In this document: piece after piece, positions 1-64,000 of the stretch
How positions within the stretch are numbered: the stretch's first letter is position 1
Layout of the letters: every line of letters begins with the position of its first letter
NCBI RefSeq assembly: GCF_900102315.1
Contig: NZ_FNBL01000013.1
Coordinates: 1-64,000, forward strand
Source of the DNA: Celeribacter baekdonensis
GTDB lineage: Bacteria > Pseudomonadota > Alphaproteobacteria > Rhodobacterales > Rhodobacteraceae
Length of the DNA: 64,000 nt
Reading direction: 5' to 3'
The notes under the pieces: model-generated
Database searches by the model: none
Told to the model about the DNA's origin: nothing
Seen by the model: the letters and a program-made list of their open reading frames with translations, nothing else
Made by a program: the position numbers and the translations under genes

Positions 1-94
1 TCACATTCGCAAGATCAACTCCAGTGCCATCGGCCTTCACTTTGACCTTCACGTTGTAGTCAATCACGCGTTTGACTGGTACCAAAACCTTCAT
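1..94 (-). CDS. etfB: Electron transfer flavoprotein beta subunit, N-terminal fragment (window edge)
   Basis: Only the first 31 codons are inside the window. They read [20 protein letters not shown] and onward, the characteristic start of EtfB, the small subunit of the FAD/AMP-containing electron carrier that passes electrons from acyl-CoA dehydrogenases to ETF-ubiquinone oxidoreductase. It lies 16 bp downstream of the 3-hydroxyacyl-CoA dehydrogenase gene on the same strand, so it is probably the next gene of the operon. The identification rests on a short but very distinctive N-terminus; the rest of the gene is not visible. Confidence 0.85.
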
Positions 95-110
95 TTAGAC
101 GCTCCTTGTG

Positions 111-992
111 TCAGCGGGTCGGTGTGGGAGGCACCGTGCTATAATCATAAAAACCACGGCCAGCTTTGCGACCGGTCCACCCGGCCTCGACGTATTTCAC
201 CAGCAACGGGCATGGGCGGTATTTGCTATCCGACAGGCCGTGGTAGAGCACATTCATCACCGCCAGACAGGTGTCGAGGCCGATGAAATCGCCCAGCTCA
301 AGCGGCCCCATCGGGTGGTTGGCCCCGAGTTTCATCGCTTGGTCAATCGAGGAAACACAGCCGACGCCTTCGAACAATGTGTAGACCGCCTCATTGATCA
401 TCGGGACCAGAATGCGGTTGACGATAAAGGCGGGGTAATCCTCTGCCACGGCGGCGGTTTTGCCGATCCGTCTGACAACCTCATTGATGGTGTCAAAGGT
501 CTCGTTGCTGGTGGACAGGCCCCGGATCAATTCGACCAGTTTCATCACCGGCACGGGATTCATGAAATGAATGCCCATAAACCGGTCCGGCCGATCCGTG
601 GCCGAGGCGAGCCGGGTCACCGAGATCGACGAGGTGTTTGTCGTCAAAAGAGTGTGATCATGCAGATGAGGTGTCAGCCCTTCGAGAATGCGCAGTTTGA
701 GCGCTTCGTTTTCCGTGGCGGCCTCAATCACCAGATCCGTGGCCCCCACCAGCGCCATGTCATGGGTGGTCGAAATCCGGTTGAGGGTTTGATCCCGATC
801 ATCGGCGGTGATCTTTTCGCGCTCGACCTGACGGTCCAGATTGCGACGGATCAACGCCATTGCCGCGCTCAAGGCATCGGCGCTGATGTCGGTCAGAACA
901 ACATCCATCCCGGCCTGCGCCATGACTTGGGCAATCCCGTTGCCCATCTGCCCGGCGCCAATGACTCCTGTGGAGCTGATCGTGGTTGTCAT
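111..992 (-). CDS. hbd: 3-hydroxybutyryl-CoA dehydrogenase
   Basis: Oxidises (S)-3-hydroxyacyl-CoA to 3-oxoacyl-CoA with NAD(P)+, or the reverse, in beta-oxidation-like or butanoate metabolism in the cytoplasm. The 293-residue protein opens with a Rossmann motif GVIGAGQMGNGIA near residue 10. It carries the family signature around HFMNPVPVMKLVELIRG and ends with the 3HCDH C-terminal domain (NHPMGPLELGDFIGLD). The start is the ATG at 992; the reading frame is open further upstream, but that part overlaps livM and is not homologous. It sits 14 bp after livM and just before etfB, which links the transporter operon to acyl-CoA oxidation. Confidence 0.93.
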   Translation of the reverse strand: MTTTISSTGVIGAGQMGNGIAQVMAQAGMDVVLTDISADALSAAMALIRRNLDRQVEREKITADDRDQTLNRISTTHDMALVGATDLVIEAATENEALKLRILEGLTPHLHDHTLLTTNTSSISVTRLASATDRPDRFMGIHFMNPVPVMKLVELIRGLSTSNETFDTINEVVRRIGKTAAVAEDYPAFIVNRILVPMINEAVYTLFEGVGCVSSIDQAMKLGANHPMGPLELGDFIGLDTCLAVMNVLYHGLSDSKYRPCPLLVKYVEAGWTGRKAGRGFYDYSTVPPTPTR

Positions 993-1006
993 ATGAGGTA
1001 TACCTT

Positions 1007-1933
1007 TTAGTTGAAGGACTTGCGCAGAGCGGCCTGAAGCTCGCCGACGATCCCTTTGCGGAACGCCAAGACGCAGATGATAAAGATCAGCCCCATGATC
1101 ACGGTGACCCACGCCCCGAGAGGCCCAGAGGACAGCGTGTTTTGCAGCGTCACGATGATGGCCGCACCAACAGCGGGGCCGAAAATCGTACCCAATCCGC
1201 CCAAGAGCGTCATCAACACCACCTCGCCCGACATGTGCCAATGCGCGTCGGTCAAAGAGGCCAATTGGAACACCACCGATTTGGTCGCGCCTGCGAGCCC
1301 GGCAATCGTGGCGGAAATCACAAAGGCCAAAAGCTTGTAGCGGTCGATGTTATAGCCAAGCGATGTGGCGCGGGGTTCATTGTCGCGGATCGCGCGCAAC
1401 ACTTGACCGAAAGGCGAATGCACCGCGCGGGCGATCACGCCAAAGCCAATAAGGCAGACCCCCAGCACGAAATAGTACATCGCGCGGTCATTGCTCAAAT
1501 CGACGAGCCCCAAAAACGTGCCGCGTGGAATGCCTTGCAGGCCGTTTTCACCGCCGGTAAAGCCGGAGCGGATAAAGACGAAATAGACCATCTGCGCCAA
1601 GGCCAGAGTGATCATCGCGAAATAGATCCCCTGACGGCGGATCGCCAAGACGCCCACCAAAAGCCCAAGGACCATCGCCGCCACTGTGCCGGTCAGAATG
1701 CCAAGCTCGGTCGGCAGGCCCCAGGTTTTGATCGCATGACCTGTGACATAGGCCGCGCCGCCAAAGAACGCCGCATGACCAAAGCTGAGCAGACCGCCAT
1801 AGCCGAGGATGAGATTGAAGGCGCTGGCAAAGAGCGCAAAACACAGAACCTTCATCAACAGCACCGGATAAAACAGCAGCGGCGCAACCAGCAACAGGGT
1901 GAGAAGGAGTGCGTAAGCCAAATATTTCTTCAT
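1007..1933 (-). CDS. livM: Branched-chain-type ABC transporter permease LivM
   Basis: Inner-membrane permease of a HAAT-family (LivKHMGF) ABC importer. The 308 residues hold about eight to ten hydrophobic segments, beginning with a leucine-rich helix at the N-terminus. The LivM core motif is present around LILGYGGLLSFGHAAFFGGA (residues about 41-60), as is the cytoplasmic loop that docks the ATPase (NEPRATSLGYNIDRYK). It follows livH by 11 bp. The operon context, with a CoA ligase and hydroxyacyl-CoA dehydrogenase, suggests the cargo is an organic acid or acyl compound rather than leucine; the substrate itself cannot be read from the permease. Confidence 0.93.
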   Translation of the reverse strand: MKKYLAYALLLTLLLVAPLLFYPVLLMKVLCFALFASAFNLILGYGGLLSFGHAAFFGGAAYVTGHAIKTWGLPTELGILTGTVAAMVLGLLVGVLAIRRQGIYFAMITLALAQMVYFVFIRSGFTGGENGLQGIPRGTFLGLVDLSNDRAMYYFVLGVCLIGFGVIARAVHSPFGQVLRAIRDNEPRATSLGYNIDRYKLLAFVISATIAGLAGATKSVVFQLASLTDAHWHMSGEVVLMTLLGGLGTIFGPAVGAAIIVTLQNTLSSGPLGAWVTVIMGLIFIICVLAFRKGIVGELQAALRKSFN

Positions 1934-1944
1934 GTTCCCAGCTT

Positions 1945-2835
1945 TCAGTTGGTGCGGCCGAACAGTCCGGCGGGGCGCAGGACAAGCACGATGGCCATCA
2001 CGATGAAAATGATTGTGGAGGACGCTTCGGGCCAGAACACTTTGGTCAGCCCCTCGACCACGCCCATGGACAGGCCTGTGACGATGGCCCCCATGATGGA
2101 CCCCATGCCGCCGATCACCACCACGGCAAAGACCACGATGATCAGGTTCGATCCCATCAGCGGATTGACCTGCGTGATCGGGGCGGCCAGCACCCCGGCA
2201 AAGGCTGCCAAAGCAACGCCATAGCCATAGGCCAGCGTGGTCAGAAGCGGCACGTTGACGCCAAACGCCTGCAACAGTTTTGGGTTTTCTGTGCCTGCGC
2301 GCAGGTAGGCACCGATTTTGGTGCGTTCAAACACATACCAGGTGACTGCACAGACCACCAAAGAGGCGACAACCACCCAAGCGCGGTAGTAGGGCAGGAA
2401 CATGAACCCAAGGTTCACCCCGCCATTGAGGGCTTTGGGAGCGGCGAAAGGCTGACCTGATGCGCCAAACATTTTGACGAAAAGGCCCTCGATCAACATT
2501 GCCAGGCCAAAGGTCAAGAGCAAGCCATAGAGGTGATCAACCCCCGCCAAACGGCGCAACAAAAACCGGTCAAGCAGCACCCCGATAAACCCGACGATCA
2601 GCGGCGCAAGTATCAGCGCGCCCCAGTAGTCGATATGCAGATATTTCCCAAGCAACCAGGCGGCAAAGGCACCCAACATATACAGCGCACCATGCGCGAA
2701 ATTCACGATGTTCAGCAGCCCGAAAATCACCGCCAGACCCAAGGACAAAACGGCATAGAACGACCCGTTGATCAGGCCCAGCAACAGCTGGCCAAACAGG
2801 ACTTGGGGCGCGATGCCCAGCAGGTCGGAAAACAT
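1945..2835 (-). CDS. livH: Branched-chain-type ABC transporter permease LivH
   Basis: Second inner-membrane permease of the HAAT-family importer, 296 residues, mostly hydrophobic. The family motif GLINGSFYAVLSLGLAVIFG appears at residues about 19-38, followed by GLLNIVNFAHGALYMLGAF. The C-terminal segment RPAGLFGRTN is typical for LivH proteins. It lies 78 bp after the binding-protein gene and 11 bp before livM, so the five transport genes form one transcription unit. Confidence 0.93.
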   Translation of the reverse strand: MFSDLLGIAPQVLFGQLLLGLINGSFYAVLSLGLAVIFGLLNIVNFAHGALYMLGAFAAWLLGKYLHIDYWGALILAPLIVGFIGVLLDRFLLRRLAGVDHLYGLLLTFGLAMLIEGLFVKMFGASGQPFAAPKALNGGVNLGFMFLPYYRAWVVVASLVVCAVTWYVFERTKIGAYLRAGTENPKLLQAFGVNVPLLTTLAYGYGVALAAFAGVLAAPITQVNPLMGSNLIIVVFAVVVIGGMGSIMGAIVTGLSMGVVEGLTKVFWPEASSTIIFIVMAIVLVLRPAGLFGRTN

Positions 2836-2913
2836 TGAGTGATCCCATTTCTTTTATGCGTGAGCCCCGCCAGAGCCGTTCCTCCGGCGGGGAAGTTGAC
2901 CTTATGCTTTGGC

Positions 2914-4119
2914 CTATTTTGTCGGGCAGGTGCTTTCGGACAGCGGGCCATAAGCCTCTTCACCGGGGATGACGCGCACGATCTTCAAATAATCCCACGG
3001 ACCTGTGGACTCTGCGGGGGATTTGACCTCGGCGAGATACATGTCATGCACCATGCGCCCATCGGAACGCAGCACGCCGTTTTGAGCGAAAAAGTCATTC
3101 ACCGGCATCTCGCGCATTTTGGCCACAACCGTATCGGTATCGTCCGTCCCGGTGGCTTCGATGGCTTTGAGGTAATGCGTGACCGACGAATAGACCCCGG
3201 CCTGAACGCCCGTGGGCATCTTGCCCGTGCGCTCATAGAACCGCTGCGACCACGCGCGGGTTTCGTCGTTCAAATCCCAATAAAAGCTGGCGGTCATCAA
3301 CAGACCCTGCGCCGTCTCAAGCCCAAGCGCGTGGACGTCGGAGAGGAACACCAAAAGCCCGGCGATTTTTTGTCCTGCGCTGACGATGCCGAATTCATTG
3401 GCGGCTTTGATCGCGTTGATCGTATCGCCGCCCGCATTGGCAAGGCCAATGATCTTGGCACCAGAGGCCTGTGCCTGAAGCACAAAAGACGAGAAATCGG
3501 AGGCCGGGAACGGGTGCTTGGACGCGCCCAGAACTTTGCCGCCGCCCGCTTCGACCACGGTCGTCACATCACGTTGCAGGGATTCCCCAAAGGCGTAATC
3601 CGCCGTCAGAAAATACCAGCTATCGCCGCCCTCTTTGACAATCGCGGAGCCGGTGCCAACCGCCAGAGCGCGGGTGTTATAGGTCCAGTGCAGGCCGCTT
3701 GGGATGCAGGCGTCATTGGTCAGTGGCGACGAGGCCGCCCCCGAGACCAAAACAACTTTGTTTTGTTGTTTGGCGACTTCGAACACGGCCATGGCAACCG
3801 ATGTGGTCACCAGTTCGGCAAAGGCGTCAACCTGTTGGGTATCGCCCCATTCGCGCGCTTTATTGGCGGCAACATCGGCTTTGTTTTGGTGATCGGCGGA
3901 CACCACTTCGATCGGTGCGCCCGCGACGGTGCCACCGAAATCTTCGATCGCCATTTCTGCGGCGGTCACGGTGCCCGGACCCGCCACGTCGGAATAGGTG
4001 CCCGACATATCGGTCAACACGCCGATTTTCACGACGCCATCGCTGATTTCGGCCTGCGCCGCACCTGCTGTCAGAGCCAGCGCAGATACGCCCACCATAA
4101 AGTTTTTCAGAAATTTCAT
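2914..4119 (-). CDS. Periplasmic substrate-binding protein of the Liv-type ABC transporter
   Basis: Periplasmic receptor of the HAAT importer (Peripla_BP_6 / LivK family). The 401-residue protein starts at the ATG at 4119, which is preceded by a strong GGGAGGAG ribosome-binding site; the frame is open 11 codons further but without one. Residues 1-24 are a typical Sec signal peptide ending in AQAE. The mature part begins ISDGVVKIGVLTDMSGTYSD, the hallmark of the family. It is encoded between livF and livH. Related Roseobacter operons with a CoA ligase are thought to import carboxylic acids, but the ligand is unknown here. Confidence 0.92.
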   Translation of the reverse strand: MKFLKNFMVGVSALALTAGAAQAEISDGVVKIGVLTDMSGTYSDVAGPGTVTAAEMAIEDFGGTVAGAPIEVVSADHQNKADVAANKAREWGDTQQVDAFAELVTTSVAMAVFEVAKQQNKVVLVSGAASSPLTNDACIPSGLHWTYNTRALAVGTGSAIVKEGGDSWYFLTADYAFGESLQRDVTTVVEAGGGKVLGASKHPFPASDFSSFVLQAQASGAKIIGLANAGGDTINAIKAANEFGIVSAGQKIAGLLVFLSDVHALGLETAQGLLMTASFYWDLNDETRAWSQRFYERTGKMPTGVQAGVYSSVTHYLKAIEATGTDDTDTVVAKMREMPVNDFFAQNGVLRSDGRMVHDMYLAEVKSPAESTGPWDYLKIVRVIPGEEAYGPLSESTCPTK

Positions 4120-4144
4120 TGGGTCTCCTCCCTTTTGAAACGTG

Positions 4145-4906
4145 TCAAACACTCAGATATTCATCAAAGACGGCTTGTTTTTCTTGCAACTCGCTTTGCA
4201 GGACGCAGTCGACGATATGCCCATGGTCCATGATGAAATGTCGGTCGGCCAAGGGGGCCGCGAATTGGAAATTTTGCTCGACCAGCACGATGGTAAAGCC
4301 GCGCTCTTTGAGCATGGTCAGCACGTCACCGAGCTTATCGACGATCACCGGGGCCAGCCCTTCGGTGATCTCATCGAGCAACAACAGCGTCGCACCGGTG
4401 CGCAGGATGCGCGCCATCGCCAGCATCTGTTGTTCGCCGCCTGACAAGCGCATGCCGGGACTGGTGCGCCGTTCGGCAAGGTTTGGGAAAATCTCGTAGA
4501 GTTCCTCGACGCTCATGCCACCGGGGGCCACATGCGGCGGCAGCAACAGGTTTTCCTCGACCGAGAGACTTGCAAAAATGCCGCGTTCCTCGGGGCAATA
4601 GCCAACACCCAGACGCGCGATTTCATGCGCACTGGCCTTGATCACCTCTTTGCCCTTCAGCATGATCGACCCGGACCGAGACCCGATCAACCCCATCACC
4701 GCGCGCAGCGTGGTGGTGCGCCCAGCGCCGTTGCGCCCAAGCAATGTGACCAACTCGCCCTGATAGACCGTCATGTCGATCCCGTGCAGCGCGTGGCTTT
4801 CGCCATAAAACGCATGCAGGTCGGTGATGCGCAAATCTTCGATCTTTTCGCTGCTGTGTTCGCCGCCAATCTCGATCCCGGCGCTGTGTTTTCCTGCCCC
4901 GCTCAT
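4145..4906 (-). CDS. livF: ABC transporter ATPase LivF
   Basis: Cytoplasmic ATPase of the Liv-type importer, 253 residues. The ABC signature LSGGEQQM lies near residue 155 and the Walker B sequence LLLLDEITEGLAP near residue 175, followed by the H-loop region. The Walker A reads GRNGAGRTTT near residue 58: arginine occupies the position of the normally invariant P-loop lysine. From memory this replacement recurs in some LivF proteins, so it may be tolerated with the LivG partner supplying the canonical site. The start codon overlaps the livG stop by 4 bp, indicating translational coupling. The N-terminus is about 20 residues longer than usual. Confidence 0.93.
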   Translation of the reverse strand: MSGAGKHSAGIEIGGEHSSEKIEDLRITDLHAFYGESHALHGIDMTVYQGELVTLLGRNGAGRTTTLRAVMGLIGSRSGSIMLKGKEVIKASAHEIARLGVGYCPEERGIFASLSVEENLLLPPHVAPGGMSVEELYEIFPNLAERRTSPGMRLSGGEQQMLAMARILRTGATLLLLDEITEGLAPVIVDKLGDVLTMLKERGFTIVLVEQNFQFAAPLADRHFIMDHGHIVDCVLQSELQEKQAVFDEYLSV

Positions 4907-5664
4907 GCTGCCGATTTCCCCATATACGCTTCTTTAACCCGCGGGTCGGACGAGACCTCGGCATAGGCGCCTTCGGTCAAAATCGCGCCGCGCTGAAGCA
5001 CCGTGATGCGGTCACACAGGGTCGAGACGACCCCAAGATTGTGCTCCACCATCAAAATGGTGCGGCCTTTGGCAACGCGGCGGATCAGTTCGGTGATCCG
5101 GTCCACATCTTCGCGCCCCATGCCTTGGGTTGGTTCGTCCAACAACATCAATTTGGGTTCCATCGCCAGCGTCGTGGCAATCTCAAGCGCGCGTTTGCGG
5201 CCATAGGACATGTCGGCCACCTCATCATTGGCAAACCGCAACAGACCGACCAAATCCAACAGCTCGTCAGCGCGCTCATTGAGGACATTCAAAGAGCTTT
5301 CCGCGCGCCAAAAATGAAAGGAGGTGCCAAGTTGGCGCTGAAGCGCGACACGCACGTTTTCACGCACGGTCAAATGCGGAAACACCGCCGAAATCTGAAA
5401 CGACCGGATCACGCCTTTGCGCGCGATCTGCGTTGGCCGCGCCGCTGTGATGTCCTCGCCATCCAACAAGATCGTGCCGCTGCTGGGCGTCAAAAACTTT
5501 GTCAACAGGTTGAAAACCGTGGTTTTTCCAGCACCATTCGGGCCAATCAGCGCGTGGATCGTATGGCGTTCGACATTCAGGTCAACCGAGTCCACGGCAA
5601 TAAAGCCCAGAAAGCCTTTGGTCAGCTTCTGCGTTTGCAGAATGAAATCTCCCGATGCATTCAT
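4903..5664 (-). CDS. livG: ABC transporter ATPase LivG
   Basis: Second ATPase of the importer, 253 residues. Walker A is GPNGAGKTTVFNLLT with the normal lysine, the signature is DMSYGRKRALEIATTL, and Walker B is KLMLLDEPTQGM. It ends in the short C-terminal extension (SSDPRVKEAYMG) that is diagnostic of LivG. The start is the ATG at 5664, preceded by GGGAGGATC; the open frame continues 88 codons upstream but overlaps the CoA ligase gene in a non-homologous frame. It is downstream of the acyl-CoA ligase and overlaps livF by 4 bp. Confidence 0.93.
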   Translation of the reverse strand: MNASGDFILQTQKLTKGFLGFIAVDSVDLNVERHTIHALIGPNGAGKTTVFNLLTKFLTPSSGTILLDGEDITAARPTQIARKGVIRSFQISAVFPHLTVRENVRVALQRQLGTSFHFWRAESSLNVLNERADELLDLVGLLRFANDEVADMSYGRKRALEIATTLAMEPKLMLLDEPTQGMGREDVDRITELIRRVAKGRTILMVEHNLGVVSTLCDRITVLQRGAILTEGAYAEVSSDPRVKEAYMGKSAA

Positions 5665-5743
5665 CTGCGATCCTCCCTTAATCTGGCTTGTTTTGCGCAG
5701 GCGAGGGTCTCCCCCGCCCGCTGATCCGTTTTCGGATCGTGTC

Positions 5744-7405
5744 TTACACAGAGACGCCTTCGGCCTCTGCCTGAGCCATTGCGCGGGCTTGATCACGCAG
5801 GACGAATTTTTGGATTTTGCCGGTAGAGGTCTTGGGCAAAGTGGCAAAGACCACCGTTTTGACCGCCTTGAAGCGCGCCATATTGGCACGGCAAAATTCG
5901 ATGATCTCGGCTTCGGTTGTGGTTGCACCCGCCTTCAGTTCGATAAAGGCACAGGGGGTTTCGCCCCATTTCTCATCCGGCTTGGCGACAACGGCGGCGA
6001 GCATGACGGACGGATGTTTGTAAAGCACATCTTCGACCTCGATCGACGAGATGTTTTCGCCGCCAGAGATGATGATGTCCTTCGAGCGGTCTTTGATCTC
6101 GATATAGCCGTCGGGATGACGCACGGCGAGATCGCCGGAGGCAAACCAACCGCCACGGAACGCCGCGTCCGTGGCGGAGATGTTTTTCAAGTATCCCTTC
6201 ATCACGTTGTTGCCGCGCACAAACACTTCGCCCACGGTTTCACCATTGCTGGGCACGGGGGTCATCGTGTCAGGTTCTGCGACCATCAGATCGTCAAGTG
6301 CCATGTTTTTAACGCCTTGCCGCGCTTTGATTCGGGCCCGTTCGGACAGTGGCAGGGCGTCCCATTCAGAATGCCACGAACAGAACACAGAGGCACCGTA
6401 GGTTTCGGTCAGGCCATAGCCATGGGTCACATCAAAGCCGGCGCTTTCCATTTTCTCGATCACGATTGCGGGGGGTGGGGCACCGCCGGTCAACACTTTG
6501 ACCTCATGCTCAATGCCCGCTTTCATCTCGTCGGGGGCGTTGCCCAAAAGACCCAAAACAATCGCAGCCCCACAGAAATGCGTCACCTTTTGCGATTTGA
6601 TCAGCTCATAGACCGCGCTGTCGCGCACGGCGCGCAGACAGACCGACGTTCCCGCATGGGCCGCGACCGACCATGGGAAACACCAGCCGTTGCAATGGAA
6701 CATCGGCAAGGTCCAAAGATAGGTGAAATGGCGCGGCATATCCCATGTGTTGATGTTGGACAGCGCGTTCAGATAGGCACCACGGTGATGATAGACCACC
6801 CCCTTGGGGTTGCCCGTCGTGCCAGACGTATAATTCAGGCTGATGGCGTCCCATTCGCTACCCGGCAAAGACCAGTCATCGTTTTCATCGCCTTCGGCCA
6901 GGAACGCGTCATAGGTCAACGCACCGATTTTTTTGCCGCCCTCAAAGCTTGAGTCTTCGATGTCGATGACCAAGATGTCGCCCCCCGCCATGTGCAGCGC
7001 GCGCTCCATGACTTCGGAAAACTCGGGGTCGACGATCACAACCTTGGCTTCGGCATGATTGAGGATGAACGCGATGGCTTCGGCATCAAGGCGTGTGTTG
7101 ATCGCATTCAACACCGCACCTGTCATCGGGACGCTAAAATGCGCTTCGAACATTTCGGGAATATTGGCCGCGATAATGGAAACTGTGTCGCCTTTCTCAA
7201 TGCCACGCTTGGACAAAGCAGACGCGAATTTGCAACAGCGCAGATAGGTCTCTTCCCAGGTGCGATGCAGATCATTATAAATGACCGCAGTCTTTCTGGG
7301 ATAAATGGCGGCCGTTCGTTCAATAAAGCTCAGCGGTGACAACTGCGTAAAATTCGCGGCGGTCATGTCCAGGCCTTGATCATAGATATTATGGGATTTC
7401 ACCAT
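5744..7405 (-). CDS. Acyl-CoA synthetase (AMP-forming), medium-chain / DmdB-like
   Basis: Activates a carboxylic acid to its CoA thioester with ATP through an acyl-adenylate. The 553-residue ANL-superfamily protein shows the P-loop YTSGTTGNPKGV, the motif GYGLTETYG, the SGDLAVRHPDGYIEIKDRSKD hinge and the catalytic-lysine region PKTSTGKIQKFVLR near the C-terminus. Overall it resembles the medium-chain fatty acid / 3-methylmercaptopropionate (DmdB) ligase group of Roseobacters, but the exact acid cannot be read from sequence. The start ATG at 7405 follows a GGAGGAG site. It is the first gene of the liv-hbd-etf operon, so the imported compound is probably activated here at once. Confidence 0.88.
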   Translation of the reverse strand: MVKSHNIYDQGLDMTAANFTQLSPLSFIERTAAIYPRKTAVIYNDLHRTWEETYLRCCKFASALSKRGIEKGDTVSIIAANIPEMFEAHFSVPMTGAVLNAINTRLDAEAIAFILNHAEAKVVIVDPEFSEVMERALHMAGGDILVIDIEDSSFEGGKKIGALTYDAFLAEGDENDDWSLPGSEWDAISLNYTSGTTGNPKGVVYHHRGAYLNALSNINTWDMPRHFTYLWTLPMFHCNGWCFPWSVAAHAGTSVCLRAVRDSAVYELIKSQKVTHFCGAAIVLGLLGNAPDEMKAGIEHEVKVLTGGAPPPAIVIEKMESAGFDVTHGYGLTETYGASVFCSWHSEWDALPLSERARIKARQGVKNMALDDLMVAEPDTMTPVPSNGETVGEVFVRGNNVMKGYLKNISATDAAFRGGWFASGDLAVRHPDGYIEIKDRSKDIIISGGENISSIEVEDVLYKHPSVMLAAVVAKPDEKWGETPCAFIELKAGATTTEAEIIEFCRANMARFKAVKTVVFATLPKTSTGKIQKFVLRDQARAMAQAEAEGVSV

Positions 7406-7420
7406 CGGTCTCCTCCAAAA

Positions 7421-7539
7421 CGCGATTTCGGATTCACTATCTTCTTAAGTTTTCCGAAAGATTTCTGAATTGATACGAATTGTAACAGTGGCACGAGTTG
7501 GGCTTTCGAAGACATCCGAAATCGCGCAAACATTTGCGC
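7421..7539. promoter_or_regulatory. Divergent promoter region with a perfect 13-bp inverted repeat
   Basis: The 160-bp gap between the CoA-ligase operon and the divergent histidine kinase contains CGCGATTTCGGAT at 7421-7433 and its exact reverse complement ATCCGAAATCGCG at 7514-7526. One copy sits beside each divergent gene. A smaller palindrome GCGCAAA-CA-TTTGCGC lies at 7524-7539. These are plausible binding sites for the neighbouring response regulator or another factor. That assignment is inference from symmetry and position only. Confidence 0.45.
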
Positions 7540-7565
7540 AGACGCGATTGGATCTGAGGTGAATT

Positions 7566-9530
7566 GTGACAACGACATGGGCCAAGCACCCCCCTCACGA
7601 CAGCCTGACGCAGGCCGCTCTTGACCATGTGTCAGAGGGTCTGGGCGTCTTTGATGCGCAATTGCGGTTGGTGTCGTGGAACAGAAAATTTCAGGACTTC
7701 ATTGGCTTGGGGGATGTCACACTTCAGGCGGGCACGCCGCACAAGGCTTTGTTCAACCATGCTCTCAGCCCACAGGACGCGCCCCTGAGTACGATTTTGG
7801 CCAGGGTGCGGACCAATATCGAAGCGGCGAGCAAAGGCGAAAGCCACTGTATCAATTGTGAATTGCCCGATGGTCGGGCCATCCGATTTAGCGCCGCTCC
7901 CTTGCTCGGCGGCGGGGTTGCGGCGGTCTATTCCAACATCACCGAGCAAAATCAGCGCGAAACCGATCTGGCCCGGCGCGTCCATGAACGCACCGCCGCG
8001 CTGCAACTGAGCGAAAATCGCCTCAACATCATTGCCAACGAAGTGTCCGCAGGAATTGCCCATGTCGATAAAAACATGCGGTTTTCCTATGTGAACACCC
8101 GGTTCGCGCGCGCCTATGGGTTGCGACCCGAGGATTTCATCGGCAAACTCTGTAGCGCCATTCTGGCACCCGACACCCTTGGCAAATCCAACCATTTCTT
8201 TGAACAAACGCGGCGCGGCGCGGCGGTGGATTTTGCCATGACCATCCGCCTGCCCGATGGCCGCGACAAAGAAATCAGGACGTTCCTGCGGCCCGAACAA
8301 CCGTCGCGCGGCGAGGTGATCGGTTTCTTCCTTTTGTCGATCGACGTGACCCGGCAAAAGGCCGCCAATGCCGCACTGTTGCAAAGCCAAAAGATGGACG
8401 CGCTCGGACGTCTCTCAAGCGGCATTTCGCATGATTTCAACAATTTGCTGACGGTCATCTTGGGCAATCTCACGCCCTTGGCGGATCGGTTGGATCAAAC
8501 AGAGCTGAACGAGGAATTTTTAGCCCCGGCCATCGCCGCCGCCCGGCGCGGCTCTGATCTGACGCGGCGTCTGTTGTCTTTGGCACGCAAACAGCCGATT
8601 GATCCACAGCCCGTCAGGACAGATGACATATTGGATGGGCTGGTCAAACTGTTGCGCCCCACCATTCCCGAAACCATTGACATTTCGGCCGAAAGCGCCA
8701 CGGATCTGCCTCTGGTCTTTGTGGATTTGGCACAGCTTGAAATGGCGCTGTTCAATCTTGCGGTGAACGCCCGTGACGCCATCGGGGACTGTGGCATGAT
8801 CGAACTGCGTCAGGACGTTGTGTTTTTATCTCCGATCGAGGCCGAGCCGGACCGACTGGCCAGCGGGTATTTTCTACGGCTTCAAGTGATTGATAATGGC
8901 GAAGGCATGACAGAGGACAGCCGCGAGCGAATTTTTGAGCCGTTTTACACGTCTAAGGATGACGGTGCCGGATACGGGCTTGGGCTGTCCATGGTCTATA
9001 TGTTTGTCAAACAATCCAATGGTGCCATTCGTGTCGAAAGCGAGCGCGGTCAGGGCAGCACCTTCACCATCCTTATCCCTGCAGTGGATGACACTGAACT
9101 GCCAGAGACTGACGCCAGCGAAAGTCCCGGAGCCCAGCTTTTGGCCGCACAAGAAAGGCCTGTGACCTTGCTGGTTGATGATGACGCGGATGTGCGGCGG
9201 GTTCTGCGTCGACAGCTTGTCGACGAAGGATATCCCGTGATCGAAGCCGCCAATGCCCGCGACGCACTGAATTTGCTGAAACACATTTCTGAAATTCGCC
9301 TGTTGATCAGCGACATTGCCATGCCGGGTGGCATCTCCGGTCTTGATCTGGCCTGCGAGGTCTTCAAAAACCACAGTCGCGTTGGCATTTTACTGATGAC
9401 CGGACAAGCCACGCCACCGGACCAAAGCTGTCTTGGCGTCAAACTGCCCATTTTGCGCAAACCCTTTGATCGCACGCTTTTGCAACAGTCGATCAAACAG
9501 GTGTTGAGCATCAAAGAGGGGGACACATGA
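7566..9530 (+). CDS. Hybrid sensor histidine kinase with two PAS-like regions and a C-terminal receiver
   Basis: A 654-residue soluble hybrid kinase. Residues about 12-130 form a PAS-like module (GLGVFDAQLRLVSWNRKF) and about 155-280 a second one. The H-box is RLSSGISHDFNNLLTVILGN (about 281-300). The ATPase domain has the N-box FNLAVNARDA, VIDNGEGM and GAGYGLGLSMVY. A receiver domain (about 533-650) begins VTLLVDDDADVRRVL, has its phospho-acceptor aspartate in LLISDIAMPG, and the conserved lysine in LRKPFD. No membrane segment is evident, so it probably senses a cytoplasmic signal. The start is GTG, preceded by GAGGTG. It overlaps the response regulator by 4 bp and diverges from the CoA-ligase/liv operon, its likely target. 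Confidence 0.9.
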   Translation: MTTTWAKHPPHDSLTQAALDHVSEGLGVFDAQLRLVSWNRKFQDFIGLGDVTLQAGTPHKALFNHALSPQDAPLSTILARVRTNIEAASKGESHCINCELPDGRAIRFSAAPLLGGGVAAVYSNITEQNQRETDLARRVHERTAALQLSENRLNIIANEVSAGIAHVDKNMRFSYVNTRFARAYGLRPEDFIGKLCSAILAPDTLGKSNHFFEQTRRGAAVDFAMTIRLPDGRDKEIRTFLRPEQPSRGEVIGFFLLSIDVTRQKAANAALLQSQKMDALGRLSSGISHDFNNLLTVILGNLTPLADRLDQTELNEEFLAPAIAAARRGSDLTRRLLSLARKQPIDPQPVRTDDILDGLVKLLRPTIPETIDISAESATDLPLVFVDLAQLEMALFNLAVNARDAIGDCGMIELRQDVVFLSPIEAEPDRLASGYFLRLQVIDNGEGMTEDSRERIFEPFYTSKDDGAGYGLGLSMVYMFVKQSNGAIRVESERGQGSTFTILIPAVDDTELPETDASESPGAQLLAAQERPVTLLVDDDADVRRVLRRQLVDEGYPVIEAANARDALNLLKHISEIRLLISDIAMPGGISGLDLACEVFKNHSRVGILLMTGQATPPDQSCLGVKLPILRKPFDRTLLQQSIKQVLSIKEGDT

Positions 9531-10261
9531 GCAAAACCGTCTATCTGCTCGAAGATGATCCGGGCGTTGCCGCCGTCATTGACCGGGTTTTGGTCAACAA
9601 TGGGTTCAACGTCGACTGGTTTCGCTCCCGCGTGGCCTTGCTTGGCGCGCTCAAACTGGCCCAGCCTGACGTCTTTCTGGTGGATTTGGGCCTGCCCGAC
9701 GCAGATGGGCTGACCCTGATCCGCGAAGACATCGGCCAAAGCGGCACGCCAATCATTATTGTCAGTGGCAGAGGCGATATCATGGACCGGATTGTCGGCC
9801 TCGAATTGGGGGCGGATGACTATATCGTCAAACCCTTCGAGCCGCGTGAACTTGTCGCCCGTGTGCGGGCCGTTCTTCGGCGCAGTCAAAGCCACGCACC
9901 CGCCCCCGAAGGCGCACAGGACATTGCCAAGTTCGCCGGATGGACGGCCTATTTTTCCTCCTCTCTTTTGGTCTCGGAGAGCGGGGGGGAAATTCATTTG
10001 AGCACGGCAGAAAACACATTGCTGCGCCTTTTTGTGCAAGCAACGGGTCGGATTTTAAGCCGGGAAGCGCTGTTGAATTTGACGGCAGGGGATCGTCTGG
10101 ACAACTTTGATCGCAGTGTCGACGTCCGGGTTTCCCGGTTGCGTCGCAAATTGAAACATGGCGACAATCCCCACGAAATCATCCGCACGATTTATGGGGC
10201 CGGATATGTGTTTGTCGCGCCTGTGGAATGGCCCACGACACTCACATTGGACGCACCTTAA
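9527..10261 (+). CDS. OmpR/PhoB-family response regulator
   Basis: DNA-binding response regulator of 244 residues. The N-terminal receiver has the acidic pair EDD at residues 9-11, the phospho-acceptor aspartate in VFLVDLGLPDADG, and the lysine in YIVKPFEPREL. The C-terminal winged helix ends with the typical RVSRLRRKLKHGDNP and IRTIYGAGYVF. Its ATG overlaps the stop of the hybrid kinase (ATGA), so the two are co-translated. It is the probable partner of that kinase and candidate regulator of the divergent acyl-CoA ligase/liv operon. Confidence 0.92.
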   Translation: MSKTVYLLEDDPGVAAVIDRVLVNNGFNVDWFRSRVALLGALKLAQPDVFLVDLGLPDADGLTLIREDIGQSGTPIIIVSGRGDIMDRIVGLELGADDYIVKPFEPRELVARVRAVLRRSQSHAPAPEGAQDIAKFAGWTAYFSSSLLVSESGGEIHLSTAENTLLRLFVQATGRILSREALLNLTAGDRLDNFDRSVDVRVSRLRRKLKHGDNPHEIIRTIYGAGYVFVAPVEWPTTLTLDAP

Positions 10262-10407
10262 CACCAACCAGAATGTGCCGGGCCGTTTCAACAGGCCATT
10301 TCAACAGGGCGCAGCCGATGCCCCTGTCCAAACTTTCACGAATAGCTCAGTCAAAATGACCTGCCCCGTCTCCGAAGCAGGCCAAGGATTTACATGTTCG
10401 GCGTCCT

Positions 10408-10839
10408 TCAACGGACAACGAAAACCGAACATTTGGAGTGCCGCACAACGCGGGCCGCATTCGGCCCCAAGAGGTAGTCTTTGAGATCCGGGCGATGCGC
10501 GCCAAGGACGATCAGGTCGGCACTGTCCTTTTTCGCCGTTTCAAGGATTTCATGGTAAGCCGTACCAACCGCCACCAGATGACGCACCTTCGCGTTGACC
10601 TCTGGGCCGAGCACCTCTTCCACCAGATCACGCAGGGTCTGTTTCACTTTGCCGCGCGCGTCTTTCGTGTGTTGTTCGTCGAAATATCCGCCGACCCAAC
10701 TCATGCCATAATCGGGCAGAACGGTGATCACATCAAGCTGCGCCCCTTCGGCGGCGGCCAGACGCGCGGCGGCTTGCAAGACTTTCACCTCATCTTTGAC
10801 GCGGTTCACATCAACGGCACAGAGAATGGTCTGGATCAT
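10408..10839 (-). CDS. Universal stress protein (UspA family)
   Basis: A 143-residue single-domain Usp protein. It begins MIQTILCAVDVNR and has the nucleotide-binding pattern GAHRPDLKDYLLGPNAARVV near residues 117-136, close to the ATP-binding G-2x-G-9x-G-(S/T/N) motif, then ends KCSVFVVR. Its start overlaps the stop of the TRAP permease by 4 bp, so it is translationally coupled to the transporter. In Halomonas elongata the Usp protein TeaD regulates the TRAP transporter TeaABC; a similar regulatory role is a reasonable inference here. Confidence 0.9.
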   Translation of the reverse strand: MIQTILCAVDVNRVKDEVKVLQAAARLAAAEGAQLDVITVLPDYGMSWVGGYFDEQHTKDARGKVKQTLRDLVEEVLGPEVNAKVRHLVAVGTAYHEILETAKKDSADLIVLGAHRPDLKDYLLGPNAARVVRHSKCSVFVVR

Positions 10840-13451
10840 GCGGGTTCTCCTTCGAATTCGCGTTTGGAGGCCGCCCGGCGTCGTTGCAGAACGGTCACGA
10901 GGCCCAAGAGAATGAGCGCTGGAATGAACATCAACTCTTTGGGGAGCTGCTTGGCGGGTGCCTGAACATTCGTGATCTGCACCGGCTCATCCCCATAGAA
11001 ATCAAAGCTCGACAGTTGTTCGGCCAGAGGCGTCCCAAACATTGGCTCGTCCATGATCATGCGCTCCCCATCAACCGTGAAGATCAGCCCGAGCGCCGCA
11101 AGACGCGCGTCGCCGCCGTCGACATCCGGTACAGTGAGGGCAAGGTGCGTTTCCTTTTCCTCAAGCGTATCGAAATCCGGTCCCTTCACCACGATACGCA
11201 TCTGTGATCCGGCGGGGGCCTCTTCGAGCGCCTGTGCCACGACCGTGGGGGCGGTCTCATGGAACGGCGGTTGGAGCATGTCCATGAAGAAGCCCGGACG
11301 GAACAGGGCAAAAGCCACAAGCAAAAGAGCCGCCGTTTCCCAGATCCGCGACTTGGTGATGTAAAACCCCATCGTCGCGGCCGTGAACACCAAAATGCCA
11401 ATGGTCGCGATGATAAAGACGACGATGCCCTGGACCAGGGTCACATCAATCAACAGAAGATCGGTGTTGAAGATGAACACAAACGGCAGAGCGACCGTCC
11501 GCAGGCTGTAGAAAAAGGCAGTGAACCCCGTGCGGATCGCATCCCCGCCTGACACGGCGGCGGCGGCAAAACTCGCAAGCCCCACAGGGGGCGTCACATC
11601 CGCCATGATCCCGAAGTAGAACACAAACAGGTGCACGGCGATCAGCGGGACGATCAGCCCCGATTGCGCGCCAAGTTCGACAACCACGGACACCATGAGC
11701 GAGGAGACCACGATATAGTTCGCCGTGGTCGGCAAACCCATCCCAAGGATCAGCGACAGGATCGCCACGAACAGCAGCATGAGGATCAGATTGCCGCCCG
11801 AAAGGAATTCGACGAAATCCGCCATCACCTGACCGATGCCCGTCAAAGAGACGGTGCCAACAATGATGCCAGCGGTCGCGGTCGCAAGGCCAATCCCGAT
11901 CATGTTGCGGGCCCCGTTGATCATGCCATCGACCAGATCGACCACACCTTCTTTCATCCGGGACACAGCATCGTTTTCACCACGGAACATCGCTTTGAGC
12001 GGCTTTTGTGTCAGCAGGATGAAGAACAAAAGGAAGGTCGCCCAAAATGCCGACAGACCCGGAGATTTGCGTTCGATCATCAGGAAATAGACCAAAACGA
12101 CGATCGGCAACAAATAATAAAGACCCGCCTTCCACAGCTTTGCCACATCAGGAAGTTCCATCACTTCGGCATTGGGGTCGTCGATCTCAAGCTCGTCGGT
12201 ATTGGCCGCAAGTTTGACGAGGCCAATATAAACCAGAGCGATCAGCACAGCGAGCAGCCAGCCGCTGCCCTCGGGCACCATGGAGGTGATCAGGCGCACG
12301 GGAAATTGCGTGGCATAGCACAGCCCGCCAAAGCCCGCGAAAAACAGGAACATCCCCATGACCGTGCGCCACAGTGATACGACCTTGTTGCCGATGGTCG
12401 GCATGTTGTTTTTCACCGCTTCGAGGTGAACGATGTAAACCAGCGCGATGTAGGAGATGATCGCGGGAAGAAAGGCGTGTTTGATGACCTCGAAATAGGA
12501 AATGCCGACATATTCCACCATGAGAAAGGCCGCGGCCCCCATCACCGGTGGCATGATTTGACCGTTGACGGAGGAAGCGACCTCGACGGAGCCAGCCTTT
12601 TCTGCGGAGAAGCCCACGCGTTTCATCAACGGGATGGTGAATGTGCCGGTCGTGACCACATTGGCGATGGAGGAGCCTGAAATCAGCCCCGTTGCGGCGG
12701 AGCCAACCACGGCCGCTTTCGCCGGACCACCGCGCAGGTGTCCAAGAGCCCCAAAGGCCATTTTGATGAAATAATTCCCGGCACCGGCCTTATCGAGCAG
12801 GGCACCGAACAGGACAAAGAGGAACACGAACTGGGTCGAGACGTTGAGCGCGATACCGAACACGCCTTCGGTCGTGATCCACATATGCGACATCGCTTTG
12901 CGCAGCGACGCGCCCGCCCAGCGGATCTGATCCGGGACAACTTCTGAGGCGCCGAAAAAGACATAGGCCAAGAAAACAATGGCGAGGATCACCATCACCG
13001 GCCCGAGCGTGCGATACGCCGCGATGAACAGAAAGGTGAGGCCCGCAAGGGCGAAATAGGAGTCGCTCGCGTCCGCAAGCCCGCCATTTCCGACGATCTT
13101 CGCGTAGAAGAAATAGCCATACATGGCGAGAAATGCCCCACCGAGCCCCAAAATCCAGTCATACCACGGCACAGAGGTTTTCGATGCCGATTTGAACAGG
13201 GGATAGGACATGGCAGAGAGGAAGATCGCAAAGGCAAGGTGAATTTGCCGCGCGTTGTTGATCATGTCACCGGGCAGGACCTTGAGCCCGATCGGAGAGG
13301 CCAGAAGCACCTGGAAAACCGACCACAACAACGCCACTGTCGCGATCGCCTTGCCCAATGTTCCCGCAACATTGCGGGCACCGCTGTCGGAGGCCGCAAC
13401 CAGTTCCTGAAGCTCGTCTTCGTTCAATGCACGTTTTTCAGTGTCTGTCAT
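10836..13451 (-). CDS. TRAP transporter fused permease (4TM-12TM), TAXI-associated
   Basis: An 871-residue inner-membrane protein in which the small DctQ-like and large DctM-like subunits are fused, as is usual for TAXI-type TRAP systems. After a hydrophilic N-terminus it has many hydrophobic segments. DctM-like motifs include GSAATGLISGSSIANVVTTG, PPVMGAAAFLMVEY and GMGLPTTANYIV. The C-terminal 150 residues form a soluble tail followed by a last membrane helix (LMFIPALILLGLVTVL). It follows its binding protein and overlaps the usp gene, forming a taxi-TRAP-usp operon that imports an unidentified organic acid using a sodium gradient. Confidence 0.92.
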   Translation of the reverse strand: MTDTEKRALNEDELQELVAASDSGARNVAGTLGKAIATVALLWSVFQVLLASPIGLKVLPGDMINNARQIHLAFAIFLSAMSYPLFKSASKTSVPWYDWILGLGGAFLAMYGYFFYAKIVGNGGLADASDSYFALAGLTFLFIAAYRTLGPVMVILAIVFLAYVFFGASEVVPDQIRWAGASLRKAMSHMWITTEGVFGIALNVSTQFVFLFVLFGALLDKAGAGNYFIKMAFGALGHLRGGPAKAAVVGSAATGLISGSSIANVVTTGTFTIPLMKRVGFSAEKAGSVEVASSVNGQIMPPVMGAAAFLMVEYVGISYFEVIKHAFLPAIISYIALVYIVHLEAVKNNMPTIGNKVVSLWRTVMGMFLFFAGFGGLCYATQFPVRLITSMVPEGSGWLLAVLIALVYIGLVKLAANTDELEIDDPNAEVMELPDVAKLWKAGLYYLLPIVVLVYFLMIERKSPGLSAFWATFLLFFILLTQKPLKAMFRGENDAVSRMKEGVVDLVDGMINGARNMIGIGLATATAGIIVGTVSLTGIGQVMADFVEFLSGGNLILMLLFVAILSLILGMGLPTTANYIVVSSLMVSVVVELGAQSGLIVPLIAVHLFVFYFGIMADVTPPVGLASFAAAAVSGGDAIRTGFTAFFYSLRTVALPFVFIFNTDLLLIDVTLVQGIVVFIIATIGILVFTAATMGFYITKSRIWETAALLLVAFALFRPGFFMDMLQPPFHETAPTVVAQALEEAPAGSQMRIVVKGPDFDTLEEKETHLALTVPDVDGGDARLAALGLIFTVDGERMIMDEPMFGTPLAEQLSSFDFYGDEPVQITNVQAPAKQLPKELMFIPALILLGLVTVLQRRRAASKREFEGEPA

Positions 13452-13531
13452 TCTTTATACCCCACCGTCCCTGTTGTGTTTTTATGGGAAAAGGGCGGCA
13501 CTGATGCGCCGCCCCTGAGATGTTTGGCCGA

Positions 13532-14497
13532 TTATTCCATCCAGCCTTGTTCTTTGTAATATTTGGCTGCGCCCGGATGCAGCGGGGCGGAGAGACCGTC
13601 TTTGATCATCTCCTCCGGCTTCAGGTTGGCGAAGGCCGGGTGCAGACCCTTGAAGTCTTCGAAATTGTCGAAAACGGCAGAAACCACAGCATAGACCGCA
13701 TCCTCGGAGACATCCGCAGAGGTCACGATGGTCGCGCCAACACCAAAGGTCTGCACGTCTTCATCGTTGCCGCGATACATGCCGCCCGGCATGGTCGCCA
13801 CGCGATAGTAAGGGTTGTCGGCAACCAATTCGTCGATGGCTGGCCCTGCCACTTCGACGAGGACGGAGTCGCAGGCGGTGGTGGCTTCCTGAATGGAACC
13901 CGACGGGTGACCCACAGTATAGACCATAGCGTCGATCTGGTTGTCGCACAGCGCGGCCGATTGTTCCGAAGGTTTGAGCTCGGTCGCGAGGGCGAAATCA
14001 TCCGAGGTCCAGCCAAGCTTTTCCATCACCACTTCCATGGTGGCGCGCTGACCAGAGCCTGGGTTGCCGATGTTCATGCGTTTGCCTTTGAGATCCTCAA
14101 AGGTTTTCACCCCCGCATCGGCACGTGCCACAACGGTAAAGGGTTCCGGGTGTACGGAGAACACCGAGCGCAGACCTTCGAATGGGTCGCCCTCGAATTG
14201 CACGACACCGTTATAGGCGTTGTATTGAATGTCGGATTGGGCGACACCGAATTCCAGCTCGCCTTCCTTGATTGTGTTGACGTTGTAAACCGACCCGCCT
14301 GTGGATTCGACCGAGCAACGTACACCGGTTTCCTTGCGGTTTTTATTGACCAGACGACAGATTGCGCCGCCCGTCGGATAATACACGCCCGTCACACCAC
14401 CGGTGCCGATGGTGACGAACTCTTCAGCCATCGCAGAGCCTGCGATCATGGCGGAGGCCGCGGCAGCGGCAAGGCCAAGTTTCAGGTGTTTGGTCAT
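13532..14497 (-). CDS. TAXI-family TRAP transporter solute-binding protein
   Basis: Periplasmic receptor of the TRAP transporter encoded just downstream. The 321-residue protein has a Sec signal peptide (residues 1-25, ending GSAMAEE) and the TAXI hallmark [25 protein letters not shown] immediately after it. The start is the ATG at 14497, preceded by AAGGGAGA; the open frame extends 17 codons upstream without an equivalent signal. An 80-bp gap separates it from the fused permease. The ligand is unknown. Confidence 0.93.
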
Positions 14498-14544
14498 AGG
14501 TGTCTCCCTTAGTGATTTTCCGGTCATCCCGAGGCACTCACACC

Positions 14545-15492
14545 TCACAGATCGACCACTTCTCCAAGCGCCCGATTGTGGCGCTCGATCTCTGATATGC
14601 GTTCCACGACATCCGGCTCGGCTTTTTGCGCGAGCATCGCCATAATGACTTCAAGGAAAAAAACCGTGGTCGTGTAAGTGTTAAAAAAGTTCGGAGTTTC
14701 CCCTGTTATAATGAAAGACGTGTTGGCATGGCGCAAAGCGGGGCACGCATAGCTGTCCGTGATCACGGCCACATACACACCTTGGCGGCGGGCGATCTCG
14801 GCGGCATTGACCGACACGCGTGCGGATGGCGACATGGTGATCACGATCATCGCATCTTTTTGGTTCATATCACTGAGCGCCGAGCCATAAGAAGACCCCA
14901 TGCGCCCGGCGAGTCGCCACTTCCCTCCCAGGAAATTTGCCATGTAACCCGCGTATTCGGCAATCCCCGTTGACCCCAAAGCCCCCACAATAAGCACGCG
15001 GCGCGCGTGGTGTAGCACATCAATCAGCTTTGCAAGCTCAACCTGATCGAGCCCGCGCACAAGGTCTTCGAGATTGCTTTGGGTCATCTCAAGCGAGCGC
15101 ATAAGCAGGTCCTCGACCTCGCCTTTGGGCGCTTCTCTGAGGTCCTTGGCGCGGGTCGCAAAGCTCGACACTTTAAGCGACAATTGTGCGCGCACCGCCT
15201 CGCGCAGAGTTTCAAATGTTTCAAACCCCAAGGCGCGCGCCAGACGACTAAAGGTCGCCGGAGCGATTCGCGTCTCTTGTGCGACTGATCTCAGGGAGCG
15301 TGTGACCACATCAAGCGGGTGTTCGACAAGATAATCCCCGGCCTCACGCAAACGCGGGCTCAGTTCGGCGTAATGTTCCGCCAATCTTTGCTGATAACTT
15401 GCCGACACCGCGTTCCCCAAGGCCACAAAAAGACTTTCAGAGACTGTTTCAATTGTTTCAACTCTTGTCAATGTTTGGCTTATGCGTTTCAA
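14545..15492 (-). CDS. RpiR/MurR-family transcriptional regulator with SIS domain
   Basis: A 315-residue regulator with an N-terminal HTH_6 domain (residues about 40-115, with [25 protein letters not shown]) and a C-terminal SIS sugar-phosphate-binding-like domain ([20 protein letters not shown] and [20 protein letters not shown]-like stretches). It lies directly upstream of the TAXI-TRAP operon on the same strand and diverges from the aminotransferase gene, so it may control either. The frame opens with TTG at 15492 and there is no early ATG, so the exact start is uncertain. Confidence 0.88.
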
Positions 15493-15558
15493 ATTTATAA
15501 AGGACCCTTTTCAGCCTGGCCTCTTTTCGCCGCCTCTTTTCGCCCTCGGAGCACGTAA

Positions 15559-16881
15559 ATGACGCATGTTTTCTATCGCAATTCCCGCAGCACCCCGCCG
15601 AAAGCCGCACGCGGCGATGGGGCCTATATTTATGACGACACCGGCAAGCAATATCTTGATGGCTCCGGCGGCGCGGCGGTGTCCTGTCTTGGGCATTCCG
15701 ATCCAGATGTGATTGCAGCGGTTCAGACACAGGTCGCTTCCCTCGACTTTGCACATACCGGGTTCTTCACCTCTGAACCGGCTGAAGCCTTGGCGGAGCG
15801 CCTGATCGCTCATGCGCCCAAAGGCCTCGATAAGGTCTATTTCGTCTCTGGTGGCTCGGAAGCGGTGGAAACCGCGCTCAAAATGGCGCGGCAGTATTGT
15901 GTCGAGATCGGTGAGCCACAGCGGACCCGTTTTATCTCTCGCCGTCAAAGCTATCACGGCAACACCTTGGGCGCGTTGGCGGTGGGCGGCAATGTCTGGC
16001 GCAAGGCGCAATTTGCCCCGCTTTTGGCCGAGACCTCCCATATTGCGCCCTGTTACGCGTATCGCGGCCAAGAAGAGGGCGAGAGCTTAGAGGCCTATGG
16101 TCAGCGTGTCGCAAATGAGTTGGAGGCGGAGCTTTTGCGGGTGGGACCAGAGACGGTCATCGCCTTTGTTGCGGAACCCGTTGTGGGGGCGACGCTCGGC
16201 GCTGTGCCCGCCGTGCCCGGATATTTTAAGCGCATTCGCGAGATTTGCGACCGCTATGGCGTGTTGTTGATCCTCGATGAGGTGATGTGCGGTATGGGGC
16301 GCACAGGCACGCTTTTTGCCTGTGACCAGGACGGGGTTGCCCCCGACATCCTCACCATCGCCAAGGGGCTTGGCGCCGGGTATCAGCCGATCGGAGCGAC
16401 GCTTTGTTCGGCGCAGATACACGAAGCCTTTGTACAAGGATCGGGATTTTTCCAACATGGGCACACCTATATCGGCCATCCGGTGGCCTGTGCGGCGGGC
16501 CATGCGGTGGTGACAAAACTGACCGAGGGAGGCATGGTCGCACGCGCGGCTCAGATGGGCGAAAAGCTCGACAGCGCCCTGCGCGATGCGTTCGGCAATC
16601 ACCCGCATATCGGTGATATACGCGGGCGCGGGATGTTCCGTGGGCTGGAACTCGTCGAGGATCGCGCCAGCAAAGCCCCCTTTGACCCCGCACGAGGGAT
16701 CAACAAGCGGGTGAAAGCCGCCGCTTTCGAGGCGGGGCTGATCTGTTACCCGATGGGCGGCACTGTGGATGGGCAGCGGGGCGATCATGTGCTTCTGGCC
16801 CCGCCGTTCATCCTGACCGAGGATCAGATTGGCGAGTTGATCGAGAAACTGGGCATCGCATTCGACGCGGCACTGGCATGA
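15559..16881 (+). CDS. Class III (omega) aminotransferase, PLP-dependent
   Basis: A 440-residue fold-type I PLP enzyme of the BioA/omega-transaminase group that moves an amino group between an amine or amino acid and a keto acid. Visible signatures are the N-terminal DGSGGAAVSCLGHSDPDV, the cofactor-phosphate region FVSGGSEAVETALKMAR, the ILDEVMCGMGRTG motif holding the PLP-contacting aspartate, and the Schiff-base lysine in ILTIAKGLGAGYQPIGA. The start ATG at 15559 follows GGAG. It is divergent from the RpiR regulator and convergent with a dctPQM TRAP operon; the substrate could be an amine supplied by one of these importers, but this is inference. Confidence 0.88.
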   Translation: MTHVFYRNSRSTPPKAARGDGAYIYDDTGKQYLDGSGGAAVSCLGHSDPDVIAAVQTQVASLDFAHTGFFTSEPAEALAERLIAHAPKGLDKVYFVSGGSEAVETALKMARQYCVEIGEPQRTRFISRRQSYHGNTLGALAVGGNVWRKAQFAPLLAETSHIAPCYAYRGQEEGESLEAYGQRVANELEAELLRVGPETVIAFVAEPVVGATLGAVPAVPGYFKRIREICDRYGVLLILDEVMCGMGRTGTLFACDQDGVAPDILTIAKGLGAGYQPIGATLCSAQIHEAFVQGSGFFQHGHTYIGHPVACAAGHAVVTKLTEGGMVARAAQMGEKLDSALRDAFGNHPHIGDIRGRGMFRGLELVEDRASKAPFDPARGINKRVKAAAFEAGLICYPMGGTVDGQRGDHVLLAPPFILTEDQIGELIEKLGIAFDAALA

Positions 16882-16921
16882 GTGCGCAGTCCCGCCTCTA
16901 TGCCCACGCCTCTGTCAGGCG

Positions 16922-18169
16922 TCAAAAGGCCAATGGAACAAAGGCAATCATCAGGTAGACAAAAATCAAAGCCATAAGGTAAGGGAAAACCGCCTTTGTG
17001 ATCCGTTCAATCGGCAAATTGGCCGTTGTCGAGGCGACGAAAAGATTGATCGCCACCGGCGGCGTGACCATGCCAATCGCCAGTCCGACGACGATGATGA
17101 TCCCGAAATGGACGGTATCAATGCCCAATTGCATCGCCAAAGGCAAAAGCATCGGGGTCAGGATAATGAGGGCCGACGCCGTTTCCAAAAACACCCCCGT
17201 GACAAGGATCAACGCCATGATCAACAAGAGCAGCACATAGGGATTGGACGACAGCGACAAGGCATATTCTGCGATGGCAGAGGGCACTTGCCAACTCGAC
17301 AACGCCCAGCTCAGCACCGACGAGGCCGCAATCACGAACATGATGACAGCGGTGGTCACCCCTGCGCGCATCATGATCTGATACAGGCCCTTCAAGGTGA
17401 GATCGCGGTAAATGAACAGCGAAACGATGATGGCATAGTTGACCGCCACGACCGCCGCCTCAGAGGGGGTAAACACCCCCGAGAAAATACCACCAAGGAT
17501 GAGCAAAGGTGCCATGAGGCCCCAGCTGGCAGACAAAAGCGTGCGCCAGATGGTCGAAAGATCAAACGGCGTCCCGCGCGGATAGGCACGTCGATGCCCC
17601 TGAACGAGGGCGATTGCGATCAAACCGACACCCATGGCAACGCCTGGGATAAAGCCATTCAGGAACAGTTTTGCCACCGATTCCTGGGCGATCACCGCAT
17701 AGATGATCATCGGAACGGACGGCGGGATCACCACGCCAATGGTGCCCGATGCGGCAATCAAAGAGGCGGCAGCGGCGGGATCATAGCCCTTGCGTTTGAG
17801 TTCCGGCACAAGGCTTGCGCCCACAGCGGCTGTGGTCGCGGCACCGGAGCCGGAAATGGCCGCAAAGAACATCCCGGCAAGCACCGAAACGATAGAGAGG
17901 CCGCCTTTGATAAAGCCAAACATACTGTCGGCGAAGGCGACGAGACGTTTGGAAATTTCCCCCTGCGCCATGATGTCGCCCGCCAAGATAAACATCGGCA
18001 CGGCGACAAATGCGAAAGAGTTGATGCCGGAAAACATCTGTTGCGGCACCACCATGAGCGGGACACCTGACAGGTTCAACGCCGTCATCGAGGCCGCGCC
18101 GATCACAATCGCGACCGGAAGCCCCATGATAAGAAAGACAACGAAAAGACCGGCCAGAACGAGGCTCAT
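16922..18169 (-). CDS. dctM: TRAP transporter large permease DctM
   Basis: The 415-residue inner-membrane ion-coupled subunit of a DctPQM transporter. It is almost entirely hydrophobic, with about 12 predicted segments. Characteristic DctM motifs are present: FFAAISGSGAATTAAVGASL, IAASGTIGVVIPPSVPMIIY, VFTPSEAAVVAV and GLAIGMVTPPVAINLFVAS. Its ATG overlaps the dctQ stop by 4 bp. It is convergent with the aminotransferase gene, with about 40 bp between them. Confidence 0.95.
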   Translation of the reverse strand: MSLVLAGLFVVFLIMGLPVAIVIGAASMTALNLSGVPLMVVPQQMFSGINSFAFVAVPMFILAGDIMAQGEISKRLVAFADSMFGFIKGGLSIVSVLAGMFFAAISGSGAATTAAVGASLVPELKRKGYDPAAAASLIAASGTIGVVIPPSVPMIIYAVIAQESVAKLFLNGFIPGVAMGVGLIAIALVQGHRRAYPRGTPFDLSTIWRTLLSASWGLMAPLLILGGIFSGVFTPSEAAVVAVNYAIIVSLFIYRDLTLKGLYQIMMRAGVTTAVIMFVIAASSVLSWALSSWQVPSAIAEYALSLSSNPYVLLLLIMALILVTGVFLETASALIILTPMLLPLAMQLGIDTVHFGIIIVVGLAIGMVTPPVAINLFVASTTANLPIERITKAVFPYLMALIFVYLMIAFVPLAF

Positions 18170-18672
18170 TCATTCAACTCCGTCTGGGTTTCACGCGGTG
18201 CCTGCCCGGCCAAAAGCCGGATCAGATCTATCAGCGAAAGCCCCGCCATAATCGCAGAGGCCAAGGGCATGACCGCGTAGACATAGGTCATAGACAGGCG
18301 CAAAGACGGCGATTTTTGATAGCTTTGCATATTCATGTAACGCCAGCCGATAACGGCCAAGGTCACAAGAAATGTAAATGTCACAACGATCCCCGCGCCG
18401 GAGACGATCCGGCGCAAGGTCAACGGCAGGCTGTCACGCAAAAGCGTCACAGCAATGTGCCGTCCTTGTTGAAAGGCCAGCGCAGCGCCAAGAAAGGTGA
18501 TCCAAATCAACAGAAAACGTGCAACCTCTTCTGTCCATCCCACAGAGGTGAAAAACACCCGTGACACGATTTGAAGCGTGATCACGCCGGTCAGACCAAT
18601 CATTCCTGCAAAGACGACAGGTTTGAGGACTTCGCCCACCCCCCGATCCATCCACGCCAGCACTTTCAACAT
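18166..18672 (-). CDS. dctQ: TRAP transporter small permease DctQ
   Basis: A 168-residue protein with four hydrophobic segments, the size and topology of DctQ. The conserved stretch SVGWTEEVARFLLIWITFLG (near residues 47-66) is the family hallmark. The start codon directly abuts the dctP stop with no gap, and the end overlaps dctM by 4 bp, giving a tight dctP-Q-M operon. Confidence 0.92.
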   Translation of the reverse strand: MLKVLAWMDRGVGEVLKPVVFAGMIGLTGVITLQIVSRVFFTSVGWTEEVARFLLIWITFLGAALAFQQGRHIAVTLLRDSLPLTLRRIVSGAGIVVTFTFLVTLAVIGWRYMNMQSYQKSPSLRLSMTYVYAVMPLASAIMAGLSLIDLIRLLAGQAPRETQTELNE

Positions 18673-19659
18673 TTACTTCAGCGCCTCTTGGATGCGCGGC
18701 AGGTAGTCGCCAAATTTCTGGCCGTATTTTTCATACACAGGCTCAAGCGCCGCCGAGAAGGTGGACAGATCGGCATCTTCGATCACATTCATGCCCGACG
18801 CTTTCAATTCGGCAAGCTGCGAGGCTTCAGCTTCGGCATTCATCTTGCGTTCATAGGCGGAGGCGTCTTTGGCGGCTTGCAGGACGATCTCTTGCGCGTC
18901 GTCGGACAGTTTACCCCATGCAGGCATCCCCATGACAAAAACCGCGGGCGCATAGGTGTGGCGCGTCATCGTCATGTTGGTTTGCGTCTCGTTCAATTTG
19001 AACGAATAGACCACACCAACCGGGTTTTCCTGACCATCAATCGTGCCCTGTTGCATCGCGGTAAGTGCCTCGGTCCATGCCATCGGCGTGGCATCGGCCC
19101 CAAGCGCGCGGAAGGTGTCGATATAGACCGGGTTTTCCATCACACGCACGCGCAGACCATCAAGATCGGCTGGGGTGCGCACCGGGTGGCGCGAGTTTGT
19201 CAGGTTCCGAAACCCACGTTCGGCATAGGCCAGCCCTTTGAGGTTCACCTCAGACAGACGATCAAGCAACTCTTGACCGATCTCACCATCGAGAACGCCA
19301 TAGGCGGCTTCGGGGGTCTTGAACAGGAACGGCAACTCAAACACGGCCATTTCTTCGACAAAGTTCGCAACCGGGCCGTTGGTGATGATGCCCATGTCAA
19401 CGGTGCCGATTTGCATGCCTTCGAGAAGGGTGCGTTCATCCCCCAAAGTGGCGTTGGGGAAAATCTCGACCGTGATCGCGCCGTCGGAGCGCTCAGACAC
19501 CAGCTCTTGGAACTTGGTGGCGGCGATCTGATAGGCGTCTTGTTCGTTGACCACATGCGCCAAGCGCAACGTTGTCGGTTTGATCTCTGCGGCAAGCGGC
19601 ACTGTATGTGCCATCAGAGCCGTGAGCGCAAATGCAGCAGTGGTGATAAAGGTCTTCAT
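18673..19659 (-). CDS. dctP: TRAP transporter C4-dicarboxylate-type binding protein DctP
   Basis: Periplasmic receptor, 328 residues with a Sec signal peptide (residues 1-25, ending PLAAE). The DctP core begins TLRLAHVVNEQDAYQIAATK. The substrate-carboxylate-binding arginine is expected in the conserved LDGLRVRVMENPVYIDTFRALGA region near residue 165, followed by TIDGQENPVG. The start at 19659 is chosen because a GGAGGACC site precedes it; upstream the open frame runs on for 123 codons of non-coding-looking sequence. The ligand is unidentified. Confidence 0.93.
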   Translation of the reverse strand: MKTFITTAAFALTALMAHTVPLAAEIKPTTLRLAHVVNEQDAYQIAATKFQELVSERSDGAITVEIFPNATLGDERTLLEGMQIGTVDMGIITNGPVANFVEEMAVFELPFLFKTPEAAYGVLDGEIGQELLDRLSEVNLKGLAYAERGFRNLTNSRHPVRTPADLDGLRVRVMENPVYIDTFRALGADATPMAWTEALTAMQQGTIDGQENPVGVVYSFKLNETQTNMTMTRHTYAPAVFVMGMPAWGKLSDDAQEIVLQAAKDASAYERKMNAEAEASQLAELKASGMNVIEDADLSTFSAALEPVYEKYGQKFGDYLPRIQEALK

Positions 19660-20122
19660 GTTGGTCCTCCCAAACGTGCGATAAGGGCATTCAAAAGTGC
19701 CGAAATCAAATAACATCCCGAAAAGATCGCCAAGCGTCATAAAGATACGCAAGGCATCTCCAAAATGCGGATTTATTGCGCATATGGCGCGAAGCCAGTT
19801 TGGAATGCAAGCCGGTAGGTTCATTTCCAATACGATCTGCAATAAGATATTGGGCCCCAGATGTCGCCTACACGACGGCTCGTGATGCATGTCGCAGCCA
19901 AGTCCCACGAAAGAAGAATATTCTTCCGCCGCCATGACAACCACGGGAACCGTGGTCCAGCGGCCCGCCCGAGTGGCAACACCGGCGTCCCAAACGCCTC
20001 CGTTTCGCAACGGCTCCGTACCTTGCAAACAAGCTCTGTGCGCGCTTCATGACTTGAACCTTGCGGCTGGCTCATGTCTACCGACGCAGAAATCAAGCGT
20101 TAGCAACACGGATCACGAAACC
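19660..20122. other. 463-bp divergent intergenic region between dctP and metN
   Basis: This gap must hold the promoters of the dctPQM operon (minus) and metNIQ (plus). A compact hairpin ACCACGG-GAA-CCGTGGT lies near 19938-19955, and a weaker CCAATA/TATTGG pair lies near 19827-19853. No SAM, SAH or other riboswitch core that I can recognise is present upstream of metN on either strand. Open frames crossing the gap look like non-coding translation. Confidence 0.5.
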
Positions 20123-21184
20123 ATGTCAGAGAGAGCCCCAAAAGGCGCGTCTATCGTTTTTGAGACCGTAGGAAAGGCCTTCACCCACCCCGGCGGCGGC
20201 ACTGTCTCTGCCGTTGACGATGTCTCCCTCACCGTCGAAGCCGGAGCGATCACCGGCATCATTGGCCGCTCTGGGGCGGGCAAATCGACGTTGCTGAGGA
20301 TGGCCAACGGATTGGAACGTCCGACATCCGGCAAAGTTTTGGTCGGCGGACAGGATGTCGGCGCAGCGCAGGGCGCGGCGTTGCGGATGATCCGGCGCGA
20401 TGTGGGGATGATTTTCCAACATTTCAACCTGTTGGCCTCACGCACCGTGGCGGGCAACATTGCCTTGCCGTTAGAAGTCGCGGGCGTCCCCAAGACAAAA
20501 ATCAAAACCCGCGTGGCGGATTTGATTGAACGTGTTGGCCTCACCGCACAGGCAGATCGCTACCCCGCAGAATTGTCCGGCGGTCAAAAACAACGCGTCG
20601 GCATCGCCCGCGCTTTGGCAACAGAACCAAAGGTTTTGCTATCCGATGAGGCCACATCGGCCTTGGACCCCAAAACCACCCAAACGGTGTTGGAGTTGTT
20701 GAAAGACATCAATCGCGAGCTGGGTCTGACCATCCTGTTGATCACCCATGAAATGGCCGTGGTCCGCGACATCGCAAGCCATGTGGCGGTGATAGACAAT
20801 GGTAAAATCGTTGAGGCCGGAACGACATATGATGTGTTCACAGCACCCCACCATCCGACCACTCGCGCGTTTCTCTCCGGTGTCTTGGGCGTCACGCTTC
20901 CATCCTTTCTCAAAGGCAAAATCCAAGACACGCGGCCTGTGGGCCCCGCCGAAGAGGTGATCCGCGTGACCTTTGCGGGCAAACACGCGACCGACCCGAT
21001 GCTGGCGCTGTTGACCCGCGACTTGGGGCTTCAGGTCAACATCCTTGCGGGTGCGGTGGAAGAAATCGGAACCCGGCCCTTTGGCAATCTTTTGGTCTCG
21101 CTTGATGCCAGCAAGGGCGCCGATGCGCGGGCGTATCTGGAACGTCACGGGCTTTTGACGGAGGTACTTGGCTATGTCGGCTAA
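20123..21184 (+). CDS. metN: Methionine ABC transporter ATPase MetN
   Basis: ATPase of the D/L-methionine importer (MUT family), 353 residues from the ATG at 20123. Walker A is GRSGAGKSTLLR, the signature is LSGGQKQRVGIARAL, and Walker B is LLSDEATSALDPKTT. Residues about 270-353 form the C-terminal NIL (C2) domain (VIRVTFAGKHATDPMLALL), which in MetN binds methionine and inhibits transport. No strong ribosome-binding site precedes this ATG, so a nearby alternative start is possible. It overlaps metI by 11 bp. Confidence 0.94.
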   Translation: MSERAPKGASIVFETVGKAFTHPGGGTVSAVDDVSLTVEAGAITGIIGRSGAGKSTLLRMANGLERPTSGKVLVGGQDVGAAQGAALRMIRRDVGMIFQHFNLLASRTVAGNIALPLEVAGVPKTKIKTRVADLIERVGLTAQADRYPAELSGGQKQRVGIARALATEPKVLLSDEATSALDPKTTQTVLELLKDINRELGLTILLITHEMAVVRDIASHVAVIDNGKIVEAGTTYDVFTAPHHPTTRAFLSGVLGVTLPSFLKGKIQDTRPVGPAEEVIRVTFAGKHATDPMLALLTRDLGLQVNILAGAVEEIGTRPFGNLLVSLDASKGADARAYLERHGLLTEVLGYVG

Positions 21185-21848
21185 TCTCATCAATCTTTTG
21201 ATCGAAGCCACCGGGCAGACGCTCTATATGGTCGCGATTTCGACCCTTCTCGGCACAATGTTTGGCCTGCCTTTGGGGGTGTTCCTTGCGATTTCGCAGC
21301 GCGGGGAATTGCTCTCCGCGCCTTGGGTGAACAAAGTGCTTGGGCTGGTGGTCAATGCCACCCGCTCTGTGCCGTTCATCATCCTTGTCGTCGCGATCAT
21401 CCCGTTCACCCGCGCCATTGCGGGCACGTCGATCGGCACCACGGCGGCGATCGTACCGCTGACCATTGCCGCCGTGCCGTTTATCGCGCGGCTGGTGGAA
21501 AATGCCATTCGCGAAGTCGACAGTGGCTTGATCGAGGCGGCGCGGGCCATGGGTGCGACACCATTTCAAATCATTCGCAAGGTCTTGGTCCCCGAGGCGC
21601 TTCCCTCCATCACTCTTGGCCTCACCCTCGCCGTTGTCAGCCTCATCGGTTATTCCGCCATGGTCGGGGCCGTGGGCGGCGAAGGCTTGGGCGATTTGGG
21701 CATTCGGTATGGCTATCAACGGTTCATGCCGGACGTCATGGCCGTTGTCGTCGTCATCCTCATTATTCTCGTCCAGCTTGTGCAATCCGTCGGTGAATGG
21801 ATCGCCGCCCGCGTGGACAAACGCGCGCCCAAAGGGCGTGGTCAATAA
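21174..21848 (+). CDS. metI: Methionine ABC transporter permease MetI
   Basis: Inner-membrane permease of 224 residues with about five hydrophobic segments. The BPD_transp_1 coupling motif appears as EAARAMGATPFQIIRKVLVPEALPS. The start is taken as the ATG at 21174 because GGAGG lies nine bases upstream; a TTG two codons earlier is less likely. The start overlaps the end of metN, and metQ follows after 22 bp. Confidence 0.94.
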   Translation: MSANLINLLIEATGQTLYMVAISTLLGTMFGLPLGVFLAISQRGELLSAPWVNKVLGLVVNATRSVPFIILVVAIIPFTRAIAGTSIGTTAAIVPLTIAAVPFIARLVENAIREVDSGLIEAARAMGATPFQIIRKVLVPEALPSITLGLTLAVVSLIGYSAMVGAVGGEGLGDLGIRYGYQRFMPDVMAVVVVILIILVQLVQSVGEWIAARVDKRAPKGRGQ

Positions 21849-21870
21849 TACGCAAACAAAGGAGCAAACT

Positions 21871-22647
21871 ATGCTGCGTCTTGCAACTCTTACCTCTCTT
21901 CTTGCCCTCGCCGCTGCGGCCGCCATGGCCGAAGACATCAAAGTCGGGGTTTCCCCCGGTGAGCATGCCGAAATCATGGAAGAAGTCGCCAAAGTGGCCG
22001 CTCCCATGGGGCTAAATATAGATGTGGTCGAATTTTCCGACTATGTGATCCCGAACACCGCTCTGGCCGATGGTGACATCGAAGCCAACTCGTTCCAACA
22101 CGTGCCTTATCTGGACAACCAGATGAAAGATCGCGGCTTTGATCTGGTCGTCGTCGGCACCACCATCACCACACCGATGGGGATTTATTCCGACAAGATC
22201 GACGATCTTGCCACGCTCGATGACGGTGCCAAAGTGGCGATCCCGAATGATCCGACCAATGGCGGACGCGCGCTTTTGTTGTTGCAGGATTTGGGTCTGG
22301 TGACATTGACCGAGGGCACGGGTCTGGTGCCCAGCCCGCTTGACATCGCGGAGAACCCCAAGGGGTTGAAGTTCCTCGAACTCGACGCCGCGCAATTGCC
22401 GCGCACTTTGGCGGATGCGGATATCGCGATCATCAACACCAATTATGCCATCGCCTCCGGTCTCAGCCCAAAAGACGATGCCATTGCGATGGAAAAGGCT
22501 GAAAACCCCTATGTGAATGTGATCGTGGTCCGCAAAGGCGACGAAGATCAGCCCTGGGTCAAGACACTCGTGGATGCGTATCATTCCGATGAGGTCAAAG
22601 CCTTTATCGACAACAGCTACCAAGGCGCTGTGATCACGTCCTGGTAA
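21871..22647 (+). CDS. metQ: Methionine-binding protein MetQ
   Basis: Periplasmic binding protein of the NlpA family, 258 residues. A Sec signal peptide ends near residue 20 (AAAAAMAEDIKVG); there is no lipobox cysteine, so it appears to be a soluble periplasmic form rather than a lipoprotein. Family motifs are VGVSPGEHAEIMEEV, IEANSFQHVPYLDN and VAIPNDPTNGGRALLLLQ. The start ATG follows AAGGAGCAAACT. It is the last gene of metNIQ and is followed immediately by a terminator hairpin. Confidence 0.95.
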   Translation: MLRLATLTSLLALAAAAAMAEDIKVGVSPGEHAEIMEEVAKVAAPMGLNIDVVEFSDYVIPNTALADGDIEANSFQHVPYLDNQMKDRGFDLVVVGTTITTPMGIYSDKIDDLATLDDGAKVAIPNDPTNGGRALLLLQDLGLVTLTEGTGLVPSPLDIAENPKGLKFLELDAAQLPRTLADADIAIINTNYAIASGLSPKDDAIAMEKAENPYVNVIVVRKGDEDQPWVKTLVDAYHSDEVKAFIDNSYQGAVITSW

Positions 22648-22651
22648 AACA

Positions 22652-22696
22652 AAAGCGGGCCACCCGGCTTTCGGCCACAAGGGTACGGCCCGCTTT
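22652..22696 (+). terminator. Terminator after metNIQ
   Basis: A perfect 10-bp stem, AAAGCGGGCC at 22652-22661 and GGCCCGCTTT at 22687-22696, encloses a loop with a second small GGC/GCC hairpin. It lies five bases after the metQ stop codon. The thymine tail is weak. It marks the end of the conserved backbone on this side of the island. Confidence 0.75.
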
Positions 22697-22794
22697 GCCC
22701 TTTGAGCATACCGCGCGGTCAAGAGGGGCCTTGCAACGCACCCAATGTGCGCTTCAGAGGCTAAGGTCGGTTCCAAGCTGAGCCAGCGCATGCC

Positions 22795-23290
22795 TTATCT
22801 GATCGCGATCAGGCTCCGGCTCTTCAGCCACGCCATCCAAGGACCAAATAGTCGACCGACGAACCTACCGTCCGCGCCGTCCACACGAGCCATCGCAATT
22901 AAGCAATCGGAAAGAGCGTCAGGACCATCTTTCAGTACATCGTAGCCAAAGACGCCATAGTTCATCCAGTCTGGCTCACAGTGCCCCGCCAGCGCGGCGT
23001 CAAACGAAAATGGACCTTACCGAGGTGGCGGATAGACACCCACTCCAATGCGCCCACGTCACACCCTGCAAGCTGCGCCAATTGCTCTATGGCAACCTTC
23101 TCACCACGAAAGAGCGGGTCGATCGGAAAGGCAATGTCGCCGCAAAACCTCTGCATCGAAACGGCGCCGTTCCTGGCCGCAAGCCGCGACAGCAAGGAAG
23201 TAGCCGGCTCACACGCGGCATATACCACCGTCAGCGGCAATTGCGGGAAGTTCGTTCCGGGAGTGGCTGGTAGGTTTTGACCAAGCGAGG
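22795..23290 (-). pseudogene. Internally deleted tniQ-family pseudogene (relic of an older Tn7-like element)
   Basis: Translation of 23290 down to about 22985 gives FPQLPLTVVYAACEPATSLL and RFCGDIAFPIDPLFRGEKVA, matching residues about 10-100 of the intact TniQ encoded at 44830-46398. After a frame change near 22985 it continues HCEPDWMNYGVFGYDVLKDG and GRFVGRLFGPWMAWLKSRSL, which match residues about 245-300 of the same protein, then stops at 22795. About 140 residues, including the zinc-finger cysteines, and the whole C-terminal half are missing. It lies outside the left end of the present element. Confidence 0.8.
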
Positions 23291-23338
23291 CTTCCGAGAT
23301 CAGACAAAGGCTGGATTGGCCGGATCTTACGATCACCC

Positions 23339-23430
23339 GCTCAACTGAGCAACGCTGCTATGATTTCAGGAAATACCGCCGCTCGGGTCAGTTACCTGTC
23401 ACAAAAGTCGGTTTTGCGCGGCATCTGACA
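23339..23430. mobile_element. Probable right-end relic of an older Tn7-like element
   Basis: This stretch lies between the tniQ relic and the AAAGA that precedes the current left end. Its last bases are CTGACA, so it ends in ACA exactly at AAAGA, as a Tn7-type terminus (5'-TGT...ACA-3') would. Read inward on the minus strand it has TGTCAG at the tip, TTTTGTGACAGG and then a TGACCC motif like those of the other ends. I infer it is what is left of an earlier element's right end; the match is short and not proven. Confidence 0.45.
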
Positions 23431-23435
23431 AAAGA

Positions 23436-23548
23436 TGTGGAACGTCACACGGAGTTGACCCAATCTGGTGAGAAAACCGAGTCAAATCAGTGAGCGTCCC
23501 CAAGCAATCATGACCCAAACTTCAGGCATTTCTGACCCAAATCTAAAT
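23436..23548 (+). repeat. Left transposon end, copy A
   Basis: A 113-bp segment starting TGTGGAACGTCACACGG and containing TGACCCAA(A) at about 23456, 23511 and 23533 plus a related AGTCAAATC at about 23480. The repeated motif is suggestive of TnsB-binding sites. It is about 83 percent identical (19 differences in 113 positions, aligned by eye without gaps) to 25380-25492 in the same orientation. It matches the right end near 57440-57466 in inverted orientation. Confidence 0.72.
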
Positions 23549-23880
23549 GGCGATATCTCGTCAGGATTGTACGACAGTCGCGTCCGATTGTTGCACGCAC
23601 CGCTCAACTCCCAGAACCTAAGGACGAAAAAGTTGATTGACTGTCTTCGCGCTCCAAAGAGAAGCAAGCAAGGATAGATTTATCTCTCCAGCCGAGCGCT
23701 CTGCACTTTAGGGCGGACCACAACCGATCCGCCACGCATTGAGCCCTCGTCAATCCTTCCATTGACGCAAATCTCTCACAGTTTGAACCAATTGATCCGT
23801 TTGATAAAAATGATTGACCTCCGGGAGTGGCATTCCTTACCAAGAGATCAACTTACTGTGTTGTTAATAGAGCATGAGCA

Positions 23881-24375
23881 TTGGTGCAGGCATTGTCGGA
23901 CGACCGTCTTTTGATTTCGAGGGTCGTAAAGCGCGACCAGGATGCGGCGCGGGCGTTTGCGAAGGCGGCTCATCAGGAAAGCATCTTCGGTCAAATTCCC
24001 TTCTCCGCTGAAAAGTTCGACCTTTTTTTCCAGAAAACCATTGATGACCCTGATCGCAACCTGGGTGTGAAGGCCATGCGCGATGGGGAAATTCTGGGAC
24101 TCGCACATTGCTACATGGGCGGCTACTTCATCGGCGAAGGCGCACGTGTGGCGAGTGTCAATATGATCAATGTCGCAAAGCCCGTGCGCGGGACCTTTCT
24201 TGGTGGCAAGGTGGCTCTGAAACTTGTTCGCGCGGTGCTGGATTGGGCAAAACCACAGGACGCGCATCTGGTGTTGTTCTACGTCAGTTCCGGGGAACAT
24301 ATCGCAAAGACAGATCGGTTCTTTCGGAAGCTTGGAGCTGTCGGATTGGGAGGGAATTATGGGGTTCAACTTTGA
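23881..24375 (+). CDS. GNAT-like N-acetyltransferase
   Basis: A 164-residue protein with a GNAT-like pattern: a central stretch ILGLAHCYMGGYFIGEGARV, a VINV-type beta-4 region (ASVNMINVAKPVRGTFLGGK) that may be the CoA-binding segment, and a C-terminal strand HLVLFYVSSGEHIAKTDRFF-type region. The frame begins at TTG, with GTG as the next codon; no ATG is near the N-terminus, so the start is uncertain. It lies between the two left-end repeats, followed by a small membrane protein, and is probably older cargo. The substrate is unknown. Confidence 0.55.
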   Translation: MVQALSDDRLLISRVVKRDQDAARAFAKAAHQESIFGQIPFSAEKFDLFFQKTIDDPDRNLGVKAMRDGEILGLAHCYMGGYFIGEGARVASVNMINVAKPVRGTFLGGKVALKLVRAVLDWAKPQDAHLVLFYVSSGEHIAKTDRFFRKLGAVGLGGNYGVQL

Positions 24376-24390
24376 AAGAGGTTTGCTTTT

Positions 24391-24747
24391 ATGCGGAAAA
24401 TAACGATGTATTTCCGGCAATTGGTTAAATGGTATATTCGGCAATATGACAGGCTGCCACTCATAGCTTCTCCAGTCGGCTTATTCTTAACCCTCTACGT
24501 TCAGGCTATGGCATTTCTGCTCTTAGATGAGGTGAGCCGGTACTTGGGGTGGGACATAAGCTTTGTGCTCATCCTCTCATTCCCTGTTTGGGGATTTTCG
24601 GCAGCAGCTTTTCTTATAACTTTTTTCCTAGCGAATGAGTGGTTGCTTACGAGTTTGCGCTTGGGGCGAATTACAGGATGCGAACATCGACCAGCGCGTG
24701 CGTTCATAATTAAATTTTTCAAATTGGACTTAGCTACCGATGACTAA
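24391..24747 (+). CDS. Small membrane protein of unknown function
   Basis: 118 residues with two clear hydrophobic segments (about 27-47, ASPVGLFLTLYVQAMAFLLL; about 58-82, FVLILSFPVWGFSAAAFLIT) and basic flanks, so it is probably an integral inner-membrane protein. It starts 15 bp after the acetyltransferase-like gene and overlaps the next frame by 8 bp, suggesting an operon of three. The codon usage is more AT-rich than in the backbone, consistent with transfer. No family was recognised. Confidence 0.6.
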   Translation: MRKITMYFRQLVKWYIRQYDRLPLIASPVGLFLTLYVQAMAFLLLDEVSRYLGWDISFVLILSFPVWGFSAAAFLITFFLANEWLLTSLRLGRITGCEHRPARAFIIKFFKLDLATDD

Positions 24748-25690
24748 TTCTCTAACTAATGAATTCAATTCCGAAACCGAAAGTCATAATCAGAACCGCA
24801 GAGGCCAATCTTCAGAATTTGGCAATACAGGGGTCTCTGGAGCCTACTCGACGCTTTATTCAAATGACCAAACAGAGACAAATGTTACAGTTCATTTCCC
24901 ACGCGCCTTGGGTGATGGATTAGATTGGGCTGCGGAACAAGCTGGAAATCCAGGAGGAGGTTATAATCATCCAAATTTGACTGAAGAAGATGTAAATGCG
25001 CTCGGGGCGGGGCTGAAATTTTTAGGGATCGGGAGCAGTATAACACTCACTGAGTCCGTTGAGAACGGATGGGTCGTAAACTTTGACGGAAGTCTCGTGG
25101 CGGGATGGAGTGGGACTTTTAAGATATCCGGTTGGAACCCATTAGACTGGACCCTCTTAGAGCATAAGACCTATGCCAACATTGCTACATTTCCCACAAC
25201 CTTCTCACCTCCCGTTGCGCTGTGGGAGGCGCTGTCCGGCTCGAAGGATGCTACGGCCCGGCCCAGGGCCGGGCTGGAAAACTCCAAACTGAACCTGATG
25301 AAATTGCGATCCGCGCGGGACCGCGCCGATCACTCGATTTTTGGGACTTCGCACCTTCGGCGCTGCGCAGCCGGCACAGTGTGGAACGTCACACGGACTT
25401 GGCCCAAACGAGTCAGAAAATTGAGTCAAATCAGTGAGCGCCCTCAGACAATTCTGACCCAAACATCAAGCATTTCTGGCCCAAACCTGAATGTCGTCAA
25501 CTTGCGGTGCTACGCCATTCTAGCTTCCCCTCAGAGGTTCGGGATAAACCTTAGCACAGCGTCTGATTTCGTGGGACCACCTCTCTCCTCCGGAGGGGTC
25601 CGCGGCGGGCCGAATGATCACGCCCGGATCTCGGCCATTTTGCGCCTGCGGGTGGCGCGCAACCCAAGAAACAGCGTTCCCAGCACATAG
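24740..25690 (+). CDS. Hypothetical protein whose C-terminus runs into the internal transposon-end repeat
   Basis: The first 160 or so residues look like a real, AT-rich, hydrophilic protein (MTNSLTNEFNSETESHNQNR at the start) with no recognised domain. From about residue 213 the frame reads through the left-end-like repeat at 25380 and then overlaps the end of tctA on the other strand, so the final 100 residues are an accidental fusion or readthrough. It is best regarded as a truncated gene whose original 3' part was replaced when the repeat copy arrived. It overlaps the upstream membrane-protein gene by 8 bp. Confidence 0.4.
   Translation: MTNSLTNEFNSETESHNQNRRGQSSEFGNTGVSGAYSTLYSNDQTETNVTVHFPRALGDGLDWAAEQAGNPGGGYNHPNLTEEDVNALGAGLKFLGIGSSITLTESVENGWVVNFDGSLVAGWSGTFKISGWNPLDWTLLEHKTYANIATFPTTFSPPVALWEALSGSKDATARPRAGLENSKLNLMKLRSARDRADHSIFGTSHLRRCAAGTVWNVTRTWPKRVRKLSQISERPQTILTQTSSISGPNLNVVNLRCYAILASPQRFGINLSTASDFVGPPLSSGGVRGGPNDHARISAILRLRVARNPRNSVPST
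25380..25492 (+). repeat. Second left-end-like repeat, copy B
   Basis: This segment starts TGTGGAACGTCACACGG like copy A and has the same orientation, with TGGCCCAAA, TGACCCAAA and TGGCCCAAA at the equivalent places. The five bases before it (CACAG) do not match the AAAGA target sequence. It marks the start of the metabolic cargo and probably records a nested or recombined second element. Confidence 0.65.
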
Positions 25691-27129
25691 AGCAGGATGG
25701 CCACCAAAAAGAAGGCCGTCACCGGACGTTCGAAGAACGGCAGGATCGCCCCCCGGCTCGACATCAGGGCGCTGCGCAGGTTCTCCTCGATCACAGGGCC
25801 CAGGATAAAGCCAAGGATCAGCGGCGGCAGCGGATAATCGAAGCGGTTCATCACATGCCCCAGCGCCCCGAAGGCGACCAGCGTCCAGACATCGAACATG
25901 CGGTTGTTGGTGGCATAGGCCCCCACCACGCACATCAGAAGCACGACGGCCAGCAGGTAGTTCTTCGGCACCGACAGAATCCGGATGAAAAGTCGAATGC
26001 CGAAATACTCGACCACCAGCATCACCACGGCGGCGAGTGCCATGGCGGTGAAGACCGAATAGACCAGATCACCATTCATCGCGAACATCAGCGGACCGGG
26101 CTGGATCCCGTGGATCAGGAAGCCGCCAAGCAACAGTGCGGTGACAGAATCACCGGGAATGCCAAGAGCGATCAGCGGTACCATGGCCGAGCCGATCCCC
26201 GCGTTGTTCGCGGATTCCGTGGCAACGATCCCCTGAGGATTGCCCTTGCCAAAGGTATCGGGCTGTTTGCTGGCGCTGCGGGCGGCGAGATAGGCAAGCA
26301 TGTTCGATGCCGCCGCGCCGATGCCGGGCAGCAGGCCAACCCCGATGCCAATGGCAGAAGAGCGCAGGAAGTTCGGGAGATATTCCCGGAATTGCCTGGC
26401 ATCGACGCCAAAGAACCCGCCCAATTTCACCTTGGGCATCGCGTGGCCCTCATCGGGGCTGGTGGGGTTCTCGGCGTATTTCAGCACTTCGGCCACGGCA
26501 AAAAGACCAAGCAGCACCGGCAGCAGCGACAGTCCGGAATCGAGCGCGTGGAACCCGCCCGTAAAGCGGTTATAGGCATCGACCGGGGCCATGCCGATCA
26601 TCGCGACGAGAAGGCCGACACAGGCGCTGGCCAGCCCCTTGAGCAGATTGCCGCTGGCCAGCCCCGCAACCAACGTTAGCGCAAACAGGGAGATGGCAAA
26701 ATATTCAAAACTGCCGAAGGTCACGGCAATGCGCGCCAGCGGCGGGGCGAGGAAAAACAGGACTACGCAGCCCACAAGGGTGCCCAGAAAACTGTAGAGG
26801 ATGGCAATGCCAAGCGCGCGCCCCGCCTCACCCCTCTGCGCCATGGGAAAACCATCGAAGGTGGTGGCGATGGAGGACGGCGTGCCGGGAATGTTGATCA
26901 GGATGGCCGCGATCAGACCGCCGGAAATGCCGCCGATATAAAGCCCGACAAGCAGCGACAGCGCTGTCACCGGATCCATGCCGAAAGTCATCGGCAGGCA
27001 GAGCGCCACGGCCATGGTTGCCGTCAGCCCGGGGATCGAGCCGAACACGATGCCCACCGTGACGCCCAGAAAGATCGCCAGTAGGGGCGCGAAAGCGAAG
27101 ACATCCAGGATGCCTGCAAGATTTTGCAT
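25618..27129 (-). CDS. tctA: Tripartite tricarboxylate transporter large permease TctA
   Basis: A 503-residue inner-membrane protein with about 10-12 hydrophobic segments. TctA motifs visible are GVTVGIVFGSIPGLTATMAV at the N-terminus, GLYIGGISGGLIAAILINIPGTPSS (residues about 62-86), and GVGLLPGIGAAASNMLAYLA in the middle. It works with TctB and the periplasmic receptor TctC to import a carboxylate using an ion gradient. It follows tctB by 12 bp and ends near the internal left-end repeat. Confidence 0.95.
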   Translation of the reverse strand: MQNLAGILDVFAFAPLLAIFLGVTVGIVFGSIPGLTATMAVALCLPMTFGMDPVTALSLLVGLYIGGISGGLIAAILINIPGTPSSIATTFDGFPMAQRGEAGRALGIAILYSFLGTLVGCVVLFFLAPPLARIAVTFGSFEYFAISLFALTLVAGLASGNLLKGLASACVGLLVAMIGMAPVDAYNRFTGGFHALDSGLSLLPVLLGLFAVAEVLKYAENPTSPDEGHAMPKVKLGGFFGVDARQFREYLPNFLRSSAIGIGVGLLPGIGAAASNMLAYLAARSASKQPDTFGKGNPQGIVATESANNAGIGSAMVPLIALGIPGDSVTALLLGGFLIHGIQPGPLMFAMNGDLVYSVFTAMALAAVVMLVVEYFGIRLFIRILSVPKNYLLAVVLLMCVVGAYATNNRMFDVWTLVAFGALGHVMNRFDYPLPPLILGFILGPVIEENLRSALMSSRGAILPFFERPVTAFFLVAILLYVLGTLFLGLRATRRRKMAEIRA

Positions 27130-27141
27130 GATTGTCCCCTT

Positions 27142-27594
27142 TCAGAAAGGTCCGCTGGGCAGGATGAGGCCAAAGCCCTTGGTGAATACCGCCCAGATCG
27201 CGGCGGCCATAAGGACGGAGATCGCTGCCTTGAACACCGGCTGGTGGTGACCGCGCGGGGTCAGCACCACCATCTGGGCAAAGAGCAGCACCGCCGCCAC
27301 CGGCAGAAAGCCCACCACCGGCATCGCAAGCGTTGCCAGCACCAGGCCCCCCAGCACGCCCAGAACGCGTAGCTGCCCCGTCGCGCGCCGCTTCTCCCCC
27401 GGAGCGCCCAAGGTCGCGCGTAGGCCGATGGCCAGCGCGCAAACGCCCAGCATCGCGGTGACGATTTCGGGCAAGAACCCGGAATCGACCCCGGTCTTGA
27501 AGCGTGAGGTAATCCCCCGCGCCTGCATGTGGATCAGCACCGCAGCAAGCAGTAGCACTGCCGCGGAGATCAAATCTTGCCTGCGAGAGGTCAT
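27142..27594 (-). CDS. tctB: Tripartite tricarboxylate transporter small permease TctB
   Basis: A 150-residue membrane protein with four hydrophobic segments, the usual size of TctB. It starts MTSRRQDLISAAVLLLAAVL and has the family-typical SGFLPEIVTAMLGVCALAIG stretch near residues 39-58. It lies between tctC and tctA on the same strand with short gaps of 22 and 12 bp, and is identified largely by this context together with its topology. Confidence 0.9.
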   Translation of the reverse strand: MTSRRQDLISAAVLLLAAVLIHMQARGITSRFKTGVDSGFLPEIVTAMLGVCALAIGLRATLGAPGEKRRATGQLRVLGVLGGLVLATLAMPVVGFLPVAAVLLFAQMVVLTPRGHHQPVFKAAISVLMAAAIWAVFTKGFGLILPSGPF

Positions 27595-27616
27595 GATACG
27601 CTCTCCCCGATACGGA

Positions 27617-28564
27617 TCAGAATTTGACCTGTTTCATGCGCTCCAGCACCACATCCAGATGCTCGCGGCTTTCCTCCCGCCCAAGATAATAGGGCTTCTG
27701 CGAATAGGCCTTCTGGATTTCGTCCGCGTAGCCGCCACTGTTGGCGATGACGTTCTGAATCGCGCTGGAAAAGATGTCGATCCGGTCCTGCGGCGTGCCC
27801 TTGGGGAACAGGTAGAAGAATTCGGCCCGGAAGGTGATGTCATAGCCAAGATCAGTCAGAGTGGGCACATCGGGTAGCGAGGTCGTGCGCTCGTTCGAGA
27901 TTGTGGCGAGCACCCGCAGATCGCCGCTGTCCACATAGGGTTTCACCTGGCCAACCGGGTTGAAGGACACATCGACATTGCCGCCCAGCACGGCGGTCAG
28001 ACGACCCGACGCGCCGCCGACATCGACGAAGTTGAACGCCGCGCCAGCATTGTTCAGCTGGGTGCCGACAAGATAGGTCATCGCGCCGGTATTGGCGGTC
28101 AGGTCGATCTCTCCGGGGTTGGCGGTGCTGGCCGCCATCAGCTCTTCCATGGTCTGATAGGGCGAATCCGCCGGAACCACGATCACGTTGCCGTCTTCCT
28201 GAGCGACGATGCCGGTCACTTCGTAATCGTCCAGCGTCAGATCGGTGATGCCGAGAGCCTGGCTGGTCAGGAAGGTGGTGTGAAAGAACAGCACGGTCTG
28301 ACCGTCGGCTTTGGCACCCATCACCTGGCGAGCGGCAACCGTACCGCCAGCGCCTGTGACATTGATCACCGGCAGCGATACGCCCAGTTCGGGCTCAAGA
28401 TACTTGGCCAGCGCACGTGCGTTGAAATCGGTGTCGCCCCCCGCCCCAAAGGGGACAATCACCTGAATCGGGCGGCTGGGCCAATCGTCAGCCATGGCCG
28501 TCTGGCCGATCGCCATTGCAGCCAGAGCACCAAATACGGATGCCAAAACAGTACGTCGTTGCAT
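27617..28564 (-). CDS. tctC: Tripartite tricarboxylate transporter receptor TctC (Bug family)
   Basis: Periplasmic solute receptor of 315 residues. The signal peptide ends near TAMADDWPSRPIQVIVPFGAGG, which leads into the Bug-family hallmark. The start is the ATG at 28564 preceded by GGGAGGAG; the open frame starts 8 codons earlier without such a site. Bug receptors bind carboxylates through backbone contacts, so the exact ligand cannot be inferred. It is the first tct gene, 102 bp after the molybdoenzyme gene. Confidence 0.94.
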   Translation of the reverse strand: MQRRTVLASVFGALAAMAIGQTAMADDWPSRPIQVIVPFGAGGDTDFNARALAKYLEPELGVSLPVINVTGAGGTVAARQVMGAKADGQTVLFFHTTFLTSQALGITDLTLDDYEVTGIVAQEDGNVIVVPADSPYQTMEELMAASTANPGEIDLTANTGAMTYLVGTQLNNAGAAFNFVDVGGASGRLTAVLGGNVDVSFNPVGQVKPYVDSGDLRVLATISNERTTSLPDVPTLTDLGYDITFRAEFFYLFPKGTPQDRIDIFSSAIQNVIANSGGYADEIQKAYSQKPYYLGREESREHLDVVLERMKQVKF

Positions 28565-28655
28565 GACTTCTCCTCCCAAGAGATGCATGGAATGTAGGGG
28601 CGGCGACCCTCCTCGATCAACAACCCCTTACAAGATAGTCTTCATTAAATGTAAA

Positions 28656-28668
28656 AAGTTGTCAACTT
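28656..28668. promoter_or_regulatory. Candidate operator upstream of tctC
   Basis: The sequence AAGTTG-T-CAACTT is a 13-bp palindrome with one central base, in the gap between the molybdoenzyme stop codon and tctC. It is preceded by ATGTAAAA, and similar TTGTAAAA-type words are repeated upstream of the enolase-superfamily gene at 33757-33810. A GntR/FadR-type regulator is encoded between the two sites, so both could be its targets; this is inference. Confidence 0.3.
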
Positions 28669-31000
28669 ATGTTTGGAGATTACGGATCGATTTTGGCAAA
28701 ATCTCATGATGCGACACCGCCGGAGGGACGTCTCCGGCCCAAACCTCAACCGAAACGAGCGTCAGCTGTCCGGCACAGCCCTGTCCGATTGCTGAGGAAC
28801 CCGCATCGCTTGTGACGATATTAGGGTTGCCGTTGACGCAGGTTAGGCCCGCCCCCGGCAGATCGACGGGCGCATACCAGGCACCTGTGGGGATCTGTAC
28901 GACATGACGGCGCAACGCCGTATCCGGCTGTGCCACTGCCAAAAATCCGCCGCGTTCGTTCCACACCCGAAGGATATCGCCCGCCTTTGCGCCAAGCGCT
29001 GAAGCATCTTCGGGGTGAAGCCGCAGCACCTCTCGGCCATCAACCTTGCGCGCCATGCTGGCCTTGCCGAAATCGAGCTGGCTATGCAGCCGCCCGCGCG
29101 GCTGATTGGCGACAAGCTGAAACGGATGGGCCTTTGCCCGGTCGGAGCCCAGCCATTCGTCATGGTCGATCCAGACGGGATGCCCGGCAAATCCGGCATC
29201 AGCGATGCGTTGCGAAAAAATCTCGATCCGGCCGCTGGGCGTGTCGAGCGGCGCGCCCTCGGGATCGGCGTGGAATTGCGCGATTCGGGAGGGGGAGTCG
29301 GACACCGGAAGCGGCAGGACATCCCCGGCGAGGAAGTTGTCAAAACTGGGCGGCGTGTCGCCCCGGGTTTCCAGCGCCTCCCGGGTGCGTTCATAGAGAT
29401 CACGCTGCCAGTCGGCGCTGCTTCGGCCCTCGGTATAATGGTCGGCCACGCCAAGGCGGACAGCCAGAGCCGCGAAGATGTCATAATCGTCCCGCGCGCC
29501 GTCAAGCGGCGGCACAAGCTGCGGCATCGGCACCAGGAACGGATCGTTGCCTGCGGCACCGATATCGTCGCGTTCCAGGCTGATGGTGGCGGGAAAGATA
29601 ATATCGGCATGGCGGGTGGTGGCGGTACCGACGCTGTCATGCACGATGATCGTGTCGGGCCGGGCAAAGGCCTGCCTCAGCCGGGACAGATCCTGATGAT
29701 GGTGGAACGGGTTGCCCCCGGCCCAGTAGACCAGCCGGATATCGGCATAGCGCCGCGTTTCCAGCTTGTATTGATACGTCCCCTTGGGGTTGAGCAGCAG
29801 TTCCGAAATCCGGGCGACCGGGATGTAATCGCCCACCCGGTTGGTCCCCTGCGGCAGGGTTGGCAACGGCACCGCAAGCGGCGGCTTGCCAGTGTTGCCG
29901 ATGGAGCCCAGTGAATAGGAAAAGCCCGCACCCCGCAGCGGATACTGGCCCAGCATTGCCGCAAGAACCAGCCCCATCCAGACCGGCTGTTCGCCGTGGC
30001 GCGCCCGTTGCAGCGCGTAGGATACCGCAATATGCGTGCGCTTGCGGGTCGCCAGGCGGGCGATTTCGGCAATCTGTTCCGCCGGGACATCACAGATCGC
30101 GGCGGCCCAGGCGGGTGTCTTGGGCTGGCCGTCGCTTGCTCCGGTCAGATAATCGGCGAAGGTCGCGTATCCGGTGGTGTACCGGTCAAGATAGGCGCGA
30201 TCAGCCAACCCTTCGTCATGCAACACATAGGCCATGCCCAGCATCAGTGCGACATCGGTGCCAGGGCGAGGGGCCAGGCGCGTGACTTGCGGCAGGGCCT
30301 CGAAATCGTCGAAGATCGGGCTGATCGAAACGAATTCGCAGCCCCGATCTGCCGCCTGACGCAGACTGGGCCCGGCGATATGCTGAGAATTGCCCCCGGG
30401 GCTGGCGGCGAGATTGCGCAGCGGCAGGCCGCCAAAGGCGACCAACAGCTCAGTCTCTTCCGCGATTTCCTGCCAGAACGGGGTTTGACGCGACATCTTC
30501 AGCGTATTGCCCCAGACCAGATCGAGGATCACCGCCCCGGCCGCTGAGGAATAGGTATCGACATGGGCGACGTAGCCGCCGAAGGCGCTGTTCAGGAACC
30601 GGTGCACCTGACTTTGCGCGTGATGAAACCGCCCAGCGGAGGACCAGCCATAAGAGCCGCCGAACACATGCGCGCCGGGCAAGGGGCCACTTTTCGGCAG
30701 GTCGGGACCGGCACCAAGCCGCCGCAGTTCCCGCGCGGCCAGATCCAGCGCCTCGTCCCAGCCCATTTCCACATAATCGTCGCGCCCGCGGCGGTCGTCA
30801 GGACCGGGGCCGTTTTCCAGCCAGCCGCGCCGCACCAGCGGGCGATCCAGCCGGGCAGGGTTGCGCGGCGCCGCAGTCAGGTTTTCCAAAATCTCAGACG
30901 GCTCCGGGTCCAGTTCGAACGGCGTGACCTTCAGCGTGCCGTCATAGCACGCACGGAAGGTGCCCCAATGGGCGGAATGCGGGCGGAGGTCCTTGGTCAT
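28667..31000 (-). CDS. Molybdopterin oxidoreductase, biotin/DMSO-type sulfoxide reductase (BisC-like)
   Basis: A 777-residue bis-MGD molybdoenzyme of the DMSO/TMAO/biotin sulfoxide reductase subgroup. There is no N-terminal iron-sulfur cysteine motif and no twin-arginine signal, so like BisC it is probably cytoplasmic and uses a soluble electron donor. The serine ligand region reads VFGGSYGWSSAGRFHHAQSQ (about 112-131). Cofactor-binding motifs follow (HVDTYSSAAGAVI, VYWAGGNPFHHHQDLSRLR), and the C-terminal molybdopterin dinucleotide domain begins FQLVANQPRGRLHSQLD. It overlaps the upstream propionyl-CoA synthetase gene by 4 bp. The likely reaction is reduction of an S- or N-oxide; the substrate is unknown. 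Confidence 0.88.
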   Translation of the reverse strand: MTKDLRPHSAHWGTFRACYDGTLKVTPFELDPEPSEILENLTAAPRNPARLDRPLVRRGWLENGPGPDDRRGRDDYVEMGWDEALDLAARELRRLGAGPDLPKSGPLPGAHVFGGSYGWSSAGRFHHAQSQVHRFLNSAFGGYVAHVDTYSSAAGAVILDLVWGNTLKMSRQTPFWQEIAEETELLVAFGGLPLRNLAASPGGNSQHIAGPSLRQAADRGCEFVSISPIFDDFEALPQVTRLAPRPGTDVALMLGMAYVLHDEGLADRAYLDRYTTGYATFADYLTGASDGQPKTPAWAAAICDVPAEQIAEIARLATRKRTHIAVSYALQRARHGEQPVWMGLVLAAMLGQYPLRGAGFSYSLGSIGNTGKPPLAVPLPTLPQGTNRVGDYIPVARISELLLNPKGTYQYKLETRRYADIRLVYWAGGNPFHHHQDLSRLRQAFARPDTIIVHDSVGTATTRHADIIFPATISLERDDIGAAGNDPFLVPMPQLVPPLDGARDDYDIFAALAVRLGVADHYTEGRSSADWQRDLYERTREALETRGDTPPSFDNFLAGDVLPLPVSDSPSRIAQFHADPEGAPLDTPSGRIEIFSQRIADAGFAGHPVWIDHDEWLGSDRAKAHPFQLVANQPRGRLHSQLDFGKASMARKVDGREVLRLHPEDASALGAKAGDILRVWNERGGFLAVAQPDTALRRHVVQIPTGAWYAPVDLPGAGLTCVNGNPNIVTSDAGSSAIGQGCAGQLTLVSVEVWAGDVPPAVSHHEILPKSIRNLQT

Positions 31001-32904
31001 GCGATTTCTCCAGTATTCGCGTAACCGATGCTTTGCAGCGCTTGTGTCAGTTCGTCCAGAATGGTCGGGTCATCAATCGTTGCGGGCATGCGGAAGGCTT
31101 CGCCATCCGCCAGTTTCGCCATCGTCGCGCGCAGGATCTTGCCCGAGCGGGTCTTGGGGAGGCGGTCGACAACCACCCCGTGGCGAAACGCGGCGACCGG
31201 ACCGATTTCATCGCGGACGCGTTTTACACATTCGGCCAGCACCTCATCATGCGGGCGGGTGACGCGGGCATTCAGGCAGATGAAGGCCAGCGGCAATTGT
31301 CCTTTCAGCGAATCTGCCGCCCCGACCACCGCGCATTCGCCGACATCCGGGTGGGCCGCGATGACCTCTTCGATGGCCCCGGTAGAAAGGCGATGCCCGG
31401 CCACGTTGATCACGTCGTCGGTGCGGGCCATGACGTAGATATAGCCGTCAGCGTCGATCATGCCCGCATCGCCGGTCTCGTAGTAGCCGGGGAAATGCGC
31501 CATATAGGAGTTTTCGAACCGCTCATGAGCGTTCCAGACGGTGGCAAAGCAACTCGGCGGCAGCGGCAGCTTGATCGCAATGGCACCAAGCGTGCCCGGC
31601 GGCACCGGATGGCCGGCCTCGTCGAGAACCTGCACATCATAACCCGGCATCGGCACGGAGGGCGAGCCAGCCTTGACCGGCAGCAGCTCGATCCCGGCGG
31701 GGTTGGCGGCGATACTCCAGCTCGTTTCGGTCTGCCACCAGTGGTCGATCACCGGCTTTCCGATCTTTTCTTCGGCCCAGTGGACGGTGTCGGGGTCCGC
31801 GCGTTCTCCGGCGAGGAAGACATATTTCAGCGCGCTCAGGTCATAATCTTTCAGGAACTCGCCCTGCGGATCCTCGCGCTTCACGGCGCGAAATGCGGTG
31901 GGCGCGGTGAAAAAGCTCTTCACCTTATGCTCAGAGATCACCCGCCAGAAGGTACCCGCATCCGGCGTGCCGACCGGCTTGCCCTCGAACAGGATGGTGG
32001 TGCTGCCGTTGATCAACGGACCATAGCAGATATAGCTGTGCCCCACGACCCAGCCGACATCCGAGGCCGCCCAGAACACATCGCCCGGCATCACGTCGTA
32101 GATATTGCGCATCGACCAGTGCAGCGCCACGAGCTGTCCGGCGGTCGGGCGCACCACGCCCTTGGGGTTCCCGGTGGTGCCAGACGTATGCAGGATATAG
32201 GCCGGGTGATTGCCCGGCACCGGCACGCAGCCCACGGGTTCCGCGGCGGCGACGGCCTCGCTCCAGTCTTGATCGCGACCGTCGATCAGGTTCGCCACTT
32301 CCTGCGGACGCTGAAAGATAAGGCAGACGCCCGGCTTGTGGGAGGCCTGCTCGATGGCGGAATCCAGCAGCGGTTTGTAATGCACGATACGGCCCGGCTC
32401 GATGCCGCAGGACGCAGCAAGGATCGCCTTGGGCTGCACGTCGTCGATGCGTGTGGCCAACTCGTGGGCGGCAAACCCGCCGAATACCACCGAATGAATC
32501 GCCCCGATCCGCGTGCAGGCAAGCATCGCGCAGAGCGCCTCGGGAATCATCGGCATATAGAGGATCACACGGTCGCCCATTCCCACCCCCTGCGCGGTAA
32601 GCACCCCGGCCAGGCGCGCAACCCGGTCCTGCAGCTCTCCATAGGTGATGCGGGTCACGCTGTCGGTCACCGGGCTGTCATGGATGATCGCCAGCCGGTC
32701 GCCATGCCCGGCCGCAACGTGACGGTCGACTGCATTCCAGCAGGTGTTGACCTGCGCATCGGCGAACCACTCATGCACGCCATCATCATTCACCGTCAGG
32801 CCGACTTCCGGCGCCCGCTCCCAGTCGATGGCTTCGGCGGCCTGCATCCAGAACCCCTCGGGGTCGGCCTGCCAGCGGTCATAAGTTTCACGATACGTTG
32901 TCAT
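30997..32904 (-). CDS. prpE: Propionyl-CoA synthetase (PrpE-type acyl-CoA ligase)
   Basis: Converts propionate or another short acid to its CoA ester with ATP. The 635-residue ANL protein has the acetyl-CoA-synthetase N-terminal domain (WNAVDRHV), the P-loop ILHTSGTTGNPKGVVRPTAG, the family block DHWWQTETSWSI, DVINVAGHRLSTG and the C-terminal acetylation site PKTRSGKILRATMA. The PrpE affiliation rests on the VVRPTAG and DHWWQTETSW sequences. It is the first gene of a minus-strand unit with the molybdoenzyme and tctCBA. Acting on an imported carboxylate is a reasonable inference. Confidence 0.9.
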   Translation of the reverse strand: MTTYRETYDRWQADPEGFWMQAAEAIDWERAPEVGLTVNDDGVHEWFADAQVNTCWNAVDRHVAAGHGDRLAIIHDSPVTDSVTRITYGELQDRVARLAGVLTAQGVGMGDRVILYMPMIPEALCAMLACTRIGAIHSVVFGGFAAHELATRIDDVQPKAILAASCGIEPGRIVHYKPLLDSAIEQASHKPGVCLIFQRPQEVANLIDGRDQDWSEAVAAAEPVGCVPVPGNHPAYILHTSGTTGNPKGVVRPTAGQLVALHWSMRNIYDVMPGDVFWAASDVGWVVGHSYICYGPLINGSTTILFEGKPVGTPDAGTFWRVISEHKVKSFFTAPTAFRAVKREDPQGEFLKDYDLSALKYVFLAGERADPDTVHWAEEKIGKPVIDHWWQTETSWSIAANPAGIELLPVKAGSPSVPMPGYDVQVLDEAGHPVPPGTLGAIAIKLPLPPSCFATVWNAHERFENSYMAHFPGYYETGDAGMIDADGYIYVMARTDDVINVAGHRLSTGAIEEVIAAHPDVGECAVVGAADSLKGQLPLAFICLNARVTRPHDEVLAECVKRVRDEIGPVAAFRHGVVVDRLPKTRSGKILRATMAKLADGEAFRMPATIDDPTILDELTQALQSIGYANTGEIA

Positions 32905-32981
32905 GGTGCTCCTCCGCTCGTCTTCAGGCTCTGCCCTTCGGCAGAGTTTCTGTCATTTTTTTCGGGTCGGCTTCGGCGGGC

Positions 32982-33701
32982 CTAGCTGTCCTGCGTGTGG
33001 TCGGTGATGCGACGGCGCGACCGCGCCAGATGCATTCGCATCGCCGCCGAGGCCAGCACCGGGTCACCCGCCTGGATCGCCTCGAAAATCTCGGTATGTT
33101 CCTCGCACACCTGCTGAATACGCTGCGGATTGCTGGTTCGGGTCAGCCCAAGCGACACGTTGAGCAGGCGCACAACCGGTTCGTGCAGCATGTTCAGCGT
33201 GTCGATGAAAAAGAGATTGCCGGTGGCGGCCGCGATCGCCTTGTGAAAGGCCAGATCGCTTGCCGGGGTAATGAAATCCGACACTGCCTCGGTACTCAGC
33301 CGATCAAAAGCGGCGCGGATATCCTCAAGCTGCCGTTCGCTGCGCCGTTCTGCGGCCAGCCCGGCAGCGATGCCTTCGACCTCGATCCGGTATTCGATGC
33401 ATTGCAGTAGCACCGCCAGATCGCCCGGGGAGGCAAAATCGGACAGCCGACGCGAGGGACGGCGCTTGATATAGGTGCCGCTTCCACGCTTGCGCTCTAC
33501 GATGCCGTCGGCGCAGAGCCGTGACAGCGCCACGCGCACGATCGGGCGCGAAACCGAGAACATCCGGCAATAATCATTCTCGGAGGGCAGTTTCGCCCCC
33601 ACTTCGAGCACTCCGGAAATGATCTGCGAAAGGACCTCGCCATAGACGCGATCCGCAAGCGGACTGTTCTGTTCTTCTTCGTTTAGATGAGTCGCGTCCA
33701 T
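32982..33701 (-). CDS. GntR-family regulator, FadR subfamily (FCD domain)
   Basis: A 239-residue regulator. The N-terminal winged helix reads LPSENDYCRMFSVSRPIVRV and RLCADGIVERKRGSGTYIK. The C-terminal FCD domain (residues about 95-235) has metal/ligand-binding-type histidines in DLAFHKAIAAATGN and the last helices near CEEHTEIFEAIQAGD. The start is the ATG at 33701 because GGAGGG precedes it. It lies 77 bp upstream of prpE on the same strand and diverges from the enolase-superfamily operon, so it probably senses a metabolite of this cargo pathway and controls both directions. Confidence 0.92.
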   Translation of the reverse strand: MDATHLNEEEQNSPLADRVYGEVLSQIISGVLEVGAKLPSENDYCRMFSVSRPIVRVALSRLCADGIVERKRGSGTYIKRRPSRRLSDFASPGDLAVLLQCIEYRIEVEGIAAGLAAERRSERQLEDIRAAFDRLSTEAVSDFITPASDLAFHKAIAAATGNLFFIDTLNMLHEPVVRLLNVSLGLTRTSNPQRIQQVCEEHTEIFEAIQAGDPVLASAAMRMHLARSRRRITDHTQDS

Positions 33702-33756
33702 CACACCCTCCGTCGCGTTCACCCGATGCTAGCGAAGTGATCGCCTGCCGACAGCC

Positions 33757-33810
33757 ATAAAATAACTTTTATCATTTGTAAAATAATTAGTTGTAAAAAT
33801 TGGTAAAAGA
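33757..33810. promoter_or_regulatory. AT-rich divergent control region with repeated GTAAAA words
   Basis: Within the 177-bp gap between the GntR gene and the enolase-superfamily gene, the very AT-rich stretch holds three similar words: TTTGTAAAATAA, GTTGTAAAAATT and TTGGTAAAAGA. It contrasts with the GC-rich flanks and is the likely promoter/operator region. Binding by the adjacent GntR protein is inferred, not shown. Confidence 0.4.
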
Positions 33811-33878
33811 TGCCAGCCATATGTGTAAGGTGCGTTCTGCACGTTCCGGACGTTCCGGGTGCAAAAGGAGGAGGTCCC

Positions 33879-35060
33879 ATGAAAATCACATCCGTCGAAG
33901 TTTTTGATATCCATATGCAGGAAGAAATCATCATCCCCTGGCACCCGGTGCTGGTGCGGGTAACCACTGAGTCCGGGCTGACTGGCGTCGGCGAGGTGGC
34001 GCTGGCCTATGGCATCGGCCATAGTGCAGGGGCGGCGGCGGCGGTCGAGGTGGCGCAGCGTTTTGCCATCGGCGCCGATATCTGGAACCGCGAAGCGCTG
34101 TGGGAAAAGATCTATCGGTCGAGCTTCTGGGCACAATGCGGCGGTCCGCTGATCCTGCCGGCGATCTCGGCACTGGACATGGCGATCTGGGATATTCAGG
34201 GCAAGGCCCTCGGCGTGCCCTGCTACCAACTGCTCGGCGGCAAGACCAATGAAAAGCTGCGCGCCTATGCCAGCCAAATCCAGTTCGGCTGGGAAGACAC
34301 CTATCAGCACCTCTACAAGGTCGACGAATATTTCGACGTCACCAAGAAGGTCATGGGCCTTGGCTATGATTGCGTGAAGGTCGACCCGCTATTGATGGAC
34401 CGCGAAGGCAAGCGGCACCCGTCGCATACCAAATATTTCAGCTACGATCAGATTCAGATGTTCCGAGAGCGCATGGCCGCGATCCGGGAAGCCATCGGCC
34501 CCTCGGGCGAGATCATTCTTGAGGTCCACTCTGCCACCACGATCCCCTCAGCACTGCAACTGGGCGAGGCGCTGGAGGAATACGGCATCTACTATTACGA
34601 GGAACCCGTCGCCTATCACGACAGCAAGCTGCAGGACATCGTTTCACGCCGCAGCCCCCTGCGCATGGCCGCCGGCGAGCGAATCTTTGGCCGCAACGGG
34701 ATGCGTGCCTATATGGAGGACCGCTCAATCGAGGTGCTGCAGCCGGATATCGGCCTTGTCGGCGGTCTGACCGAAGCCAAGAAGATGTGCGATTACGCCT
34801 ATACCTATGACGTGATGGTGCAGGCCCATGTCTGTGGCTCGCCCATCGGCACGGCTGCGGCGCTTCATCTGGAAACGGCAATCCCGAACTTCCTGATCCA
34901 TGAACACCACACCCACGCCACCAAGGCCTATAATGTCGAGCTGTGCGACATCGACCTGCAACCGGTGGACGGCTATTTCTCCGTGCCCGAGGGGCCGGGG
35001 CTGGGCATCAACCTCAATGACGAGGTGGTAAACCGCTCGCCGAAAGTGATGGTGAAATGA
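33879..35060 (+). CDS. Mandelate racemase/muconate lactonizing (enolase-superfamily) enzyme
   Basis: A 393-residue enolase-superfamily enzyme; such enzymes abstract the alpha proton of a carboxylate, commonly dehydrating a sugar acid. The N-terminal capping domain begins MKITSVEVFDIHMQEEIIIP. In the barrel, candidate metal ligands are the glutamates in IILEVHS, YYYEEPVAYHD and RMAAGERIFGRNGMR. The segment VQAHVCGSPIGTAAALHLET resembles the histidine-containing catalytic strand. The start ATG at 33879 is preceded by an excellent AAAGGAGGAGG. It overlaps the 2-hydroxyacid dehydrogenase by 4 bp. The exact reaction (for example an aldonate dehydratase) is not determinable. Confidence 0.9.
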   Translation: MKITSVEVFDIHMQEEIIIPWHPVLVRVTTESGLTGVGEVALAYGIGHSAGAAAAVEVAQRFAIGADIWNREALWEKIYRSSFWAQCGGPLILPAISALDMAIWDIQGKALGVPCYQLLGGKTNEKLRAYASQIQFGWEDTYQHLYKVDEYFDVTKKVMGLGYDCVKVDPLLMDREGKRHPSHTKYFSYDQIQMFRERMAAIREAIGPSGEIILEVHSATTIPSALQLGEALEEYGIYYYEEPVAYHDSKLQDIVSRRSPLRMAAGERIFGRNGMRAYMEDRSIEVLQPDIGLVGGLTEAKKMCDYAYTYDVMVQAHVCGSPIGTAAALHLETAIPNFLIHEHHTHATKAYNVELCDIDLQPVDGYFSVPEGPGLGINLNDEVVNRSPKVMVK

Positions 35061-36004
35061 CCGGCCCGGTCGTGGTTCAGCAGATCTCCGAAAGCTTCGG
35101 GGAGGCGCTGCGCGCCCATGCCTCGAATCCGCAGGTGATCGACCATCTGGACCGCGACCGCCCCTGGGATTTTCCTCAGGAAGCCGAGGCTCTGGTGACC
35201 TACCCCTACCCTAGCTGGCTGTCTGAGGCAGGCCGGGTCCCGCAGCCCCGGCCCGGTCTCAAATGGGTGCAGCTGTTTTCCGCCGGGGTGGAGCGTTTTC
35301 CCGAATGGCTGCTCGACGGGCGCATGGTCGGATGCGGGCGCGGGCAGACCTCACCGCAGATCGCGGAATTCGTGCTTGCGGCGATGCTCAACCGCGAAAA
35401 GCGCCTGAACGAAATCAGTGCCCGATCTCTGACAGAATGGGTACGGCCGGAGATGGGCACGCTGGTTGGCAAGACACTGGGTCTGATCGGTTACGGCTCC
35501 ATCGGGGCCGAGATCGCCCGGCGTGCGCTGGCCTTCGACATGCAGATCGTCGCCTGCCGCAACAGCCCCTGGGCGGAGGTTCCCAAGGGGCTGACACCAC
35601 TGGCCGGCCCAGCGGAGGTGTTGGCCCAGTCCGATCACGCGGCGATCTGTGTGCCGCTGACCGACGAGACGCGCGGCATGGTTGATGATGCATTTCTGGC
35701 GCAAGCGAAACCGGGGCTGCACCTGATTAACATCGCGCGTGGCGCGATCCTCGATCAGGATGCGTTGCTGCGGGCCATCGCCGCCGGGCGCATCGCCCAC
35801 GCCACGCTTGACGTGACCTTTCCCGAACCGCTGCCCGAGACGCACCCGCTCTGGCAGGTTCCGGAGGTGCATCTGACACCGCATGTGTCCTTTCTGGGCG
35901 GGGATCACCTTGCCCGGTTTCTCGAAAAAACCCTCGCGAACCTGACGACCTATGCGCAAGGCGCACCTTTGCGGGATCTGTTCGACCGGGAACGCGGCTA
36001 CTAA
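35057..36004 (+). CDS. D-isomer 2-hydroxyacid dehydrogenase
   Basis: A 315-residue NAD(P)-dependent oxidoreductase of the D-2-hydroxyacid dehydrogenase family, interconverting a 2-hydroxy acid and a 2-keto acid. The Rossmann motif is GLIGYGSIGAEIARRA (about 150-165). The arginine of the active site lies in HLINIARGAILDQDALLRAI, the glutamate in LDVTFPEPLPE and the histidine in HLTPHVSFLGGD. Its ATG overlaps the preceding gene's stop (ATGA). Together with the enolase-superfamily enzyme it suggests conversion of a hydroxylated acid via a 2-keto intermediate. Confidence 0.92.
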   Translation: MTGPVVVQQISESFGEALRAHASNPQVIDHLDRDRPWDFPQEAEALVTYPYPSWLSEAGRVPQPRPGLKWVQLFSAGVERFPEWLLDGRMVGCGRGQTSPQIAEFVLAAMLNREKRLNEISARSLTEWVRPEMGTLVGKTLGLIGYGSIGAEIARRALAFDMQIVACRNSPWAEVPKGLTPLAGPAEVLAQSDHAAICVPLTDETRGMVDDAFLAQAKPGLHLINIARGAILDQDALLRAIAAGRIAHATLDVTFPEPLPETHPLWQVPEVHLTPHVSFLGGDHLARFLEKTLANLTTYAQGAPLRDLFDRERGY

Positions 36005-36018
36005 ACGGAGGAAGACCG

Positions 36019-36414
36019 ATGAAAAAAGGCTATCGCCAACTGATCGACGAGGCTGAAAGCAAGATCCGCACCCTGACCCAGGAAGAAGCGGCTGCCGTGC
36101 AGGGTGACAACAACCATGTCTTTGTCGATCTGCGCGACCGGCGTGAACTGGAGCGCGAAGGGCGTATCCCCGGCGCCTTTCACTGCCCGCGCGGCATGCT
36201 GGAGTTCTGGGTCGACCCGGACAGCCCCTATCACAAGCCGATCTTTGCCGAAGACAAAAGCTTTATCTTCTACTGCGGCAGCGGCTGGCGTTCGGCCCTG
36301 GCCACAGCGGCGGTGCAGGAGATGGGCCTGGAAAAGGTTGGCCATGTGGCCGGCGGCTATTCCGCTTGGAAAAAGGCCGGACAGCCCACAGAAGAGGTGG
36401 CCAAGAAGGGCTGA
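36019..36414 (+). CDS. Rhodanese-like domain protein
   Basis: A 131-residue single-domain rhodanese. The loop YCGSGWRSALAT (about 87-98) carries the sulfur-accepting cysteine, and the domain ends VGHVAGGYSAWKKAGQP. The segment VFVDLRDRRELEREGRIPGA is the usual N-terminal half. It lies 14 bp after the dehydrogenase in the same operon. Its presence with a sulfoxide-reductase-type molybdoenzyme hints at sulfur chemistry in the pathway, though stand-alone rhodaneses have varied roles. Confidence 0.9.
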   Translation: MKKGYRQLIDEAESKIRTLTQEEAAAVQGDNNHVFVDLRDRRELEREGRIPGAFHCPRGMLEFWVDPDSPYHKPIFAEDKSFIFYCGSGWRSALATAAVQEMGLEKVGHVAGGYSAWKKAGQPTEEVAKKG

Positions 36415-36741
36415 ATGTCGGCGTGGGGCGGTTCGGGCGAGCTTGGCCGCCCTCATCGGGTCGCGTGATCTGTCGCCCCTTGCGATGGCTGAAGGCCGCT
36501 TGCGGACCCTTGTCAGAGGTGGTCGCGGAAATTCGGACCAGCGTTTAAGGTGGATCGCATGAGGAAAGAGACGATCTATGTCCGTCGTCATATAAAGCGG
36601 CTTGAACATTGGAGGCTCTGATGTCCCATTTTATATGACGACGGACACTTGATCAGTAATCAACGGCACCTTTTCGGAAAGTTCCTTCAAGCGTTTCTCG
36701 CCATGAGATAGGATCGTATTTCTTGCTCATTCATCCGCACC
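36415..36741. other. 327-bp gap with a perfect 18-bp inverted repeat
   Basis: No convincing gene is present. TGTCCGTCGTCATATAAA at 36579-36596 and its exact complement TTTATATGACGACGGACA at 36630-36647 are separated by 33 bp. There is no thymine run after the second arm, so it is not an obvious terminator; it could be a relic of a small inverted-repeat element. On the minus strand downstream (36650-36730) a short ATG-started frame, MSKKYDPISWRETLEGTFRK and five more residues, may be the remnant of another gene. Confidence 0.5.
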
Positions 36742-37035
36742 TCATTTGACAGAGATCGCGGACGCTTCCAAACGGATGTTGAGCGCTTTGGTGACACCGA
36801 TGAGCGTCGAAAGCGTCGGGTTTCCAGTCGGTGACAACGCCTTGTAGAGCGCTTCGCGGCTCAGACCAGCATCGCGGGCTATTTGGGTCATGCCTTTAGC
36901 TCGCACAATAACACCGAGGGCATGGGCGATATACCCGGTGTCTCCGGTTTCGAGAGCGTCGCGAAGAAATATCGCTTGCGCCTCAGGGTCGCCGAGATGT
37001 TTGGCTGCGTCGAAGGTGGTGGTTTCAATGGTCAT
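36742..37035 (-). CDS. HigA-like addiction-module antidote protein
   Basis: A 97-residue XRE-type HTH protein of the kind annotated as probable addiction module antidote. It begins MTIETTTFDAAKHLGDPEAQ, has the block AHALGVIVRAKGMTQIARDAGLSREALYKALS, and ends with the conserved GNPTLSTLIGVTKALNIRLE. Its start overlaps the end of the upstream toxin gene by 11 bp, the usual toxin-first arrangement of this family. The antidote looks intact while the toxin is not. Confidence 0.88.
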   Translation of the reverse strand: MTIETTTFDAAKHLGDPEAQAIFLRDALETGDTGYIAHALGVIVRAKGMTQIARDAGLSREALYKALSPTGNPTLSTLIGVTKALNIRLEASAISVK

Positions 37036-37359
37036 TGCCGATCTCCTGAGCCATCTTCTTGGCCCGTTTTATATCCCTTTTCTATGTCCGTTTCGTGCCG
37101 CCGCATAGCAAGATGTAGAGCACTCCACCCCGGCGGCAGAAGTAGACCCGATAGCCGGGGCCGTAGTCGATCCGAAGCTCGCCTATGCCCTCGAATAGCT
37201 TAGTGTCACCGATCAGTCCGTAGCTCAGGCGCTCGATCCTCGCGATCATCCGTAGCTCAGGCGCTCGATCCTCGCGATCAACAGTGACGCGGCTTTGCGG
37301 TCTTTGAGGCCGTCGAGCCAATCAGAAAACGTGGCGGTTTGGCGAACTTCGTTGGCCAT
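37025..37359 (-). pseudogene. HigB/RelE-like toxin gene broken by a 32-bp tandem duplication and an amber codon
   Basis: From the ATG at 37359 the frame reads MANEVRQTATFSDWLDGLKD and on to IARIERLSYG, then meets TGA. The cause is an exact 32-bp tandem duplication (37217-37248 and 37249-37280), which shifts the frame. Removing one copy restores a continuous frame: IGDTKLFEGIGELRIDYGPG, then YRVYFCRRGGVLYILLCGGT, then a TAG at 37082, where the family normally has glutamine (GGTKRT-stop-KRDIKRAKKMAQEI), to a natural stop at 37025. The repaired gene would be 100 codons, the family length. Two independent lesions show the toxin is inactive. Confidence 0.88.
37217..37280. repeat. Exact 32-bp tandem duplication inside the toxin gene
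   Basis: Two head-to-tail copies begin TCCGTAGCTCAGGCGCTCGA on the plus strand, at 37217 and 37249, with no differences. 32 is not a multiple of three, so the duplication inactivates the toxin frame. The identity of the copies suggests a recent event. Confidence 0.95.
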
Positions 37360-37458
37360 GTGTAGCTTATAGTTATCAACTGAGGTCGCGCCAACTATAA
37401 ACTACACCTTGGGTGGTTTTACATTTCTGATCTTGGAAGTCATGTCATTGAGGGGACC

Positions 37459-37686
37459 TCAGTTGGAATTGGTTTCGCGCAATCTGCGCATCAATGTTGC
37501 ACGGCTCATATTCAAAGCTCTGGCGATTTCATCACGGGTCTTGCCCAGGGCTTCGAGCCTTTCGACTTCCATAATCTGCTTTTTGCCCCATTCGACAGGA
37601 ACCTTACCGCCGGTCTTGCCCTGCTCCCGTCCAGCGTTCCGCATTGCTGCGATCCTGGCTTTTCGGTTGTCATGGTCTGCACTCAT
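37459..37686 (-). CDS. Small HTH protein, possibly a resolvase-tail fragment
   Basis: From the ATG at 37686 the 75 residues begin MSADHDNRKARIAAMRNAGR and end with a helix-turn-helix, EVERLEALGKTRDEIARALN then MSRATLMRRLRETNSN, like the C-terminal HTH_7 of serine recombinases. The frame is open back to 37830 but there passes through a run of ten G (37731-37740), so the upstream part may be a slipped frame. No catalytic domain is present in any frame that I could read, so this is either a stand-alone small regulator or the tail of a lost recombinase. Confidence 0.4.
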   Translation of the reverse strand: MSADHDNRKARIAAMRNAGREQGKTGGKVPVEWGKKQIMEVERLEALGKTRDEIARALNMSRATLMRRLRETNSN

Positions 37687-37886
37687 AGCGACATTGAGGG
37701 CTGCCTGTGCGTCAGGGCCAAAGGAAAGCAGGGGGGGGGGCCATCCAAAATCCTTACCGCAGCCCCACGGGTCGCCACATCGCGGATATACCCCTGCTCC
37801 AGACCGGCTCTCCTTTGCCGCACCCAGCACATCAGCACACCTTTTGCGTTCATAGCTTCAGGTTCGCGCCGAAGATGCCAACGACG

Positions 37887-38186
37887 TCAAACTGGAACGG
37901 CTTCGCTCAGCACTCGATCTCTGACACGTTTAGGAAGATCACGAGGGGTTCTGACATCAACCCTGACACCCAAGGCTTCTTCGAGAGCTTCCTGCAGCCC
38001 TCCCAGGTCGAAGAGAGTGGTTTCGGGCATAGGATCCACCAAGATGTCGAGATCGCTATCTTCCTTGTCTTCTTGACGAAGCACAGAGCCGTAAACGCGA
38101 GGATTCAATGCGCGATGTTGCGCAACGATTTGCCGGATCACATGATGGCCGTGCATTAGAGCCTGCGAGGGTTTCTTCCGGCACAT
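37887..38186 (-). CDS. MNT-type nucleotidyltransferase domain protein (MntA-like antitoxin)
   Basis: About 99 residues of a minimal nucleotidyltransferase. The active-site pattern is VYGSVLRQEDKEDSDLDILV, the GS-x10-DxD motif, followed by ALGVRVDVRTPRDLPKRVRD with the third acidic residue. In HEPN-MNT toxin-antitoxin pairs this protein AMPylates the HEPN ribonuclease. No HEPN gene follows, so it appears to be an orphan. The chosen start at 38186 has AAGGA upstream; the frame is open to 38246. Confidence 0.75.
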   Translation of the reverse strand: MCRKKPSQALMHGHHVIRQIVAQHRALNPRVYGSVLRQEDKEDSDLDILVDPMPETTLFDLGGLQEALEEALGVRVDVRTPRDLPKRVRDRVLSEAVPV

Positions 38187-38246
38187 CTCCCGTCCTTCAA
38201 GTCCTTTGCGCATTCCCAGAAATCTGCCTCCCGTTCTCAGTAACAT

Positions 38247-38686
38247 TGACCGCCTAGTCTTACCAAGAATGACCGGCGATTGCCTGCTCCCCTATTGCCA
38301 CCATTCATCCACCGCGCAGCGCCGCACTCGGCCTAAGCGGCTGCTTCGAGGGTCCTGGCATTAAGGGACTACCGGCTGTTAAGGGCCGAAAGTAACAGAC
38401 GCAACTAACGGCCCTGACCTGCCATCCACCCGCCGCTAGAAAGCCGCGATGCAGCTTCACCAGACCGGCCATTGGTTCATGCGCAGCATTTTCAGATGGT
38501 GACGGTCCGTTCTGTGAGACGGAGGTAACGTGCGGAGTTGTAAAGCGGAGCCCCGCATCTTGGTTTACGAACCGCACGGCTAGCACTTGTTCTTCTATCA
38601 TCAAAAGGCCAATAATCAGGACAGTCTGAGCAAGCCGCAGTGCATACTCAGTTTTTTGTTTGCACTAGCCCCACGGTGAGCGCCTG
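38247..38686. other. 440-bp intergenic region upstream of the helicase-PLD gene
   Basis: I see no gene here. It holds the first member (38407-38492) of a degenerate direct repeat found again directly after the helicase gene, and presumably the helicase promoter: a TTTTTTGTTTGCACTAGCCC stretch lies about 30 bp before its start. Short open frames on the minus strand do not resemble known proteins. Confidence 0.5.
38407..38492 (+). repeat. Degenerate direct repeat flanking the helicase-PLD gene (upstream copy)
   Basis: It begins AACGGCCCTGA and contains GCAGCTTCACCA, GGCCATT and GCAGCATTTT. The same words in the same order and orientation occur at 42084-42170, just after the helicase stop codon. 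Between these words the two copies differ. The pair brackets the helicase gene as a unit and may mark how it was acquired. Confidence 0.6.
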
Positions 38687-41600
38687 ATGCCCAAAACGTT
38701 ATCGAACGTCCTGCGTTATTGGCGGACCTCCCTTGCGGACGGCGCGCTTGGAGAAGGGACGTTTCGGGCCGCAGACCGGAAAAGGTTCATGGTGCTCCCG
38801 AACGATGCGCTCCAGACGGGTAACCTTCCCAAGCAACTGGTCCAGTCACTGTTCCAGGGCAAGGAGGGTTCCGGCACCGTCTCGGTTCGCTTCTGGCCCT
38901 TGGTGACGGCGCGTAAAGCGTCGCATGCCGCGGCGCGCGCCGACGGCATGCCGGAGATCGTTGCTCCTGTGGTAACCGAGGGCTTCGTGGACCGAGCGGG
39001 GCGGCTCGTGCCGACACGTAATGCTATTGCGCGCGACCTGTTGAACCCTTTGCCGCGGGGTGCCTTTGCTCTTGGGTCGGTTGAGGCGCTCGACGCTTTC
39101 CTAACGACGACGCCCCTACCAGAAATGACGACGGTCGACGGCTGGCAAGACTACCGCCAGCACTGCCGTCAGATGGTCGATGCTCTGGCGCCGGGCTGGC
39201 CCTCTGACGAAAAGGAATACTTGCCAATCGGAAGCGGCTTCATTGAGGTGTCGGAAGGTGCCGATGCAACGGTGCGCGGAATGTTGGATCTCTACGACAA
39301 TCTAGTGGCCAATGAACCGGACACGCCGCTTCTACGCCAGATTGCGTTGCCCCACCGCCCCGAGATCGCGATGGATCACGGCATCGAAAATGACTTTGCC
39401 CGGCGCCTTGGACATTCAAACCCGCACTTCCCCCTAGCCGAACATCAGCGGCAGGTCCTGGCCTGGCTTGACGCGTCGCAACCTGGCGAGGTGATCGCGG
39501 TGAACGGTCCGCCCGGGACCGGCAAAACGACCATGTTGCTCTCCGCTGTGGCGGGCCTCTGGGTGAAGGCTGCGCTTGAAGGGGGCGACCCGCCGGTGAT
39601 TGTAGCAGCCTCGTCGAACAATCAGGCTGTCACCAATATTATCGACGCCTTCGGCAAGGATTTCGCAGCGGGCGATGGCGTGTTTGCCGGGCGTTGGTTG
39701 CCGGGGATCAAGAGCTTCGGGATGTTCCTACCTTCGCATTCCCGGCGCTTGGAGGCCGCGCAGCGCTATCAGACTGAGGCGTTCCAGGCTGAATGCGAGT
39801 CCGTATCCTACGTCGAGCGGGCACGAGCTGCCTGGCTGGACGCCGCAGGAAAAGCATTTCCAGAAGCAAAGGATGAAGACGTTGCCGGGTTTGTCGGAAG
39901 ACTACGGGAGAGAATGACCGCAGAAGTCGACAAACTTCGACTGATTGACAAAACCTTTGACCGCCGCAGGACATGCGCTGAAACCCTTCTGTCGGAACTC
40001 GGCGAAGATCCGGAAGGAGAAGAGACCCGGCGGGCGGAAGCAGTCCATACCAGTCAGGAGGCTGCGGATCGCCTCGCTGCCGCCCAAGCGTCACTGGATC
40101 ACTACCTCGCGTCTGAATCATGGCTTGCCGGCGTGTTCGGCTTCCTGTCTTCGGTCAAGCGAAAGCGCGCGTTGAGGGCGCAGCTCGCGATCGGGGATCG
40201 CGTGGGTGGGTTGCGGGACATGACCCGAATACAGGATATCGAAGTGCGGGTCTCGGATGCGCTGAGGCAGGGGCAGAAGACTCTCGCCTCAACCAAACAA
40301 CGACATGCCCGGGCTGAAAATCTCAGGCAGCAGGCGGCGGACAGCGAGCTGGCCTGGCGCAAGGCGGCTGAAGCGTTTGGAGGCTCGGATGACTTGGAGG
40401 TTCTGGAACGGCAGGCTGACCTCGGGTCCCGTTTCGATCTGTTCCTGCTCGCGACCCACTACTGGGAAGGTCGATGGCTGATGGCGATGGAGGCCGATCT
40501 CAATGCCATCACCACCTCGCATGAAAAGACAGGACGAAAGGCGGTCGAGCCACGATGGCAACGTCGCATGATGCTGACGCCCTGCGCCGTTGCCACCTTT
40601 GCGAGCCTCCCAGGGAAGCTGTCTTGCAGCCGCTTCCAAGGGGGCAAGTTCGCGACCGACAGCCTTTACAATTTCATCGACCTGCTGGTCGTCGACGAAG
40701 CCGGGCAAGTCCTGCCTGAGGTCGCAGGCGCCTCTTTTGCCTTGGCAAAACGTGCGCTCGTGATCGGCGACACACAGCAAATCGAGCCGATCTCTGCTGT
40801 GCCCGGCCCTGTCGATATTGGTAACCTCAAGGACAGTGAGTTGATCGCCGGCGAGGAGGTGCCTGACCAAATCAACGCCAGCGGGATTCGTTCCACGAGC
40901 GGCAGCGCCATGCGACTGGCGCTGCAAGCCTGCAAAGTCGCGCCCTGGCCTGAACTCGATCGTGGGCTATACTTGTTTGAGCATCGCCGTTGCCATGATG
41001 AGATCATCGGCTTCAGCAACGCTCTATGTTACAAAGGCAAGCTGCGCCCGATGCGCGGACCCGCTCCGAAGGACGCGCCCCTTCCCGCGCTTGGCTACCT
41101 GCATATTGATGGCCGTGCCTTTACCAGCGGCGGCAGCCGTGCAAACCCCGTCGAGGCCCGCACTATCGCGGCATGGCTGGAGAGTAACCGCTCGCTTTTA
41201 GAAGGTCGCTATGGTCAGCCACTGGAGCAAGTTGTCGGCGTCGTCACGCCCTTTGGACAGCAAGTGCGCGCCCTGCGGGACGCCTGCACCGCGCGCGGCA
41301 TCACCGTGTCCGGTCGTGAAGGCATGACCATTGGGACCGTGCATGCGCTGCAGGGCGCTGAACGCCCCTTGGTGATCTTCTCACCAGTCTATTCCAAACA
41401 CGCGGATGGCGGTTTTATTGATGCTTCGCCCAGTATGTTGAACGTTACGGTGTCGCGGGCAAAGGACAGCTGTCTGATCTTCGGCGATATGGACATCCTG
41501 GCCACTGCACGCAGCGGCTCTCCCCGTGCCTTGCTGTCTGAATTCCTTGCGGCCAAGGGCAAGGCATTGGATTTTGCCATGGAGCCGCGCGAAGACCTGA

Positions 41601-42082
41601 CCCGCGGCGATGCTCAGATCGAGATGTTGCAGCATGCAGCCGAGCACGATGCCTTTCTGTTGGCAGCATTGAAAGGCGAAGGGCGGCGATACATGATCGT
41701 CAGCCCTTGGGTCGTCGCGGGCACGATCGAACGAACCGGGCTGCTGGACGCAATGGCGACGGCACGCCAGCGTGGGGCAGAAATCGAAGTCTTTACTGAC
41801 CCCCTGCTGAACAATAGCGCGGCCGCAGGGGGACTAAGTCAGATGGAAGCCGTGGAGCACAGACTGTCGGCGATAGGTGTTGCAGTTCACCAGGTCCCGA
41901 AACTGCACAGCAAGATCGTTTCCGTCGACGGGGCGGTTCTCTGTGCCGGATCGTTCAATTGGCTCAGCGCGGATCGGAACGGGCAATACGCCCGGCACGA
42001 AACGTCTTTTGTCTACCGTGGACGGCACCTTGAGGATGAAATCAAAACCATCCACGACGGTCTCATGCGACGTGCGAAGTAA
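38687..42082 (+). CDS. SF1 helicase with C-terminal phospholipase-D-type nuclease domain (Mokosh type II-like)
   Basis: An 1131-residue protein. Residues about 265-290 hold Walker A (VNGPPGTGKTTMLLSAVAGL). After a long helical insertion (about 370-600), Walker B is LLVVDEAGQVLPEVAGASFA (about 668-687). Then come GDTQQIEPISAVPG (motif III), a late IGTVHALQGAERPLVIFSPV and LNVTVSRAKDSCLIFGD (motifs V-VI). This is the COG1112/Upf1-like arrangement. The C-terminal 200 residues carry one HKD motif, LHSKIVSVDGAVLCAGSFNW, at about 1073. Fusion of such a helicase to a PLD nuclease matches the described anti-phage system Mokosh type II. The assignment is from domain architecture, not alignment. Confidence 0.75.
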   Translation: MPKTLSNVLRYWRTSLADGALGEGTFRAADRKRFMVLPNDALQTGNLPKQLVQSLFQGKEGSGTVSVRFWPLVTARKASHAAARADGMPEIVAPVVTEGFVDRAGRLVPTRNAIARDLLNPLPRGAFALGSVEALDAFLTTTPLPEMTTVDGWQDYRQHCRQMVDALAPGWPSDEKEYLPIGSGFIEVSEGADATVRGMLDLYDNLVANEPDTPLLRQIALPHRPEIAMDHGIENDFARRLGHSNPHFPLAEHQRQVLAWLDASQPGEVIAVNGPPGTGKTTMLLSAVAGLWVKAALEGGDPPVIVAASSNNQAVTNIIDAFGKDFAAGDGVFAGRWLPGIKSFGMFLPSHSRRLEAAQRYQTEAFQAECESVSYVERARAAWLDAAGKAFPEAKDEDVAGFVGRLRERMTAEVDKLRLIDKTFDRRRTCAETLLSELGEDPEGEETRRAEAVHTSQEAADRLAAAQASLDHYLASESWLAGVFGFLSSVKRKRALRAQLAIGDRVGGLRDMTRIQDIEVRVSDALRQGQKTLASTKQRHARAENLRQQAADSELAWRKAAEAFGGSDDLEVLERQADLGSRFDLFLLATHYWEGRWLMAMEADLNAITTSHEKTGRKAVEPRWQRRMMLTPCAVATFASLPGKLSCSRFQGGKFATDSLYNFIDLLVVDEAGQVLPEVAGASFALAKRALVIGDTQQIEPISAVPGPVDIGNLKDSELIAGEEVPDQINASGIRSTSGSAMRLALQACKVAPWPELDRGLYLFEHRRCHDEIIGFSNALCYKGKLRPMRGPAPKDAPLPALGYLHIDGRAFTSGGSRANPVEARTIAAWLESNRSLLEGRYGQPLEQVVGVVTPFGQQVRALRDACTARGITVSGREGMTIGTVHALQGAERPLVIFSPVYSKHADGGFIDASPSMLNVTVSRAKDSCLIFGDMDILATARSGSPRALLSEFLAAKGKALDFAMEPREDLTRGDAQIEMLQHAAEHDAFLLAALKGEGRRYMIVSPWVVAGTIERTGLLDAMATARQRGAEIEVFTDPLLNNSAAAGGLSQMEAVEHRLSAIGVAVHQVPKLHSKIVSVDGAVLCAGSFNWLSADRNGQYARHETSFVYRGRHLEDEIKTIHDGLMRRAK

Positions 42083-42083
42083 C

Positions 42084-42170
42084 AACGGCCCTGAGCCGAC
42101 CTCCGCAGTCAGTTACGATGCCGCAGCGCAGCTTCACCAAACCAGCCATTCGTGCACAGTGCAGCATTTT
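42084..42170 (+). repeat. Degenerate direct repeat flanking the helicase-PLD gene (downstream copy)
   Basis: It begins one base after the helicase stop codon with AACGGCCCTGA and shares GCAGCTTCACCA, GCCATT and GCAGCATTTT with 38407-38492 in the same order. Spacing between the words is nearly the same in both copies. Confidence 0.6.
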
Positions 42171-42288
42171 GGTATGATTAGATGACGGCATCGCATACTC
42201 GGTTATGATCTAATGCGCCTTTCCAGCAACCACCACTTGAAATCGATTGATTGCGCGAGCAAGTTCCAAATACGGGTTTGTTTATAGT

Positions 42289-43920
42289 TCAATTCTCGTA
42301 CAAATTCCGGTAAAAAAATTTTTGCAAGCGCTTTCGCAGAGGGTCTGAAATCCGCCTTACCGGTTGAAATTGGAATAAATCCAGCACCGCTACTGCTGTC
42401 ACCAATACAAAACCGAAAGGCTGAAGCCATGTAGTGAAGTCATCTGCGTCAAAGCTTCCAAAACCCAGTACAAAGATATAAATGCAAAGAATAATGAATA
42501 ATACCTCTAAGAGACGAACAACAACTCTCGCCATACCTTCTGCTTTTTGTTCGTTTCTTTCCGCTAGGCGTTCACGCTCTTCCGCACGCGCTGTTGTATC
42601 GCTTTCAACAGCAATTTCCTCTAGTCTGTTTTTGTGTATCCTTTCTTGCTCCGCAACCCGCTCCTCCTCAGCAAGACGTGCGCGTCTGATTATCTCATTT
42701 GGATTCAGCTTGCGAAGTATTGTTGGATTCCCGAGGCTATCGTCTCGTGCGATTGAACGGACGGCGTGAATAAGCGTGTGATTGGCATCGTTAACATCTG
42801 ACCCTTTTAGCATGCCGATGAAACCATCCACCCAGTCTTTAGAAAGCTGTTGCGCGTACATACAGTTGGCTAAGAGTTCCCTTGAAATAGCGCTATCCTG
42901 TAGCTTGGTTTCATTTGATATCCATGCGGCTGTGCTAATCTGCGAATGGGTGAGCATCGGTGGTACGTATTGAGGTGATTTGTGCAATTCTTCACGAATA
43001 AAACGTCGAGCGCTTCGCGCTAAATGACTGTTTGCTGTCACAAAAACGTACTTTGCATTCGACAAATCGAATGAATTAGACTTCTGCCTCAACCTCATCG
43101 TTACCGCCAGAGACTGCGCGTCGCTTATTCTGTTCTGTTGGCCATAGAAGGTGTCCTTGTCACCGGCCAACATTTCTTGAAATCTGACTTCATCAATCTG
43201 AAAATAGTTGGCAGTTTTTGTATTCTGAAAATTATATTTAGATTCAAAGACGTTTACCTCCGCTAGAGCCTCGGGGTACCCGATCTGCAAACTCCTAATC
43301 GTGCCGATCTGAATTGTTCCCTTTTCAAGAGCATCGCCAGTTTCACCATATATTAGCTGGTGCGAGTCATAGCGCCCGATGATAGTATCTAAGATAGTAG
43401 CAAGTTCCGTTTCATTGTTACTTAGGTATTCAGTTTTACAGCCGAGCGATTGGAGGTCGCGATGCATCTCCATCGTTGCAGACAGGAGCTCCCTTCCAGA
43501 ACAACCAAGCAGCCGAAGCATGATTGTGGTGTCGTAAATTATCGTTAGAGATTTGAAAGCCGCTCGGTTACCCGTAGATTGAACATTCTGTAAAAAATCA
43601 CCGAGAAGGATCCCGCCATAGACTTCAAGGATCGTCTCAAACGCAACGCGGTCAGAACTCTTTTCGCAGCTGAGGATAAAACTCGATGTCACTTTGCGTA
43701 TAATGTCGTCAAAATCAGATATCAGGGTTCCTTTGACATCCTGAACCGACTTTGAAGTCCCAACCGAGTCAGGGTGCAAAAAATACACTAGTACATCAGA
43801 CCAATTCGGAAAGAATGGCGGGGACTCCATTTGGTAAGATTGCAGCGCAAATTCAGAGAATTTTGCCTCCAATGATGAAATTTTTTCTTCTGAGTTAGCA
43901 ACTTGCGCAATATCCAGCAC
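42289..43920 (-). CDS. PIN-like nuclease domain protein with two C-terminal membrane segments
   Basis: 543 residues from a GTG at 43920. Residues about 124-301 resemble a PIN-like fold: TIIYDTTIMLRLLG with Asp130, the acidic NNETELATIL (Glu170), RISDAQSLAVTMRL (Asp267) and a terminal strand YVFVTANSHLARSARRF, where PIN proteins often have Asp. Residues about 415-470 form a charged, probably coiled-coil helix (ARLAEEERVAEQERIHKNRL). Two hydrophobic segments follow (LLEVLFIILCIYIFVLGFGS and FGFVLVTAVAVLDLFQF). It looks like a membrane-tethered nuclease. The upstream overlapping frame is probably its true N-terminus, separated by a frameshift. The region is AT-richer than the backbone. The function is not established. 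Confidence 0.6.
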   Translation of the reverse strand: MLDIAQVANSEEKISSLEAKFSEFALQSYQMESPPFFPNWSDVLVYFLHPDSVGTSKSVQDVKGTLISDFDDIIRKVTSSFILSCEKSSDRVAFETILEVYGGILLGDFLQNVQSTGNRAAFKSLTIIYDTTIMLRLLGCSGRELLSATMEMHRDLQSLGCKTEYLSNNETELATILDTIIGRYDSHQLIYGETGDALEKGTIQIGTIRSLQIGYPEALAEVNVFESKYNFQNTKTANYFQIDEVRFQEMLAGDKDTFYGQQNRISDAQSLAVTMRLRQKSNSFDLSNAKYVFVTANSHLARSARRFIREELHKSPQYVPPMLTHSQISTAAWISNETKLQDSAISRELLANCMYAQQLSKDWVDGFIGMLKGSDVNDANHTLIHAVRSIARDDSLGNPTILRKLNPNEIIRRARLAEEERVAEQERIHKNRLEEIAVESDTTARAEERERLAERNEQKAEGMARVVVRLLEVLFIILCIYIFVLGFGSFDADDFTTWLQPFGFVLVTAVAVLDLFQFQPVRRISDPLRKRLQKFFYRNLYEN

Positions 43921-44243
43921 TGACGTCCTTCCTTCGTGGAAGTATGCCTTTGGTCCTTATCGTAGGTGACCTTTTCCTTTTGGGCCAATCTACCCAGCAC
44001 ATGTTCAATTGTGAAAGTTGGCATTTTGAAACTGAACCGGTTCATTACCGCTTGTTGAAGGTCCTTTATTACAATCTGCCCAGCAGGCAGACGCTCAATA
44101 GAATCAGAAACGATAGGAACCACACAATCCAACAAATCCTGAACCGTTCCTTCGCCAGAATTTAGCGACGTCCGCAAATATATGGAGGTTCGTAGAAGTC
44201 GGCTGGAGTTGTCCACGCCTTCGAGGGGAGTAATTACAGGCAT
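43788..44243 (-). CDS. Upstream frame, probably the N-terminus of the PIN-like protein separated by a frameshift
   Basis: A 151-codon frame starting MPVITPLEGVDNSSRLLRTS. Its first 105 or so residues look coding, with a possible winged-helix-like segment (IVIKDLQQAVMNRFSFKMPT then FTIEHVLGRLAQKEKVTY). After about STKEGR near 43930 the residues become basic and unlike protein (LTQKKKFHHWRQ), while the next frame takes up sensible sequence at VLDIAQVANSEEK. The 133-bp overlap of two frames is best explained by a one-base indel near the GAAGGAAGGACG at 43925-43940. It could be a real lesion, a sequencing error or programmed frameshifting. Confidence 0.5.
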   Translation of the reverse strand: MPVITPLEGVDNSSRLLRTSIYLRTSLNSGEGTVQDLLDCVVPIVSDSIERLPAGQIVIKDLQQAVMNRFSFKMPTFTIEHVLGRLAQKEKVTYDKDQRHTSTKEGRQCWILRKLLTQKKKFHHWRQNSLNLRCNLTKWSPRHSFRIGLMY

Positions 44244-44454
44244 CAAAATCTCATTTCAGTTCTTCAACAGAACCTATAGTTGCGGCAATCTGGTGATTTG
44301 GTCAATGCGATCACCCGCTGATTAGCAACCACTTGTCTGGTTCGTCGATTTAGCGCACCGAACTCGCACCCGCAGCGAACGTCTCCTTCCCGCCCAAATT
44401 ACAAAAGACCATGCACTGGCTCTGTCCAGCCAGCGCTTGGTTCCTAGGTTGCGC

Positions 44455-44739
44455 CTACATCTTCGGCGCTTCAGGGCGCGACGATAACGCTGCCTCCAAA
44501 CCTTCCTGCAAAAGCCGGTCGATACGAAGCGGCATCTCGTCCAAACTCCAGACCCGTTGCGTATCAGGCCACAGCGCGTCGAAGAGTTCTTCGGTCATAA
44601 CAACATAGGCCACTCTGCCATTGTGACGCAGGTAAGTTGGCCCAGCGTCCGCTTGCTGGGACACTTTCATTGCGTCGAACTGAAGGCTTTCAAGGTCAAG
44701 CCGCGGGCCCTGCATTTTGGGGAGATCTGCGTGATCCAT
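44455..44739 (-). CDS. Phd/YefM-like antitoxin-type protein, copy 1
   Basis: A 94-residue protein with the Phd/YefM-like core GPTYLRHNGRVAYVVMTEEL then FDALWPDTQRVWSLDEMPLR. It is closely similar to the 94-residue protein at 53555-53839 over this whole central part. No toxin gene is adjacent. It lies just downstream of the transposition operon, whose other side carries the paralogue in the opposite orientation, so the two bracket the tns module. A regulatory or antitoxin role is inferred from the fold only. Confidence 0.65.
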   Translation of the reverse strand: MDHADLPKMQGPRLDLESLQFDAMKVSQQADAGPTYLRHNGRVAYVVMTEELFDALWPDTQRVWSLDEMPLRIDRLLQEGLEAALSSRPEAPKM

Positions 44740-44829
44740 AAATTTGCCTTTCTCATTCTAACGACAACGACCACGAAGGGGGCCGTGCTGTTCGTGCAAA
44801 GAAAAGGAAGGTGGATCGCAGGAGGTCTT

Positions 44830-46398
44830 TCAACCTGCTTTCAGGCCAGACAAGTCAACATCTTCACGCCAGAAAATGCGACTGAAATCAGGTGGCATCG
44901 CCAGTATATCCAACCCCGCATTCCTGAGCTTCATGGCAAGCGCACCCTGTGGATGCTGTGTCTCCTCGACCAACTCGCCAAGGGAGACATATCGCGCATG
45001 GAACATTCTTAGACTGCTCGCTTGGAACACAAATGAGCCAGCTCGATAACCCTCAACAAGTTTTGCACGCTCCAGGAAACGATGCTCTGCCAGATAAGAC
45101 ACGGTCCTGGCCGTGACCCGAAGAAAGCGGGCCGCATCAGGGATAGATATGGTTTCAGCGCCTGAGGCGCGGGAGAGGGCAGGTCTCTCAACAGGACCGC
45201 AGACCGTCCCATCGGGACTTGCCGACAACGAACCTTCGGCTTCCGCCAGACGTTCACGCTCAAAAGATTTGAGCATCCCCTCAGTCACAAACCCTTTTAG
45301 GACAACATGGCCCAAATCATCATGCTGCGCCAACCCTCGCCGGACAAGAAGGCGTGCATTTTCTCTGATGAACTCCGTCACGGGCAGAACCGCCGGAACA
45401 TTCGACGCCGTGATACCCTCTGAAGGAACTCCGAGAACCAGAATGCCTTTTCGGATCGAAAACGTTTGGAATATCTGACGGCGCACAACGTCACGAAGCG
45501 GCTCGAACTCCTCACCCAGCCCAGAACCACGAAGCCACGTGATCAAGGGCCCGTAAACCTTGGCGAAAAATCTGCGGTCGCCCTCCACTTGCGCGACCTG
45601 ATCGCGAAGGCACGTAGACAAGGCCTCAGCCCCTTCTTTCAAGACCTCAAAGCCTGCCGCACCAAATTGAGCCCAGTCCTTTTCGGTATGCCCGCTCAAA
45701 CTGACGTCTGGTCCCTTGGCCAAGAGTAACCCCAGAACTTCGCAAGCGCGTGAGGCGACATTGAGATCAAGACTGTCAATCCATTCATCTCCCCTGCCCT
45801 TCAGCACGCGCGCGGTCAGATAGTGCTCGAAGGCGCTCTGTTCCGCGGGCACTGGAGCCTGTGACAGAACCCAATCAAAGTGCTTGCGGATTTGTGCCGT
45901 AAAATCTTTGCCGTCTTTCGTAAACTTTTCCGGCGGCAAAGACACCAGCATGCAACCGTGCTCCGGGCAGGTTCTGAGCGAGACGAATTTCCACTGCAAA
46001 CGACGCGGCAAATGCCACGCCTCAGCGGAAGTTGGCACCTCACTGCGGACGCATTCCGGGCAGACACGGACACGACTACGGTGGAGCATATGGGTGGTGA
46101 CAATCTCGTCGCGCAAACGGAAATGTCCCCGCCCGAGGTGCCGGATCGACACGCGATCCAAAGCCGCCGCCTGACATCCCGCCAACCCGGCAAGCTGTTC
46201 AATCGCAGCACGCTCCCCGCGAAAAAGCGGCTCGATCGGGAATGCGATGTCACGACAGAACTGCTGGATCGACTGTACTCCGTTCTTTGCCGCGAGACGC
46301 GACAAGAGGGAAGACGCAGGCTCGAAATCGGGATGCTGCACCGTCAAGGGCAACTGTGGGAAAACCATTCCGGGTATCGCTGGAATACGTTTGGCCAA
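44830..46398 (-). CDS. tniQ: TniQ-family transposition target-selection protein, copy 1
   Basis: A 522-residue TniQ/TnsD-type protein. The N-terminal TniQ domain reads FPQLPLTVQHPDFEPASSLL and FCRDIAFPIEPLFRGERAAI. A zinc-finger-like set is C-P-E-C near residue 116 and C-P-E-H near 147. The C-terminal helix-turn-helix is ISIPDAARFLRVTARTVSYL. The start is a TTG at 46398 with a strong GAGGAGGA upstream. It is the last gene of the tnsABC-tniQ-tniQ operon, 65 bp after the other tniQ. The pseudogene at 22795-23290 is a decayed relative of this copy. TniQ proteins recruit TnsC/TnsAB to a target site. Confidence 0.88.
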   Translation of the reverse strand: MAKRIPAIPGMVFPQLPLTVQHPDFEPASSLLSRLAAKNGVQSIQQFCRDIAFPIEPLFRGERAAIEQLAGLAGCQAAALDRVSIRHLGRGHFRLRDEIVTTHMLHRSRVRVCPECVRSEVPTSAEAWHLPRRLQWKFVSLRTCPEHGCMLVSLPPEKFTKDGKDFTAQIRKHFDWVLSQAPVPAEQSAFEHYLTARVLKGRGDEWIDSLDLNVASRACEVLGLLLAKGPDVSLSGHTEKDWAQFGAAGFEVLKEGAEALSTCLRDQVAQVEGDRRFFAKVYGPLITWLRGSGLGEEFEPLRDVVRRQIFQTFSIRKGILVLGVPSEGITASNVPAVLPVTEFIRENARLLVRRGLAQHDDLGHVVLKGFVTEGMLKSFERERLAEAEGSLSASPDGTVCGPVERPALSRASGAETISIPDAARFLRVTARTVSYLAEHRFLERAKLVEGYRAGSFVFQASSLRMFHARYVSLGELVEETQHPQGALAMKLRNAGLDILAMPPDFSRIFWREDVDLSGLKAG

Positions 46399-46463
46399 TC
46401 GCTTTCCTCCTCAGACAAGATCATCAGATCTGACCTTGAGGCGCGACATGAATATTTTGAACA

Positions 46464-48272
46464 TCATGAAAACTCTCTTTCGTAGACACGCACAAATCCG
46501 GTGAAGCAAGATATGGGAACCGCGCCATCGCGGTCCAATTTGCGGGCTAGGTGGTAAGGCTCACTTCCCTCGACTTCCGCCATTTGGCCAAGCGTGATCC
46601 AGCGCCGCTCGAACGCCCTGATGCTCTCCAGCGTCAGATAGCTTTTGACGTGGTTGGTGTCGGGGTTTCGCTTTTGGATCTGCTTGAGATAGCCGGCGTC
46701 CCTGAGTTTGCGGATCGAGATGATGTTGATCCGCAGGTAGGTCGCAGCCTCCGGCAAGGTGATATCCTGAGAAAGAGAAATATCGCGCTCTGACTTCATC
46801 GCATCAAACTCGATGTGCAGCGCATGCAAACCCGGGCCCTGTCCGCGTCTCACGTCCCCTGACAAAGTTCTCTCACAGAACGCTTTGATCACCTTCGGCA
46901 GCGCAATTCCATCGCGGCGGCAAAAGGCCCGAACAGGAAGAAACCCACCCTCTGCGGAGACAGGCGGAAGCTCCTCGATCGCCTTCAGCAACTTCCGGAC
47001 AGCGTCCCGCTTCGTGTAACGCAAGGAGGACGTGATCTGGATACTCGGCAGCACACCGAGGCTCATCAGCACCTTCACTTGCGACGGTGAGATCGCAAGC
47101 GCGTCGGCAGCCTCCTTCAGATTGGTAAGCGTCGCCCAGAAGACTTTTGCGTCCCGCAACTCATCGACATGGACGTCCGTTCGCATGAGGGCTTCGACTT
47201 CACTGACCCCCTGCATATGGCCCAACAGCTTCTTGAGGAACACCGCGCCGAACCCCGACCGCGCGCGGGCGTCTTCCATCGTCAGCCAGACCTCGTTCGT
47301 CGGCTTCTCCCCAAGCACGTATTGGTCCAGATCGACCGGATAGGTTTTGAAGATGTGCTCGCGCGTGAGCGCTGTGATCTTGGTCAGGGACGGATCGTCA
47401 TAGACGCTCCGCAGCCAGTGATAGAACGGTCTTAGGTCCGCGCTGAAATAAGGTCGCTCAGCCGTGGACTGAGCGCGGAGACGATCAAGGGCTCCCGTGA
47501 GAGCTTCCGCACCCACGCATAGACGCTCGAACCCAGCTTGGCACAGTGAGCGTTCGTCGCCTCGCCCCATCAGAGCGACTTCCCTTGCCGGCAGCCCCTC
47601 CAAAGCCGCACCGAGCGTCAGGCTCGCTCGATGGAGGTTGGTGAGGTCCAACGCTTGAAGCCAATCGGCTTGCGGCCCTTCGTATATGCGCTCGCGAACG
47701 TATGCTTCAAAGGCCGTTGGCTCCAAGAACATGGGGCTTTTTGCTGCGTCTCGAATGCGTCCCTGATGCTGACGCGCTTGCGCGACGACATCGTAGGGCA
47801 GATGGGCGTGTGGCGCCGGCGGCAGGGTGATTAGAGCGCAGCCGTGGGTTTCGCATCGATGCAAACTGAGGACAGACCATTCGAGGCGCTGCGCCACCCC
47901 GTGCGGGCCCGTTGCGCTCAGGGTCTCTTCGGCACAAACGGGGCAAAGCCGCGTGGCCGTGCGCCGGAACACGCCAGTCGAAGAATGCGTTCTTCCGACC
48001 TGATAACGACCGATCGACAGCTTGCGGGCGGACCACCTTTGCAACTGTGCGGCAGGCAGCCCAACCAGCCATGCGAGCTGCGCGATTTGATCTTCGTGGC
48101 CCGTGCACAAAAACGGCCAGCGCATGCCGAGATCCGAGCAAAAGTCCCTCGGGGGTGTTCTGTGGAGTGCCGCCAAGCGACTGACATAGGACGCGGGTGT
48201 CTCCCCCTCATAGAGGGGAGAGCGAAAGACAGTAGGGAACTCATAGAACCGCATCCTCCCCGTCGCCGTCAT
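46464..48272 (-). CDS. tniQ: TniQ/TnsD-family target-selection protein, copy 2
   Basis: About 600 residues. The TniQ domain starts FPTVFRSPLYEGETPASYVS, the zinc-finger-like residues are C-P-V-C near 90 and C-E-T-H-G-C near 120, and a late HTH reads ITLPEAATYLRINIISIRKL. It occupies the tnsD position directly after tnsC, so it is the better candidate for recognising the tRNA-Arg attachment site. Start choice is uncertain (48305, 48272 or 48254). The ATG at 48254 abuts a GGGGAGG and all three overlap tnsC. The two TniQ proteins share architecture but are clearly divergent paralogues. Confidence 0.88.
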   Translation of the reverse strand: MTATGRMRFYEFPTVFRSPLYEGETPASYVSRLAALHRTPPRDFCSDLGMRWPFLCTGHEDQIAQLAWLVGLPAAQLQRWSARKLSIGRYQVGRTHSSTGVFRRTATRLCPVCAEETLSATGPHGVAQRLEWSVLSLHRCETHGCALITLPPAPHAHLPYDVVAQARQHQGRIRDAAKSPMFLEPTAFEAYVRERIYEGPQADWLQALDLTNLHRASLTLGAALEGLPAREVALMGRGDERSLCQAGFERLCVGAEALTGALDRLRAQSTAERPYFSADLRPFYHWLRSVYDDPSLTKITALTREHIFKTYPVDLDQYVLGEKPTNEVWLTMEDARARSGFGAVFLKKLLGHMQGVSEVEALMRTDVHVDELRDAKVFWATLTNLKEAADALAISPSQVKVLMSLGVLPSIQITSSLRYTKRDAVRKLLKAIEELPPVSAEGGFLPVRAFCRRDGIALPKVIKAFCERTLSGDVRRGQGPGLHALHIEFDAMKSERDISLSQDITLPEAATYLRINIISIRKLRDAGYLKQIQKRNPDTNHVKSYLTLESIRAFERRWITLGQMAEVEGSEPYHLARKLDRDGAVPISCFTGFVRVYEREFS

Positions 48273-49233
48273 TGTCCAGAAGCCGTCGCGGGTCGATGCG
48301 GCCATAGTCGTCGGCCAGGAAGACGTTCATCCAAACATCGGCACCGTTTCTGTCGCGAAAGACGTCAGCGAAGTGCTGGAGGCACAGCTTTGCCTCGAAA
48401 CCATCCGTGAACAGCGCCTGCGAGACAGCCAAAACCACGATCTCGGCAAGCAGGCCGAATTGATAGTCCGCGGCATGCATCAGGCGCATTGCAAAGGCTT
48501 CGCTTTGAACAGATGAATCAACCGCGATCTGTGCACGGTCAGCGTATTTTTGAACCATCTTGAGGACCGCACCCGTATCGCGAATGCTGTGCAGTCGACC
48601 AATCTCGATCGGATCGACCCGCCGCGCCAATTGCGGATCCTGGTTCACGATTTTCTTGAGGTCGGGCATGCCCGACAACAGCAAGCCCACCGGCCACACC
48701 GAGTTCTCCATGAGTGATTTGAGCGTATTCACGACCGATTGCCGCTCTTTGTCCGTCTGAAACCGTGCAAGATCCTGTGCCTCATCGAATCCCAGGAAGA
48801 TCGTCTGGCGCAGCTTCAACTGCTCCTTCACCTGATCCCAAATGGCCGGACCTTGTTTATTGCCTGAAAACGGGTAGCCGAGAGCTCGCAAGGTCGCCGC
48901 CCCGACGAACTTCATGGTCGCCGGCGATGGCACCTGCAGCCCAATGTACTCGCAAATCTCGTATCCTGGATCGGTTTGAATTTCGGCGCTGTACTTGCGG
49001 ATCAATTCGCGCACGGCCGTGGTCTTCCCACTGCCGGACGCACCGATCAGCATCAACCCGCGCGCCTTGAACGCCACCCCATCCGCCGCGTCTGCTCGGC
49101 GCTGCTCCAAGAGGCTGGAGAACCGCGCATCCAACGCATTGAACTCCGGCCTCGGGATGTAGAGTTGCCGGAGGCCTTGGACCGTTTTGCGAATTGCTGC
49201 GTCGTCAGAAAACTGTTTGCTGTGTTTATTCAT
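48241..49233 (-). CDS. tnsC: TnsC/TniB AAA+ transposition ATPase
   Basis: A 330-residue AAA+ regulator that links target selection to the transposase. Walker A is GASGSGKTT (64-72) and Walker B is TIFLGFDEAQDL (Asp150-Glu151). Sensor/arginine-finger sequences follow in LLLSGMPDLKKIVNQDPQLA and RRVDPIEIGRL. The start ATG at 49233, preceded by GAGGAGAACG, overlaps the end of tnsB by 8 bp; the frame is open further upstream, but that part lies inside tnsB. It resembles TniB of Tn5053-type elements as well as TnsC. Confidence 0.92.
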   Translation of the reverse strand: MNKHSKQFSDDAAIRKTVQGLRQLYIPRPEFNALDARFSSLLEQRRADAADGVAFKARGLMLIGASGSGKTTAVRELIRKYSAEIQTDPGYEICEYIGLQVPSPATMKFVGAATLRALGYPFSGNKQGPAIWDQVKEQLKLRQTIFLGFDEAQDLARFQTDKERQSVVNTLKSLMENSVWPVGLLLSGMPDLKKIVNQDPQLARRVDPIEIGRLHSIRDTGAVLKMVQKYADRAQIAVDSSVQSEAFAMRLMHAADYQFGLLAEIVVLAVSQALFTDGFEAKLCLQHFADVFRDRNGADVWMNVFLADDYGRIDPRRLLDNDGDGEDAVL

Positions 49234-51427
49234 TGTCGTTCTCCTCATTGGCAGCCTTCGGCACACCGGTCTCATCGAGTTCGTCACTGAAGAACCATTC
49301 CTCAACATCCGGCGTTTCTGTGATGACGGTGGCCGGCAGTTCTGCTGGGAGCGGGCCAGGTTCGTACGGGATCTCATCGGAAAGAAGCCCTGTGTGGTGA
49401 TCCGTCGGAACCGCATCACCGCTGGGTACAGCATCGGGATTTGATCCGAATGACAGCCCCCAGAAAGTCTCCTTCTGGGCGCGCCGGATTTGATCCACCG
49501 TGAGATTGATGGGGCCAAGCTGCCGCATCGCGCGCTGCTCAGCGTCGATCTCTTTGATCCTCGCAATCGCGCGATCAACGACACTTTGAGTGAGGCTTGC
49601 GGCAGCCCGATTGTTTCGCCGGAGTTCAAAAATCGCCTTCTCCCAGGACGCAAAAGATACACCCTCGAGATTGTCGATTGTTGCACTCAACGTTGACCAA
49701 CCGCTCTCCTTTCCGCGCTCCAACCAGACTGAAATACGCCCCATATCTTCGGGATCGATGCTGACTTCCACCGATTGCGGGCCATACTTCTGGAAGTGCT
49801 TTGCCAGCCGTTTCGAGTGGTAATTGACGCCGTTCATCAACACGCCGTGAGTGCCGGTTTTGCGGGTGAACTTAAGCCCCAAGATGTGTCGTAACTTGTG
49901 TGAGGACATCGGCGGCGACCATCCGAATTCAGCCACGAGCTTGTCCCACATGTTAGCCGGTGTCGCGTACTCCAACCCGCTATGTTTGCGGTTGTGGTAG
50001 ACGTCCACTGTGAAGCGCACGAGCAACTCCACGATGCTTTCGGCCGTATGAACGGCATATTTCTGCGAAGGGTAATCTCCCCGCTCTTGCGGATTAGAGA
50101 AGGTGCGACCGGTCAGGTAGGGCATCAACAAGGTTGCGATTGACCGGAACACGCGCTCGATGTGCGCACGGAGCCTTGGCACGCCAGCGGGCAAGACGGA
50201 GTAGTCAATCGCGAGATCAGATAGTGCCGCTTTGAAGTCCGTGCTGACGAAGGCGGGGCCGTTATCGACTGCGACATGATAGACATGTCCGTGCTGTCTC
50301 CAAGGCGTCTCGCAGCCCAATCCAGAAGCTAAGGCTGTCTTGTTTCGCATTGCCATCCACAGCGTTGCCTTGGCGTCTTCGGTGTTTGGCTTAGTCGACA
50401 ACTTGAGACCCAAAAGACATCGGCTAGCTGTATCCATCGCGACGCACACCCAATAGCGTCCGAGTTCCAAGTCACGGACGCTTGAAAGTGAGATGTCGAA
50501 ACCGGCGCGTTTGAGGATCGCCATAAGGTCGATCTCCCATTCGTCCATCTCGATCCGAAACAGAGGTGCGTTTAGTTTGAGGCCGCCGACATGGGCTCCA
50601 AGCTTGTTCTTCGCGTAGGCGACGCCTTTGCGAGCAGCTAAGGCCTCGAACTGGTCCATATCCCCAATACGCCGTTCAATCGTACTGAGCGAAACTTCCG
50701 GCAAAAGGTCTTCTCCGGAGATCCCTCGGGCGATGTTCTTTCGCCGCACTTCCGCATTCACAGCGTCATGGAACTGCTGCGGGTAAATTTCGTTCGGATG
50801 CTTAAAGCACAAGGACTCAACTTGGATGATCGCCTCTACTTCGGGATGCACGCGCTTTGCGTTTTGCCCATTGAAGATGCTCTTCTTTACGAAGACCATC
50901 GGGTCGCGGCTCTCTTCCCACGCGCGCAACATGCTCATGGCTTTTGTCCGACTTGGGACGTAACTCAACAGGCTCGGTTCAGCGGCTTTGCCTTCCAGGC
51001 TTTTTAGGACACCTTCCTCGAGTTTGCGCTTCACGCGTGCGTGGAGTGTAGGCAAGAACTCATGCCATCGCTTGGAAGACCGGTTGAACCAGCCCTCCTT
51101 CGCGCCTTCGATCATTACCTCGCACCAAGCTTCACCCTGAAAGGCATGAAGTTGCGTTTTGAGCGAGAGGCTGGAGAGCAACGCGCGCCCCGCCCGTGCA
51201 CGCCGTGCGGCTTGCCGGTCAGAAAAGTAGCCGTACTCGACACTGAAGTGTCCGTTATCGAGCAGCTTTGCGAGTTCTTCGTGGGAGAAACTCAACGGCA
51301 CGGCTCCGGCCGCTTTGGCGAGAAGTGTCACGGTTTCTTCCGTGATGTTTTGAACGAAGTGGAGTTCTCCCTTGGCCATGACCGCATCTACGGGACCGAG
51401 ATTGAGTTGAAAGTGCATATCTTTCAT
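49226..51427 (-). CDS. tnsB: TnsB/TniA DDE transposase
   Basis: A 733-residue retroviral-integrase-fold transposase that binds the element ends and performs strand transfer. The catalytic triad is visible as Asp295 (or Asp300) in RIEMDEWEIDL, Asp388 in VAVDNGPAF and Glu424 in RAHIERVF. The Mu-type C-terminal domain follows (TGTHGVLMNGVNYHSKRLAK). The start overlaps the tnsA stop by 4 bp and AAGGAG precedes it. Its binding sites are presumably the TGACCCAA repeats at both ends. Confidence 0.93.
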   Translation of the reverse strand: MKDMHFQLNLGPVDAVMAKGELHFVQNITEETVTLLAKAAGAVPLSFSHEELAKLLDNGHFSVEYGYFSDRQAARRARAGRALLSSLSLKTQLHAFQGEAWCEVMIEGAKEGWFNRSSKRWHEFLPTLHARVKRKLEEGVLKSLEGKAAEPSLLSYVPSRTKAMSMLRAWEESRDPMVFVKKSIFNGQNAKRVHPEVEAIIQVESLCFKHPNEIYPQQFHDAVNAEVRRKNIARGISGEDLLPEVSLSTIERRIGDMDQFEALAARKGVAYAKNKLGAHVGGLKLNAPLFRIEMDEWEIDLMAILKRAGFDISLSSVRDLELGRYWVCVAMDTASRCLLGLKLSTKPNTEDAKATLWMAMRNKTALASGLGCETPWRQHGHVYHVAVDNGPAFVSTDFKAALSDLAIDYSVLPAGVPRLRAHIERVFRSIATLLMPYLTGRTFSNPQERGDYPSQKYAVHTAESIVELLVRFTVDVYHNRKHSGLEYATPANMWDKLVAEFGWSPPMSSHKLRHILGLKFTRKTGTHGVLMNGVNYHSKRLAKHFQKYGPQSVEVSIDPEDMGRISVWLERGKESGWSTLSATIDNLEGVSFASWEKAIFELRRNNRAAASLTQSVVDRAIARIKEIDAEQRAMRQLGPINLTVDQIRRAQKETFWGLSFGSNPDAVPSGDAVPTDHHTGLLSDEIPYEPGPLPAELPATVITETPDVEEWFFSDELDETGVPKAANEENDNE

Positions 51428-52152
51428 TGATCGACTCCTTTCGGCGCAACGATTGTATTGAGGGAAATGAGTTCACATTTTTCGGCCCGCAGGAGATCCG
51501 CGTAGATGGCTCTGAAAGCAGCGCGGAAACCGCGCGCATCGAGGTCAAGCGGTTTGATCATCTCTGCGATCGACATCTCGCCCGACAGGTCAGCGATGCG
51601 CTCCGCAACCAGAGCATCAGCTTCAGGATCCTCGCAGCGGCGGAAAAAGTTCAGAAGCTGTGCATTCAGGACTTCTTTGGGATGCCGGTTGCGCTCTGTG
51701 ACGAGGCACACCCCATCCGCAAAGCCTTTGGGCAGATCCCGCCGGATTGCGTGGAGCGTTTCGCGAAAGTTCAACTTCTCGGCGCGATCAGCCGGCTTGA
51801 CCGCCAAGCCAATTTTTTGCCCGTTTCGGTACTCAGCCAAAAAGTCGAAGCGATGCGTGCGTTGCCGACCGTCTAGATCGATGTAGCTCACGGGCGTCGG
51901 CTGATCGTGAAGGTTCCACAATTGCGGATCGGCCAATGCCAAAAGGCAGGTTTCACGTTCGCCTTGGCTGGCACTGATGATTTGCCGCCAATCGTTTTCT
52001 GCTGGCAGCTTCGCAAGCGTAAAGCCCCGTACCGTCTGCTTAGAGCGGGCGGGGAACATCAAGCCCGCAGTGGTCTTTGCAGGTGGACGATAGAAATCGT
52101 CATCATCATTAGACATATCTTTTGCCGTGGCCGCGGGCACAGCCCGCGCCAT
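51424..52152 (-). CDS. tnsA: TnsA-type transposon endonuclease
   Basis: A 242-residue protein with the PD-(D/E)xK nuclease core of TnsA: glutamate in GERETCLLALADPQLW (65 or 67), aspartate in THRFDFLAEYRNGQKIGLAV (Asp103) and the lysine that follows (Lys119), then the C-terminal helical domain (FFRRCEDPEADALVAERIAD). TnsA cuts the 5' ends so that transposition is cut-and-paste rather than replicative. The start at 52152 has AAGGAGG just upstream. It is the first gene of the operon and the one nearest the right end, as in Tn7. Confidence 0.85.
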   Translation of the reverse strand: MARAVPAATAKDMSNDDDDFYRPPAKTTAGLMFPARSKQTVRGFTLAKLPAENDWRQIISASQGERETCLLALADPQLWNLHDQPTPVSYIDLDGRQRTHRFDFLAEYRNGQKIGLAVKPADRAEKLNFRETLHAIRRDLPKGFADGVCLVTERNRHPKEVLNAQLLNFFRRCEDPEADALVAERIADLSGEMSIAEMIKPLDLDARGFRAAFRAIYADLLRAEKCELISLNTIVAPKGVDQ

Positions 52153-52267
52153 TCGGCCTCCTTGTTGATTGAATGCAGGAGACCCGTCCGTCAAAACGCT
52201 ACGCTCTTGACGGGTCTCTCAAGTTCGGTCATGAAGGAGGTGCAACGGGATCTATTCTATTGCACCA

Positions 52268-52298
52268 AGCCCCTTGAGAGTTGCCGCTCTCGGGGGCT
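52268..52298. terminator. Hairpin between the Ner-like gene and tnsA
   Basis: AGCCCCTTGAGAG and CTCTCGGGGGCT form a strong stem around the loop TTGCCG. On the plus strand it is followed by the T-rich TTTCCTATTCTTT; on the minus strand it lies between the Ner-like gene and tnsA, where it could end transcription of the former. No thymine tail exists on the minus strand, so the direction is uncertain. Confidence 0.45.
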
Positions 52299-52316
52299 TT
52301 CCTATTCTTTAGTTCA

Positions 52317-52553
52317 TCATTCTGACTTCTCCTTCTCGACTGGCGCAAACAAGTGTTCGGCAGGGACGCCAAGTGCATCTGCAATCGCTCGCTCGACTGT
52401 TGAGTTCTGTAATTTTCTCAGTCCAACCAGAGAAACGGTTGTACGCGAGACTCCGACCTGACGAGCGATCTCAGCCAACGAAATTCCATTGAGCCTGAGA
52501 CGCATTTTCAGCGCTTCATGAGCTTCAAAATTCTTGCGCGCATGGTTGTTCAT
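52317..52553 (-). CDS. Ner/Nlp-type HTH regulator
   Basis: 78 residues from the ATG at 52553, which has GGCGGAG upstream. Nearly the whole protein is a helix-turn-helix: KMRLRLNGISLAEIARQVGV then SRTTVSLVGLRKLQNSTVER and IADALGVPAEHLFAPVE. This is the Ner/Nlp pattern known from phage Mu, where Ner represses the transposase promoter. It lies just upstream of tnsA on the same strand and diverges from another HTH gene, so it is a plausible controller of the tns operon. Confidence 0.8.
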   Translation of the reverse strand: MNNHARKNFEAHEALKMRLRLNGISLAEIARQVGVSRTTVSLVGLRKLQNSTVERAIADALGVPAEHLFAPVEKEKSE

Positions 52554-52840
52554 GATCGTCTCCGCCAAACTCAATCGACACGCTTTGGTGCGGGCCGTGA
52601 TGAGTTTTGCATGTCAACTGATTGCCCCTTCAAGGCCAAAAAACGACGCCTCTGACGGCCTGCGCCTTAGCCTAGGCGATGCCAGCCACAAAATTTTGTA
52701 GATCAGACGCAAATTCAGCAATTGGGTCAATGGACCCTTCAAAACGACTACCCCCAATCGGGAGCACTCAAAAAAATTGCCGGCGACGAGCCGGTCACCT
52801 AGAAGTAGTGGTGCCAACTCTAGCTGAGCGGAACTCTTGG

Positions 52841-53464
52841 ATGAAAAACGCGAAAAAATTCGAATCGAAAGCGCACGAAAAGGATGCCAAGCGACTCGCG
52901 AATATCCGTGAAACTCTTGGGTGGACCCAAGAGTATCTAGCTGTATCCACTGGCATGTCTGTTGGATCCGTTGGCAACTACGAAAGAGCATTGAATGAAA
53001 TGCCGCAAAGTTACAGACGACGGATCATTGACCTTAGCGGCGCCGACCCAGCACCTCGGAACCCAAATCAGGATCCATGGTTGGTCATAAACGAAGTCAG
53101 AAATTTCCTTGGTGAAGTCGGCTTTTGTGAGAACGATCACGAAGCTCGTTCCGACACGCCGCGGCAGCCGATACCGCTCGAGCAGGATGGTAGCACCCCA
53201 AAAGGCAGATGGGCGAGGTTTAAGGCATGCGCGAAAGATTGGGCATGCGTGCGGGATGTTTCTCTGCTCACCTCCCTAACATACCTCAGCATGAAAACTT
53301 TGAGTCTGAAGATGAATTTTCAGTTCGGGGCCCCTTCAGATCAACTCGACATTGTCATGCTCATTGCCGCTGCAATTGCCGTGACCACTCCCGTTGCTTT
53401 CATTCAGGACATTCCCCGGCAGCTGGCCGCAAAGCGGGCTGACACTGCTCGCACGGCGTGCTAG
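52841..53464 (+). CDS. XRE-type HTH protein with C-terminal hydrophobic region
   Basis: About 207 residues from the ATG at 52841; the frame is open to 52679 and no clear ribosome-binding site settles the start. Residues about 15-65 are an XRE domain (LANIRETLGWTQEYLAVSTG then MSVGSVGNYERALNEMPQSY). The C-terminal part has a hydrophobic stretch (LDIVMLIAAAIAVTTPVAFI) that could be one membrane helix. It diverges from the Ner-like gene, with 287 bp between them. It may be a regulator of the transposon's genes; no function is established. Confidence 0.6.
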   Translation: MKNAKKFESKAHEKDAKRLANIRETLGWTQEYLAVSTGMSVGSVGNYERALNEMPQSYRRRIIDLSGADPAPRNPNQDPWLVINEVRNFLGEVGFCENDHEARSDTPRQPIPLEQDGSTPKGRWARFKACAKDWACVRDVSLLTSLTYLSMKTLSLKMNFQFGAPSDQLDIVMLIAAAIAVTTPVAFIQDIPRQLAAKRADTARTAC

Positions 53465-53554
53465 ACGGGGGCATGACCTGAGTTTTCCTCTCCTTTCGCG
53501 CCCCCACACGGACGTCTCCGTGGCGGTTGGTGCGCGCGTTTGAAAGGGCTACTT

Positions 53555-53839
53555 ATGGAACGTTCCAAACTCCCCCAGCTACAAGGCAGGCGCTTTGACG
53601 TCGAGACACTGCCACACAACACGCTGAAGCTTGTTCGGCAGGCGGACAATGGTCCGACCTACCTGCGCCAAAGCGGCAGGGTGGCCTATGTGGTGATGAC
53701 CGAAGAGCTTTTCGATGAGCTCTGGCCTGACAGCCAAAGGGTCTGGAGCCTCGACGAAATGCCGGACCGAGTTGATCTACTGCTGCAGAAAGGTATTCAG
53801 GAACTGCTGGCCGGTCGCTCTGACGACCGGGAGAAATAG
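53555..53839 (+). CDS. Phd/YefM-like antitoxin-type protein, copy 2
   Basis: A 94-residue protein, the paralogue of the one at 44455-44739: both contain GPTYLR, GRVAYVVMTEELFD, LWPD, QRVWSLDEMP. The start ATG at 53555 follows GAAAGGG. No toxin is adjacent. Its orientation is opposite to copy 1, so the pair flanks the transposition and regulator genes as divergent bookends. The DNA sequences have clearly diverged, so this is not a recent duplication. Confidence 0.65.
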   Translation: MERSKLPQLQGRRFDVETLPHNTLKLVRQADNGPTYLRQSGRVAYVVMTEELFDELWPDSQRVWSLDEMPDRVDLLLQKGIQELLAGRSDDREK

Positions 53840-54160
53840 AAATACCATTTGCTGGCGGGCTGTGTAAGCGTCGCGCCAGCAAGCAGAATGGCATTTCGGG
53901 TGCGAAGGAATATGGTCGGAAGGGCGGATTGCGGTCGTTCGCTGCAGGCGCGAATGGATTGGCGTCCAACGCGGATACACGCTGCTGGCGCGGCGTCACT
54001 ACTGCGGGCCAGCGGCGTTCAAGCGAAGTCGTCTTGCAGCCTGGACTGATGTTGCGCTGAGGTCTTGACAACCATTCTGGATCGAACTATTTGCTTTCTC
54101 ACGGGGACACTGTTTCCCAACCTCATAGACGGGCTAAGCATTCGGTGCTGCCCAATTTTT
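53840..54160. other. 321-bp gap with no recognised feature
   Basis: The gap lies between the convergent Phd-like gene and the 380-residue unknown gene. Short frames on both strands do not resemble proteins. No hairpin followed by a thymine run stands out. It may hold the terminators of the two converging genes. Confidence 0.4.
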
Positions 54161-55303
54161 TCAGAGGCCGCCGGATAGGAGATGCGTTGTCGCAGTTCCT
54201 GCGGCGGCCTCAATTGCTATGTCGACTTTTCGATCTGCGTAGCCCCAAAAGCCCCCGAACCAACGACGCATAATGCCTGGCTTCACTAGTTCCTCGATTT
54301 CGGTAGCGAGTTGGGCAGGGCTCAAGTCTGTTCGCCGCAGTATTTCCGACATCTCGTGGCAGGCCAATTCATCCGCCCGGTCGCCTTCGGCGGGTTCTAA
54401 ACTAGACAGTCTCTCTAGCAGTGCTTGTATCGCTGGTTCGAGCGACTTCGGTCCCGAAATTTTTCCGGACGCCACCTGACGAAGGTAAAATGAATGCGCG
54501 TAAGACAGCACCCGAATTTGGATATAGAATAGACGTGCCAACCGCTCCCTTGGCGTCTCCGCCGAAAGCGAAGCAACAGACGGTATCACCGCTACATCGA
54601 AGCTCTGAGCCTGGCTACCAGACCTCGTGAGAAAGAGCTCAAGATCATCGTTCCGAAACAATTCGCGCTTCTGCTTCTCCGGCTTTAGATTCGTTTCTCG
54701 ACCAGATCGAATGAAGATGAATGGAGCGCCAACTCCGACGTACCTGGAGCCGATATTTTCTATGTCGAAGGTGCTGAGGTCCTTAGTCCTCGTACTGCTG
54801 AGTAGCCAGCCATCTCGAAGGGCCTGCGCCGCGCCGGAAAAGGACTGAGTTAATTGCCGGTTGTCAAGCAACTCAATCCTTAGGTCGTTTTGCAACACTT
54901 GTGCGGCAAGTTCCGAAGCACTGTACTCAACCATGCCTTCGAAACAGGCTATATCGTGAATAGAGTCCTCATTCAGCCGGAAGCCTAGCTCGAAGCGGCC
55001 AGCCATGTGTCCGTCGAAATAGAAGCGCCGGTATATAGGATATGCCAAGATTGAACGCTGCAATCCTGGAACTGGTTTCAAAAAGTACTGATACGGGTAC
55101 TTAATTGCATTGTCGCAGTCGGCGTAGTAATTCTCACCGGCAAAACCGGCACCCGGCTTCGTCCTTGTGTGAATTCCCCCGAAACCACGAGCAAACTTAG
55201 CCATTGGGTCCGCTTTACCCCATGCAGGACGTTCCAAGCGCCCGGCCCTATCGCGGTGTAAGCTCCGAAAATCGGCAAACGGGAACACAACGGAAAAATA
55301 CAT
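54161..55303 (-). CDS. Unrecognised 380-residue protein paired with an HNH nuclease
   Basis: I do not recognise a family. The protein begins MYFSVVFPFADFRSLHRDRA, is soluble with no membrane segment, and has mixed alpha/beta character: an N-terminal part with many aromatic residues (YPYQYFLKPVPGLQRSILAY), a middle ELFRNDDLELFLTRSGSQAQ and an acidic helical C-terminal part (SLEPAEGDRADELACHEMSE) ending near WFGGFWGYADRKVDIA. It starts 6 bp after the HNH gene stop, so the two are almost certainly one operon. The setting beside a transposon end suggests a defence or nuclease-partner role, but that is inference. Confidence 0.7.
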   Translation of the reverse strand: MYFSVVFPFADFRSLHRDRAGRLERPAWGKADPMAKFARGFGGIHTRTKPGAGFAGENYYADCDNAIKYPYQYFLKPVPGLQRSILAYPIYRRFYFDGHMAGRFELGFRLNEDSIHDIACFEGMVEYSASELAAQVLQNDLRIELLDNRQLTQSFSGAAQALRDGWLLSSTRTKDLSTFDIENIGSRYVGVGAPFIFIRSGRETNLKPEKQKRELFRNDDLELFLTRSGSQAQSFDVAVIPSVASLSAETPRERLARLFYIQIRVLSYAHSFYLRQVASGKISGPKSLEPAIQALLERLSSLEPAEGDRADELACHEMSEILRRTDLSPAQLATEIEELVKPGIMRRWFGGFWGYADRKVDIAIEAAAGTATTHLLSGGL

Positions 55304-55309
55304 GGTGCC

Positions 55310-56047
55310 TCAACTCTCTTCGTCTTGATTGATTGAAGCGAATAGCTCCTCCAACGTCCACCATGGTCGCGCCACGTGAACCATGCGGTGGCAGTTTGCG
55401 CAGAGCAGAACTAAGTCGGCCAACTTCGTGGTTTCCCCAGCGTTGAGCTCGGACACTGGTTTGGTGTGGTGGCACTCGATGAATCCAGCGCCGCGCTCGC
55501 CGTAGACCTTCAGGAAGTCGAAACCACGGGCCTCACAGCACAAATGCCCGTGCTTCCTGAAGAAAGACGCCTTCTTACGCTTAACGATAGCCGCGTTCCG
55601 CTCGCGATAGCGGTGCAAACGTGTTAGTAACTGGCCCTCGCTGGCTTCCGTAGCATCATCATCTGGCAGAACGGGGACGCCGTTTGCCATCGCGGCGCTG
55701 GTTACATTCAAGATGTTCTCGACCATTTTTTTCAACGCTACCGGGTCTTCGGCGAATTCGTCCCAGAGGATCTGTTCCAGCTTGTTGCCCTGGGGAAGAC
55801 CCTTTGTGTCGTGCTGCGGATCACGAGAGCGGAAATTCAGCAACTTCATCGAGACACCGGAGGGGTTCCGAAAGGTATCTAATCCGGTCAATCCGAGCAC
55901 TTTGGCAACTCTGCTAATGTTGGCCGCCAGTTCCTCGACGCCTGCGCTAGTTGGCGAAAAGTAGTCGTCCCGATTGTCGATATAGTAATCCAAAGCGACG
56001 AGATGCTCGTCGCGGGTCCAATCGGGGTTGCGCTTTTTCTCGGTCAT
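55310..56047 (-). CDS. HNH endonuclease (McrA-like)
   Basis: A 245-residue protein. The C-terminal HNH motif is GAGFIECHHTKPVSELNAGE followed by LADLVLLCANCHRMVH, with the two histidines, asparagine, final histidine and the zinc cysteines CANC. The N-terminal 150 residues (DEHLVALDYYIDNRDDYFSP, NPSGVSMKLLNFRSRDPQHD) resemble the target-binding part of HNH restriction-type enzymes. It is followed at 6 bp by the 380-residue unknown gene. Likely a nuclease that restricts foreign, possibly modified, DNA. Confidence 0.82.
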   Translation of the reverse strand: MTEKKRNPDWTRDEHLVALDYYIDNRDDYFSPTSAGVEELAANISRVAKVLGLTGLDTFRNPSGVSMKLLNFRSRDPQHDTKGLPQGNKLEQILWDEFAEDPVALKKMVENILNVTSAAMANGVPVLPDDDATEASEGQLLTRLHRYRERNAAIVKRKKASFFRKHGHLCCEARGFDFLKVYGERGAGFIECHHTKPVSELNAGETTKLADLVLLCANCHRMVHVARPWWTLEELFASINQDEES

Positions 56048-56365
56048 ATCGGTATGGTTAGCCGGTCAGCGCCGATACCACCATATATTTTTGTCGCCGC
56101 TCCTCTCAAGGTTGTTAGGCAAAGGGGAGCGGTCATCTGACCCAAGGAGATGCTGTACGATGCACGGATGAGCGCTTCAACGAGCTGCAGCGCAGCATTG
56201 GGCCAGCGACTGCATGTCCGGTCTGGGCCGTGAATGCAGATTTACCGCCAAGGATATTCCTGTGGGTTCCGCGCTGCCACATGGCGAGATTGAGCCAAAA
56301 TCGACAAAAATATGAGAAGCAAAGTCTGTTCATTGAAATTTCTCTGGAATATCGTCCAGACCCGC
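56048..56365. other. 318-bp gap between the two HNH genes
   Basis: No gene is convincing; frames of 70-90 codons on both strands do not look like protein. A TGACCCAA word at about 56138-56145 resembles the transposon-end motif but stands alone. The gap probably holds the promoter of the HNH/unknown operon. Confidence 0.4.
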
Positions 56366-57157
56366 TCATTGAATTTGATATATTCCACTTTCAGCGTTGG
56401 TCGCAAAAAGTGTCCAATGGGGAAAACTCTTTGCCTGTTCTTGATCATGGAATACGCCAAGCATCACCATCGACGAATCTTGAAGCATCAGGATGAAACA
56501 TCCTATCTCGCCATTAAGTTGCCATTTATAGCCATATTGCAGTTCAGAGTTTTTCGCACCCTGCCTGAGATCTCCATAGTTGCCCAAAGCCCGTAGCAAC
56601 TCATCAGGAGACTGCTCATCCAAGACATGTGCATTGGTAAACCATTGGACCATGACCCGCGAAGTCGGCGGCAAGATTTCTCCACCGGAATGAAGATAGT
56701 AGAGTGCGTATGCTTGTTTTGCTGCCCATGGGTTAAGCCAACCTGAAAAAACCCTTTGGTCGATTTCGACTCTGGCGTAAAAATCGACTTTCCCGTCAAC
56801 TCTCAAAGGCACATCAGATGATACACCTTCCGCAATAGCTGAGAAGGCGTCAGGAGTATTGTTTTGAACACCTTGCATGAGTTTTTCCATGTATTCGTCC
56901 GGAACATCCCGGTGAACAGACGCCTGGATCAATGCGACAAGTGCAGCAACTTGATCGGCGGGACCTGATCCATTGTTGCAACGCTCACAGGCGGGCATCC
57001 TATGGGTTGCCGCAGGGACCTCTTTATTTATGAAAAAAACCTTCGGTGGTGCATGTTCAATCGTGGTAGCGGCCACCGATCCGCCACAAAGACAACACCA
57101 TGGGTTCTGTTCCAAAAAGCCCTTTATTCGGTTCTGTCTGGTTCGAGCTTCGCCCAT
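56366..57157 (-). CDS. HNH-like zinc-binding protein of unknown function
   Basis: A 263-residue protein. The first 65 residues carry an HNH-like treble-clef set: CCLCGG near 17-22, TTIEHAPPKVFF near 32-43 and MPACERCNNGSG near 54-65. The remainder (RVEIDQRVFSGWLNPWAAKQ, VMVQWFTNAHVLDEQSPDEL) is unrecognised but protein-like. It is the gene closest to the right transposon end. The start ATG at 57157 follows AAGGAA. Related proteins are usually annotated only as HNH endonucleases; activity and role are unknown. Confidence 0.65.
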   Translation of the reverse strand: MGEARTRQNRIKGFLEQNPWCCLCGGSVAATTIEHAPPKVFFINKEVPAATHRMPACERCNNGSGPADQVAALVALIQASVHRDVPDEYMEKLMQGVQNNTPDAFSAIAEGVSSDVPLRVDGKVDFYARVEIDQRVFSGWLNPWAAKQAYALYYLHSGGEILPPTSRVMVQWFTNAHVLDEQSPDELLRALGNYGDLRQGAKNSELQYGYKWQLNGEIGCFILMLQDSSMVMLGVFHDQEQAKSFPHWTLFATNAESGIYQIQ

Positions 57158-57333
57158 TGGAATTTCCTTCTTAAGGTTTTGATTTTTTTAAGCGATTTTG
57201 GTCTACGAAATTACCAGTAAAGACGGGACCAAACAATATGAGGATTTTTGCGGACAGCAGTTTCGTCCGCAGTGAGTGGCAGCTTAGGGCCGCAAGCAAC
57301 CTCAGCACGCCCATCCCATATAAAAACAAAAAC

Positions 57334-57363
57334 CGCGCCAGTTCGCTTGAACGGCGCGTTTTT
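57334..57363. terminator. Bidirectional terminator inside the right transposon end
   Basis: AAAAACCGCGCC and GGCGCGTTTTT form a stem with an A-run on one side and a T-run on the other, so it can act in both directions. It lies about 110 bp beyond the 3' end of tRNA-Arg, inside the element. It could stop transcription coming out of the tRNA gene, whose own downstream sequence was displaced by the insertion. Confidence 0.7.
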
Positions 57364-57436
57364 GAGTCTTGACGCTCGGCTATCACAAGCGCCTCAAATT
57401 GAGCGTCTGACAACCCTGTTGTGGTCCAACTATGAC

Positions 57437-57466
57437 GGTTGGGTCAGGTTCGTGTGACGTTCAATA
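57437..57466 (-). repeat. Right transposon end
   Basis: On the minus strand this reads TATTGAACGTCACACGAACC followed by TGACCCAA, matching the left end (TGTGGAACGTCACACGGAGT, TGACCCAA). The outermost three bases on the plus strand are ATA where a Tn7-type end would have ACA. It is followed on the plus strand by the target duplication AAAGA (57467-57471) and four A before the tRNA. Confidence 0.72.
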
Positions 57467-57475
57467 AAAGAAAAA

Positions 57476-57552
57476 TGGTGCACCCGAGAGGATTCGAACC
57501 TCTGACCCCCTGATTCGTAGTCAGGTACTCTATCCAGCTGAGCTACGGGTGC
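57476..57552 (-). tRNA. tRNA-Arg (anticodon ACG)
   Basis: On the minus strand the 77-nt sequence starts GCACCCGTAGCTCAGCTGGA, has the anticodon arm CCTGA-CTACGAA-TCAGG with ACG, the T-arm motif GGTTCGAATCC, the closing acceptor CGGGTGC, discriminator A and an encoded CCA (57476-57478). It decodes CGN arginine codons after A34-to-inosine editing. The Tn7-like element begins four A and the AAAGA repeat beyond its 3' end, so the tRNA itself is intact. Confidence 0.96.
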
Positions 57553-57627
57553 ACTGTGTGGGCGGATTTAGCGAGTGTTGCGCGGGGACGCAAGAGGCCA
57601 ATGCGGTTTTTTGAAAACTTATTTGGC

Positions 57628-59079
57628 TTACTCGGCGGCCTCGGCGGTTTCGGCATCGGACGCCTTCGCATCAGAGGGCGATTGTGCGTAGCCTTTTGGG
57701 AGATGGATGGCAAAGGCCGTCCCCGACGTGTCGCTGCGTTCCAGTAAGAGCCGCCCACCGTGGCCGCGCACCAGTTCGGCGGCAATCGCAAGGCCAAGCC
57801 CAAAGCCGCCCTTGCGTGCGCCGCCATGGAACGGCTGGAACAGGTGTTCGCGGGCCTTTACCGGCAGGCCCGGCCCGGTATCCGTCACGCTCAACACCCA
57901 TTCGTCATCATCCTCAAAGGCCGCCACCGAGATTTCGCCGGGCTTGCCCGTAGCAATAATCGCCTGACGGGCATTGCGCACAAGGTTTGAGAGCACGCGG
58001 TACATTTGTTCGGTGTCCGCACGGATGACCATGGTGTTGGGCACATCTTCGGCAAAGGACAGGTCGAAATCCTCAATGGTCAGCCGTTCGCCTTCGATCA
58101 CCTCGCCGACCAATTCGGCCAGACGCACACCCGCCAGCGCCGGGGCCGGTTCTTCGGCCTTGCCAAAGGCCAAGGTGGATTCGCACAGGTTGACCGCGCG
58201 TTGGATCGAATTCACCAGCTTTGGCGCAGAACGCATCACACCGGGATCTTGCGACATTTCAAGACGGTCGGTGAAGAGCTGTGCCGTGGTCAAAATATTG
58301 CGCAGATCGTGGGAGACCTTGGCAACCGCCCCGCCCAATTGCGCCAGACGTTCCTTTTGGCGCAGCGCAGAGGTCAGTTCGGTTTCCATCGCTTTCAACG
58401 CCACTTCCGCTTCGCGCAATTCAGAGACTTTGGCAGAGGGTTGAATGATCCGGCGGGCGTCTTCGGGTGCCTGGGTGTAGGAGGTCATCGCCCCGATCAC
58501 CCGTTTGATCGGCCGCACCAAAAGTGCACGCACCGCCAAGAACAACAGAAAGGCGGTGAAAAACGAAATCGCGGCGGAGAGGATCAAAATGCGCATGCCG
58601 TAGTCGATCATCGCGATGCGCAAAGGTGCTGTGGGCAGCGTCACCTCGATCAAAAGCCCGGCTTGTTTCACCGGATCGCCGATCACCCGGATCACCCGCG
58701 CTTCGGGATCAAACAGGGTGAGCATCGCGTCCCGGATCAGCTCAAATGCCCCCGCATCGCGCAGATCATAGGTGGCGTGGATTTGTTCGGGGATCGGAGA
58801 GGAGAGCACAAGTTGACGAATTTCATTGCGGCGCAACACAACGTTATAAACGCCCGCATTGGCCAACAACTCGTCTTCGAGGTCCATATCAAGACTGTCA
58901 TTGGCCAAAAGCGCCAGAGAGGCGATTTGGGCGCGCTCAAGCCGGGACAAGAGGAAATCTTCGCGAAACCGCGAAACCGAGGGCACAAAGATCATGACCT
59001 CTGCCGCCATCACAAAGATGAACGTCAACATCAGGAACCGCCCGGTCAGCGAGTTTAGAAATCGAAGAATGGCTTTCAT
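57628..59079 (-). CDS. Membrane sensor histidine kinase
   Basis: A 483-residue inner-membrane kinase. A first membrane helix at about 12-33 and a second at about 163-186 (ILILSAAISFFTAFLLFLAV) enclose a periplasmic sensor region. A HAMP-like segment follows (RPIKRVIGAMTSYTQAPEDA). The H-box is AKVSHDLRNILTTAQLF (His about 258). The ATPase has the N-box LSNLVRNARQAI, SVTDTGPGLP and KGGFGLGLAIAAEL. No response regulator is adjacent. It is the last gene of a minus-strand unit after the MerA-like flavoenzyme and ends 76 bp before the tRNA. Confidence 0.92.
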   Translation of the reverse strand: MKAILRFLNSLTGRFLMLTFIFVMAAEVMIFVPSVSRFREDFLLSRLERAQIASLALLANDSLDMDLEDELLANAGVYNVVLRRNEIRQLVLSSPIPEQIHATYDLRDAGAFELIRDAMLTLFDPEARVIRVIGDPVKQAGLLIEVTLPTAPLRIAMIDYGMRILILSAAISFFTAFLLFLAVRALLVRPIKRVIGAMTSYTQAPEDARRIIQPSAKVSELREAEVALKAMETELTSALRQKERLAQLGGAVAKVSHDLRNILTTAQLFTDRLEMSQDPGVMRSAPKLVNSIQRAVNLCESTLAFGKAEEPAPALAGVRLAELVGEVIEGERLTIEDFDLSFAEDVPNTMVIRADTEQMYRVLSNLVRNARQAIIATGKPGEISVAAFEDDDEWVLSVTDTGPGLPVKAREHLFQPFHGGARKGGFGLGLAIAAELVRGHGGRLLLERSDTSGTAFAIHLPKGYAQSPSDAKASDAETAEAAE

Positions 59080-59096
59080 CCCTTGTTAGGTGCGGA

Positions 59097-60470
59097 TCAG
59101 GGCAGGAACCGCTGAACCAGCTTTACCACCGTTTTGACCTTAGCGCTGTCAAACAGCCTGGGGGTAAAATAGGCACTCGCCGCGCGTTTGTTAAGCTCTG
59201 CCAATGTGGGATAAGGTGCGACCATCCCCGCAATTTTGCTCATCTTGAGATTTGCGGCGATCGCAAGCGACCAAAGCGCGATCAGTTCGCCCGCCTCAGG
59301 ACCGACAATGGTGACCCCCACGGGGCGGCTTTTGACCACCATCAGCTTGATGAACCCGCCCCCTGCGCGCTCGCTCGCAATGGCGCGGTCATTGCCCGCG
59401 TAGTCTGCGCGCAGCACCTCAAGCGCCCCACCATGGGCCTTGCGCGCCGCCTCTTCTGTCAGGCCAATCTGAGCCAATTCGGGCGCGGTATAGGTGACAT
59501 AGGGGATGTGATGGGTCGCGGCTTTGGCGGGCAGGCCAAACAGCAGCGAGCGGATCACCACCCCGGCCTGATAGCCCGCCACATGGGTGAATTGCGGTGT
59601 GCCCGAGACCACATCGCCAATGGCATAAACCCGCCGATTGGACGTGCGCAACTGGTCGTTCACTTTGATGCCGCCACGGTTGTGATCGACATCGGCATGT
59701 TCCAGCGACAGGGATTCGGAATTGGCAATGCGCCCGGTGGCGACCAAAAGGTGCGAGCCATGGCACACAGCGCCCTTTGCCAAAGTCAGAGCCACGCCGC
59801 CCGGCTCCGTCGCGACCTTGACCACGGTGGAATGCTCAAGGATTTTCACGCCTTCCGCGATCAGCGCTTCTTTGACCAGCTTGACGGCCTCGGGGTCATC
59901 GCGGCCAAGCACACGGCCTGCCTCCAAAATCGTGACCTTTGCGCCGAAACGCCGATGCGCCAGCGCCATTTCCATCCCAATTGGTCCGCCACCAAGGATC
60001 ACCAGATGCTCCGGCAGCGCAGTTTGCGACCACAGCGTTTCATTGGTGAGGTAAGGGACATCTTCGATGCCTTCAATCGGCGGCACCATCGGACGCGAGC
60101 CGGTGGCGATGACAAACCTGCGGGCTTTGATGCGATACTCGCCCGCCTCCACCGCATCCGGCGAGGTAAACCGCGCATGGGCCCGGATCACGGTGCAGCC
60201 CAGCCCTTCAAACCGTTCCTGACTGTCATGCGGCGCGATGATGTCGATGGTTTTGTGAACATGGGTGAGCGCATCAGAGTAGCTCATGCCCTTCGATGCG
60301 GCATGGAGCAGCGCCTTGGACGGAACGCAGCCATAATTGAGGCAATCCCCGCCCATCTCGCCTTTTTCAATCAGAACGACCCGCGCGCCCATCTGAACCG
60401 CGCCCGCAGCAACCGACAGCCCACCAGACCCGGCCCCGATCACACAGAGGTCTGTTTTGATCTGTTTCAT
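59097..60470 (-). CDS. Mercuric-reductase-like pyridine nucleotide-disulfide oxidoreductase
   Basis: A 457-residue class I flavoprotein disulfide reductase. The FAD motif is VIGAGSGGLSVAAGAVQMGA (about 11-30), the redox-active pair is GGDCLNYGCVPSK (Cys about 43 and 48), the NAD motif VILGGGPIGMEMALAHRRFG, and the C-terminal dimer domain ends in KRAASAYFTPRLF. It lacks the N-terminal HMA domain and the C-terminal cysteine pair of true MerA. It overlaps the TVP38 gene by 4 bp, a common pairing. The substrate is unknown; calling it a mercuric reductase would overstate the evidence. Confidence 0.9.
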   Translation of the reverse strand: MKQIKTDLCVIGAGSGGLSVAAGAVQMGARVVLIEKGEMGGDCLNYGCVPSKALLHAASKGMSYSDALTHVHKTIDIIAPHDSQERFEGLGCTVIRAHARFTSPDAVEAGEYRIKARRFVIATGSRPMVPPIEGIEDVPYLTNETLWSQTALPEHLVILGGGPIGMEMALAHRRFGAKVTILEAGRVLGRDDPEAVKLVKEALIAEGVKILEHSTVVKVATEPGGVALTLAKGAVCHGSHLLVATGRIANSESLSLEHADVDHNRGGIKVNDQLRTSNRRVYAIGDVVSGTPQFTHVAGYQAGVVIRSLLFGLPAKAATHHIPYVTYTAPELAQIGLTEEAARKAHGGALEVLRADYAGNDRAIASERAGGGFIKLMVVKSRPVGVTIVGPEAGELIALWSLAIAANLKMSKIAGMVAPYPTLAELNKRAASAYFTPRLFDSAKVKTVVKLVQRFLP

Positions 60471-61240
60471 AATGGCTCCTTACCTCGTGCTTTGATCACC
60501 ATAGGCGCGATTGAGAGCAAACACAGGCCCAGAATCGGCAGGAGGATTTTCGGTTCAAACAAAACGCTCAGATCAGGCCGCCCGCCTTGGTCAAACACCT
60601 CGCCCAATCCCGCCCCCACAGAGGTCAGAATGAGAGCGCCGGGAATGATGCCAAGGGCGGTGGAAATCACAAAGCGATGAAAGGCCACGCCGAACAGAGC
60701 CGGCAAAAGATTGGCAACGAAAAACGGCACCACCGGCATGAATCGCATCAGGAACAGCATCGACCATTGATTTTCGTCGATGCCTTGCTTGATCTTGTGA
60801 ATGCGCCCTTCCGAGGCATCCAACTTTGATGCCAGCCATCCGCCAAGCCCCCAACGCGCCGCCAGGAACAAAAGCGAGGCCCCAAATGTGGCCCCGGTGA
60901 TATTAAAGATCACACCTGGGAAGGTGCCAAACAAAAAGCCGCCCGTGAGGGTCGCGACTGTGGCGCCCGGAAGGGAAAACCCGACGATCACCGTGTAGAC
61001 GGCAACAAATCCCAAGACGGTGAGCGCATAATGCACATCGCGCAGCGCGATCAGGCGCAGCCGATTCTCCGACAGCGCCTCATAACTCAAGGCATCACGA
61101 AACACATAGGCCAGAGCGAGCGCCACACAGAGCAGCACCAACAGCGGCACAAGATGTTTGCGCTGTGTCGAGGGGGGAGCTTCGGCCAAGATACGATCCT
61201 TTTGGCTATGAATTTGTGCGATTTCCTGCAAAATGGGCAA
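60467..61240 (-). CDS. TVP38/TMEM64 (DedA-like) membrane protein
   Basis: A 257-residue inner-membrane protein with about five to six hydrophobic segments. The SNARE-associated/DedA domain is shown by GATVATLTGGFLFGTFPGVI and MRFMPVVPFFVANLLPALFG, which carry the family's conserved glycine and proline residues. The frame starts with TTG at 61240 and has no upstream ATG, so the start is uncertain. It overlaps the flavoenzyme gene by 4 bp. Families of this fold are linked to lipid scrambling and to metal or selenite tolerance; the exact role here is unknown. Confidence 0.88.
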   Translation of the reverse strand: MPILQEIAQIHSQKDRILAEAPPSTQRKHLVPLLVLLCVALALAYVFRDALSYEALSENRLRLIALRDVHYALTVLGFVAVYTVIVGFSLPGATVATLTGGFLFGTFPGVIFNITGATFGASLLFLAARWGLGGWLASKLDASEGRIHKIKQGIDENQWSMLFLMRFMPVVPFFVANLLPALFGVAFHRFVISTALGIIPGALILTSVGAGLGEVFDQGGRPDLSVLFEPKILLPILGLCLLSIAPMVIKARGKEPL

Positions 61241-61350
61241 TCAAGCGCCCCGTGACCAGAAGTTTGCGCGACTCTCACGCGGCAGTGATGCCCTGCCCTC
61301 AAATTCCCCGACATCGGGGCAGTTTGTTACAGAAATACGTCGCATGTGAA

Positions 61351-61379
61351 TTGACAAGCGCCCGCTGCCCTCCTATTGG
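61351..61379 (+). promoter_or_regulatory. Sigma-70 promoter of rpmH
   Basis: TTGACA at 61351-61356, a 17-bp spacer and TATTGG at 61374-61379 form a good housekeeping promoter about 80 bp before the rpmH start. It presumably drives the rpmH-rnpA-yidD-ttcA block. Confidence 0.65.
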
Positions 61380-61459
61380 CTGGGCTTCGAAACACTTACC
61401 GCCTTCGAATCCCCGTTCTTTGGGGGTTTGGGCCCTGATCAACCGATGGAGACGGCGCG

Positions 61460-61594
61460 ATGAAACGCACCTACCAACCGAGCAACCTCGTCCGCAAGCG
61501 CCGCCATGGCTTCCGTGCCCGTATGGCGACCAAAGCTGGCCGTAAAATTCTCAACGCCCGCCGTGCGCGTGGCCGTAAGTCCCTCTGCGCATAA
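61460..61594 (+). CDS. rpmH: 50S ribosomal protein L34
   Basis: A 44-residue basic protein: [20 protein letters not shown] at the start, ending [12 protein letters not shown], the universally conserved L34 sequence. It is preceded by GGAGACGGCGCG and a sigma-70-type promoter. It heads the conserved rpmH-rnpA-yidD order found in Rhodobacterales. Confidence 0.98.
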
Positions 61595-61646
61595 ATCTGC
61601 GACCGGGACATCCTTGAGAGTTTAGACTTTTAGGGGCGAGACCAAA

Positions 61647-62090
61647 ATGACACCGCCGGACGCACCCAAGGCAGAGGCAAGCGCCACAGCCGCAGGTCCG
61701 CGACCGGCGGTTTTGTCATGCGCTGATGCCAGTGAAAAACCTCAGATGGACACGCTGCGCAAACGCGCTGATTTCCTGAAGGCTGCGCGTGCGCGGCGTC
61801 AGGGCACGTCGAGCTTTTTGCTTCAGGGGCGCAACCGTGGCGAAGGTGAACCGGCAAGCGGCATTCGCGTCGGCTACACCTGTTCCAAAAAAGTTGGCAA
61901 CGCCGTGTTTCGCAATCACGCCAAACGGCGCCTGCGCGAAGCCGCCCGCCTTGTCATTCCAGAAATGGGGCGCGAGGGCTGGGATTATGTGCTGATCGGC
62001 AAAAAAAACGACACGAGTGCGCGTCCCTTTGATCTTTTGCTCAAAGATCTGAAATACGCGATGCGCAAAATTCACGGGGATGCACGATGA
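61647..62090 (+). CDS. rnpA: Ribonuclease P protein component
   Basis: A 147-residue protein that helps the RNase P RNA mature the 5' ends of tRNAs. The RNR signature is [20 protein letters not shown], and the N-terminal domain has [20 protein letters not shown]. The first 33 residues are a poorly conserved extension; MDTLRK at 61746 is an alternative start. It lies 52 bp after rpmH and overlaps yidD by 4 bp. Confidence 0.95.
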
Positions 62091-62395
62091 CCCCGCTGGC
62101 CTATGTGGTGTCCCTGCCCGTGCGCGCTTATCGTCTTATTTTCAGCCCGTGGATTGGGTATAATTGCCGCTATCAGCCGACCTGTAGCGCCTATGCTATG
62201 GAAGCGCTGGAAAAACACGGCGCGCTCAAAGGCAGCTATTTGACCATCCGGCGCATTGGCCGATGTCATCCGCTGGGGGGGACCGGCTATGATCCCGTAC
62301 CGGACCCGAAAAAGCCACACAGCCACGCCAAGCACACTCATTGCCAACACGACCACGTCAAACCCGATACCACCCCAGACAGCGCCGAGGAGTGA
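62087..62395 (+). CDS. yidD: Membrane protein insertion efficiency factor YidD
   Basis: A 102-residue peripheral membrane protein of the Haemolytic/UPF0161 family that assists YidC-mediated insertion. The hallmark is [20 protein letters not shown] then [20 protein letters not shown] and [17 protein letters not shown], with the conserved cysteines. The histidine-rich C-terminal tail ([15 protein letters not shown]) is longer than typical and could bind metal. It overlaps rnpA by 4 bp; ttcA follows after 6 bp. Confidence 0.95.
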
Positions 62396-62401
62396 TCCAC
62401 C

Positions 62402-63283
62402 ATGCTCGATGATCTCGACGACATTCACCCGCTTTTTCACGGCGCCCCGTCCACGACGGAGTTCAAAAAGCTGCGCAAACGCATCATCCGCAATGTGCGC
62501 GAGGCAATTGAACAGTACGGCATGGTGGAGCGTGGTGCGAAATGGTTGGTCTGCCTGTCAGGTGGCAAGGACAGCTACACGATGCTCGCCGCGCTTTATG
62601 AGCTGAAATGGCGTGGCATGTTGCCGGTGGAGATCGTCGCCTGCAATCTGGATCAGGGTCAGCCCGGCTTTCCTGCCACGGTTCTCCCTGAATTCTTGGA
62701 GAAAATGCAGGTTCCGCACCGCATTGAGTACCAGGACACCTATTCCATCGTCATGGATAAAGTGCCCGCCGGGCGGACCTTTTGTGCGCTCTGTTCACGT
62801 CTGCGCCGCGGCAACCTGTACCGGATTGCCCGCGAAGAGGGCTGTACCGCCGTGGTGTTGGGTCATCATCGCGACGACATCCTTGAAACGTTTTTTATGA
62901 ACCTGTTTCATGGTGGCCGACTTGCCACGATGCCGCCGAAATTGGTCAATGAAGAGGGCGATCTTTTTGTCTATCGCCCGCTGGCGCATGTGGCGGAGGA
63001 GGATTGCGAAAAATTCTCCCGTGCGATGAACTATCCAATCATTCCATGTGATCTCTGTGGCTCCCAAGACGGGCTTCAGCGCCAACAGGTCAAACACATT
63101 CTCGATGGCTGGGAAAAGAACAGCCCCGGACGGCGTCAAGTCATGTTCAAAGCACTGACCAATATCCGTCCTTCACATATGCTGGACCCGAAATTGTTCG
63201 ATTTCCTTGGCCTTTCGTTAACGGATGGCGAGAAAATTGGAACAAATCCAGAAAATTCTATGGAAATCCCGAAGCTGCGTTAA
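62402..63283 (+). CDS. ttcA: tRNA 2-thiocytidine(32) synthetase TtcA
   Basis: A 293-residue enzyme that thiolates C32 in certain tRNAs, including some tRNA-Arg, using ATP and an iron-sulfur cluster. The PP-loop is [13 protein letters not shown] (about 49-61). The cluster-binding cysteines appear as [11 protein letters not shown] (Cys-x2-Cys) and later [32 protein letters not shown] is the conserved middle motif. The start ATG is 6 bp after the yidD stop. The length is normal for the family. Confidence 0.95.
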
Positions 63284-63360
63284 CCGCACGGCCACTTTCT
63301 TGGCCCACGTTCTCCGGTGAAAGGGCCTTTTGGGCCGAACACAAGACCGGGACGACACCA

Positions 63361-64000
63361 ATGCGCCACATCGCCGCGAAGCTTCGCCGCCTGCGCGATG
63401 CCCTGATGGGGCCTCAAACTCTGGCTTTTCTGCCTGCCATCTGCCTCAGCGTCTATTGGTTTGGCGGGGAAACTGCTTTGGTGATCGCGGCTTTGCTCAT
63501 CCCGGCGCTTTTCGCGGTAATCGGCGCGCTTCCATCGCTTGCTTCGTCTTTCACACGCGACCCGACGCGGGCGCGCGATGGTGTGACGGGCTTGCCTCTA
63601 CGTCCTACCGTCATTGATGCTCTGGACCAAATCCTCGACAGCCGGGATGTCACCGGTCGAACCACCGCGTGTTTGGCCATTGATCTTGATGATTATCGCG
63701 CATTGGAGGCCAATTGGGGGGCCGACGCTGCCGACAACATGCTGAAAACTGCCGCAAATCGTTTGGTGAACACGCTGCGCGAACATGATGTTGTGGCGCG
63801 TTTAGAGGGTGCGCGTTTCGCCATTGGCCTCGCCCCGGTGCGTCGCGCTGATCTCGAAACCCTGATTCAACTGGCCTCCCGGCTACAGGCTGCACTGTCT
63901 GAGCCTTACACACTGAATGCAACCAAGGTTTATGCAACCTGTTCAATCGGGTTTTGCATGCCAAACCGCGCCCCCGCCTGTTCAGGACAAGCGTTTTTGG
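63361..64000 (+). CDS. GGDEF-domain protein with degenerate active site, N-terminal part (window edge)
   Basis: The first 213 codons of a gene that runs out of the window. Residues about 17-55 form hydrophobic membrane segments (LAFLPAICLSVYWFGGETAL, VIAALLIPALFAVIGALPSL). From about 75 the GGDEF fold starts with DGVTGLPLRPTVIDALDQIL, with ACLAIDLDDYRALEANWGAD and ANRLVNTLREHDVVARLEGA. The signature position reads RLEGARF instead of R-GGDEF, so diguanylate cyclase activity is unlikely. An EAL or other domain may follow beyond the window, as is usual for degenerate GGDEF proteins. Confidence 0.8.
   Translation, partial: MRHIAAKLRRLRDALMGPQTLAFLPAICLSVYWFGGETALVIAALLIPALFAVIGALPSLASSFTRDPTRARDGVTGLPLRPTVIDALDQILDSRDVTGRTTACLAIDLDDYRALEANWGADAADNMLKTAANRLVNTLREHDVVARLEGARFAIGLAPVRRADLETLIQLASRLQAALSEPYTLNATKVYATCSIGFCMPNRAPACSGQAFL

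Follow-up and report, generated by a model that had tools for sequence, protein, structure and literature searches.

A large island in a 64,000-nucleotide stretch of Celeribacter baekdonensis DNA (the window) ends beside a tRNA-Arg(ACG) gene, which raises the question of what kind of element this is, how it reached this point and which of its proteins chose the site. We favour, with a probability of roughly three in four, a cut-and-paste Tn7-like transposon (23436-57466) that would have homed to the 3' side of the tRNA-Arg(ACG) gene via its TniQ1 protein, landing on the remnant of an older element with a different type of ends (C-type).

Borders and ends of the element

23431..23435, target duplication AAAGA, left copy, 5 bp, directly outside L1
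23436..23552, plus strand, left transposon end L1, TGTGGAACGTCACACGG..., with TGACCCAA sites at +21, +76 and +98
57320..57466, minus strand, right transposon end, TATTGAACGTCACACGAACCTGACCCAA..., with its terminus at 57466 and an inner border placed approximately
57467..57471, target duplication AAAGA, right copy, 5 bp, directly outside the right end
57476..57552, minus strand, tRNA-Arg(ACG), the attachment gene, its 3' end separated from the right end by a 9-nt spacer

The left terminus at 23436 reads TGTGGAACGTCACACGGAGTTGACCCAA, and the span from L1 to the right end is 34,031 bp. A preliminary description of this DNA had proposed inverted ends with a shared block and AAAGA outside both, and we located the two termini (23436 and 57466) as well as both AAAGA copies. 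The right end faces the target gene, as was also proposed: the tRNA gene lies on the minus strand 9 nt beyond 57466. The extended end motif matches three times in the window, a number equalled in 0 of 100 shuffles (shuffle mean 0.00), and of the four exact copies that the 4.44-Mb genome has of the 12-mer shared by the ends, three lie in the window and one inside rpoD. Matching ends, a 5-bp target duplication and a right end lying next to an attachment gene that is intact are the structural marks of a Tn7-like element.

Transposition genes and cargo

25618..36414, metabolic cargo: TctABC transporter, molybdopterin oxidoreductase, acyl/acetyl-CoA synthetase, GntR, MR_MLE enolase-family enzyme, 2-hydroxyacid dehydrogenase
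36019-36414, last ORF of this block, rhodanese-like, judged by eye only
38687..42082, plus strand, anti-phage cargo, MkoC (Mokosh) helicase-PLD protein, 1214 bits
44830..46398, minus strand, tniQ2, 522 aa, predicted second TnsD-like selector
46464..48305, minus strand, tniQ1, 613 aa, putative TnsD-like selector for tRNA-Arg(ACG)
48241..49236, minus strand, tnsC (TniB/AAA+), start probably near 49236, open frame extending to 49686
49226..51427, minus strand, tnsB, rve and Mu-transpos_C domains
51424..52194, minus strand, tnsA, endonuclease subunit, by position and by an orthologue annotated TnsA in Phaeobacter
52679..53464, plus strand, HTH regulator, divergent from the tns operon
55310..56047, minus strand, HNH nuclease, part of the cargo, on the right-end side of tnsA

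The gene order is tnsA-tnsB-tnsC-tniQ1-tniQ2 and all frames are open; the genes run from 52194 down to 44830, i.e. near the right end and transcribed away from it, in agreement with the preliminary description. The residues D295, D388 and E424 of TnsB are invariant in an alignment of 5 sequences, and the nearest solved relative is the TnsB of Tn6677 (E 6e-41). TnsC (TniB/AAA_22) and the two TniQ proteins match above cut-off, TnsA reaches 25 bits against the NCBIfam TnsA-like model, i.e. far below its cut-off of 110, with no match in Pfam, and a search of solved structures with the TniQ profiles gave 0 matches. Given a TnsB DDE transposase, a TnsA assigned by position and orthology, an AAA+ TnsC and TniQ/TnsD proteins, the element is, as judged from its genes, a Tn7-like transposon with two predicted TnsD-like selectors.

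By homology, TnsA and TnsB would act at the ends, and TnsC would bridge them to the selector. TniQ1 would read the body of the tRNA gene and direct insertion so that the right end faces the tRNA and the gene stays intact; this body is nearly the same in all hosts, whereas the acceptor stem and the 9-nt spacer differ between them.

The 3' ends of tRNA genes are common integrase sites, and on this general ground one might take the locus for an ordinary integrase-driven tRNA island in which the tns genes are passengers. We rejected this reading, whose chance we consider negligible: the 30 scanned ORFs of the 81 listed (at least 100 aa) contain no tyrosine or serine integrase family and the TnsB core is their sole integrase-fold match, the left border carries the 5-bp AAAGA and not a fragment of the tRNA 3' end, and relatives show 5-bp duplications as well.

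The tRNA-Arg(ACG) site in related genomes

Relatives were taken from a collection scan (best 80 of 120). In a TniQ tree built by a quick method, for which at least 280 matched profile columns were required per row, so that fragments such as L113 and L134 do not enter the counts, the TniQ1 clade comprises 28 rows (SH-aLRT 100) that correspond to 26 elements, including that of the window. A tRNA-Arg(ACG) gene lies on the right-end (3') side in 22 of the 26, 19 showing it in the fetched flank and 3 having it 21-51 kb away on their contig; in the other four the contig border is reached first and none is shown at another site. The preliminary description had pointed to tRNA-Arg genes elsewhere as places to seek such ends, and 21 relatives indeed share the target (18 within the fetched flank). 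The clade follows the site through 13 genera, as named in the records.

The spacer between tRNA and right end is 9 nt in 15 of the 19 (13 by script, L112 and L119 by eye in the same output) and 10 nt in two, while a recognisable end is absent in two; right-end-related sequence adjoins the tRNA in G166, G167 and L125. Nine of ten delimited elements (8 of 9 plus the one in G150) have exact 5-bp duplications, G166 being one base off, and eight elements besides the window's carry their own exact duplications at the tRNA-Arg site. Over 22 sequences the tRNA body is conserved, and the acceptor stem and spacer vary. The pattern of right end, 9 nt and tRNA occurs at 19 places in 394 genomes, the reversed control pattern matching in 2 genomes; nine of the 19 were set aside as chance or scars because ARAGORN found no tRNA there. 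On these comparisons, the 3' side of tRNA-Arg(ACG) is a general landing site of TniQ1-clade elements. The clade is not the sole occupant, since L142 adjoins the same tRNA with an R-like terminus ~10 nt away and its TniQ falls in a different clade, which also contains the second TniQ of L111.

The element is absent from 5 of the 20 genus genomes searched, and there the flanking sequence is joined to the tRNA (...GGCATCTGACAAAAAGTAAAATGG in G150, ...TGACAAAAAGAAAATGG in G152; in the window ...GGCATCTGACAAAAGA / AAAATGG). The preliminary description expected the metQ terminator region at the left border of an empty site. This detail fails: what flanks the window's element on the left is the right end of an older, different Tn7-like element:

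22811..23430, minus strand, what is left of an older C-type Tn7-like element, namely its right end, with the terminus at 23430, and a 5' portion of tniQ2

Stacking at the tRNA gene

The remnant's tniQ2 is broken and has a deletion of about 400 bp, and exactly AAAGA separates its right end (23430) from L1 (23436). Of 15 left ends examined, seven have a recognisable right end next to them (5 bp between; 6 in G166), four are followed by a third recurrent end type and four by none; the end search, which allowed one mismatch, is noisy and was used for adjacent end pairs only. The junctions indicate that stacks build up as newer elements insert on the tRNA side of older ones. Since the recognised tRNA gene survives each event, repeat insertion is possible: an element with sufficiently different ends could insert anew between the tRNA and the resident, and the site would therefore grow as a last-in, nearest-to-tRNA stack, with the window's element atop the C-type remnant.

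A second left end inside the element

25380..25496, plus strand, second left end L2, unpaired, 83% identical to L1 (23436-23552)

The 34-kb element of the preliminary description holds as regards ends, duplication and target, but with the unpaired L2 inside it, 23436-57466 may or may not have moved as a single unit. A 28-nt probe (up to 10 mismatches) found no right-end partner for L2 in the window, its only matches being the known ends and a few low-quality places. The ORF that L2 interrupts (from 24740) has no convincing relatives in the fetched loci and none in plasmids or Pfam, so a nested insertion at L2 is not provable.

We read L2 as a relic. A less probable but serious alternative is that the last arrival was 25380-57466 (L2 to the right end, 32.1 kb), 23436-25379 being the deletion-trimmed leftover of a related element that had arrived earlier at the same site. 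As a left end L2 is nearly complete, and since AAAGA would be duplicated by any insertion here, the duplication by itself does not separate L1 from L2. What speaks for the relic is that L2 is preceded by CACAG and L1 by AAAGA, that no right end lies between L1 and L2, and that TGGCCCAA occupies two of L2's three sites, whereas L1 keeps all three TGACCCAA and the left ends of G166, G419 and L134 keep two or three; this last point is not decisive, as two of the five relatives' left ends (G163 and G167) have none.

Which selector reads the tRNA, and the plasmid site

We infer that TniQ1 reads tRNA-Arg(ACG), because in four delimited elements at this gene, all with exact duplications (G414, G415, G418, G419), the profiles match tnsABC and, as selector, TniQ1 only; a selector unrelated to TniQ would escape these profiles. 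That TniQ2 reads the tRNA and TniQ1 serves another target seems improbable, given these four elements and the tracking of the site by the TniQ1 clade across 13 genera. It draws on the position of tniQ2, which adjoins the tRNA in C-type elements, on tniQ2 frames that are open without tns genes in the stretches examined of G149 (11 kb), G150 (60 kb) and Phaeobacter pPGA2_239 (34 kb), on a dN/dS of 0.13-0.27 between divergent C-type copies, and on a 2.1-kb element at tRNA-Arg in G150 that carries tniQ2 alone. Since tniQ2-bearing elements, including the latter, lie at tRNA-Arg, TniQ2 could also select the tRNA, and one selector could read both of the sites described below, since TniQ1-bearing C-type elements share ends with plasmid-site units.

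TniQ2 is common to the window's element and C-type elements, which keep it at their right end. A fixed site on mobilizable or conjugative plasmids carries C-type ends as well, a repeated intergenic sequence of MOBP plasmids with the duplication CGAGC, and Thioclava has a natural empty plasmid site. TniQ2 would be a second selector, perhaps for plasmids. We tentatively speculate, and regard it as possible rather than probable, that C-type ends home to two sites (chromosomal or plasmid-borne tRNA-Arg(ACG), and the MOBP-plasmid intergenic CGAGC site), TniQ2 reading the latter as a portable selector that stands alone by the tRNA in tns-less derivatives, is the sole gene of the 2.1-kb element in G150 and was captured by the window's element. 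The element would then have one route for staying at home and another for travel, with neither TnsE nor CRISPR involved. The window's own L and R ends have no match on plasmids at E 1e-5, so there is no sign of plasmid use by this element.

Comparison with known Tn7-like systems

Tn7 carries tnsABCDE and inserts at attTn7, downstream of glmS. The present element resembles it in tnsABC, a TniQ/TnsD-type selector, matched ends with repeated sites, a 5-bp duplication and a right end towards an intact target gene. It differs in its target, which is tRNA-Arg(ACG) with a 9-nt spacer and not the canonical glmS, and in having two TnsD-like selectors and no TnsE match in the scanned ORFs.

No cas family, the mark of CRISPR-associated transposons (CASTs), was found in Pfam scans of 30 of the 81 listed ORFs. 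The tRNA-homing elements of CAST I-B2 and I-D (PmcCAST, McCAST, CyCAST) share with our element a TnsD-type protein that homes downstream of a tRNA and two TniQ-family proteins (PMC10293859, PMC11406308). They carry a tnsA-tnsB fusion (PMC11406308), target tRNA-Leu or tRNA-Val and insert 30-33 nt downstream (CyCAST figure in PMC10293859), whereas here tnsA and tnsB are separate, the target is tRNA-Arg(ACG) and the distance about 9 nt. PMC10293859 also counts 1,048 dual tniQ-tnsD Tn7-like loci; the tandem TniQ/TnsD genes are similar here, but our second selector differs in being common to another element group, whose ends also mark the plasmid site.

Tn7-like elements that home to tRNA genes, have dual selectors or carry cargo of this sort are already known. 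The literature searched yielded neither a tRNA-Arg(ACG) target with 9-nt spacing nor the paired plasmid site, and among the matches listed no joint description of Tn7-like elements and tRNA-Arg in Rhodobacterales. Within those matches, the suggestion that the tRNA-Arg(ACG) site may be undescribed stands. The comparison defines a Tn7-like group with a precise tRNA-Arg(ACG) landing site in Rhodobacterales. The unoccupied sites, the duplications and the two candidate selectors offer material on how TnsD-type proteins gain new DNA targets, and the paired chromosome and plasmid route, if confirmed, would with its two TnsD-like proteins and its independence of CRISPR be a clean comparison for the pathway choice of Tn7 (TnsD/TnsE) and CAST.

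The stacks suggest a route by which large metabolic and defence islands pile up at one chromosomal point. Tn7 insertions also stack at attTn7, with successive divergent elements at one attachment site; the succession is the same here, but it occurs at a tRNA gene, in many genera and with end-to-end junctions spaced by 5 bp.

Ends and gene content of the element

As the preliminary description had it, the 34-kb Tn7-like element has its left end (L1) at 23436 and its right end (R) at 57466 (minus strand), with AAAGA immediately outside each and tRNA-Arg(ACG) at 57476-57552 (minus strand) as its neighbour. The extended end motif GAACGTCACACGNANNTGRCCCAA matches three times in the window, a number reached by 0 of 100 shuffles (shuffle mean 0.00). 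Genome-wide, the 12-mer of the ends has four exact copies, three in the window and one inside rpoD. The tnsABC-tniQ-tniQ operon runs in the direction claimed; all five genes have open frames and point away from the right end.

Operon and cargo genes of the element
51424-52194, reading away from R, tnsA (identified by orthology and position, the direct family match falling far short of the cut-off)
49226-51427, reading away from R, tnsB
about 48241-49236, reading away from R, tnsC
46464-48305, reading away from R, tniQ1
44830-46398, reading away from R, tniQ2
38687-42082, cargo, defence: MkoC (Mokosh) protein, 1214 bits
Cargo, metabolic: TctABC transporter, molybdopterin oxidoreductase, CoA synthetase, GntR, MR_MLE and 2-hydroxyacid dehydrogenase genes
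Cargo, other: HNH genes

The anti-phage MkoC-type protein is carried as transposon cargo. The same genome holds three or more further Tn7-like operons that include TniQ; these are distant ones (L101-L104 on contigs C37, C18 and C15; TnsB 25-28% identical).

A second left end (L2, 25380-25496), preceded by CACAG, is 83% identical to 23436-23552 across 117 bp, and no internal right end that would pair with it was found in the window. Our reading is that L1 and R form the active pair and that L2 would be a relic carried within the element. The reverse, with L2 as the left end of the active pair, is less likely. L1 has all three TGACCCAA sites (at +21, +76 and +98) while two of the three in L2 read TGGCCCAA, a loss that does not decide the matter: among the left ends of five relatives, two or three sites of this type are kept in G166, G419 and L134, and none in G163 and G167. 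Between L1 and L2, 23583-23998 has 88-94% matches to three places beyond a C-type element (an older, different Tn7-like type) in genome G150 (L081:12922-15416).

The tRNA-Arg(ACG) site in related genomes

Scanning of a collection with a TnsB alignment (best 80 of 120 relatives kept) yielded 78 loci, and a TniQ tree of 90 rows was built by a quick method, fragments below 280 profile columns being left out. TniQ1 of the window falls in a clade of 28 rows (SH-aLRT 100), which merging of two duplicate pairs reduces to 26 elements; a different clade, of 14 rows (SH-aLRT 100), holds TniQ2. The landing site is a general one, used by 22 of these 26 elements, window included: in 19, from 13 genera by record title, the flank fetched beyond the right end contains tRNA-Arg(ACG), and L131, L247 and L146 have it at 21-51 kb on the same contig or record. 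In the other four (L110, L111, L126, L128) a contig border is reached before any tRNA-Arg(ACG), and none of the 26 was seen at a different site. Outside the two clades only L142 adjoins this tRNA (fetched flanks, among the loci listed, best 80 of 120), its R-like terminus lying about 10 nt away. Plasmids with their own tRNA-Arg(ACG) also bear such elements (L188, Tritonibacter p2; L189, Phaeobacter M627; L247, Phaeobacter P78).

Fifteen of the 19 have a 9-nt spacer between the tRNA 3' end and the right end (13 found by script, L112 and L119 by eye from its output), and L124 and L127 a 10-nt one; L122 and L129 have no recognisable end. Right end, 9 nt and tRNA together matched in 19 of 394 family genomes drawn, against 2 for the reversed control, and ARAGORN placed tRNA-Arg(ACG) at 10 of the 19, window included. 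In CyCAST, by contrast, insertion is reported 30-33 nt downstream of tRNA-Leu (PMC10293859).

TnsD-type tRNA homing, loci with two TniQ/TnsD genes and 'safe sites' located downstream of tRNAs have already been described (PMC10293859, PMC11406308, PMC8649781), as has defence and central-metabolism cargo of Tn7-like elements (PMC8649781). No literature linking Tn7-like elements to tRNA-Arg in Rhodobacterales was met among the open-licence matches listed.

Target duplications, stacks and the unoccupied site

Eight of the nine elements compared on both sides at this site have exact duplications, each with its own 5 bp (the window, G412, G413, G414, G415, G418, G419 and G156), and in G166 one base differs. 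With G150 (AAAAG on both sides) the count becomes nine of ten.

Stacked insertions are known at attTn7. Here, a right end of the window-type (ends like L1/R) or C-type family lies beyond 7 of 15 left-end junctions, at a gap of exactly 5 bp in the window, G418, G419, G156, G422 and G433, and of 6 bp in G166. A third recurrent end type lies beyond four (G413, G414, G415, G421), and no recognised end beyond the remaining four (G412, G426, G431, G150). One more junction in G418 (contig C3) and the end pairs of G163 and G167, away from tRNA, were left out of the 15. The stack order is last in, nearest the tRNA: the window-type element is nearest in the window, with C-type behind it, and the order is reversed in G156. 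G414 has two tns operons within one stack. The end pairs in G167 (L257 around 5674) and G163 (L258 around 8510) are separated by 5 bp and lie within a few kb of metQ; the 15 kb of sequence fetched around them contains no tRNA. They may mark another site on the chromosome or a stack that has been rearranged.

The sequence directly outside L1 (22811-23430) consists of another element's right end and a broken tniQ2, whose pieces are 68% and 45% identical with about 400 bp missing. This left flank is joined straight to the same tRNA in 5 of 20 genus genomes searched (G149, G150, G152, G156, G157). The junction reads ...TGACAAAAAGAAAATGG in G152, as compared to ...TGACAAAAGA and AAAATGG at the window flanks, so the target had one 5-bp copy when the 34-kb element inserted. 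The predicted element-free site thus exists, flank joined to tRNA with a single copy, but the flank is a C-type right end and not the metQ terminator region expected. In G152 and G156 the C-type element has tnsABC-tniQ1 and, some 10 kb away, a complete tniQ2 adjoining the tRNA; its proteins are 47% (TnsB), 43% (TniQ1) and 56% (TniQ2) identical to those of the window.

Proposed roles of the two TniQ proteins

TniQ1 is the likelier tRNA selector, because in four delimited elements (G414, G415, G418, G419) profiles find tnsABC and TniQ1 only, although selectors unrelated to TniQ would escape them. Recognition is probably located in the tRNA body, since the stretch from D-arm through anticodon to T-arm hardly differs among the tRNA gene sequences of 22 hosts, in contrast to the variable acceptor stem and 9-nt spacer. 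The slot behind tniQ1 seems exchangeable; the close relative L111 (TnsB 79%) has a different second TniQ, of L142's clade, there (reverse complement 5304-7070).

C-type left ends, searched at E 1e-8, matched 20 plasmid records, of which 12 are conjugative, 6 mobilizable and 2 non-mobilizable; in 12 of the 20 the match spans most of the query. Window-type ends had no plasmid matches at E 1e-5. Phaeobacter pP92_f has a 3.0-kb C-type-ended unit (L297:20001-23013) with CGAGC on both flanks and an annotated stress protein and SulP transporter inside. pP36_d has an 11.8-kb unit (24877-36702; L300) between CGAGC copies; the target sequence recurs elsewhere on this plasmid and is occupied there by two stacked units with CGAGC between them. 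A further small to mid-size cargo unit with C-type ends and CGAGC at its borders is L298:19191-21872; all these units lack tns genes and lie on conjugative or mobilizable Phaeobacter plasmids. Thioclava plasmid p4 provides a natural empty site, with a single CGAGC as the 5-bp overlap of the matches to the two flanks; in pP75_f one end is offset by 2 bp and another lacks the site. Profile scans covering pP36_d in full and 40 of the 58 kb of pP92_f found neither tns nor tniQ genes. What flanks the target is an intergenic repeat, present at 5-6 places in pP92_f, with antirestriction-like genes nearby.

Because C-type elements bear both selectors, a division of labour, with TniQ1 for the tRNA and TniQ2 for the plasmid site, is attractive but unproved. 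Against it counts a 2.1-kb C-type element in G150 (same genus; L081:16857-18970), which sits at tRNA-Arg(ACG) between AAAAG copies with tniQ2 as its sole gene and no tns genes beyond it in roughly 57 kb; this element may be an in-place deletion. Divergent TniQ2 copies, tns-less ones included, give dN/dS of 0.13-0.27, as would be expected under purifying selection; the value of 0.95 for the two near-identical Phaeobacter copies carries no information, and pairs that involve the window TniQ2 are saturated.

On Tritonibacter plasmids L248 and L249, tniQ2 and its conserved upstream region lie beside a different Tn7-like operon; neither tRNA-Arg nor a right end was recognised in 30 kb of fetched sequence. 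Resistance genes are also annotated on the L297 and L298 plasmids (sul2, floR; aph genes), where they lie outside the short C-type units.
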